IMG/VR virus record: IMGVR_UViG_3300042446_001138 | Span: 1 to 22,584 of that record | DNA: 22,584 nucleotides | DNA from: a virus | Reading direction: 5' to 3' (one strand) | Part shown: piece by piece, positions 1 through 22,584 of the stretch | How positions within the stretch are numbered: the stretch's first letter is position 1 | Layout: each line of letters starts with the position of its first letter | Made by a program: the position numbers and the translations under genes | The notes under the pieces: model-generated | Database searches by the model: none | Seen by the model: the letters and a program-made list of their open reading frames with translations, nothing else | Told to the model about the DNA's origin: nothing

Positions 1-2
1 TA

Positions 3-2171
3 AGCACGGAAATAATTGATGAATTATTGCTTAAAGCAATGGTAAATTTGATTGACGAGACAGAAAACCCAGACATTAATAATGTAAACTATCAATATGT
101 AGCAGGACGTCAAAAGGTGTCAATGCTACGCAAAGAAGTATATGGATCATATACACCTCCCCCATTATATGATATCGTAACAAAAAATATAGAACTTGGT
201 ATGTATACTACTGAGTTATTGGAATGGTATACCAAAGATGAATGGGATATCATTGACCTGTTCATTGACCATAGCAAGGACGAAAATTACACTTATGCGG
301 CTATCGCACAATTAACCGAAAAGTACTTAGTGCAGAACCGTGCTACTGGTCAAGTTTATGAAAGTCCTCAAGTAAGATACGCAATTGCAGCCGCCACTGC
401 ATTCCATAATGAACCTAAAGATAAGAGATTAAAATATGTCAAAGAATATTACGAATGTGCAAGTGATGGCCACTTTACTCTTGCTACCCCTGTTCTCGCT
501 GGCCTTGGCACTACTACTAAGCAGTTTTCTAGCTGTGTACTTATTACTAGCGATGATACACTTGACAGTATATTCGCTGCCGGAGAAATGATGGCAAAGT
601 ATGCTAGCAAACGTGCTGGCATAGGATTAGAGATTGGTAGAATCAGACCACTAGGTGCACCTATTCGTAACGGTGAAATCAAACACACTGGCATGATTCC
701 TTTCTTAAAGAAATGGTTTGGCGACTTGCGTAGTTGCAGTCAAGGTGGTGTGCGTAACGCAAGCTGCACAGTTACATTCCCAGTATGGCATTATCAGTTT
801 GAAGATTTAATTGTATTAAAGAACAATCAAGGTACAGACGAAACACGTGTACGTCAAATGGATTATTCAGTAGTAGTCAATAAGATGTTCTTTAATCGTT
901 TTGCTAAGAATGAAAACATCACATTGTTTGATCCACATGATGTACCAGACTTGTACGAAGCATACTATAGAGATAGTGAAGAATTTGAAAAATTGTACAC
1001 AATGTACGAAAGTAAGCGTGGCATCAAAAAGAAAGTATTGCCCGCGGTAGAAATATTTAAAAATGGAATACTAAAAGAACGTACTGATACAGGTCGTATC
1101 TATCTAGTATTCATTGATAACGTAATTAATCAGGGTCCGTTTGATACTAAACTTGATCCGATTTATCAGAGTAACCTTTGCCAAGAAATACTATTACCTA
1201 CAAAGCCTTTTCAACGTATTGAAGACGAGGCAGGTCGCATTGCACTATGTACATTGGGCAGTGTGAACTGGGGTGCGTTTAAGACGCCCCAAGAAATGCG
1301 TAAGGCATGTAGAGTATTAGTACGTAGTCTAAGTAATCTCCTTAGCTATCAAGACTTCCTCAGTGTTCAGAGTAAGTTAGCTAACTTAGATTTCGAACCT
1401 CTTGGTGTAGGGATTACCAATTTAGCTTACTGGCATGCCAAGCGTAGTTATAAATACGGCACGACAGAAGCATTGGCAGAAGTAAAGCGTTGGATGGAAC
1501 ATCAAGCATACTATCTAACTGAAACAAGCGTGGAACTAGCACAAGAACGTGGTGCATGCGGTCGTAGTCAACATACCTTCTACGGACAAGGCATCTTTCC
1601 TTGGGAACGCAGAGCAGAGGGTGTTAATGAATTAACAGACTTTAGCCCAAGTTTAGATTGGGAACCACTACGCCAGAATCTATTGAAATATGGCATTAGA
1701 AATGCTACACTAATGGCTGTAGCACCTGTTGAAAGTTCTAGCGTTGTATTAAACTCAACAAACGGTATTGAAATGCCAATGGAGATGATAAGTGTTAAAG
1801 AAAGTAAAGCTGGCAGCTTTGTACAAGTGGTGCCAGAATACAAGCGATTAAAGAACCGTTATCAATTGATGTGGGATCAAAAGGATTGTGTAGACTATTT
1901 AAAGACAGCGGCAGTATTAGCAGTATATATTGACCAGAGTCTTTCAACTAACACATTTTATAACCCAGCATACTTTAATGAAGGTAAAGTACCAGGAACA
2001 TTGATTGCTAAAAATCTTATGCTTGCATACAAATGGGGTATCAAAACTATCTATTATAGTTTGATTAACAAAGTGGGTAGTAAAGTAGCACTGCAAGAAG
2101 ATAATGTTATCCCATTCGTTAAACAAGATATTATTGAAGATGAAGATTATTGTGAAAGTTGTGTACTATGA
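3..2171 (+). CDS. nrdA: Ribonucleoside-diphosphate reductase class Ia, large (alpha) subunit, 5'-truncated by window edge
   Basis: This enzyme reduces ribonucleoside diphosphates to deoxyribonucleotides together with NrdB, supplying dNTPs for phage replication. The reading frame is open to the left edge, and the first visible residues align with roughly residue 58 of E. coli NrdA, so the N-terminus and any ATP-cone lie outside. Numbering from the in-frame TTG at 27, the catalytic cysteines are Cys170 (in QFSSC), Cys385 with Glu387 (SNLCQE) and Cys408 (IALC). The radical-transfer tyrosine pair is in KTIYYS near the C-terminus. The tail ends CESCVL and so keeps the redox-active Cys pair that glutaredoxin re-reduces. 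The 3' end overlaps the next gene at ATGA, consistent with translational coupling. The class Ia assignment follows from this alignment and from the nrdB and glutaredoxin genes downstream. Confidence 0.97.
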   Translation, partial: STEIIDELLLKAMVNLIDETENPDINNVNYQYVAGRQKVSMLRKEVYGSYTPPPLYDIVTKNIELGMYTTELLEWYTKDEWDIIDLFIDHSKDENYTYAAIAQLTEKYLVQNRATGQVYESPQVRYAIAAATAFHNEPKDKRLKYVKEYYECASDGHFTLATPVLAGLGTTTKQFSSCVLITSDDTLDSIFAAGEMMAKYASKRAGIGLEIGRIRPLGAPIRNGEIKHTGMIPFLKKWFGDLRSCSQGGVRNASCTVTFPVWHYQFEDLIVLKNNQGTDETRVRQMDYSVVVNKMFFNRFAKNENITLFDPHDVPDLYEAYYRDSEEFEKLYTMYESKRGIKKKVLPAVEIFKNGILKERTDTGRIYLVFIDNVINQGPFDTKLDPIYQSNLCQEILLPTKPFQRIEDEAGRIALCTLGSVNWGAFKTPQEMRKACRVLVRSLSNLLSYQDFLSVQSKLANLDFEPLGVGITNLAYWHAKRSYKYGTTEALAEVKRWMEHQAYYLTETSVELAQERGACGRSQHTFYGQGIFPWERRAEGVNELTDFSPSLDWEPLRQNLLKYGIRNATLMAVAPVESSSVVLNSTNGIEMPMEMISVKESKAGSFVQVVPEYKRLKNRYQLMWDQKDCVDYLKTAAVLAVYIDQSLSTNTFYNPAYFNEGKVPGTLIAKNLMLAYKWGIKTIYYSLINKVGSKVALQEDNVIPFVKQDIIEDEDYCESCVL

Positions 2172-2362
2172 TGGATGCCTATGAGATTCAACAAAAATTA
2201 CTAGCAGAGTGGCGCAGAATGGCATTAGCTAGTGGAGCGGATACTATAAAAAAAGTATACAATGATGTACCGGTACTTGTAAAAGTTTATGGTAAAATGT
2301 ATACAGTAAGTGATGTATTATCTATAGATGGTAAAATACTTTTGGAAGTAGCAGATGAGTAA
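2168..2362 (+). CDS. Small unknown protein between nrdA and nrdB (64 aa)
   Basis: I do not recognise this protein. The chosen start is the ATG at 2168, which forms an ATGA overlap with the nrdA stop; a second ATG follows at 2171. The stop overlaps the start of nrdB by eight bases, so the gene sits in a fully coupled operon and is very likely translated. The protein has an N-terminal helical stretch (EIQQKLLAEWRRMAL) followed by a predicted beta-rich half with hydrophobic alternation (VPVLVKVYGKMYTV). It has no cysteines, signal peptide or membrane segment. Its position suggests a link to ribonucleotide reduction, but that is inference from position only. Confidence 0.75.
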   Translation: MMDAYEIQQKLLAEWRRMALASGADTIKKVYNDVPVLVKVYGKMYTVSDVLSIDGKILLEVADE

Positions 2363-3458
2363 AGAACAATATAATTTAAGCAAACAAACAAACTATCTAA
2401 AACGTACAATGTTTTTAGACCCGGAAGGCCCTGTAACAGTACAACGATTTGAAGAAGTTAAGTATCCAAGACTTGCTAAGTACGAAGAAACAGCACGTGG
2501 ATTCTTTTGGGTTCCAGAAGAAATAAGTTTAACAAAAGATAAGATTGACCACAAGGATAGTAGTGATGCCATTAAGCATATCTTTACTAGTAACTTATTG
2601 AGGCAAACTGCGTTGGATTCTATACAGGGTCGTGCACCAAGTCAAGTATTCAGCCCAGTCATCAGTATTCCAGAACTTGAAGCATTAGTTAGTAATTGGA
2701 GTTTCTTTGAAACTAATATACACTCAAAATCTTACAGTCATATTATTAGGAACGTATATGGTGTTCCTAAAGAAGAATTTAATAAAATTCACGATACCAA
2801 AGAAATAGTAGAAATGTCTGCTAGTGTAGGTAGATACTATGATGAATTGCATCAATTAAATTGTTTAAAAGAATCTGACCCAAGTAAAGTGGGACATATG
2901 GAACACATTAAAGCAATATGGATGGCATTGAATGCCAGTTACGCACTAGAAGCATTACGCTTCATGGTAAGTTTTGCAACAAGTCTTGCTATGGTAGAGA
3001 ACAAGATTTACATTGGTAACGGAAACATTATCTCCTTGATCCTGCAAGATGAGTTGCTTCATACAGAGTGGACTGCATGGTTGATTAACAATGTAGTTAA
3101 AGATGATCCACGATTTGTTATTGCTAAACAAGAATGCGAACGTGAAGTATATGAACTATATATGGATGTTATCCGTGAAGAAAAAGAATGGGCACACTAT
3201 CTATTCAGTAAAGGTGTTGTTATTGGTTTAAATGCAGATATACTTTCAGATTTTGTAGACTATACTGCATTTAGTAGACTGAAAGATATTGGTATTAAAT
3301 ACAATGAAAATCATCCAAAACATAGCCCTATCCCGTGGTTCAATAAACACGTGAATATCAACAAGAAACAATCAGCACTACAAGAAACAGAAAGTACCAA
3401 CTATGTTATTGGCGTTATGTCAGATGTAGTTGAGTACGATGAATTACCAGTATTATAA
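2355..3458 (+). CDS. nrdB: Ribonucleoside-diphosphate reductase class Ia, small (beta) subunit
   Basis: This is the di-iron tyrosyl-radical subunit that starts catalysis in NrdA. By comparison with E. coli NrdB, the expected ligands are visible as Asp88 (QTALDSIQGR), Glu119, His123, Glu199 (ALEALRF), Glu233 and His236 (QDELLH). The radical tyrosine is Tyr127 in HSKSYSHIIRN, and FFWVPEEI near residue 50 carries the conserved Trp. At 367 residues it is close to the usual length of about 375. One oddity is that Glu119 and His123 are four residues apart (ETNIH), whereas E. coli has three (ETIH). The C-terminus (VEYDELPVL) resembles the tail that docks onto NrdA. It starts at an ATG overlapping the preceding small gene, and a good Shine-Dalgarno for the next gene follows its stop. 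Confidence 0.97.
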   Translation: MSKEQYNLSKQTNYLKRTMFLDPEGPVTVQRFEEVKYPRLAKYEETARGFFWVPEEISLTKDKIDHKDSSDAIKHIFTSNLLRQTALDSIQGRAPSQVFSPVISIPELEALVSNWSFFETNIHSKSYSHIIRNVYGVPKEEFNKIHDTKEIVEMSASVGRYYDELHQLNCLKESDPSKVGHMEHIKAIWMALNASYALEALRFMVSFATSLAMVENKIYIGNGNIISLILQDELLHTEWTAWLINNVVKDDPRFVIAKQECEREVYELYMDVIREEKEWAHYLFSKGVVIGLNADILSDFVDYTAFSRLKDIGIKYNENHPKHSPIPWFNKHVNINKKQSALQETESTNYVIGVMSDVVEYDELPVL

Positions 3459-3461
3459 GGA
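3456..3461 (+). promoter_or_regulatory. Shine-Dalgarno site of the glutaredoxin gene
   Basis: TAAGGA begins inside the nrdB stop codon and lies six bases before the ATG at 3468. It supports that start and continued translation along the operon. Confidence 0.7.
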
Positions 3462-3467
3462 AATAAG

Positions 3468-3698
3468 ATGAAAGCTATTGTATGGAGTAAGTACCACTGC
3501 CCTTATTGCGACCAAGCAAAGGCATTGTTAACTAGCAAAGGTATCCAATTTGAAGAAAAGAAAATTGGAGATGGATACACCAAAGAAGAATTACTAGAGG
3601 CAGTTCCAAATGCCCGAACAGTACCGCAGATTTTCCTAGACGGAGAATTAATCGGAGGGTTCACCGAACTCAGAACAAAATTAACAGAAAGCGTATAA
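3468..3698 (+). CDS. Glutaredoxin (76 aa)
   Basis: This is a small thiol-disulfide oxidoreductase that most likely re-reduces the C-terminal cysteine pair of the phage NrdA. The CPYC active site is at residues 11-14, right after the first strand (KAIVWSKYH). A cis-proline motif follows (ARTVPQIFL), then the glutathione-binding Gly-Gly region (GELIGGF). Length and motif order match bacterial and phage glutaredoxins. It follows nrdB by nine bases with a clear Shine-Dalgarno, and its stop overlaps the next start (TAATG). The nrdA-nrdB-glutaredoxin order supports the assignment. Confidence 0.95.
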   Translation: MKAIVWSKYHCPYCDQAKALLTSKGIQFEEKKIGDGYTKEELLEAVPNARTVPQIFLDGELIGGFTELRTKLTESV

Positions 3699-3997
3699 TG
3701 GAAGTTGGAAAAGTATATACATTTAAATTAAATAGCGGTGAAGAACTAATCGCTAAAGTTACAGGACTAAACAACGGTGACGGTTATTTGACAATAACTG
3801 AACCAGTAAGTATTGCACCCGGACAAAAGGGAATGCAAATGATTCCTAGCATGTTTACCGCAGAACCAGGTGGAGATGTTACACTAAATACTAATAGCGT
3901 TTCCGTTTTTGCTATCACAGAAGATAGCATTAAGATGAAATACATTGAGGCTACTACTGGGATTCAACTTCCAGAAAAGAAAATTATATTAGGATAA
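3698..3997 (+). CDS. Small beta-rich protein, possibly Sm-like (99 aa)
   Basis: The function is unknown. The first half alternates in a way expected for a small beta barrel: VYTFKLNSGEELIAKVTG, then a YLTITEPVSI strand. This resembles the Sm1-type pattern of a strand, Gly-Glu-Glu, a strand and then a 'xxxPV' strand. Sm-like proteins are known from marine phages, so this is a plausible but unproven match. The middle (GMQMIPSMF) is Met-rich, and a later stretch (SVSVFAITEDSIKMKYIEAT) may close the barrel. There is no signal peptide or cysteine. The start overlaps the glutaredoxin stop (TAATG), and the PAAR gene begins one base after its stop. It may act in RNA binding or as a small structural protein. 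Confidence 0.7.
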   Translation: MEVGKVYTFKLNSGEELIAKVTGLNNGDGYLTITEPVSIAPGQKGMQMIPSMFTAEPGGDVTLNTNSVSVFAITEDSIKMKYIEATTGIQLPEKKIILG

Positions 3998-3998
3998 A

Positions 3999-4280
3999 AT
4001 GCCAAAATTAAGTCGTAAAGGTGATAAAAATCAAACAGGTGGTGCCATAATACGTGGAGCCGGAACTGTTATTGCCAACGGCATTAATGTGGGATTGCAT
4101 GTTAGTACAATGACACCACATGCCCCATTTGGTCCTCCCCACCCCCCGCATGCAGCCGCAACAACTACCGAAGGTAGCCCTACAGTATTTGCTGAGGGAT
4201 CACCGGTATTAAGAGTAGGATCAGGAAATAGTTGTGGACATAGCATAGTTGAAGGCAGCCCTAACGTAGTTGTCCCATGA
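3999..4280 (+). CDS. PAAR-repeat tail-spike tip protein (93 aa)
   Basis: PAAR proteins form the metal-binding conical tip of contractile-tail spikes (T4 gp5.4 and type VI secretion tips). The length fits. The protein shows the Gly-rich repeat pattern, with recurring EGSP units (TEGSPTVF, AEGSPVLRV, VEGSPNVVV). Candidate metal ligands include His34, His41, His48, His51, Cys79 and His81. The start is one base after the preceding stop, and the stop overlaps the ATG of the large gene at 4277 (ATGA). The context suggests a virion baseplate or spike role and supports the myovirus interpretation. Confidence 0.9.
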   Translation: MPKLSRKGDKNQTGGAIIRGAGTVIANGINVGLHVSTMTPHAPFGPPHPPHAAATTTEGSPTVFAEGSPVLRVGSGNSCGHSIVEGSPNVVVP

Positions 4281-6310
4281 GTTATACCCCGTTAAAAATT
4301 AATGCAATGGGTTCTCTGTTGCAAGATGTAGGTCTATATATAAATCCTAATGCACAGTCGTACATGGGTACCAGTACGTCAGTTACTAATTATACCCCGG
4401 GCACAATAATAGATACTACAGTACTATCCACTATTACTAACGCTATGAATGTAGCATTCCCGTTGATTAACGCAGGCATCACTCAGGGTGAGTATAACAA
4501 TCTTATAAGCATAGGTTCTACTACAATACCTGCACTAGGTAACGCTAAACCTAGCGCATATATTAATGCATATACTGGGCAGAATACTCGTCACGGATTC
4601 TTACGACTAATTGCATGGCAAGCACATAAAGACTTTTACATCAACAACGGTAGTTACAGTGATTTTTTAGCAACATTTAATGCAATGCACGGTAGAAAAA
4701 CTCAGATGAATGAGACTATTAAAGCATTGAACAATTCATTAACATTTTTAGATGGCATCTATAGTAACATGAATGACTTGATTACTGCTGATATAGCCGG
4801 TATCAATCTAAGTACATTCTATTGGGGACAAGATTTAATTGCTGTGGGCAAAGCAATAGATTTGAAATATATCTCAACGTTTGGTAATCCAGATGACTTG
4901 TTAAGAACACTGTACAAGAATGGTGCAATCACACAGTCTATTAATTTAGGTTTGCTAAGTGCCGGAATGACTTCTAACGATATTAATAATATATTCAATG
5001 GCACACCCGCAACACCAGAGCAACAAAAATATATATATGCTACATTTTGTTTGATTATTAATGATGACTTGACTGATGTATTGACTCCGTTAAATTGTCA
5101 AACTACAGGACTAATGATGTTAGCAGATTTATTAGACCCTAAGAAGTTGTTTCCAAATAGTTATCAATCATTAACTACCCCGGTATTCAATGGGACACCC
5201 TTACCAACTAATAGCAAAACATACTATTTGATTTATAAAAATGGTACAATAGATGCGGTACCGGGATTGAATATAGGTGAAAGATTACAAAACATTATAC
5301 CACCTGAACTATCATATTCATGCGATGCATTTAGTAGAGCCATGATGCAGGTTCGCAATATTCAAAATATGGATATAGAGAAATTCAGTCAGGTTGTATT
5401 CAATTTGGAAAACGTTAACGGTTTGGGTGTAGGTGGAACGAATATCCCGACTAACACAGAGTTAGCAAATGTTGCTATAAATGCAGTGGCAAAAGGATCC
5501 GGCACTAACGGATTATATACAATGTGCGACTTCTTTGGAAGCATGACGGATATACACTATGATTGGGCTGAGTTACAAACACAGATTAGAGCATTGCAGT
5601 CTACTAATTTGTTTGCTATTTACAATAATATCAATAGCTTGTTGGGTGGGTTTGGACCATATGGTTCATTGCAAACATTGATTGATTCTGCTAATGCTGA
5701 AATATATAGTATAATGATTGCTAATCCTACCCTAGCTACTAAGTTGAACTCATTGTATAGTAGCTTTGGTGAGTATATAGCAAAAGAAGAAAACGCTAGA
5801 TTATTAGCATTGAGTACAATTGATGACCTAACAAGTACTACTAGTGATACAATAAACTTTATTGATAGTTTATCTCAATACGCCACAGAGACAGAAATTA
5901 AAGAATCTGCATTAGTTATAGAAAATATATCTGATACAGCAACTGTAGGAGGAAACAGTATAATAGCGTCTATGCGTGAAGCACGGAATGCAAAGCGATT
6001 AGGTCTTACTGGAGCAGAATTAGATAATGATGTGAATCTTACATCTGATTTAGTATTACCGAGAGTAACCGGAGAAACATTAGGAAATTCTCCAATTGAA
6101 GGTTACAATAACTGTAGCAATTTAAGCAATGTACCTATCATAACAGGCGCGGCTACAGTCCCGGGAAGTCTAGCAGGATCTTCCCAAACAACGTTGATAC
6201 CAGATAACCTTAGTATTCTTATTGAACCAGGTTGTGCTACGGTATTGACACCAACCGAAGCAATTGCTGATGTAGTATTGTGCAATTGTGACTGTTGGGA
6301 AAACTTATGA
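4277..6310 (+). CDS. Large unknown protein coupled to PAAR, probable virion/baseplate component (677 aa)
   Basis: I do not recognise the family. The sequence is rich in Asn, Thr, Ser, Ile and Leu, like many phage structural proteins. It has no signal peptide and no evident catalytic motif, and I see no lysozyme or peptidase signature. A helical, charged region lies around residues 500-580 (YIAKEENARLLALSTIDD). The C-terminus is low in charge and ends with three alternating cysteines, Cys669, Cys671 and Cys673 (LCNCDCWENL), which could bind metal or form disulfides. The start at 4277 overlaps the PAAR stop by ATGA, indicating coupled production. Virion assignment rests on this coupling and on composition. 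It could instead be a baseplate hub or tail-associated protein, or a secreted effector. Confidence 0.8.
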   Translation: MSYTPLKINAMGSLLQDVGLYINPNAQSYMGTSTSVTNYTPGTIIDTTVLSTITNAMNVAFPLINAGITQGEYNNLISIGSTTIPALGNAKPSAYINAYTGQNTRHGFLRLIAWQAHKDFYINNGSYSDFLATFNAMHGRKTQMNETIKALNNSLTFLDGIYSNMNDLITADIAGINLSTFYWGQDLIAVGKAIDLKYISTFGNPDDLLRTLYKNGAITQSINLGLLSAGMTSNDINNIFNGTPATPEQQKYIYATFCLIINDDLTDVLTPLNCQTTGLMMLADLLDPKKLFPNSYQSLTTPVFNGTPLPTNSKTYYLIYKNGTIDAVPGLNIGERLQNIIPPELSYSCDAFSRAMMQVRNIQNMDIEKFSQVVFNLENVNGLGVGGTNIPTNTELANVAINAVAKGSGTNGLYTMCDFFGSMTDIHYDWAELQTQIRALQSTNLFAIYNNINSLLGGFGPYGSLQTLIDSANAEIYSIMIANPTLATKLNSLYSSFGEYIAKEENARLLALSTIDDLTSTTSDTINFIDSLSQYATETEIKESALVIENISDTATVGGNSIIASMREARNAKRLGLTGAELDNDVNLTSDLVLPRVTGETLGNSPIEGYNNCSNLSNVPIITGAATVPGSLAGSSQTTLIPDNLSILIEPGCATVLTPTEAIADVVLCNCDCWENL

Positions 6311-6356
6311 TTAGTTAACAACTATCATAGTGCTGTTACTGGATAACATCCGGTAG

Positions 6357-6362
6357 AAAGGA
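6357..6362 (+). promoter_or_regulatory. Shine-Dalgarno site of the SleB-like gene
   Basis: AAAGGA sits four bases before the ATG at 6367 in a 56-base gap that has no other clear signal. It fixes the start upstream of the hydrophobic N-terminal segment. Confidence 0.6.
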
Positions 6363-6366
6363 ATAT

Positions 6367-6900
6367 ATGAAGCACACCTTTTTCAGTTTCTTTAGAGTAT
6401 ATCTATTTGTACCTCTAATAATATTAAGTTTGTTTGTATCTACAAACAATACTAATTCAACTTTATTTGAAAAAATCTATAAGAAAGTAGATTTGGTTCA
6501 AGTCAAGTGTCTAGCAACTAACATTTTTCATGAGGCAAATAAAGAGCCAATACTAGGACAAGCCGCAGTCGCACGTGTAGTAGTTAATCGTGTCAATCAT
6601 GGGTTTGCAAGCACCCCGTGTAAAGTTATTCATCAAGTTACTTATGTAGATAAGGGCTTAGATGAAAAGGTTAAAGTATGTCAATTTAGTTGGGTTTGTG
6701 AAGGCAAAGGTAAAGTGAATGAGCAAGACCCAAAATATCAACGTGCATTTCAAATTGCGTATGAAGTATTGGCATTAGACAAATACAAAGAAGTTGTACC
6801 TAAAACTACTTTATTCTTTCATAACTTAACCGTTGACCCGTTATGGCCTTATAAACAGGTTAAACAAATTGGTAATCATATTTTTTATAGCAAGAAGTAA
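6367..6900 (+). CDS. SleB-like cell-wall hydrolase with N-terminal membrane/signal segment (177 aa)
   Basis: This is a likely endolysin of the Hydrolase_2 (SleB) family, whose members cleave peptidoglycan glycan strands. The family core is at residues 48-75. NIFHEANKEP carries the candidate catalytic Glu56, and it is followed by the typical GQAAVARVVVNRV. The conserved later elements are CQFSWVCEGK and LFFHN. The N-terminus (residues 5-25) is a hydrophobic segment without a clear cleavage site. It could be a signal peptide, an anchor, or a signal-arrest-release sequence that allows lysis without a classical holin. A Shine-Dalgarno precedes the ATG. It lies between the structural genes and the methyltransferase pair and appears to start its own transcript or follow by readthrough. 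Confidence 0.92.
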   Translation: MKHTFFSFFRVYLFVPLIILSLFVSTNNTNSTLFEKIYKKVDLVQVKCLATNIFHEANKEPILGQAAVARVVVNRVNHGFASTPCKVIHQVTYVDKGLDEKVKVCQFSWVCEGKGKVNEQDPKYQRAFQIAYEVLALDKYKEVVPKTTLFFHNLTVDPLWPYKQVKQIGNHIFYSKK

Positions 6901-6934
6901 CAATCATTAATTTTTTAGGTAGTAACTCATTCTG

Positions 6935-6942
6935 TATATATA
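6935..6942 (+). promoter_or_regulatory. Candidate late-type promoter element ahead of the FkbM pair
   Basis: TATATATA differs at one position from the T4-like late octamer TATAAATA and ends four bases before the ATG at 6947. If used, transcription would start close to the start codon, and no Shine-Dalgarno is visible. The AT-rich context makes chance occurrence quite possible. Confidence 0.3.
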
Positions 6943-6946
6943 ATAG

Positions 6947-7744
6947 ATGAGTTACGAATTACAAGAACACTTTGACAAACTTAAGCCTGATTTAGGTACT
7001 ACTGATACTAAATTTGGTGAAATTTGCGTATATAGGACTAATACTGATAGTGTTACAAGCACTGCTTTAATTGCATATGGGGAGTTATACAATGCTGAGT
7101 TGTATATGTTATCCGCATACTTAAAAGAAGAATCTATTTTTGTAGATATTGGTTCAAATATTGGATACCGATGCATCGGGATTACTGAATTAACTAAGTG
7201 CAAAGTATATGGGTTTGAACCCAATCCTGACCACTTTGTTTTATCAGCATTTAATTGTCAAGGTAAGCCAATTAAATTATTTCACTCTGCGCTTAGTAGC
7301 ACAAAGGGTACAGTAAAATTGCCAAATGACATTGAAGTCCCTTGCAAGAAACTAGACGATATAACAGAAATAACTGAAAAAATAGATGCAATAAAGATCA
7401 CAACCAATGGTTATGAATTTGAAATATTAAAAGGCTCATCTAAACTTATTAAGAAAGATAGACCAATCATAATGTATCATGCAATGGATATGACAATATG
7501 GTCTGAATGCTATGATTTTTTAAAAACTAAAAAATATAAACAGTATTGGGTAACATGTTTAACCAAACCAATTGGTGAAAACTTTAAAAAAGTCTCAGAA
7601 GATTTGTTTGGAAAAGCTGGCATTAGCAGTATCTTAGCTGTGCCTGAAGAAAAAATGCAACCAAACGATTTAGTTGAAGTATTAGCTGGGGAAGATTATT
7701 CTAGTACAGTACAACGTCTTGCAAATTACAAAATACTATTTTAA
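6947..7744 (+). CDS. FkbM-type SAM-dependent methyltransferase, copy 1, altered core motif (265 aa)
   Basis: This is a Rossmann-fold methyltransferase of the FkbM type, a family that usually O-methylates sugars or small molecules. The SAM-binding motif FVDIGSNIG is at residues 65-73, and the acidic second-strand motif GFEPNP is at 89-94. The usual family signature KIDVEGxE appears as KITTNGYE (150-157), with Asp replaced by Thr and Glu by Asn, followed by the normal ILKG. It is paralogous along its full length to the next gene, which keeps the standard motif. The start ATG at 6947 has no visible Shine-Dalgarno. It could be an active enzyme with changed specificity, a regulatory partner of copy 2, or a decaying copy. 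The reading frame is intact. Confidence 0.88.
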   Translation: MSYELQEHFDKLKPDLGTTDTKFGEICVYRTNTDSVTSTALIAYGELYNAELYMLSAYLKEESIFVDIGSNIGYRCIGITELTKCKVYGFEPNPDHFVLSAFNCQGKPIKLFHSALSSTKGTVKLPNDIEVPCKKLDDITEITEKIDAIKITTNGYEFEILKGSSKLIKKDRPIIMYHAMDMTIWSECYDFLKTKKYKQYWVTCLTKPIGENFKKVSEDLFGKAGISSILAVPEEKMQPNDLVEVLAGEDYSSTVQRLANYKILF

Positions 7745-7752
7745 GCAGTAAA

Positions 7753-8595
7753 ATGAAACATTTAAACATCACTGACAACCTTGAACGTTTGGGCCCAAGC
7801 CTCATAGTTACTGATAGTAAAGTAGGCAGAATGGCAGTCTATAAAAACGACTCTGTAGTAAGTCCATCAATATTACTGTTTGGTGAGTACTGTGATGCAG
7901 AGGTACAGGTCATGGCAAAGTATCTTACACCCGAATCTATATATTTAGATATTGGTACTAATATCGGATATCATGCATTAGCAATAAATCAACTAGTAGG
8001 GTGCCCTGTATTAGCATTTGAGCCGCATCCTAATCATTTTTCTGTAGCCGCATATAACTGCAAAGACAAGCCTATCAAGATATACAATACTGCGTTAGGT
8101 AGCAAGAATGGTACAATGATCATAAGTAATTTTGATGAAAACATTCTTGGTAACTACGGCGAAGTAGGAGTTAATAATGAAGGTATTGAAGTACAAGTAA
8201 TTAAACTAGACAACTTAGAAGATTTAGCAGAAGTTACATTGATGAAAATTGACGTAGAGGGTGCAGAATTAGATGTACTTAAGGGTGCGGCAAAGACGAT
8301 TAAGAATCAACGTCCTGTAATCTTTTACGAAGCAATTGATAGTGAAATTTGGAATAAGTGCTATAAGTGGTTAGATGCTAAAGATTATAACCAGTACTGG
8401 GTCATATGTAGACATAAACCAATCAAAGAAACGTTTAAAAAAACTGATGAGAATCCGTTTGGACTAAGTGGAGTAAGTAACATATTAGCCGTACCTATTG
8501 AGAAAGATCAACCTAACTTTTTATGTCCGGTAGTGCCTAATGAAGAACCTAATGACACTATTGTTAGGATAATGAAATATATACTGGTGTTTTGA
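7753..8595 (+). CDS. FkbM-type SAM-dependent methyltransferase, copy 2 (280 aa)
   Basis: This is the tandem paralog of the preceding gene, with a canonical core. It has LDIGTNIG at residues 65-72, AFEPHPNHF at 88-96 and KIDVEGAE at 165-172, followed by DVLKGAAK and RPVIFYEA. FkbM proteins typically methylate hydroxyl groups of sugars, lipids or natural products, but the substrate here is unknown. The gene follows copy 1 by eight bases and is probably cotranscribed. It converges with the minus-strand gene ending at 8601, only five bases away. Compared with copy 1 it has extra residues near position 130 (NILGNYGEVG). In phages such enzymes may alter host surface glycans or phage-made modifications; that is inference. 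Confidence 0.93.
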   Translation: MKHLNITDNLERLGPSLIVTDSKVGRMAVYKNDSVVSPSILLFGEYCDAEVQVMAKYLTPESIYLDIGTNIGYHALAINQLVGCPVLAFEPHPNHFSVAAYNCKDKPIKIYNTALGSKNGTMIISNFDENILGNYGEVGVNNEGIEVQVIKLDNLEDLAEVTLMKIDVEGAELDVLKGAAKTIKNQRPVIFYEAIDSEIWNKCYKWLDAKDYNQYWVICRHKPIKETFKKTDENPFGLSGVSNILAVPIEKDQPNFLCPVVPNEEPNDTIVRIMKYILVF

Positions 8596-8600
8596 TCAAT

Positions 8601-9146
8601 CTAAGATGTCCATCTAGGATATCTATTTAATTGCTCTAAAAATACATTAGGATTAAGTTTCCAAAAGGTCTGAGTGTGACCTCTGTATTCTCTTTCAAAT
8701 GATCTAGACAATACATTAGTTTTTTCTAATGACGGAGCATATATATTATGCACTAATTTTTGTGTCCCTACATCGCTAGGATGGGTAGTAATATACATAT
8801 CACCCTTATCGTTTGCCCACTCAATACATTTAGGAATAAAGAATTGTGCTGTAACATGTTGATGACTGATAATTTGATTTCGAGTGCGTAATGTATTTGT
8901 GGGTAGTAGATGAGTTAATACACAGGTTCTAGCACAGATTCTTACACCTTCATCTATTGTGTGTGCCGCTACGCTACCCACAGCAATATTATTATAGTAT
9001 AAAATCCAAACACCCCAACTAGCTTCATTTCGAAAACAATCAATCATTGCTGCCTGCGATGAATTATTCACAAAACCTTTATGCGCCGCATCAGCATAAA
9101 ATTCTGATAAGTTTAAATCTGCGGTCCATGGTATTATAGTATACAT
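8601..9146 (-). CDS. Possible GNAT-like N-acyltransferase (181 aa)
   Basis: The function is uncertain. The layout is compatible with a GNAT fold: an N-terminal helical region, then the strands WGVWILYYNNIAVGSVAAH (about residues 44-62), a second strand (VRICARTCVL), a long helix (HVTAQFFIPKCIEWANDKG), and a strand (MYITTH) leading to the C-terminal region. I cannot see a clear acetyl-CoA pyrophosphate loop of the Q/RxxGxG type, so the assignment is tentative. The start at 9146 overlaps the end of the kinase-like gene upstream by 13 bases. It is the last gene of a three-gene minus-strand unit with a 2OG-oxygenase-like and a kinase-like protein, so it may act in the same modification pathway. 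Confidence 0.75.
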   Translation of the reverse strand: MYTIIPWTADLNLSEFYADAAHKGFVNNSSQAAMIDCFRNEASWGVWILYYNNIAVGSVAAHTIDEGVRICARTCVLTHLLPTNTLRTRNQIISHQHVTAQFFIPKCIEWANDKGDMYITTHPSDVGTQKLVHNIYAPSLEKTNVLSRSFEREYRGHTQTFWKLNPNVFLEQLNRYPRWTS

Positions 9147-9826
9147 TTTACTTTTTCAATGAATTCTATTGGATAGTTTGTACTAAAGCTAGACCAACAT
9201 AATTTATCCATTATTTGCCAAGACTGAGGGGCATCCCATTCTATTCCTAAGGTCTGTATATGTTTACGCATCTCATCCTGTCTAGTTGAGTAGATATGAC
9301 TCTCAACATCTTTTATACTGATATTTGGCTCATCTTTGTGATACGTAAAGAAATAGTTAATACTCTTTAATTTACCATTGACAACAAAATAACTACTAGG
9401 ATGCATACTGTATTTGTGCCATCCGTGTGATTTATGTGCTTTGATTATATCCAACATTTGATCTTGCCAATCAGGTACTACATTATCAAAGTTATTATGA
9501 TCACACCCTGCGCATTCCCAGAAATCTGGACCATCGATTCGTAGATAAATTTTACGTTCCGGTACATTTACTTCTAATATCTCTGGGACTAAATCGGGAA
9601 AATGATATGCCATATTGTGTAAGAAATGCATTTCCCTATGCCATTTTTCATCTATTTTTTTAGGGTCAACTACTTGATTTTGTCCTTTGTGATATTCCGT
9701 ATCGTTATAATACCACTGGCAGAATGTTTTCTTATCTTTACTTATTAAACTTGTATATATTAAATTGTTTCGGCACAGCCCTATATTTGGGACATTGTTA
9801 TAGTAATAAACAAAATTGTCGGTCAT
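9134..9826 (-). CDS. Kinase-fold-like protein, copy A, lacking catalytic residues (230 aa)
   Basis: I infer a protein-kinase/aminoglycoside-phosphotransferase-like fold. WHREMHFLHNM resembles the alphaC helix with its Glu. VPEILEVN and RKIYLRIDG resemble the strands leading to the hinge. WQDQMLDIIKAHKSHGWHKYSMHP resembles the helix entering the catalytic loop, followed by FVVNGKLKSINY where a kinase would have its metal-binding Asp. The catalytic-loop Asp is absent (KYSMHPSS) and the DFG-like position is Asn, so it looks like a pseudokinase or a divergent ligand-binding protein. It shares this layout and the MTD start with the gene at 20885-21580. It lies three bases after the 2OG-oxygenase-like gene and overlaps the possible GNAT gene. 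Confidence 0.85.
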   Translation of the reverse strand: MTDNFVYYYNNVPNIGLCRNNLIYTSLISKDKKTFCQWYYNDTEYHKGQNQVVDPKKIDEKWHREMHFLHNMAYHFPDLVPEILEVNVPERKIYLRIDGPDFWECAGCDHNNFDNVVPDWQDQMLDIIKAHKSHGWHKYSMHPSSYFVVNGKLKSINYFFTYHKDEPNISIKDVESHIYSTRQDEMRKHIQTLGIEWDAPQSWQIMDKLCWSSFSTNYPIEFIEKVKCIL

Positions 9827-9829
9827 ATT

Positions 9830-10432
9830 TTACTTATATATTTCTATAATTTTATTAGTGAATGCAAGATAATCTATCTCACCAAATATTCTCATTGTGA
9901 TCCTAGTCCCTTCAGAACGTGGTACTCGGTGCTTAATTGAATCATTCAATAACATTGCATTACCAAAAACTTTTACATACTCACCTGATTCATCACTCCA
10001 TATTTCACACCAAGTATTACCTGTGCTAGGAATTAAACTGAGTCCCAGAGTATGCGCTTTATCTCCCCTATCGTCCCAATCAGTATGTTCAACACAAGGG
10101 ACATCGGGGAAATAAACTACTCGTATCGCCCCTAAAATATTAAAAGGAAGTGATTCTATTACATGTCTTGTGTATGGAATATTTAATTTATAATCCCACC
10201 CCCATTCAGACTCATTTGCTTGTTTAGCTCCACGATAACTATAATCGATAAATGTTGGATTTACTCTTAGAAATAAACTATAAGCAGTTACTTTATCTAT
10301 ATCACCCCTATTAGGGGGATAAGAGAAGGGGAAACACTTATCACTATCTTGAACAGCCAGTAGTTCTGAAGTCATTTTTTCATAATCTATATCTAAGTTA
10401 AGACTTGCGGCAATAATATCATTAAAATCCAT
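9830..10432 (-). CDS. 2OG/Fe(II)-dependent oxygenase-like protein (200 aa)
   Basis: This is a DSBH protein with the iron-binding facial triad expected of 2-oxoglutarate oxygenases. From the ATG at 10432 the triad is His116-x-Asp118 (VEHTDWDD) and His168 (SIKHRVP). Arg177 or Arg181 (GTRITMRIFG) is suited to bind 2-oxoglutarate. The core resembles aspartyl/asparaginyl-hydroxylase-like and small phage 2OG oxygenases, but the substrate is unknown. An in-frame GTG at 10450 could start a protein six residues longer. I prefer the ATG because a late-promoter-like octamer lies between the two. It leads a minus-strand operon with a kinase-like and a possible GNAT gene and diverges from the TauD/ANL unit. 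Confidence 0.88.
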   Translation of the reverse strand: MDFNDIIAASLNLDIDYEKMTSELLAVQDSDKCFPFSYPPNRGDIDKVTAYSLFLRVNPTFIDYSYRGAKQANESEWGWDYKLNIPYTRHVIESLPFNILGAIRVVYFPDVPCVEHTDWDDRGDKAHTLGLSLIPSTGNTWCEIWSDESGEYVKVFGNAMLLNDSIKHRVPRSEGTRITMRIFGEIDYLAFTNKIIEIYK

Positions 10433-10437
10433 AAAAA

Positions 10438-10445
10438 TATTTATC
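10438..10445 (-). promoter_or_regulatory. Candidate late-type promoter for the minus-strand oxygenase operon
   Basis: Read on the minus strand the octamer is GATAAATA, one mismatch from the T4-like late element TATAAATA. It ends five bases before the ATG at 10432, so any leader would be very short. It lies in the 43-base divergent gap. Confidence 0.4.
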
Positions 10446-10459
10446 GGCACTGTATGCCA

Positions 10460-10467
10460 TCTAAATA
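10460..10467 (+). promoter_or_regulatory. Candidate late-type promoter for the TauD/ANL operon
   Basis: TCTAAATA is one mismatch from TATAAATA and ends eight bases before the ATG at 10476. It is paired head-to-head with the minus-strand element at 10438-10445. No Shine-Dalgarno is evident, so the message would be leaderless or nearly so. Confidence 0.35.
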
Positions 10468-10475
10468 TAACTGTT

Positions 10476-11276
10476 ATGAAATATAAATCAGATAAGAGTG
10501 GATGGCCAGTAGTACTAGAAGATATTGATTTGTGTAAAGTTAGCCAAACAGAAATAAATCAAATTGGAAAATTATTGGCTACAAATGTAGTTGTTGTTGC
10601 AAAGAATCAATCACTTTCCATCGATGATGAGATTTGTGTTTTAGAAATGTTTGATGATTTGTATAGATTTGATGTAGGAAATAACCCAGAAGATTCCCCT
10701 TATAAAAATTGCATAGTAGAAGACAGCAACCAGCGGCTGGTAAGAGTCACCGGCGAATTAGATAGTTCGGGGAACATTGGATTTGCAGCAGATAATGACG
10801 GTATAGGATGGCATCTTGATAATGTACAATCAGCTTATAGGCGATCACTTACATGGCTATACGGAGTTCATGGTACAGTTGGATCAAAAACCATTTATAC
10901 AAATACACTTATGGCTTTTCAGGATTTGGGAGAAGAAATACAAACCAGACTTAAACCACTGACTTTGGATGTTAATTCAAAACATTATTTTCCTAAAATA
11001 GTACAGAGCAACAAATTTCAAATAGATGGGTTATATTTTCCATTCAGACAATTCTTATCAATCAAAGACATATCAGCAGAAGAAAATAAAGAACTTATAA
11101 CCTTATTAACTAATCATATTTTGCAAGAAAAATATATGTATACGCATGATTGGAATGACGGGGATGTACTTATTGCTGACCAATGGTTTGGTATTCATAA
11201 ACGTGAATATTTTTCTAACATGGATAAACGGTTATTACATCGGGCTTATATTAACTATCCAAGAGTTCTTGCATGA
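10476..11276 (+). CDS. TauD/TfdA-like 2OG/Fe(II) oxygenase, copy 1 (266 aa)
   Basis: This is a DSBH oxygenase of the TauD/TfdA/clavaminate-synthase-like group, which hydroxylates or otherwise oxidises small molecules and amino-acid derivatives using Fe(II), O2 and 2-oxoglutarate. The metal triad is His113-x-Asp115 (GWHLDN) and His241 (FGIHKRE), with 2OG-binding Arg256 (LLHRAY). WLYGVHGTVGSKT at about 127-139 and QEKYMYTHDWNDGDVLIADQW at about 217-237 are shared with the two later copies. The start is supported by the matching N-termini of the paralogs (MKYxxxxxGW). Its stop overlaps the ATG of the ANL gene by ATGA, so the two are translated together. Confidence 0.93.
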   Translation: MKYKSDKSGWPVVLEDIDLCKVSQTEINQIGKLLATNVVVVAKNQSLSIDDEICVLEMFDDLYRFDVGNNPEDSPYKNCIVEDSNQRLVRVTGELDSSGNIGFAADNDGIGWHLDNVQSAYRRSLTWLYGVHGTVGSKTIYTNTLMAFQDLGEEIQTRLKPLTLDVNSKHYFPKIVQSNKFQIDGLYFPFRQFLSIKDISAEENKELITLLTNHILQEKYMYTHDWNDGDVLIADQWFGIHKREYFSNMDKRLLHRAYINYPRVLA

Positions 11277-12709
11277 AACTAATTAATAGAGATATTATTA
11301 ACAAAGGGTTGCAAGTCACTAGTCTTAAAATGCATCAACCTATGAATGCTATTAGTAGAGAAATATATTCATATGATGAAGTAATTCTAAAAATAGATAT
11401 TATTAAAGAATTTCTTATAACAAAATACGATGTGACTCCGGGTGAAAAAATTGTGTTAGCGACTTTTTATTGGCCGGATTATATATCATGGATATTTGCT
11501 TGCGCTGAATTGGGGTTGTCTTTTGTTATAATTGATTATCCTAAAACGAAAGAAGCCCTAAAAAAATTTGAAGTATACGGCAAACTCGACTATTTAATTT
11601 ATGATATTCATTATCCGCCGGCGTTTGATGACTCTGATACAAAATTGATTAATGCTAACCATATAAACGATTTCACTTATTCAAACAAATCTACTCCAAA
11701 TTGGGGTAATGAAGATAGTATTTTGATATATGCCGCTTCTTCTGGTAGCACCGGAACTCCAAACGTGGCTACGTATAAACAAAAATACTTCTGGGACCTT
11801 ATTGACAGAAATGCAAATTTATATAACCTTAATGAATCAGATAAGTGTTTTCATTCTAAGATACTACATCACGGAAGCGTTTCCGCTACGTACTTTTTTC
11901 CGACAATAAAACATTGTAAGTATCATTATCACGCACCTTTTCAAATATTCAATAGTGGTGTAGATGAGACTAGTCTAATAAAAACTTGGGTGAATATGCT
12001 TCTAGAAGACCAGATTACTAGGGCTATGTTTTTTTACGATCAATTAGATCATGTCGTAAAACACTTAGACTTGTCTAAAAAAACACATAACAATATGACA
12101 GCCTATGTCATTTCAAAAATTAAACCAGACCATATAAACAAAATAGTCAAAGAATTTGGATATAAAATTGTTTCTATATTTGGAACTACTCAAACTAGTG
12201 GACCATTATTTTTACCTGAAATAAATATTAATAATTGTGATAAAATTGATGCGTCTAATATGGGATTCATCCCAGATGATTTTTATAAATTTAGGATAAA
12301 CCGTGATTCTTTACTAGAGATTAAAACTCCATGGCATGACGATTACATTTGCAGTGGAGATAAATTTGAAGTTATAAATGACCAATGGATTTATAAAGGT
12401 AGAGAAAACATTTATAAAATTAACGGAAGAACAGTGTATACTAATTTGTTGATTGATATTATAGAATCTACATTAAATTTAAAGAATGAAAAAGATTTTG
12501 ATATCGTAGTAGATCAAGAATTTGATAAAATATTTTTGAGATCAACTTATCCAGTCGATTTAGAAAAATTAAATAATGATATATTAAACTATATAAACGA
12601 AAAAGAATATAAAATTTCACTAAATTTAGTGATTGATAGAGATGAATGTTTTAGTGGAATAAAATTTGATCCAGAATACATAAGAATAATATGCAGAAGT
12701 AAACTATGA
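11273..12709 (+). CDS. ANL-superfamily adenylate-forming enzyme (478 aa)
   Basis: This resembles acyl/aminoacyl-AMP ligases, which activate a carboxylate with ATP. The phosphate-binding loop (A3 motif) is at residues 154-168 (AASSGSTGTPN). An A5-like FGTTQ is at 303-307, a CSGD motif (A7) at 360-363, and YKGRENIYKINGR at 374-386 matches the A8 hinge. The usual Glu of A5 is Gln307 and the Lys after TGxP in A3 is Asn164. The C-terminal A10 region is changed (FSGIKFD), so activity may be unusual. No carrier-protein domain follows. ATGA overlaps on both sides place it between two TauD-like genes, suggesting that it activates or ligates the substrate those oxygenases modify. An ANL enzyme in a phage genome is unexpected. 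Confidence 0.9.
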   Translation: MKLINRDIINKGLQVTSLKMHQPMNAISREIYSYDEVILKIDIIKEFLITKYDVTPGEKIVLATFYWPDYISWIFACAELGLSFVIIDYPKTKEALKKFEVYGKLDYLIYDIHYPPAFDDSDTKLINANHINDFTYSNKSTPNWGNEDSILIYAASSGSTGTPNVATYKQKYFWDLIDRNANLYNLNESDKCFHSKILHHGSVSATYFFPTIKHCKYHYHAPFQIFNSGVDETSLIKTWVNMLLEDQITRAMFFYDQLDHVVKHLDLSKKTHNNMTAYVISKIKPDHINKIVKEFGYKIVSIFGTTQTSGPLFLPEININNCDKIDASNMGFIPDDFYKFRINRDSLLEIKTPWHDDYICSGDKFEVINDQWIYKGRENIYKINGRTVYTNLLIDIIESTLNLKNEKDFDIVVDQEFDKIFLRSTYPVDLEKLNNDILNYINEKEYKISLNLVIDRDECFSGIKFDPEYIRIICRSKL

Positions 12710-13572
12710 AATACACATTACATGAGAATGGTTGGACTATACTAGCCGATGTTGATTTAAAAACAATTATTCAAGAGGATGTAGATCATCTTGCAAGATT
12801 AGTTGCAACTAACACCTGTGTAGTATTGAGAAATCAAAAGTTAACGGTATCGGATCAGGTTAAGATTGCTCATATGTTCAAGAACCCAGACCCGTTACTA
12901 ACACCCAATGATTCCTCATTTATTCATTGTGCAGCGGATTTAACTCAGGATCCTACCGGGATAATCTGTCGAGTTAGTGGAATGTTAAATGAACATGGAA
13001 AACCGGGAATTGCGGGTCACATTGATGAAATGCAATGGCACTGTAATCAGCCCTTTAAATTTGACCGAGCCTCAATAGTTTGGTTGTACGGTGTACAAGG
13101 AACACTGGGCTCTAGAACTACATGGAATAACAATATATTATCTTATAATGACTTAGATCAGGATACTAAGGACAAGTTATCAGAATTGCAATGCATTTAC
13201 TTTGGTGGAATGCAACATACTGAAGCATATAAAAAATCAGATTCCTTTAAGGAAACAAAATATGTAATTGAAGATTTTACACCAAAGTTAGTTCATACAA
13301 ACAATGCAGGCAAAACTGGACTTTATTTTTCTCCCTTGCAACTAGAAAAATTTGTAGGAATGTCTAGGGAAGAAAGTTTAGAAATTATTACTCCATTATT
13401 TGAACACACAACACAAGAAAAGTATTGTTATCACCATGACTGGCAAGACGGTGATGTTATTATCAGTGACCAGTGGCTAGGTATACATAAGCGTTGGAGA
13501 TTTGAACAGATTTCTAATCGAATGTTACATCGAATGGTATTTGACTATCCAGATCAAAATTATGAACTATAA
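12706..13572 (+). CDS. TauD/TfdA-like protein, copy 2, metal-ligand Asp replaced by Asn (288 aa)
   Basis: This is a full-length paralog of the neighbouring TauD-like oxygenases. It keeps WLYGVQGTLGSRT, the KYCYHHDWQDGD segment, the distal histidine (LGIHKRW) and the 2OG-type arginine (MLHRMVF). The first half of the triad reads QWHCNQ, so His112 is followed by Asn114 where copies 1 and 3 have Asp. The codon is AAT at 13045-13047. Loss of the carboxylate is known in Fe/2OG halogenases (Ala or Gly there), but it can also mean an inactive partner. A nearby GHID (residues 104-107) is not in the aligned position. The start forms an ATGA overlap with the ANL gene, and the end overlaps copy 3. Confidence 0.92.
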   Translation: MKYTLHENGWTILADVDLKTIIQEDVDHLARLVATNTCVVLRNQKLTVSDQVKIAHMFKNPDPLLTPNDSSFIHCAADLTQDPTGIICRVSGMLNEHGKPGIAGHIDEMQWHCNQPFKFDRASIVWLYGVQGTLGSRTTWNNNILSYNDLDQDTKDKLSELQCIYFGGMQHTEAYKKSDSFKETKYVIEDFTPKLVHTNNAGKTGLYFSPLQLEKFVGMSREESLEIITPLFEHTTQEKYCYHHDWQDGDVIISDQWLGIHKRWRFEQISNRMLHRMVFDYPDQNYEL

Positions 13573-14431
13573 GTTAATAAATGAGTGGGCACCTGTTATA
13601 ACCGATATCGATTTATCGGTTTCTACTCAAGAGGATATTAATACTATTTCTAAATTAATAGCTACCTATTCTCTAGTAGTAATAAAAAAACAAAAATTAT
13701 CATTGTCTGATGAACTACGAGTAGTGAATATGTTTAAAGATATAGGATCTTTTTTAGAAGAAACCGACGAGCAATTAAAATTACTAAAAGTTTCCGGAAC
13801 AAACGGAAAATTACTACGAGTTGGTGGGAAAAAGAATGAATACGGTTCTCCGGGAATATCTAGCCACCCGGAAGAAATGGATTGGCACTTAGATTTTCAT
13901 TGGGCTATGAATTCAAATAATGTTGCATTAATATGGTTACACGGTGTTGAGGGAGTTGAAGGATCTAGAACTTCATGGTTGAACAGCATAAACGCATATG
14001 AAGATTTAGATAAAGACCTTAAGGATTTATTAAAAGATACTACCGCAACTATGGCTAGGTATGTTCAATTTAATGTAAAAAACTTCATTGAAGATGAGAA
14101 TCAAAATAGATGGGCTCCTGGTGAAGAATTCAAAGGGTATCAGCGAAATGTGATTGATGTTAGTCCTGCAGGTAAAAAACATTTATTTTTCCCTTTCTAT
14201 AACATGCATCATTTAAATGATCTATCCAAAGAAGAAAGTAAACCTATCTTTTTACAATTAGCAAAACATATGACACAAGAAAAGTATTGCTATCATCATG
14301 ATTGGGAATTAGGTGACATAGTTATTTCTGATAATCGTTTAGGGTTACATAAACGATGGGCATTTGATAAAATAGAAGATAGATTGTTGCATAGAGCAAT
14401 GTTCGATTACCCAAATGACTTAGAATTTTAA
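13562..14431 (+). CDS. TauD/TfdA-like 2OG/Fe(II) oxygenase, copy 3 (289 aa)
   Basis: This is the third TauD-like paralog, with an intact site: His109-x-Asp111 (DWHLDF), distal His in LGLHKRW and Arg in LLHRAMF. I start it at ATG 13562, giving MNYKLINEW, because it matches the MKYxxxxxGW starts of copies 1 and 2. The open frame upstream to a TTG at 13502 lies inside copy 2. It overlaps copy 2 by 11 bases. The region around residues 165-190 (FIEDENQNRWAPGEEF) differs most from the paralogs and may shape the substrate pocket. It ends the four-gene unit, directly abutting the 3' end of the minus-strand tRNA-like gene. Confidence 0.93.
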   Translation: MNYKLINEWAPVITDIDLSVSTQEDINTISKLIATYSLVVIKKQKLSLSDELRVVNMFKDIGSFLEETDEQLKLLKVSGTNGKLLRVGGKKNEYGSPGISSHPEEMDWHLDFHWAMNSNNVALIWLHGVEGVEGSRTSWLNSINAYEDLDKDLKDLLKDTTATMARYVQFNVKNFIEDENQNRWAPGEEFKGYQRNVIDVSPAGKKHLFFPFYNMHHLNDLSKEESKPIFLQLAKHMTQEKYCYHHDWELGDIVISDNRLGLHKRWAFDKIEDRLLHRAMFDYPNDLEF

Positions 14432-14505
14432 TGGAGCGGCCGGGGGACTCGAACCTCCGTCTCTAGTTTGGACAACTAGCGTAAAACCTCTCTACTACAA
14501 GCCGC
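14432..14505 (-). tRNA. Irregular tRNA-like gene, anticodon by position UCC (Gly)
   Basis: On the minus strand 74 bases fold as a cloverleaf. The acceptor is GCGGCT with GGCCGC, followed by T and an encoded CCA. The D stem is GTAG with TTAC, the anticodon stem CTAGT with ACTAG around loop TGTCCAA, and the T arm GGAGG-TTCGAGT-CCCCC. The T arm and CCA are convincing. The oddities are a six-pair acceptor stem, a single base between acceptor and D stem, an A-C mismatch in the T stem, and G instead of the near-universal U at position 33. By position the anticodon is UCC (Gly), but the irregular loop makes identity uncertain. Its 5' part lies inside the 3' end of the adjacent CDS, whose stop codon falls in the anticodon stem. 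It may be functional, degenerate or a relic. Confidence 0.6.
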
Positions 14506-15354
14506 AGGAATTAAATCCAGTAGTTTTTTGAACATAATATCATTACCCTCAGGAGTTTTGACTGACACTTTAAAGGGTTTCCCTCCGTGAAAAGTGGCAA
14601 GCTCCTTATCCACTATTCCTGACGTAAATTTAAACCATGGGGGATACCAACCATCTTTACCTAAACAATGTATTACTGGGATTTGTTTAGAAGTTAAATA
14701 TTGATCTATTTGTAGTAATGCACCATAATATCGATTTAGTTGCAAGTCAGGATGATACAAGTATTTTTTATGTAGCATTAACGCATCAATTAATTCTTTA
14801 AAAAATATGTTTTCATCAACATATGATTTGACTAAATTCATTAACGATTCTTGTGGGTTTTCTTTTATTAAGGTATCAGAATCTAATTTTATGTTTTGTT
14901 CTTTTGCAATTGAGTTTAGCACTGCAATTACTGGAGCATTCTCGGTACTTGCTATTCTATTGATTTCGAATAATATTTCATCATCAGTAAACTGTACCCC
15001 TTTAGTATTACACCAGTTTTCTATTAGGTCTATTATTTCGGGGTGCTTTTTTATTTCTTCTAATGTAGCACCCTTCATCAAATTAAATTTTTCTACAAGA
15101 TATTCACGTCCAGCTGTGGTCGCATCTCTATGCCATGATGGAATAAAACATACTGTAGGATCAGCATGGAATATGATTGCTATATCTATTTTTTTGATTT
15201 TTTTTAATTGGAGAAGAATTCTTTCCTCTGAACACATAGCGCATCCCGAATTTACTATATTAGCATTAAAATGATCTTGTAATTTAGTTATAAATGACCA
15301 TGGCTCTTTGTGCTCCCAATTGGCAATGCTATGACCAAAAATACCTATATTCAT
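14476..15354 (-). CDS. Possible SGNH-hydrolase-like protein, 3' end overlapping a tRNA-like gene (292 aa)
   Basis: The family is uncertain. The N-terminus MNIGIFGHSIANWE resembles the first strand and block I of SGNH/GDSL hydrolases (usually GDS, here GHS with Ser9). It is followed by NSGCAMCSEE, which sits where an Asn/Gly block could be, and the core strand IDIAIIFHADP. A long helical insert (about residues 75-185) is present, and the end has YHPD and FHGG motifs. Such enzymes are esterases or acyl hydrolases, and some act on glycans. The start is well supported by AGGAAA five bases upstream and by the promoter-like octamer at 15372-15379. The last ten codons and the TAG stop lie inside the tRNA-like gene, so the C-terminus (AACSREVLR) may be fused or acquired. 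Confidence 0.8.
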   Translation of the reverse strand: MNIGIFGHSIANWEHKEPWSFITKLQDHFNANIVNSGCAMCSEERILLQLKKIKKIDIAIIFHADPTVCFIPSWHRDATTAGREYLVEKFNLMKGATLEEIKKHPEIIDLIENWCNTKGVQFTDDEILFEINRIASTENAPVIAVLNSIAKEQNIKLDSDTLIKENPQESLMNLVKSYVDENIFFKELIDALMLHKKYLYHPDLQLNRYYGALLQIDQYLTSKQIPVIHCLGKDGWYPPWFKFTSGIVDKELATFHGGKPFKVSVKTPEGNDIMFKKLLDLIPAACSREVLR

Positions 15355-15359
15355 GATTT

Positions 15360-15365
15360 TTTCCT
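15360..15365 (-). promoter_or_regulatory. Shine-Dalgarno site for the SGNH-like gene
   Basis: On the minus strand AGGAAA lies five bases before the ATG at 15354 and supports that start. Confidence 0.55.
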
Positions 15366-15371
15366 ATACAC

Positions 15372-15379
15372 TATTTATT
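15372..15379 (-). promoter_or_regulatory. Candidate late-type promoter, minus arm of a divergent palindrome
   Basis: On the minus strand this reads AATAAATA, one mismatch from TATAAATA. It forms a perfect palindrome with 15381-15388 around the G at 15380. The SGNH-like start codon lies 17 bases downstream, leaving room for its Shine-Dalgarno. Confidence 0.55.
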
Positions 15380-15380
15380 G

Positions 15381-15388
15381 AATAAATA
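15381..15388 (+). promoter_or_regulatory. Candidate late-type promoter, plus arm of a divergent palindrome
   Basis: AATAAATA followed by CTC is one mismatch from the T4-like late octamer and lies 19 bases before the ATG at 15408. It is the only promoter-like signal upstream of the five-gene operon ending at 19325. Confidence 0.55.
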
Positions 15389-15407
15389 CTCAAAGAAAAA
15401 TAATCTT

Positions 15408-16454
15408 ATGACAGATACCTATTCGTTGTGTGAACATTGCTATAGACATATACCGGCAAATAGATTTATCCGTGATGGGGCGGTGTACTTGGGCAAAACA
15501 TGCATAAAACATGGATATCACGAATGCTTAGTAGAAATTGATAGCGAGTTTTATCTTAGTCAGGATTATGAAAGACGCAATCCACGTAGTTATTGGTTAG
15601 ATATAACTAATAGATGTAATTTAGATTGTCCTCATTGTTATCAGATGCCAGAGAATACTAGTATTGATCCTGCAATTGATTACTTACTATTTCAAATCAG
15701 CAAGTGGCCAGATAATGGGTTTGCAATAAGTTTAGTAGGAGCAGAACCGACAACACGCAAAGATTTACCTGATTTAATTCGTGCAATCCAGGCGTTGCCA
15801 GGACAGCCTAGATTAATAATGATTGTGACTAATGGTATTAATTTAGGTAAAGAAGATTATGCTAAGAAATTTGTGGGTATACCAAATCTGATTTGGACCA
15901 TTGGACTTAATCATCCTGAGTATAATGGTGGTGTAATACGTAAAAAACAAGAAGAAGGTATTAAGAATTGTATTAGACTAGGATTAACTATTAAGAACTT
16001 TACATATACATTGGGTGATCTAAATCAACTACCCTATGTATTAGAAGAAGTTCAAGAATGGAATCGTAAAGGCATTTGTGATAATGCACGTATTCAAGTT
16101 GGGGTCGATATAGGAAGAACTCCGGAAGAACATGAAGCTGAATTATATCTAAGTGATTTAGTTAAAGCTACTAAGCAAGAAACATTGAATAAAAATTGGT
16201 CATGGGAGCCAAGTACAGAAGGTAATCGCACACATTATGCAGTCTATATCAACGGGGTACTACATAGATTAATTAAATGGGTAGATGTTAAAACTATTGA
16301 TTTTAGTGAAGTGTTTAGCGAATCGTTAGCAGAACTTGTACCCGGTAAACCAATGAGTACATTGCTTCATCAAGTTATATTACGTGATAGAGTTATTAAT
16401 GAAAAGCAACCGTTATTTGATACATTACCATTAGAATATAGACAGTATGATTAA
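15408..16454 (+). CDS. Radical SAM protein with N-terminal Cys domain (Tes/COG1964-like), copy 1 (348 aa)
   Basis: This is a radical SAM enzyme. The [4Fe-4S] triad Cys70, Cys74, Cys77 is in CNLDCPHC. A GGEP-like SAM motif reads GAEPTTRKDLPDL from residue 111. The N-terminus has Cys8, Cys11, Cys32 and His35 (CEHCYRH ... GKTCIKHG), matching the small metal-binding domain seen in the group that includes archaeal tetraether lipid synthase and MJ0619-type pterin methylases. Unlike those longer enzymes, it has no visible C-terminal cysteine cluster, so a full auxiliary cluster set is unlikely. I start at ATG 15408; an upstream TTG at 15378 lies over the promoter-like palindrome. The next gene is a paralog overlapping by eight bases. 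The substrate is unknown. Confidence 0.93.
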   Translation: MTDTYSLCEHCYRHIPANRFIRDGAVYLGKTCIKHGYHECLVEIDSEFYLSQDYERRNPRSYWLDITNRCNLDCPHCYQMPENTSIDPAIDYLLFQISKWPDNGFAISLVGAEPTTRKDLPDLIRAIQALPGQPRLIMIVTNGINLGKEDYAKKFVGIPNLIWTIGLNHPEYNGGVIRKKQEEGIKNCIRLGLTIKNFTYTLGDLNQLPYVLEEVQEWNRKGICDNARIQVGVDIGRTPEEHEAELYLSDLVKATKQETLNKNWSWEPSTEGNRTHYAVYINGVLHRLIKWVDVKTIDFSEVFSESLAELVPGKPMSTLLHQVILRDRVINEKQPLFDTLPLEYRQYD

Positions 16455-17511
16455 ATTAGAAGATACATTGGGAATATGTGAGCATTGTTATAGACATGTT
16501 CCTGCAAAAAGATTTATACGTGCAGGCGGCGTATATTTAGGAAAGACTTGTCCAGTGCACGGCTACGTAGAGCATTTAGTTGAACCTGATGTTGATTTTT
16601 ATACTGGATATGAGTATACAAGAAGGGCATTGGAGAGTTATTTTCTAGAAATTACTAACCATTGTAATTTAGCTTGTCCACACTGTTATCAAGAACCTAA
16701 TAATACAACGGCAGACCCGTCAATAGATTATATCTTATCATTGATTGATAGTTGGCCTGACGATGGATACTCAGTTGCTTTAGTAGGTGCTGAACCAACT
16801 ACACGTAAGGATCTACCTGACCTGATTCGTGCTATAAACAATATGAATAAAAAACATAGAAACGTGATGATATTAACTAACGGTGTATATCTAAGTAACT
16901 ATGAATATGCAAAACGATTTACTGAATTTGATTATCTACAATGGACTGTGGGATTGAATCATCCTGAATATCAAGGACATACTGTACGTAGGAAACAAAT
17001 GGAAGGTATTAAAAATTGTACTGATTTAAAACTACCAATTAAAAATGTTAGTTATACACTAGAGACATTGGATCAACTAGAGTATTGTTTAGACGAAATA
17101 CAAGAGTTTGGTGATAGTATTTGTAGTCAATATCGAATTCGGTGTGGTGCGGATATCGGACGATATCCGGGCAGCCCCAAGATATACATGAGTCAGTTAG
17201 TAAATGAAGTAAAATCTATCTCACATACCAAAGGATGGTCTTTCAGCCACAATAATGGAGCTGGTAATCGTAGTCATTATGCAGCCATTATTAATAATTT
17301 ACCAGTTAAGATTATTCAATGGCCCGATGTAAAAACAATTGATTTAGGTGAAGTTCAAACTGAAGCTATTGCTGACATATTACCAGGCAAACCACCAAGT
17401 CCTCTAGTGCATCAAGTTATACTACGTGATGCTATGATTAATAAAAAGATGATGTTATTTGATACTATCCCTAAAGAATATATAGAGAATTATGGCCATA
17501 TTAGGAATTAA
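16447..17511 (+). CDS. Radical SAM protein with N-terminal Cys domain (Tes/COG1964-like), copy 2 (354 aa)
   Basis: This is a tandem paralog of the previous radical SAM protein. The [4Fe-4S] cysteines are Cys73, Cys77 and Cys80 (CNLACPHC), and the GAEPTTRKDLPDLIRAI motif is nearly identical to copy 1. The N-terminal domain has Cys11, Cys14, Cys35 and His38. The C-terminal half is also shared (LPGKP, LHQ/VHQVILRD, LFDT), so both copies keep a family-specific tail. Differences cluster around residues 230-260 (ICSQYRIRCGADIGRYPG), which may set specificity. Two such paralogs side by side suggest a heteromer or two successive steps on one substrate. Its end overlaps the next oxygenase-like gene by 20 bases. 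Confidence 0.93.
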   Translation: MIKLEDTLGICEHCYRHVPAKRFIRAGGVYLGKTCPVHGYVEHLVEPDVDFYTGYEYTRRALESYFLEITNHCNLACPHCYQEPNNTTADPSIDYILSLIDSWPDDGYSVALVGAEPTTRKDLPDLIRAINNMNKKHRNVMILTNGVYLSNYEYAKRFTEFDYLQWTVGLNHPEYQGHTVRRKQMEGIKNCTDLKLPIKNVSYTLETLDQLEYCLDEIQEFGDSICSQYRIRCGADIGRYPGSPKIYMSQLVNEVKSISHTKGWSFSHNNGAGNRSHYAAIINNLPVKIIQWPDVKTIDLGEVQTEAIADILPGKPPSPLVHQVILRDAMINKKMMLFDTIPKEYIENYGHIRN

Positions 17512-18298
17512 TAATAATCCGTACTTTGATATGGAATCATACTTAGATATGTTAGAGTTTGACAGACTACAGCCTGAAATTATACGCGGGTTTGCTGAAG
17601 CACGTGAGTTTGCAAAAGAAGGCACATGGATGAAGCCTGGCTTTACTTTTGAGCAAATGAGTTATAAACATAACTGGAAGCCCATCTATCAAGCAATGGA
17701 TGAGTTCATGGAACTACCCAAAGATGATCCTATATATATGGGTGGAATAGATTTATTTAAAGACTTTAATAACTATAAACAACGTAATAAATTTACTCGC
17801 TATCTTAAAATGGTTATGGGCGCATATGATCCTTATATCTATTATTTCTTATGGGAGGAAGGGTCATGGGATGATCGTACTGCACCACGTAAATTAACAG
17901 AAGAAGCACAGTATTTCCCAGGCACTGTTAAATGGGTTGAAGATATGATTGCAAATAATATCTTTGAACACATAGGTCGTGTTATATTCTTTCACTGTGA
18001 AGCAGACGGGATACCCTTTGAGCATAGAGATTTAGATGCTAAGAACGGAATTAATAATCATGGTCCGCATCGTAACGAATTCATACATATACGTCCTAAT
18101 ACTAAAAAAGCCTTTTACATATGGGATCCTGAACTTAAGAACAAAATCTATTTAAATACAAGAGCCGCATGGTGGAATGACAACGACTGGCACGGTGGAG
18201 AAAAGATAATGGAACAGAGTTATAGCTTACGCATTGATGGTAAGTTTACTGATGATTTCAGAAAGAAACTAGGAATTGATCATTTGGAGACTTATTAA
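17492..18298 (+). CDS. 2OG/Fe(II)-oxygenase-like protein (268 aa)
   Basis: The N-terminal two thirds are helical and unfamiliar. The C-terminal part has a DSBH pattern: His-x-Asp in FEHRDLDA (about residues 177-180), a strand IHIRPNTKKAFYIW, and the distal His in NDWHGG, then SYSLRIDG where an Arg could bind 2-oxoglutarate. This supports an Fe(II)/2OG oxygenase-like role, though the spacing is not the standard one for the small paralogs downstream. The ATG at 17492 lies within the end of the radical SAM gene (20-base overlap); a second possible start is the ATG at 17531. Its stop overlaps the next ATG (TAATG). It probably works with the radical SAM pair. Confidence 0.85.
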   Translation: MAILGINNNPYFDMESYLDMLEFDRLQPEIIRGFAEAREFAKEGTWMKPGFTFEQMSYKHNWKPIYQAMDEFMELPKDDPIYMGGIDLFKDFNNYKQRNKFTRYLKMVMGAYDPYIYYFLWEEGSWDDRTAPRKLTEEAQYFPGTVKWVEDMIANNIFEHIGRVIFFHCEADGIPFEHRDLDAKNGINNHGPHRNEFIHIRPNTKKAFYIWDPELKNKIYLNTRAAWWNDNDWHGGEKIMEQSYSLRIDGKFTDDFRKKLGIDHLETY

Positions 18299-18798
18299 TG
18301 ATTTACATAGGAAACTATTCACATTGGATAAAAGATGAATGGATAGAATATCTATGCAATAACAACGGGACTCTTAGACCAAAAACTGCTAACGAGAACC
18401 CAGATAGTCAAGAGTTTAGAATAGCTACTGCTGCCGGGTATGATTTATCTAAAACATATTGGCATCATTATACTAACACTAATAATACTTTTCCTTTGCA
18501 GTTAGAACTTCCCTTTGCCAATAATCATTCTCATATATGGTGGTTTATTAAAATGACTCCTGGACAGTTCATGCCCATGCATAAAGATCCGCACGCCGTT
18601 GAAGAACAAGATGTTAAACGATATTGGATGGCCCTACAAGATTATGAAGAAGGTCATATACATATTAACAATAGACATTTTTTATCTGATTATAAAAAGG
18701 GAGATTTATGGATGTATGATGACCCTATGTCTATACACGGTGCTTGTAATATCGGATATTCTCCTAGACTAGTTTTCAACTTTAGTACATACAAATAG
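18298..18798 (+). CDS. Small 2OG/Fe(II)-oxygenase-like protein, paralog 1 (166 aa)
   Basis: This is a compact DSBH protein with the full oxygenase triad: His95-x-Asp97 (MPMHKDPH), distal His147 (PMSIHGA) and Arg157 (YSPRLVFN), ten residues after the distal His, as expected for 2OG binding. The core also has GHIHINNRHFLSDYKKGDLW. The N-terminus (MIYIGNYSHWI) is shared with the next gene, and the two align throughout. The gene starts at a TAATG overlap with the previous gene. Such minimal oxygenases are common in marine T4-like phages, where their function is mostly unknown. The substrate here is unknown, but the operon suggests joint action with the radical SAM proteins. Confidence 0.92.
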   Translation: MIYIGNYSHWIKDEWIEYLCNNNGTLRPKTANENPDSQEFRIATAAGYDLSKTYWHHYTNTNNTFPLQLELPFANNHSHIWWFIKMTPGQFMPMHKDPHAVEEQDVKRYWMALQDYEEGHIHINNRHFLSDYKKGDLWMYDDPMSIHGACNIGYSPRLVFNFSTYK

Positions 18799-18800
18799 CT

Positions 18801-19325
18801 ATGAAATATATAGGAAACTACAAGTCTTGGATTGAAGAACAAGAGATTATGAAACACCTTACTAATTGTCAAGGTGATCGTACTCCGGTATGGCAACCTG
18901 ATCGTTGGAGCGGGAATCCAACATTAGAAAAATTTAAAGAAATGGCTCGTTCAGGCTACTCAAACAACAATTTTTTCTTTCACCAAATGAATCCAAAATC
19001 TGAAGAAATGCAGAATTTTAAATTTACATTACCAAAAACTCCTGATAATCGTAGTAAAGTAAATTGGTGGTTTGTAATGTTATATCCGGGCGAGTTTCAA
19101 GCTATGCACATAGATCCGCAATTGACTGAAGTTAAAAATTTTGTACGTTATACAATGTTTTTACAAAATTGGGAACCAGGGCATATATTTGTATGGGATG
19201 ACAAATACATATCTAATTATAAAGCCGGAGACATGTACGAATGGAATGATCCTATGACTGTACACGGCCCTGCTAATATAGGATATAATACACGGTATAC
19301 CTTACAGATTACAATGTACGATTGA
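18801..19325 (+). CDS. Small 2OG/Fe(II)-oxygenase-like protein, paralog 2 (174 aa)
   Basis: This is the paralog of the gene two bases upstream, sharing the N-terminal MxYIGNYxxWI and the C-terminal strand pattern. The triad is His103-x-Asp105 (AMHIDPQ) and His155 (TVHGPANIGYN), with Arg165 ten residues later for 2-oxoglutarate. It has the same GHIF...NYKAGDMYEW arrangement before the distal His. It is the last gene of the plus-strand operon beginning at 15408, and its final 17 bases overlap the 3' end of the convergent radical SAM gene. No membrane segment or extra domain is present. Confidence 0.92.
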   Translation: MKYIGNYKSWIEEQEIMKHLTNCQGDRTPVWQPDRWSGNPTLEKFKEMARSGYSNNNFFFHQMNPKSEEMQNFKFTLPKTPDNRSKVNWWFVMLYPGEFQAMHIDPQLTEVKNFVRYTMFLQNWEPGHIFVWDDKYISNYKAGDMYEWNDPMTVHGPANIGYNTRYTLQITMYD

Positions 19326-20400
19326 GTTGCTCGCTGATTTTAATAAACGGACCGTTATTGCCGCAAAGTATTTTACAAGTTGATGATGAGTTATCATCCC
19401 ATTTATGGCGGATTAATTTTTGCCAAACATCAGTTCTCATAATATTTTTAATAGAATGTTTTTTTGAGTCTAATGCATCCAGTCCGCCAAGTTCTTGAAT
19501 AATAGAAAAAACTTCTAGTTGAACTTCTCTAGCAATACTAGTAATACTAGTTTCATCTATAATACCGTACTTACGATACAGTTCAACATCGTAATTAGCA
19601 TACAAAAAAGACCCTATTAAACAGCACGGCATTAGATAACCGTTAGCATCTATATAAAGTTCTTTAGAGTCAACCGCAAAACAACTGATATCAGTTTTCC
19701 ATTCTTTATAATTTTTTAAATCTAAGAACTCTACTGGTTTAATATCACTGTTGATAGGAGGTTCTATATAGTAATTGATAGCCCCTTTTCTATCAAGTAC
19801 TGGAAATTTTTTACCAAATCTTTTACTATCTTTTGTAGAAAATTTTGAAAATCCTAGTTTAGATGATATGTTTCTTGCCTCATCCACTTGATGCTCATTA
19901 TGTTTAAACCTTATAAAAATCCATTCTGCATTGCCGCCGCCGTCTATAAAGGCTTTAGCATTTTTTATGATGGTATTATAGTTAGTTCCAATTCGATAAA
20001 GACTATGAGTATCCACTAGTCCGTCTAAAGCAAATACTACTCTATGGTTCTTTGGTAATGCAACAGCTAAAGATTTCCACCATTGCGTAGTTTGTGCCGA
20101 ACCATTCGTATTAATCACAATTTCTAAACTAGATTTTTTTGCACTGATATATCGGCACATTTCTAATAAATCAGAGTTGATAATAGGATCACCGTAATCG
20201 CCACAGAAATTAATGCAAGATACTTGATTTAAAACTTCGTCAGTAAACGTATTCTGAAACCTCTCTAGTGTCCAATCTGTTAAAACTAAGTTAGGGTTAT
20301 CAATTCCGCTGTGTATGTTTCTAAGACACATGGGACAACTAGCTTGACACCGATTAGTGATTTCAATTTGTACAGTATGCAGTAGTTCAAAGGAAAACAT
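19309..20400 (-). CDS. Radical SAM protein with SPASM-like C-terminal cysteines (363 aa)
   Basis: The [4Fe-4S] triad is Cys18, Cys22, Cys25 (CQASCPMC) near the start, preceded by the usual strand HTVQIEITN. A glycine-rich motif INFCGDYGDPI takes the GGEP position. The C-terminal third holds more cysteines: SCFAVDSKELYIDANGYLMPCC and, near the end, TCKILCG. This pattern resembles SPASM or twitch domains that carry auxiliary iron-sulfur clusters in peptide- or small-molecule-modifying enzymes. It starts directly after the stop of the 2OG-oxygenase-like gene (TAAATG) and ends in a convergent overlap. It is probably the last gene of a four-gene unit entering from beyond the right edge. Confidence 0.92.
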   Translation of the reverse strand: MFSFELLHTVQIEITNRCQASCPMCLRNIHSGIDNPNLVLTDWTLERFQNTFTDEVLNQVSCINFCGDYGDPIINSDLLEMCRYISAKKSSLEIVINTNGSAQTTQWWKSLAVALPKNHRVVFALDGLVDTHSLYRIGTNYNTIIKNAKAFIDGGGNAEWIFIRFKHNEHQVDEARNISSKLGFSKFSTKDSKRFGKKFPVLDRKGAINYYIEPPINSDIKPVEFLDLKNYKEWKTDISCFAVDSKELYIDANGYLMPCCLIGSFLYANYDVELYRKYGIIDETSITSIAREVQLEVFSIIQELGGLDALDSKKHSIKNIMRTDVWQKLIRHKWDDNSSSTCKILCGNNGPFIKISEQLNRTL

Positions 20401-20892
20401 TTAATATCCTATAACATGAAACATATACTTGTTTGTTAGGCCACCATTGATTCCATTATGCCAGTCTTTGTGATTACCCCATTTAAGTATTGTGCCCTGA
20501 GGTTTATTGTAGAAATATTCTTTACCTAGTATAAACAAATGTCCAACCGTTGGTTCACTAATAAAAATAGAATAGCGTTTTAATAATCCATGTTTTAAAT
20601 ATTCTTGCTCGTTATCATCTATATCATAATGATAACCAGTCATGTAGCCAGGTTCTACACAACTAATCCAACTACGCAACACAATAACACCTACTTGCTT
20701 AGATATTTCTTTTTCAAGATCCGCAGTCTCATAATAGTTTGTCCACCTAACACCATCAGTGTTAAAGTTATTATCCTTCCATAACTTTAACATTTCTGCA
20801 TATTCTGGATTGTTTATGTTCCAACGTGCAGAATCAACAGTAACAACCTTACCGTTTACCAAGTTACTGATAACTGTATTCCAATTAATCAT
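20401..20892 (-). CDS. 2OG/Fe(II)-oxygenase-like protein, Lys at the usual 2OG-Arg position (163 aa)
   Basis: This DSBH protein has an intact metal triad: His88-x-Asp90 (GYHYDID) and His145 (DWHNG). The residue ten positions after the distal His, Arg in the paralogs at 18298 and 18801, is Lys155 (TNKYMFHVIGY). It could still hold 2-oxoglutarate or reflect another co-substrate. SIFISEPTVGHLFILGKEYF forms the central strands. I chose ATG 20892 rather than the upstream TTG at 20919 because it is an ATG that overlaps the end of the previous gene by eight bases, like other junctions here. It lies between a kinase-like gene and a radical SAM gene. Confidence 0.88.
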   Translation of the reverse strand: MINWNTVISNLVNGKVVTVDSARWNINNPEYAEMLKLWKDNNFNTDGVRWTNYYETADLEKEISKQVGVIVLRSWISCVEPGYMTGYHYDIDDNEQEYLKHGLLKRYSIFISEPTVGHLFILGKEYFYNKPQGTILKWGNHKDWHNGINGGLTNKYMFHVIGY

Positions 20893-21580
20893 TATAGACT
20901 TCTTCGAATATGTCAGCAAACACAGTATTACCCCAACCTTTTCCTTGTAGATGTTTTGTTACAGTAATTTCAAAAAACTTTTTAAAATCAATAAAACCTT
21001 TTTCATCAGTTGATTGATCAAAACGATAGGAACCGTCCTTGCCTATAATACCTTCAATTATTTTTCTTTCTATAAATCTTTCTTCATAGGGAATAACAGC
21101 ATAGTGGTCTATAGTTTTTAGTTGACCGTCTTTTGAAATAAAGAAACAATTTGGGTACAGTGATGTTTTCCAGAAGTTATTTGCCTTTGTGGAAATAAAA
21201 AAGTCTTTCATCTGTTTCTTCCAAGTCGGAACTTCTGTGTCTAAGTCTCTACCCGGAGTATACAACACTTGCGATAATGTTTCTTTGTTCCATTCCATAA
21301 AGATTTTTCTATGGTTATAGTCTACATCATAAAGTATCGGAGTAGTTGTGAGATGCGATAATTGTTTTAAAAATTTAGCATCTCTGTTAAAAAACCATTC
21401 TATTAAATCTTCTGCTACTATTACTGTTTCTTCAGGTCTGTAATCTGCGTCAATACAATAGTGAGCACACATTATTGTTTGCTCTGGATTAATTCTAGGA
21501 GTGTATAATAAATTTGACGGATATCTATCTCCGTTGGGATTTAGCTTATGATAATATCCCCAACTGCTTATATCTGTCAT
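20885..21580 (-). CDS. Kinase-fold-like protein, copy B, lacking catalytic Asp (231 aa)
   Basis: This is a distant paralog of the protein at 9134-9826. Shared features are the MTD start, a SNLLYT/NNLIYT segment near residue 25, an alphaC-like helix (RDAKFLKQLS), a hinge-like strand (RKIFMEW), the W-x-x-QM helix and a catalytic-loop-like region (KTSLYPNCFFI). DGQLKTIDHYA follows, where the Asp could match the DFG Asp. The catalytic loop lacks the expected HxD, so it may bind nucleotide or metabolite without phosphorylating, or be a pseudokinase. The kinase fold is inferred from this layout only. ATGA overlap with the upstream radical SAM gene and overlap with the next oxygenase indicate one coupled operon. 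Confidence 0.85.
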   Translation of the reverse strand: MTDISSWGYYHKLNPNGDRYPSNLLYTPRINPEQTIMCAHYCIDADYRPEETVIVAEDLIEWFFNRDAKFLKQLSHLTTTPILYDVDYNHRKIFMEWNKETLSQVLYTPGRDLDTEVPTWKKQMKDFFISTKANNFWKTSLYPNCFFISKDGQLKTIDHYAVIPYEERFIERKIIEGIIGKDGSYRFDQSTDEKGFIDFKKFFEITVTKHLQGKGWGNTVFADIFEEVYND

Positions 21581-22584
21581 AGTTTACTCCAACTTAGTTT
21601 TTTATTAATATAACTTTGCACCTGATCTTTAAACTTTTGATCTGCTGAGTTTATATCTGATACTTTGTAGTCGTAAATATGTTCGTATACATTGGTTTCA
21701 TAATATGCAAACAGTCTATCCGATAAGAATGGATTACAACCTTTACGTCCAATAAAACCACCGGTCCTAGAATAAAATTCCTGCACTAAAGATTCTGCTT
21801 GGTACCAATCCATAGTATGATGTTTCCAAATAACAATGTCATTTCTAGTACTTCCAACGCCACCGCCTCGGGGTGTCGTAGATTTAAATACTACGTGACC
21901 GCTACTATCTTTAAAAACTTCGTAGCCTGGATTTTGTCTAGCTTCTAATTTAATTAATCCGTTACTTACTAGTTCTTTAGTAAACTTACTTTGATTAGTT
22001 AGTGATTCATCGTAATCAGGAACTTCAAGTATATGTGCGCTAGCACTTTGTCTAACCCATTTGGTGTTCAACCATTCTAATGAATTGTTCCAAGACTCTA
22101 CGCTTTCGCCGGGTATTCCACAAATCATCTGTATATTTGCTCTATAACGTCTATGTGCATGAATATCCGTATATGCTTGGAAGTCTAATAAGCCTTCTCG
22201 CAACTTATCAGGATCCATACCCTTGCGTACAAGTTTACCAGCTTCATGATTAAACGTTTCAATGCCCATGCTGTGTCCAAGGAAGCCTAATCTAATGTAA
22301 GTATCCCAATATGCCTTGTGTTTAACAACCAAGTCTCCGCGGGCAAATCCGCATATCCAGGGGTTGTAATTTAGTTCGTCTACCGCGTCAGCATACTTTT
22401 GTAATTTTTCAGGACGGTCGTTAAATGTCTCGTCCATAACACGCCAATTTTTAATGCCCCACTTTTCAAACCCAGTTTGCATTTGAAGTTTAAATTGTTC
22501 TTTACTAACACTAACGTCCTTAGCTTGTCCTATGATAGGAAAGTTACAGTAAGAGCAACTGAACATACAACCACGTGCTGTTTC
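21577..22584 (-). CDS. Radical SAM protein, 5' end beyond the window
   Basis: The reading frame is open through the right edge. The first visible residues are ETARGCMFSCSYC, containing the CxxxCxxC radical SAM cluster motif in the ARGCxFxCxxC form typical of B12-binding radical SAM enzymes (BchE-like class). An N-terminal cobalamin domain may therefore lie outside the window. Downstream motifs include MDETF (about 40 residues after the cysteines), GHSMGIETFN and MICGIPGESVESW, which match strands of the radical SAM barrel. The C-terminal part (from about residue 200 of the visible sequence) is specific and unrecognised. The stop overlaps the kinase-like start (ATGA). The substrate is unknown; if a cobalamin domain is present, methylation of an unreactive carbon would be likely. 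Confidence 0.92.
   Translation of the reverse strand, partial: ETARGCMFSCSYCNFPIIGQAKDVSVSKEQFKLQMQTGFEKWGIKNWRVMDETFNDRPEKLQKYADAVDELNYNPWICGFARGDLVVKHKAYWDTYIRLGFLGHSMGIETFNHEAGKLVRKGMDPDKLREGLLDFQAYTDIHAHRRYRANIQMICGIPGESVESWNNSLEWLNTKWVRQSASAHILEVPDYDESLTNQSKFTKELVSNGLIKLEARQNPGYEVFKDSSGHVVFKSTTPRGGGVGSTRNDIVIWKHHTMDWYQAESLVQEFYSRTGGFIGRKGCNPFLSDRLFAYYETNVYEHIYDYKVSDINSADQKFKDQVQSYINKKLSWSKL

Follow-up and report, generated by a model that had tools for sequence, protein, structure and literature searches.

Our data show that the window, a 22,584-nucleotide stretch of viral DNA (IMG/VR record IMGVR_UViG_3300042446_001138), carries a linked gene set and not a random accumulation of enzymes. 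These data suggest, with a probability that we put at roughly 0.4, that the window holds much of an island dedicated to chemical decoration in uncultured T4-like phages, in which a constant core, supplemented by variable tailoring enzymes, would form a pathway linked to the tail fibre. The searches detected the pathway in no cultured phage and no sequenced bacterium, and the open-licence literature that we consulted describes no cluster of this kind.

The genes of the window include NrdA, NrdB, Grx and PAAR, as in a second contig, G015; its left flank holds the FkbM genes, a lysis-like gene, an unassigned 677-aa protein and PAAR. The last island gene, Q, is truncated at the window end and lacks its N-terminus, so the island extends beyond the window. 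The features are as follows:

6947-7744 and 7753-8595, + strand: tandem pair of FkbM-family methyltransferases (Pfam Methyltransf_21, E = 4e-12 and 1e-18; NCBIfam fkbM_fam)
8601-9146, - strand: A, conserved 181-aa core protein (48 of 51 J loci)
9134-9826, - strand: B, pseudokinase 1 with a protein-kinase fold (HRD Asp to Ser, DFG Asp to Asn)
9830-10450, - strand: C, accessory 2OG-like oxygenase (H122xD124...H174)
10476-11276, + strand: D, TauD-family 2OG oxygenase (Pfam TauD, E = 4e-18)
11273-12709, + strand: E, adenylate-forming enzyme (Pfam AMP-binding, E = 3e-8, above cut-off)
12706-13572, + strand: F, TauD-family protein with HxN replacing HxD (Pfam TauD, E = 1.5e-25)
13562-14431, + strand: G, TauD-family 2OG oxygenase with HxD (Pfam TauD, E = 2e-31)
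14476-15354, - strand: H, protein with GHS where SGNH proteins have GDS (island SGNH-like profile, E = 0.04)
15378-16454, + strand: I, radical SAM protein with an HMPTM-type N-terminal zinc ribbon (Zn_ribbon_HMPTM, E = 3e-13; Radical_SAM, E = 4e-10)
16447-17511, + strand: J, core radical SAM protein with an HMPTM-type zinc ribbon (Zn_ribbon_HMPTM, E = 1e-12; Radical_SAM, E = 1e-12)
17492-18298, + strand: K, core 2OG/DSBH oxygenase (H178xD180...H234)
18298-18798, + strand: L, Asp/Asn-hydroxylase-like 2OG protein (H95xD97...H147)
18801-19325, + strand: M, L-related 2OG-like core protein (H103xD105...H155)
19309-20400, - strand: N, radical SAM/SPASM protein (SPASM above cut-off; Radical_SAM, E = 9e-6, below cut-off)
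20401-20919, - strand: O, 2OG-like core protein (H97xD99...H154)
20885-21580, - strand: P, pseudokinase 2, a remote paralogue of B (DFG-position Asp kept, HRD Asp gone)
21577-22584, - strand: Q, radical SAM domain of a B12-binding radical SAM protein (Radical_SAM, E = 5e-11)

Eight proteins of the window are of the 2OG type (C, D, F, G, K, L, M and O), seven with HxD...H and one with Asn, just as an earlier note on this DNA had read them. The motif is thus present in seven of eight, and the DSBH fold is predicted for K only. C, K, M and O gave no Pfam 2OG match and were assigned from the motif, the fold of K and homology (L with M, 34% identity, E = 1e-32; M with O, E = 1e-5). K is the most conserved protein of the island: H178xD180...H234 and R247 are invariant or almost so, and its AlphaFold2 model (pLDDT 87) matches L-proline cis-4-hydroxylase and PHD2 in Foldseek. 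L falls slightly under the cut-off for Asp_Arg_Hydrox (PF05118, E = 1e-4). The triad of C (H122xD124, H174) is conserved across 10 sequences, and C occurs in 11 of the 51 loci found with J. The family of F occurs in 37 of these loci; since HxN is shared by 42 of 54 relatives, the Asn is not an error.

The four radical SAM proteins (I, J, N and Q) that the earlier note had named are also present. I, J and Q pass the Pfam radical SAM cut-off; N scores 26.4 against a cut-off of 29.5 bits, with strong partial NCBIfam matches in addition to its SPASM domain, and occurs in 21 of the 51 J loci. I and J are 56% identical and share the HMPTM zinc ribbon. Their top NCBIfam matches are TrsS and Tes, and that of Q is the PhpK-type B12 radical SAM family; these scores (about 77 against 490, 68 against 450 and 59 against 600 bits, respectively) lie far below the curated cut-offs, so I, J and Q are not members of those families. 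A full-length relative of Q has a radical SAM domain and a weak B12-binding match (E = 2e-4). Prokaryotic viperin was rejected as an identity, with partial matches of 27-39 bits across the radical SAM core and none at family level. PADLOC recognised no defence system in the window, returning only partial viperin-like radical SAM matches and a PDC-M51A match for Q.

The kinase-like genes read by the earlier note do encode a protein-kinase fold but lack the catalytic residue, which makes them pseudokinases. The HRD Asp is missing in all 62 aligned members of the B and P families, with Ser or Ala in its place, and despite this loss the loop is invariant within B, as are both B substitutions. A B profile matched the kinase TTK in the PDB (E = 5e-6), and the AlphaFold2 model of B (pLDDT 93.8) matched kinases in Foldseek (E = 2e-6); P is 26% identical to B (E = 1.5e-15). 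Both have the fold of eukaryote-type protein kinases, including its C-helix Glu/Asp position, but differ from these kinases in the absent catalytic Asp, a usual beta-3 Lys that is mostly missing, and a length of about 230 aa. A profile search of 84,980 bacterial and archaeal genomes returned no relatives of B and none of K.

The adenylate-forming enzyme E was overlooked by the earlier note. It has a partial NCBIfam AA-adenyl-dom match (4.5e-8) and conserved motifs (P-loop SSGSTGTP, GD, GR and Lys464), and is an adenylation domain of the kind that an NRPS would have; a Pfam scan of 19 proteins, from the island and the FkbM pair, gave no match to carrier or condensation domains. A single-sequence probe with E found no viral relative, and a four-sequence alignment probe found 48 viral loci. 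Two of the earlier assignments did not hold up: no library searched supported a GNAT fold for A, which matched nothing in Pfam, PHROGs or NCBIfam, nor in the PDB with its profile A3, and the SGNH reading of H comes down to the island profile given above, with no Pfam match and one relative (53%) among the 51 J loci. The FkbM pair, correctly recognised before, lies at the island edge (42% identity between the two); it is probably accessory, because no homologue occurs among the conserved island families.

We asked how these genes co-occur over viral metagenomes, an analysis that the earlier note had proposed, with scattered, unlinked loci as the outcome that would count against it, and found the opposite. 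The 51 IMG/VR loci, defined by the viral relatives of J, all contain K, M, O and P, with order and strand largely kept. Profile searches of two families returned 419 (K) and at least 382 encoding viral stretches. Every one of 80 K loci has a B/P-family gene, and 76 of them have two or more radical SAM genes; K in turn is present in 77 of 80 B loci. The linkage spans about 100 distinct virus groups, and in 43 of 84 groups six core features lie on the canonical side and strand. Genes I to Q have dN/dS values of 0.04-0.12 (I 0.04, L 0.05, P 0.09, Q 0.04), indicating strong purifying selection. In three long contigs the families lie almost only within one block of 23-29 kb each (160-184, 72-95 and 22-51 kb). 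The number of radical SAM genes is 7-17 in each of twelve long contigs but only 0-1 in each of six cultured phages, and together with the conserved gene order this shows an enrichment beyond chance; L089, a related island, lacks radical SAM genes altogether. The constant core comprises pseudokinases B and P, oxygenase K, usually A, L/M/O-type oxygenases, and zinc-ribbon and twitch/SPASM radical SAM proteins. The variable part consists of TauD oxygenases, methyltransferases, the adenylation enzyme and proteins of the PP-loop and aminotransferase-like kinds, joined in relatives by a tryptophan halogenase.

Neither B nor K has a relative among 50,697 cultured phage records, and J, M and the consensus sequences of c10 and a twitch radical SAM family likewise matched no cultured phage, so the searches yielded no isolate of known biology. 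Gp23 is present in four long island-bearing contigs and was not detected in the other contigs tested, many of which are fragments. Some islands have metabolic genes and ORFs resembling RpoZ and IF-1 beside them, which raised the question of host-DNA contamination; with its NrdA/B, PAAR and long fibre genes, G015 looks like phage DNA.

The island is also linked to tail fibres. Of 59 islands, 35 have an Mtd_N tail-fibre gene at the end where A lies, and in most of these it is the outermost recognised gene; the Mtd_N gene is also close to the island edge in seven of the eight long contigs that have one (naive chance about 4e-8, shared ancestry ignored); none is visible in the window itself. In phages outside the K/B set, an adenylation-radical SAM module lies near tail-collar-like or Mtd_N genes. 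The island-adjacent fibres are ordinary and Cys-poor, with no obvious modification motif. The linkage makes a target on a surface or in the virion more likely. The fibre-adjacent region of T4-like phages is plastic and the usual insertion site of unrelated cargo, so the linkage may instead reflect a shared hotspot.

In the fibre-linked pathway that we propose, the core would work stepwise on one common substrate through C-H hydroxylation and radical C-H chemistry, and this substrate would be carried by, or bound for, the phage's own fibre or adhesin. The pseudokinases may dock the substrate rather than phosphorylate it, and through the variable enzymes the decoration would differ from phage to phage. 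Its likely purpose is to bind receptors or to evade changes in the host's surface and defences. The fibre protein itself as acceptor is the least certain step. A stronger version, which we regard as unlikely, is a phage-only machine in which pseudokinase docking scaffolds, oxygenases and radical SAM proteins carry out variable, strain-specific chemistry on the receptor-binding fibre or an attached ligand.

A real though tentative competitor is a soluble or lipid- or glycan-linked small molecule, probably amino-acid derived, made in the infected cell either to decorate the host surface (superinfection exclusion) or as a diffusible metabolite. The conserved catalytic motifs of E, and in relatives a conserved DUF6356 partner, a class III aminotransferase and a tryptophan halogenase, are consistent with this, as are cytidylyltransferase and epimerase genes near related modules and methyltransferase-like and hexapeptide-transferase genes. 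Related islands with E (L290 and L293) hold nucleotide-sugar-type genes, which also fits glycan synthesis, and pelagimyophage islands with glycosyltransferases have been interpreted as modifying the host O-chain (PMC7029224). However, the window lacks a carrier protein, a condensation domain, an export system and any recognisable glycosyltransferase, and E occurs in only 13 of 211 island loci, so adenylation is not core chemistry.

Heavily modified RiPP pathways resemble this combination of SPASM/twitch and B12-type radical SAM proteins with 2OG hydroxylases, and N has a SPASM domain and partial NCBIfam matches to RiPP maturases exist. We nonetheless consider a RiPP pathway with its precursor encoded elsewhere improbable: no RiPP equivalog in NCBIfam passes its cut-off in the window, the gaps of 98 islands hold no widely conserved small peptide ORF, no gap between island genes in the window exceeds 44 bp, and no recognition domain, protease or exporter was recognised. 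Comparably small odds attach to a cargo hotspot of unrelated auxiliary enzymes with no common product, serving for example 2-oxoglutarate drawdown. The plasticity beside the fibres, the mosaic window (F, G, I, J and K are nearest to L005, and M to Q to other lineages) and the interpretation of multiple cyanophage 2OG oxygenases as part of 2OG/NtcA manipulation (PMC3037559) speak for it, but the core is fixed in composition, order and strand, the pairing of pseudokinase and K is near-obligate, and purifying selection is strong. The earlier proposal of a dedicated multi-step modification system is supported by the linkage and order of the genes, and by the purifying selection on them, in about 100 virus groups; its nucleobase option is disfavoured. 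2OG, radical SAM and PP-loop enzymes are known from nucleic-acid modification pathways. Hypermodification of phage DNA bases or tRNA nevertheless appears very improbable: Tet_JBP had no match in 11 long contigs (the control was silent too), thymidylate synthase occurs in two of the 11, distant from the island, and no window enzyme passes the cut-off of a known nucleic-acid-modifying subfamily.

If the stronger version with docking pseudokinases holds, the island would be a machine of a new category and a chemical counterpart to the sequence diversification of tropism determinants. Conserved pseudokinases are an unusual case in bacterial viruses, and the islands are a rich and so far unused source of radical SAM and 2OG enzymes, with up to 17 radical SAM genes per phage contig. 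No function has been agreed for the multiple 2OG oxygenases and halogenases that T4-like cyanophages carry next to their fibre genes. The island shows that such enzymes can belong to a pathway whose core is defined and whose order is conserved, and which occurs in at least 419 stretches of uncultured viruses.

In line with the fibre linkage, 2OG oxygenases and tryptophan halogenases adjoin tail-fibre or structural genes in the cultured cyanophages Syn9 (gp41-gp60) and Sf-CH11 (genes 92-95). The c44 2OG profile from the island recognises some of the 2OG proteins there (best E = 1e-16), and one related island shares the tryptophan halogenase. No other island profile is convincing in this region (c14 reaches E = 0.002), and Syn9, Sf-CH11 and S-PM2, unlike the island, have no radical SAM genes. 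The host recognition cluster of pelagimyophages is likewise a large hypervariable island that combines tail fibres with cassettes including radical SAM proteins (PMC7029224); the freshwater pelagimyophages of that study are without radical SAM genes. That cluster is characterised by glycosyltransferases and missing synteny (PMC7029224), whereas the island core described here retains its order.

The window, a 22,584-base IMG/VR virus record, opens with genes encoding, in order, NrdA, NrdB, glutaredoxin, a small protein, a PAAR-motif protein, a 677-aa protein, a lysis-like gene and two FkbM methyltransferases. NrdB is nearest to those of Xanthomonas phage X1 and Stenotrophomonas phages (57-60% identity), which does not fix the host. 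An enzyme-rich island, whose genes we letter A-Q in map order, follows. Features of note in the window are:

4277-6310 (+): 677-aa protein after the PAAR gene; no match in Pfam or cultured phages, possibly a tail or baseplate component
8601 to window end: island, directly after the FkbM pair
11273-12709: E, adenylate-forming enzyme with conserved P-loop, GD, GR and catalytic Lys
12706-13572 (+): F, 2OG-type protein
Last gene: Q, radical SAM protein truncated at the window end; full-length relatives probably carry an extra N-terminal B12-binding domain

An earlier note had read eight 2OG-type and four radical SAM proteins from this DNA, and we recovered all of them at the same positions with the same motifs; E is an addition. 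The Asn it had seen in the eighth 2OG-type protein is real and characteristic of its clade: F belongs to a TauD clade in which HxN replaces HxD (residue 114 in F) in 42/54 members, a change that may mean that the metal site is unusual or that the protein serves as a non-catalytic partner. The window is a mosaic, with F, G, I, J and K nearest to a single related locus (L005) and M-Q nearest to other lineages.

Our data show that the island genes form a single linked system. Scanning with the radical SAM protein J identified 51 viral loci sharing general gene order and strand; the 2OG-type K, M and O and the kinase-like P are present in 51/51, and B and the 181-aa core protein A in 48/51. Profile scans returned 419 stretches encoding K and at least 382 encoding B, from each of which the best 80 were taken on as loci. 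All 80 of these K loci contain a B/P-family gene and 76 contain at least two radical SAM genes, while K is found in 77 of the best 80 B loci. Because loci were retrieved through island genes, query-family frequencies are biased; the linkage of other families is unbiased. Merging overlapping sequences left 101 virus groups. In three long contigs the island families form a single block each (160-184, 72-95 and 22-51 kb), the exceptions elsewhere being a handful of fibre matches and of radical SAMs of the twitch or B12 type. Twelve long contigs each carry 7-17 radical SAM genes, versus 0-1 in six cultured comparison phages. Two contigs have, at a distance from the main island, an additional and smaller group of 3-4 radical SAM genes (G013, 14.8-19.4 kb; G001, 38-42 kb; contig coordinates). 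Purifying selection on I-Q is evident from dN/dS of 0.04-0.12 when the window is compared with its closest relatives, figures that are rough because synonymous sites are near saturation in several genes.

The paralogues B and P are distantly related (26%), and their joint profile matches the protein kinase TTK (E 5e-6). Folds were predicted for B and K; modelled with AlphaFold2 (pLDDT 93.8), B structurally matches protein kinases. Catalytic residues are lost: the HRD aspartate is Ser in every B and Ala/Ser in every P, His or Tyr occupies the catalytic-loop Lys position, and P retains the DFG aspartate, which B has replaced with Asn. The B loop around the replaced residues (KYSMHPSSYF) is nearly invariant, a combination that would suit binding or docking better than phosphotransfer.

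In relatives the island continues beyond the genes of the window, and some enzymes occur in single islands:

Asp/Asn-hydroxylase-like protein (family c8): continues the island
PP-loop protein (c9): continues the island
Aminotransferase (c12), read by eye without Pfam support: continues the island
SGNH-like proteins: continue the island
N-terminal-twitch radical SAM (NF033640, over cut-off): continues the island
Further zinc-ribbon radical SAMs: continue the island
L143 10221-11795 (-): tryptophan halogenase (Pfam E 3e-88), single island
Class III aminotransferase: single island
Hexapeptide transferase: single island
Methyltransferase-like proteins: single islands

The island therefore consists of a constant core and varying tailoring enzymes. 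The halogenase is 27-32% identical to cyanophage tryptophan halogenases such as those of Syn9/Syn10. ORFs resembling, by eye, translation factor IF-1 or RNA polymerase omega subunit lie near islands on contigs of related phages (L145 3580-3798 (+), L143 1931-2170 (+), L217 17462-17698 (-)).

E lacks the small DUF6356 partner gene that is conserved beside the phage adenylation enzyme in 32/48 loci (e.g. L284 4528-4782 (+)) and after which a pair of twitch radical SAM genes often comes. Where phages that do not belong to the core set have the adenylation enzyme, it lies near Mtd_N or tail-collar-like fibres (the latter by eye; no Pfam match), usually accompanied by DUF6356 and often by two twitch radical SAMs. 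Arginine-amidinotransferase-like genes (by eye; Pfam gives a weak arginine-deiminase match) adjoin it in L290 (6895-8010 (+)) and L293 (6850-7929 (+)), near a cytidylyltransferase and a sugar-nucleotide-type epimerase, respectively.

Fibre adjacency is frequent among the islands themselves. An Mtd_N-domain protein lies on the A side in 35 of the 59 virus groups with enough flank, mostly as the outermost recognised gene, and 7/8 long contigs with Mtd_N have one copy near the island edge. The naive probability of this adjacency in long contigs (~4e-8) overstates the case because the phages share ancestry. In cultured Syn9 and Sf-CH11, 2OG oxygenases and tryptophan halogenases likewise adjoin fibre or structural genes, and some of these proteins match an island 2OG profile (c44).

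We suggest that the pseudokinases hold a common substrate on which the oxygenases and radical SAM proteins would act in sequence, that the variable enzymes would add strain-specific endings, and that the product may be delivered to, or borne by, a virion adhesin. Almost as probable is that the product is instead a small molecule or a glycan, in view of the adenylation enzyme and, in relatives, the aminotransferases, halogenase and sugar-nucleotide-type genes.

Gp23 was detected in four long contigs, so at least these are T4-like; the others, in which Gp23 gave no match, may be more diverged or only fragmentary. At the search sensitivity used, 84,980 bacterial and archaeal genomes yielded no relatives of B or K, and a set of 50,697 cultured phage records yielded none for any of B, J, K and M. 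The searchable literature yielded no description of the conserved core, the paired pseudokinases or the radical SAM density, and the possibility that this pathway belongs to a new category is a serious one. Its general kind, a plastic enzyme-rich region near T4-like fibre genes, is shared with cyanophages, where such a region adjoins the fibre genes (PMC3037559), and with pelagimyophages, which carry radical SAM cassettes within the host recognition cluster (PMC7029224).

Follow-up and report, generated by a model that had tools for sequence, protein, structure and literature searches.

The window analysed here, a 22,584-base virus fragment (22.6 kb; IMG/VR virus record IMGVR_UViG_3300042446_001138), encodes two adjacent radical SAM proteins, A and B, that belong to a separate, virus-only branch of the Tes/TrsS superfamily and are neither Tes nor TrsS. 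Their sequence family, architecture, fold, missing cluster ligands, virus-only clade and gene linkage are directly observed. From here we infer an activity, a substrate class, an order of steps and a surface role: this virus-specific subfamily may tailor a polar small molecule or sugar-like group within a surface-structure island, a reading to which we give about an even chance. The genes at its centre are as follows.

15408..16454, + strand: radical SAM protein A, 348 aa, with a rubredoxin-like CX2C-X20-CX2H site, a CX3CX2C core, GAEPT and no auxiliary-cluster cysteines; the accessory member of the pair
16447..17511, + strand: radical SAM protein B, 354 aa, with the architecture of A; present in every locus of the set, the search having started from B
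17492..18298, + strand: OX3, a 2-oxoglutarate/Fe(II) oxygenase-type protein (HxD...H) overlapping the end of B

The reading frames of A and B are both open and overlap by 8 bases, A beginning at an ATG (15408; a TTG lies in frame at 15378), and the two proteins are 56% identical. Both contain the PF23545 domain (Zn_ribbon_HMPTM; 49.6 bits for A and 47.8 for B, cut-off 27), and both belong to the radical SAM superfamily by PF04055 (Radical_SAM; 40.5 and 48.7 bits, cut-off 29.5). The invariant ligand-type residues of the A/B family are C11, C14, C35 and H38, together with C73, C77 and C80; the only invariant cysteines are thus those of the N-terminal site and those of the radical SAM motif, three in each, and among phage members no cysteine after that motif is conserved (none reaches 95%). 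The CX2C-X20-CX2H motif occurs with exactly this spacing in all 98 distinct phage members, which argues that it did not arise by chance. These sequences bear out the original prediction that both proteins carry CxxC...CxxHG and GAEPT motifs and lack the C-terminal cysteines of auxiliary clusters.

The model of B (30 sequences; mean pLDDT 90.5, pTM 0.88) has Tes as its first match (PDB 7TOL/7TOM; Foldseek E 1.5e-16; Z 30.5 over 328 residues), and the match to 7TOL covers residues 1-334, so the N-terminal metal domain is present in the predicted structure as well. The next fold, MoaA (Z 17.5), matches from residue 59, and the remaining matches (Z at most 17.5) nearly all begin at or after residue 46, TigE (8vpo; Z 12.7, spanning 1-354) being an exception. 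Family models, a PDB sequence match to 7TOL, the fold and the tree agree that the virus carries a tandem pair of Tes/COG1964-like radical SAM proteins, as had been proposed from the DNA. pVip models match weakly (E 1e-10 to 2e-5) and viperin folds match the B model at Z about 15, which could alternatively point to viperin-type enzymes making chain-terminating nucleotides. This is scarcely credible, since the pVip and anti-phage defence matches cover the radical SAM core only, Tes models score far higher and the Z score of the Tes fold is twice as high. Viperin is not known to have a rubredoxin-like N-terminal domain of the A/B kind.

With Tes (GDGT-MAS; MJ0619, PDB 7TOL and 7TOM) the phage proteins have in common the CX2C-X20-CX2H spacing, the rubredoxin-like domain, the radical SAM barrel and the overall fold; the rubredoxin-like iron site of MJ0619 is C9X2C12X20C33X2H36 (PMC9433317). 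They differ in lacking the N-terminal [4Fe-4S] domain as well as the residues that would bind a C-terminal [4Fe-4S] cluster, in being about 140 residues shorter and in lying outside the Tes clade. Cellular homologues are nearly all 430-600 aa long, and in most of them an additional CxxxCxxC lies about 65 residues past the first cysteine, the site that binds the N-terminal [4Fe-4S] cluster in MJ0619 (PMC9433317). In the phage proteins the radical SAM motif itself lies about 62 residues past the first cysteine, versus about 90 in cellular homologues, and the N-terminal [4Fe-4S] ligands of Tes (CxxxCxxC and a histidine before the core) are not present in the A/B family. The region after the radical SAM motif comprises 274 residues in phages and 387 in Tes-like proteins, a difference of about 110. 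A MAFFT alignment with two cellular homologues sets phage E306 on their cluster-region C-terminal cysteine, and phage D294, D299 and L300 correspond to D445, D450 and L451 in the Tes set (D-x4-D-L), which puts E306 on Cys457. The profile-profile comparison with Tes did not reach the C-terminus, and this correspondence is drawn from MAFFT and D-x4-D-L. Residue 306 is glutamate in 94 of 100 phage sequences, and H322 is invariant.

A published proposal has the substrate of MJ0619 carried on its C-terminal [4Fe-4S] cluster, in the form of a carbon-sulfur intermediate (PMC9433317). Because coupling passes through this auxiliary cluster, the ligands of which are missing in A and B, Tes-type C-C coupling by the phage proteins appears unlikely from their sequences. 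A phage-encoded Tes-like enzyme acting on acyl chains in the host membrane, by altering or coupling them, would fit with Tes being the closest solved fold, with the existence of Tes-type relatives in bacteria and with an AMP-binding ligase in the island of the window. Nevertheless, the loss of the ligands for the substrate-carrying cluster, the shortened C-terminal region, the low Tes score (below), mostly polar conserved residues and the position of the phages outside the Tes clade make lipid modification very unlikely and weaken the lipid substrate put forward in the original prediction. Among the 50 most conserved residues after the motif, 31 are polar or aromatic and 7 hydrophobic, a bias that is no more than suggestive of a polar substrate, the comparable count in Tes-like proteins (17 of 36) showing no clear difference from 31 of 50. 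A pterin-like substrate, the other possibility raised at the outset, is likewise weakened: the group that solved the MJ0619 structure could not corroborate its role as a pterin methylase (PMC9433317).

Scores and phylogeny place the pair outside both named families. Against the Tes equivalog NF045702, A and B reach 68.1 and 66.7 bits (cut-off 450), whereas a true archaeal Tes (L176) reaches 682 bits; against TrsS (NF045646), slightly their best NCBIfam score, they reach 75.2 and 76.8 bits (cut-off 490). Identity with Tes is ruled out by this score, by the absence of both auxiliary [4Fe-4S] sites and by the separate phage clade (100/100), and identity with TrsS by the sub-cut-off score and by placement outside TrsS. 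In the tree the phage sequences form one clade apart from 73 cellular rows, and the bona fide Tes L176 lies far from it. When bacterial proteins without the N-terminal cluster are added, they adjoin the phage clade at 90/83, a weak placement that carries a long-branch warning. The supposed kinship with COG1964, Tes and MJ0619 proteins therefore holds at the level of the Tes/TrsS superfamily, in a clade of the phages' own. Protein A is a 100/100 subclade inside the phage group; A and B of one locus are 47-57% identical and are told apart by 15 positions, and the two are old subfamilies. A third, very distant phage member, C, lies upstream of B in a few loci (L001, L012 and L024; for example L001:8855-9979), with the same N-terminal site (52.6 bits) and a weak Radical_SAM match (23.3 bits).

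Searches of viral contigs gave 51 loci with B, 31 with A and 77 distinct loci with a joint A+B alignment, and contigs found at first by A alone contained B too in the joint search. Among 50,697 phage records, B had no match, nor had OX3, the B12 radical SAM, HMP3-type radical SAM, TauD and 677-aa proteins; for the SPASM protein, two Vibrio phages gave matches at 23%. When 84,980 bacterial and archaeal genomes were first scanned, the phage alignment returned no match, and a broader profile found only distant, longer homologues, Tes-type relatives in bacteria among them. The best matches in 1,019 genomes from three GTDB phyla, drawn neither from Cyanobacteriota nor from any named host group, were about 93 bits; closely related cellular proteins may be encoded in genomes beyond those covered here. 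No conserved operon was found among the neighbours of the nearest bacterial relatives, and nothing specific was found in the literature on phage radical SAM systems.

Gene linkage ties B more closely to OX3 than to A. The comparison covers 62 non-redundant B loci, some cut by contig ends, that were found with B or A+B and so contain B by construction. OX3 occurs in all 62 and is the direct neighbour of B in 47, with overlapping ORFs in 46 of these when starts are taken as the first possible start codon. Its H178, D180 and H234 are invariant, and its model has the double-stranded beta-helix of 2-oxoglutarate oxygenases, with fold matches to Z 10.8 and a predicted resemblance to prolyl hydroxylases. 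Had A and B been obligate partners of one heteromeric enzyme, as tandem overlapping genes, the placement of A immediately 5' of B in 32 of the 62 loci and a long-kept A-B identity might suggest, A would be expected to accompany B. It was found in 39 of the 62 loci, and in 15 loci B directly adjoins a kinase-like gene with A missing from that place; in a few, the place of A is taken by a pair of B12-type radical SAM genes or by other genes. Since A and B, moreover, each retain all catalytic motifs, a required heteromer, one of the two arrangements first proposed for the duplicated pair, is improbable. The other, successive steps by A and B, is possible, and the pattern argues for A as a separate, optional step. 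B with its downstream OX3 is the stronger functional unit, inside a much larger island whose remaining genes in the window are listed below.

8601..9146, - strand: GNAT-like protein (weak match to GNAT; its family occurs in 58 of 62 loci)
9134..9826, - strand: second kinase-fold-like protein (family likeness)
9830..10450, - strand: putative small oxygenase, ox17 (sequence motifs only, no family match; 12 loci)
10476..11276, + strand: TauD-family oxygenase (family match)
11273..12709, + strand: AMP-binding (adenylate-forming) enzyme (family match)
12706..13572, + strand: TauD-family oxygenase, of the family of 10476-11276 (phrog_24590, taurine dioxygenase)
13502..14431, + strand: TauD-family oxygenase, of the same family
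14476..15354, - strand: SGNH-hydrolase-like protein (motif only, no Pfam match)
18298..18798, + strand: ox1-type small oxygenase (HxD...H; Asp_Arg_Hydrox just below cut-off)
18801..19325, + strand: second ox1-type small oxygenase (ox1 family in 61 of 62 loci)
19309..20400, - strand: radical SAM/SPASM protein (Pfam)
20401..20919, - strand: third ox1-type small oxygenase (ox1 family)
20885..21580, - strand: protein-kinase-fold-like protein, kin (family in 62 of 62 loci)
21577..22566, - strand: cobalamin-type radical SAM protein, truncated where the window ends; a full-length relative (L041:15195-16736) has B12-binding and Radical_SAM domains

Island order is conserved: gnat-kin on one strand and (A)-B-OX3-ox1-ox1 on the other, then ox1-kin-(B12)-f8, followed by PLP-like, PP-loop, SPASM and further radical SAM genes. 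Besides the families counted above, f8 occurs in 56 of the 62 loci, B12 in 42 and TauD in 40. The kin protein resembles protein kinases (E 1.2e-6). PDB profiles gave weak likeness only for the PP-loop protein (to TtuA) and the PLP-like protein (to L-allo-threonine aldolase), weak hints for the GNAT-like protein and nothing useful for f11. Three TauD genes and the AMP-binding enzyme stand in a row at 10476-14431 of the window, and up to four TauD genes occur together elsewhere. A tRNA-like gene at 14436-14504 (- strand; 29.9 bits versus an Rfam threshold of 29; missed by ARAGORN) sits between a TauD gene and the SGNH-like ORF, overlapping the 3' end of that ORF; ARAGORN found no tRNA genes in 21 related loci. 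The island as a whole is large, recurrent, hypervariable, biosynthesis-like and previously undescribed, and it occurs in uncultured, probably T4-like phages known from environmental metagenomes.

Such gene content leaves room for products other than a surface compound. The pair might act on a virion protein or on a RiPP-type peptide, alongside the many oxygenases and SPASM enzymes, given that SPASM radical SAM proteins and Asp/Arg-hydroxylase-like oxygenases lie in the island, that the peptide-acting SuiB, SkfB and TigE are among the fold matches of B and that OX3 resembles prolyl hydroxylases. However, gaps of at least 100 bases near A-B-OX3 are absent from the window and number five in 78 loci, so that a gene encoding a precursor peptide would have little space; no precursor-recognition domain match was found in A, B or OX3, and nearly all fold matches outside Tes are limited to the core. 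We therefore consider a peptide or protein substrate rather unlikely. Alternatively, the island could make a modified nucleotide or a hypermodified DNA base. Kinase-like, GNAT-like, PLP-like and PP-loop proteins stand beside its oxygenases and radical SAM enzymes, a set that recalls phage base-modification pathways; ribonucleotide reductase genes are nearby, and a 186-kb relative carries a thymidylate-synthase-family gene. This too is improbable: strong variation in gene content between related phages and tail-type neighbours fit a surface function better, and the likeness of kin is to protein kinases rather than to a P-loop DNA kinase.

The phage context bears on the surface function. The left part of the window (NrdA, NrdB, a protein of about 670 aa, endolysin, FkbM and the island) has the same gene order in the 186-kb relative, a T4-like contig with gp23 and T4-type genes. 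The gene for the capsid protein gp23 was found in three of five large related contigs, the window being a fragment without it. The gp23 of the 186-kb relative has its nearest matches in large T4-like phages, at 68% in a 349-kb Vibrio phage and 64% in PA5oct-type phages, and the window's NrdA shares 60% identity with its counterpart in Xanthomonas phage X1. These matches hint that the window derives from a large T4-like phage whose host is Gram-negative and perhaps proteobacterial. Two FkbM-type methyltransferases stand in tandem at 6947-8595 of the window, flanked by the endolysin gene on one side and the island on the other. In the 186-kb relative (G001), the structural region includes a 5,394-aa ORF (49091-65275), and there are many tail-fibre-like genes. 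VrlC was not identified in the window.

A tail-type gene family is found in 27 loci and adjoins the island in many maps. These tail-type genes, together with the published analogy of T4-like pelagimyophages, which are described as having a hypervariable 'host recognition cluster' where radical SAM cassettes come and go (PMC7029224), point to a surface role for the island. A sugar epimerase (PF01370) encoded by the 186-kb relative also counts for a surface sugar; a search with Pfam found no clear glycosyltransferase in its island-flanking genes. A surface sugar or small molecule is the product class we favour over a peptide or nucleotide.

On the favoured reading, A and B would share descent with Tes and TrsS, having kept the barrel of radical SAM enzymes together with the rubredoxin-like iron domain, but neither the [4Fe-4S] domain at the N-terminus nor the ligands of the C-terminal cluster. 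The CX3CX2C cluster would cleave SAM, and the 5'-deoxyadenosyl radical would most likely abstract a single hydrogen from a small polar molecule or a group resembling a sugar, with oxidation, epimerisation or rearrangement as the outcome. The rubredoxin-like iron may be an electron relay or a structural site. The product of B would then be handed to the co-encoded 2-oxoglutarate oxygenase OX3, A would contribute a related, optional step, and the island would most likely make or decorate a surface structure of the phage or its host. More tentatively, and with somewhat less than even confidence, a minimal, virus-only lineage that has lost both auxiliary clusters, with the rubredoxin-like iron as its sole extra metal and within a phage-encoded pathway whose many radical SAM enzymes and oxygenases vary combinatorially, could yield a new natural-product-like compound or surface decoration.

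These proteins add a distinct minimal architecture to the Tes/TrsS superfamily: relatives of an archaeal membrane-lipid-fusing enzyme, stripped down and apparently re-purposed for a different, probably polar, substrate. They raise the question of what the rubredoxin-like iron is for once no auxiliary cluster remains. The island, which sets many oxygen-sensitive radical enzymes beside oxygen-requiring oxygenases, has core genes unmatched among sequenced phages.

Among cellular relatives, TrsS and related bacterial proteins have the superfamily in common with A and B but fall into other clades, the bacterial members possessing cysteines at both the N- and the C-terminus. Hemerythrin-fused Tes-like proteins of bacteria (L254-L261, L273 and L276) share with A and B a rubredoxin-like domain straight before the core, AEPT and the lack of an N-terminal cluster, but their C-terminus is longer and has conserved cysteines, and at least two have an N-terminal hemerythrin. 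In these two (L273:4576-6438 and L276:6249-8138), hemerythrin (PF01814) is fused to a Tes-like radical SAM protein without the N-terminal cluster, which suggests oxygen or iron sensing. In another bacterial relative (L279:6263-7528), the N-terminal domain seems to be without its metal-binding cysteines. At the level of the island, the nearest published system is the pelagimyophage host recognition cluster. The paper stresses glycosyltransferases and reports no radical SAM genes in its freshwater pelagimyophages, and its passages on the cluster describe no Tes-like proteins, but the cluster seems to resemble the present island in being a hypervariable region by tail-fibre genes of T4-like phages that carries radical SAM cassettes (PMC7029224).

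Follow-up and report, generated by a model that had tools for sequence, protein, structure and literature searches.

A tail-region gene cluster of T4-like phages encoding radical SAM enzymes, oxygenases and pseudokinases

Organization of the operon

The window, that is, the whole 22,584-nt stretch of DNA analysed, corresponds to an entire IMG/VR record and closes with four minus-strand genes (19309-22584) for a partial radical SAM protein (K), a pseudokinase (L), a double-stranded beta-helix (DSBH) oxygenase (M) and a SPASM-like radical SAM protein (N). All four lie where the original prediction placed them, and direct reading bore out the compact junctions described there: K and L have an ATGA in common, L and M overlap by eight bases (M starts with the ATG at 20892, and the stop codon of L is at 20885-20887), and M and N abut as TAAATG. 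The record ends within K, the first of these genes. The upstream part, correctly anticipated to lie beyond the window, is supplied by an overlapping virus contig (L002, with 4,747 bases identical to the window), and consists of a further DSBH hydroxylase, J, and the predicted B12-type domain at the N terminus of K. With J included, the operon comprises five genes (J-K-L-M-N). The features of the window are as follows.

21577..22584, minus: K, radical SAM protein with a predicted B12-binding-type N-terminal domain (PF04055, 43.6 bits), cut by the record end
20885..21580, minus: L, pseudokinase, with a protein kinase fold lacking the catalytic Asp (AF2 model and family alignment)
20401..20892, minus: M, predicted Fe(II)/2-oxoglutarate-type DSBH oxygenase (HxD...H), with an alternative upstream TTG start at 20919
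19309..20400, minus: N, SPASM-like radical SAM protein (PF04055, 26.4 bits; PF13186, 22.7 bits)
18801..19325, plus: O, DSBH oxygenase converging on N (H103, D105, H155 and R165 invariant in 18 relatives)
18298..18798, plus: O2, Asp/Arg hydroxylase-like DSBH oxygenase (PF05118, 22.3 bits, cut-off 22.6)
17492..18298, plus: W, DSBH oxygenase, the most constant partner of kin2 (H178, D180, H234 and R247 invariant in 16 relatives)
16447..17511, plus: z2, radical SAM protein with an HMPTM-type N-terminal zinc ribbon (PF23545, 47.8 bits; PF04055, 48.7 bits)
15378..16454, plus: z1, radical SAM protein with an HMPTM-type N-terminal zinc ribbon (PF23545, 49.6 bits; PF04055, 40.5 bits)
10476-11276, 12706-13572 and 13502-14431, plus: three TauD-type dioxygenases (PF02668, 66.7, 91.1 and 110 bits)
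11273-12709, plus: AMP-binding enzyme amid the TauD genes (PF00501, 33.2 bits)
9830..10450, minus: further DSBH-like protein (motif HTD...H recognized by eye only; no Pfam match)
9134..9826, minus: kin2, second pseudokinase, partner of W (26% identity to L, E 5e-17; A1 profile, 280 bits)
8601..9146, minus: GNAT-like protein paired with kin2 (assigned by eye; no Pfam or PHROG match)
3999..6900, plus: PAAR-like protein, 677-aa protein and cell wall hydrolase (PF07486, 67.5 bits), forming the cluster border

Among 78 distinct contig groups, K and L were adjacent in 28 (median gap -13 bases), L and M in 41 (-35 bases), and J and K in 33 (-4 bases), as computed with the longest ORF starts. Because this adjacency recurs across the contig groups, the linkage of J, K, L and M is not attributable to chance, and the radical SAM gene, whose attachment to the pathway the original prediction had left to a neighbourhood search, is linked in relatives too. 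A promoter scan performed no better, and a terminator scan little better, than on shuffled sequence. In ORFs longer than 450 aa, members of the cluster families were never seen fused to one another, and therefore no Rosetta-stone clue is available.

Radical SAM enzymes

The full-length K protein (515 aa, L002:9461-11008) matches PF04055 with 43.5 bits, and its CxxxCxxC motif (C186, C190, C193) is invariant in 29 of 29 relatives. The sequence to the right of position 22584 had been proposed as the place to look for a B12 domain, and a B12-type N-terminal domain is indeed predicted there from the fold; the match of the complete protein to the B12-binding family PF02310 (E 0.017) falls under the cut-off. 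Searches with an AF2 model of K retrieved TsrM (Z 19.3), OxsB (19.2), AprD4 (18.7), MgmA (18.6) and CysS (18.1), the matches to TsrM and OxsB spanning the full length of the model. K is an enzyme with the predicted fold of B12-type radical SAM enzymes. It has the predicted two-domain architecture and the CxxxCxxC motif in common with TsrM, OxsB, CysS, TokK and MgmA, but identity to these proteins is just 12-16%. K reaches 62.4 bits with the PhpK P-methyltransferase model TIGR04479, whose curated cut-off is 600, and stays far under the cut-offs of other NCBIfam models as well. AprD4, as close in fold to K, is an aminoglycoside dehydratase and not a methylase, and MgmA is a protein glutamine C-methylase. 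A profile search of genome contigs yielded one K relative, an orphan gene on a Pseudomonadales MAG chromosome.

N is just under the cut-off for PF04055 (29.5) and over that for SPASM (21.5). Its CxxxCxxC motif is present in all 23 relatives, which have nine invariant cysteines altogether, five of them C-terminal (C240, C259, C260, C342, C346), compared with the seven of a complete SPASM pattern.

Oxygenases

An HxD/E...H iron triad is invariant in the alignments of M, O, J and W, thus predicting these proteins as Fe(II)/2OG-type oxygenases. In M the triad is formed by H97, D99 and H154, conserved in 32 relatives; no Pfam match above cut-off was obtained for this protein. Solved-structure searches with M, O, W, the PP-loop protein I and the AMP-binding enzyme returned nothing useful. 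The J profile matched Cpz10 (6e-16, 62 bits, about 98 residues aligned), a relationship at family level only, and weakly cis-4-proline hydroxylase (0.014). Cpz10 is the beta-hydroxylase of an aminoacyl nucleoside in caprazamycin biosynthesis (PMC9814697). J and Cpz10 have an iron-binding jelly-roll core in common, with an extra C-terminal part in J. These two relationships provide a lead to a substrate of the amino-acid type.

Pseudokinases

The kinase-like gene of the operon was called a pseudokinase from the outset, and it is one. The AF2 model of L (pLDDT 94.3) shows a bilobal protein kinase fold, with residues 1-230 aligned and VIA-align Z up to 14.3, so that the fold of protein kinases and pseudokinases extends over the whole length of L; at the sequence level none of the kinase family models matched. 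The HRD aspartate occurs in none of 297 family members, an invariant Lys replacing the HRD His. The family also differs from protein kinases in lacking the conserved VAIK-type Lys and in having Cys or Ser for Asn. At the DFG position, Asp is found in 157 and Asn in 132 of the 297 proteins; the Asp is retained in L and lost in kin2. The family is under purifying selection (dN/dS about 0.04-0.1).

Profile A1 of this family matched all eight virus records searched, with two pseudokinases in six of them, three in G007 and one in the partial record G001, and had no match in 398 Pseudomonadota genomes. kin2 adjoins the GNAT-like gene in 23 contig groups, and oxygenase W occurs at 43 of 44 kin2 loci; K lies within 6 kb of 12 of these 44 loci and is absent from most. 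This is a large viral family, named by none of the libraries searched.

The wider cluster and its distribution

Next to the tail-region genes of T4-like phages lies a block of about 20 genes, of which the operon makes up one arm; the element belongs to the phage tail region and is no operon of bacteria. The phages carrying it are uncultured and come from lakes and the ocean. Seven longer phage records have 9-15 PF04055 matches each. The border of PAAR-like protein, 677-aa protein and cell wall hydrolase recurs in L149, L198, L217, L221 and L223, and baseplate wedge and RIIA/B genes are neighbours in related contigs. An IscU/NifU Fe-S scaffold gene is present in three contigs, in L149 directly adjoining the cluster, which fits the Fe-S demand of the cluster enzymes. 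Around the cluster are a carbamoyltransferase gene (PF02543, 98.5 bits), weak glycosyltransferase-2 matches and SGNH-like genes, and FkbM methyltransferase genes occur inside the window.

Gene order and content vary among contigs. The linkage claimed in the original prediction stood; its unit has to be redrawn, since the part conserved between lake and marine phages is the oxygenase with the pseudokinase, the B12-type radical SAM gene being optional and moving separately. The oxygenase-pseudokinase core is found in many virus contigs, usually with two pseudokinases per record, and was not found in the cellular genomes sampled. The pseudokinase, J, W and O proteins had no match in 50,697 phage genomes, and none of the papers searched united radical SAM, pseudokinase and phage. 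A role in defence was considered and rejected, similarity to viperins and to one candidate family being of the generic radical SAM kind.

Comparison with known phage modules

Reports of radical SAM clusters in T4-like phages go back to 2010, and those consulted name no product (PMC2853527, PMC7029224). The T4-related Campylobacter phages CP220 and CPt10 encode 11-12 radical SAM proteins per genome, and have an exchangeable module with five radical SAM genes and an amidinotransferase, a PAAR gene being close by (PMC2853527). The present cluster likewise combines a T4-type phage, several radical SAM genes beside structural and tail genes, and a nearby PAAR gene, but has oxygenases where CP220/CPt10 have amidinotransferase and sugar-transferase genes. 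With the N family profile, three proteins of CP220 score 69-82 bits; the search of the CP220 stretch recovered no relative of the pseudokinases, J, W, I, K or O.

The pelagimyophage host recognition cluster includes LPS genes (PMC7029224), and its setting resembles that of the present cluster, beside PAAR, baseplate wedge and tail genes. In the Pelagibacter phage Mosig, genes for radical SAM, Asp/Arg hydroxylase, TauD, methylase and carbamoyltransferase proteins are located between the tail fibres and VrlC, a comparable position. Mosig has one N-family relative (78 bits) and no recognizable pseudokinase, J, W, I or K, possessing aminotransferases, nitroreductases and a desaturase instead. Radical-SAM-rich modules were thus already known; the novelty is the core of oxygenase and pseudokinase, which the isolated phages searched do not have.

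Proposed pathway and alternatives

A predicted B12-type radical SAM enzyme, a SPASM-like one and several putative Fe(II)/2OG-type oxygenases are encoded together with two pseudokinases. It is moderately likely that radical and hydroxylase chemistry is combined here with a scaffold role of the pseudokinases. The enzymes would work sequentially on unactivated C-H bonds of one substrate, with J, M and W responsible for hydroxylation, K for C-methylation or another radical step, and N for a second radical step. The pseudokinases would not phosphorylate, but may hold the substrate, or a repurposed ligand, and present it to the oxygenases. The product might end as a phage-specified decoration of the cell surface or the virion, because the cluster sits in the tail and host-recognition part of the genome. 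An amino acid, or a small molecule or sugar bearing one, is our guess for the substrate; the analysis identified neither a substrate nor a carrier protein, and neither a precursor peptide nor a transporter, and the operon contains no glycosyltransferase. Since gene order and content vary, a single linear pathway is not proven, and the proposal as a whole, from C-H modification of an amino-acid-type substrate on a pseudokinase scaffold to surface decoration, is tentative, having somewhat less than an even chance. Of the original suggestion of carbon-centred modification of a peptide, sugar or nucleotide, the linked radical and oxygenase chemistry gains support from the adjacency in relatives; for the choice among substrate classes, the only sequence lead is that to the amino-acid type.

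Alternatively, the radical SAM and hydroxylase enzymes may modify a protein of the phage or its host post-translationally, for instance a tail fibre, a spike or an enzyme of the host, the pseudokinases serving as adaptors that bind proteins. This would suit the SPASM-like and twitch radical SAM enzymes, the Asp/Arg-hydroxylase-like oxygenases, the presence of MgmA among the folds closest to K, and the adjoining tail genes. However, no candidate substrate protein was identified and no small precursor gene, and the protein closest to J in sequence has a small molecule as its substrate; this explanation is rather unlikely. Synthesis of an unusual sugar, or decoration of LPS or a virion glycan, would accord with the flanking PF02543 and glycosyltransferase-2 matches, the FkbM genes, the fold match of K to AprD4 and the LPS genes of pelagimyophages. 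It is unlikely, given that J is related to amino-acid hydroxylases and that neither a glycosyltransferase nor a sugar-nucleotide enzyme was recognized among the core families.

Hypermodification of phage DNA, for example with 7-deazaguanine or a modified thymine, was suggested by the QueC-like PP-loop protein I (PF06508, 21.0 bits, cut-off 22; weak phrog_1550 match) and by a QueD-like PTPS in three of eight records and a GTP cyclohydrolase (FolE) in one. The genes for PTPS and FolE are located away from the block, and the remaining records, although fragmentary, yielded neither. The radical SAM genes of the operon do not resemble QueE, and no operon member is known to act on DNA; this reading is improbable. 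The combination of SPASM-like and B12-type radical SAM enzymes with hydroxylases resembles proteusin logic, as expected of RiPP-type biosynthesis from a precursor peptide. Yet neither the window nor the cluster stretch of L002 contains a gap longer than 45 bp, a conserved small ORF or a precursor gene; over 2.09 million cluster bases such gaps amount to 4,787, and the sole recurrent small ORFs reach two other loci. The precursor peptide and transporter sought beyond position 22584 likewise failed to appear, there being no gap able to hold the former and no recognizable transporter in the upstream 10 kb. A RiPP origin, already weakened, is very improbable.

A bolder view of the pseudokinases holds that a protein of kinase fold whose catalytic loop has been rebuilt (an invariant Lys, and Cys or Ser for the metal-binding Asn) serves as a dedicated partner of, or constitutes a new kind of enzyme alongside, the 2OG oxygenases and radical SAM enzymes, in a modification unknown in cells; this is speculative and rather unlikely. 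For identifying the phage product, J, L, M, W, kin2, I, H and F make up a small, testable gene set.

Operon at the end of the window

The original prediction placed four genes with overlapping or abutting junctions at the end of the window, and gene calls together with direct reading of the sequence found them all as described.

Operon genes within the window
21577-22584, minus strand: K, radical SAM gene, truncated where the record stops
20885-21580, minus strand: L, pseudokinase
20892 (ATG) to 20401, minus strand: M, double-stranded beta-helix (DSBH) oxygenase
19309-20400, minus strand: N, SPASM-like radical SAM gene

The junctions, read directly, are ATGA (K/L), an 8-base overlap (L/M) and TAAATG (M/N). 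The window is the complete IMG/VR virus record (22,584 bp), and the expected upstream continuation of the operon was recovered from IMGVR_UViG_3300042863_000526, a 45.5 kb virus contig identical to the window end over 4,747 bases and extending the region. It carries the rest of K and, next upstream, J, another DSBH oxygenase overlapping K by 4 bases. Because J starts divergently from I, a QueC-like PP-loop gene, the operon is J-K-L-M-N.

Full-length K, completed from this contig, has 515 aa. It may carry the B12 domain that was to be sought to the right of 22584: the N-terminal third matches the B12-binding Pfam model only weakly (E 0.017), but most of the AlphaFold2 model (pLDDT 85.7) aligns with TsrM, OxsB, AprD4, MgmA and CysS (Z 18-19). 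In the window's lineage K is flanked by J and L; in others it has a different place, beside N-type genes. An orphan bacterial relative (L188:3495-5018; 540 bits to the K profile) occurs on a Pseudomonadales MAG chromosome contig near mutY- and purE/purK-like genes, with the other cluster genes absent. The phages that carry K also encode a paralogue of it, likewise a B12-type radical SAM protein (L169:6393-7910, L174:8508-10022), close to 2OG oxygenases and SGNH-like genes.

Content of the wider cluster

A repeated block emerged when genes were called on 168 fetched loci and counted across 78 distinct contig groups. In its first half, A, B, N, C and D lie on one strand and F, H and I converge on the other; in the second, divergent J, K, L, M (N) converge on O, W, z2 and z1, followed by kin2 (a second pseudokinase) and a GNAT-like gene. 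O and W are DSBH oxygenases. The radical SAM genes are A, C, D, F, H, K, N, z1 and z2, with C and H clearly twitch-type (NF033640, 399 and 320 bits, respectively), and each longer record has 9-15 PF04055 matches. The window itself holds four radical SAM genes, two pseudokinases, and seven supported 2OG-type oxygenases plus one recognized on motif only.

Constancy was scored with family profiles over loci fetched with kin2 (44 distinct loci, each 12 kb or longer). Gene order differs among them while the same families recur: W is present at 43/44, O-type oxygenases at 34 and M-type at 33, another pseudokinase at 30, and K at only 12. What stays constant is therefore the pairing of oxygenase and pseudokinase. 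Some of these contigs are marine by our own reading of metagenome numbers, which is not a tool result.

An AMP-binding (adenylation-type) enzyme lies between TauD dioxygenases (window 11273-12709); a solved-structure search gave no relative at E 0.001. The GNAT-like gene is followed by a conserved protein roughly 480 aa long (474-497 aa; L003:18571-20019 and relatives) that has no Pfam or PHROG match. At 14436-14504 (minus strand), a weak tRNA-like match (Rfam, 29.9 bits; threshold 29), not called by ARAGORN, overlaps the end of the 14476-15354 gene.

Pseudokinases

Foldseek and VIA-align both identify the AlphaFold2 model of the pseudokinase (42 relatives; pLDDT 94) as a protein kinase fold. 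At the HRDLKPEN position, motif alignment (numbered as the protein minus one, the start Met being omitted) gives K-x-S/A-L-Y-P-H/N-C for L and K-Y-S-M-H-P-S-S for kin2; L retains the DFG Asp, where kin2 has Asn. The catalytic Asp occurs in 0/297 family members, and the catalytic-loop Lys is invariant (295/295 covering the position). Nei-Gojobori estimates for L (dN about 0.03-0.22 versus dS about 0.7-2.4) indicate purifying selection on a protein that lacks the kinase catalytic residues. The profile matched 8/8 virus records (two copies in six, three in G007, one in the partial G001), and nothing among 398 Pseudomonadota genomes; tblastn against isolated phages likewise gave no match.

Proposed pathway and alternative readings

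The HxD...H ligands are kept by M, O, J and W in every aligned relative. Among these oxygenases, a solved structure is informative for J alone: Cpz10 (62 bits), the enzyme that beta-hydroxylates an aminobutanoyl-glycyluridine in caprazamycin biosynthesis (PMC9814697); cis-4-proline hydroxylase is a much weaker match. The resemblance to Cpz10 is the chief lead towards an amino-acid-type substrate. The analysis shows the gene content and overlaps, the conservation, the folds and metal ligands, and the lost kinase Asp. The proposed pathway is successive C-H functionalisation, in which J, M and W would hydroxylate, K would catalyse a B12-type radical step, N would carry out a second radical step, and the pseudokinases may hold the substrate or bridge enzymes. 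Our guess is an amino-acid-bearing small molecule or decoration.

A RiPP-type cluster should encode a precursor peptide, one of the features that the original prediction proposed to look for, but gaps above 45 bp account for 0.23% of the cluster sequence, and no small ORF within them recurs widely. Against DNA modification as the role of the block, preQ0-type genes (PTPS, FolE) were detected outside the block and in some records only, although these sequences are incomplete. Three phage records carry PTPS (QueD-like) genes and one carries GTP cyclohydrolase I (G003:C1:162943-163353, 190933-191445; G005:C1:26119-26454; G006:C1:19717-20238), a hint of 7-deazaguanine DNA modification in other parts of these genomes.

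Known relatives and phage setting

Radical-SAM-rich modules of T4-like phages are already known. Campylobacter phages CP220/CPt10 encode 11-12 radical SAM proteins, five of them in an interchangeable module (PMC2853527), and pelagimyophages, of which phage Mosig is a cultured example, carry comparable cassettes within the host recognition cluster (PMC7029224). Both share N-family relatives with the window, whereas pseudokinases, J, W, I and K were not found in the stretches searched. The present cluster is a variant marked by its oxygenase-pseudokinase core, which matched no annotated family in family-library searches and was not encountered in the literature searched.

The neighbouring genes, in the window as in related contigs, are those of T4-like phages: nrdA/nrdB, PAAR, a 677-aa protein, a cell wall hydrolase, RIIA/RIIB, and baseplate wedge and virion proteins. 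An IscU/NifU Fe-S scaffold is encoded on three phage contigs (E 6e-51 for the L149 copy); neither the window nor the overlapping contig yielded one.

IscU/NifU scaffold genes
L149:6700-7104: directly adjoins the radical SAM cluster
L269, L270: elsewhere on cluster-carrying contigs

These genes are consistent with phages needing many Fe-S enzymes during infection. Another cluster-carrying phage contig encodes an RNA-binding protein (L170:2-862; phrog_850, 285 bits).
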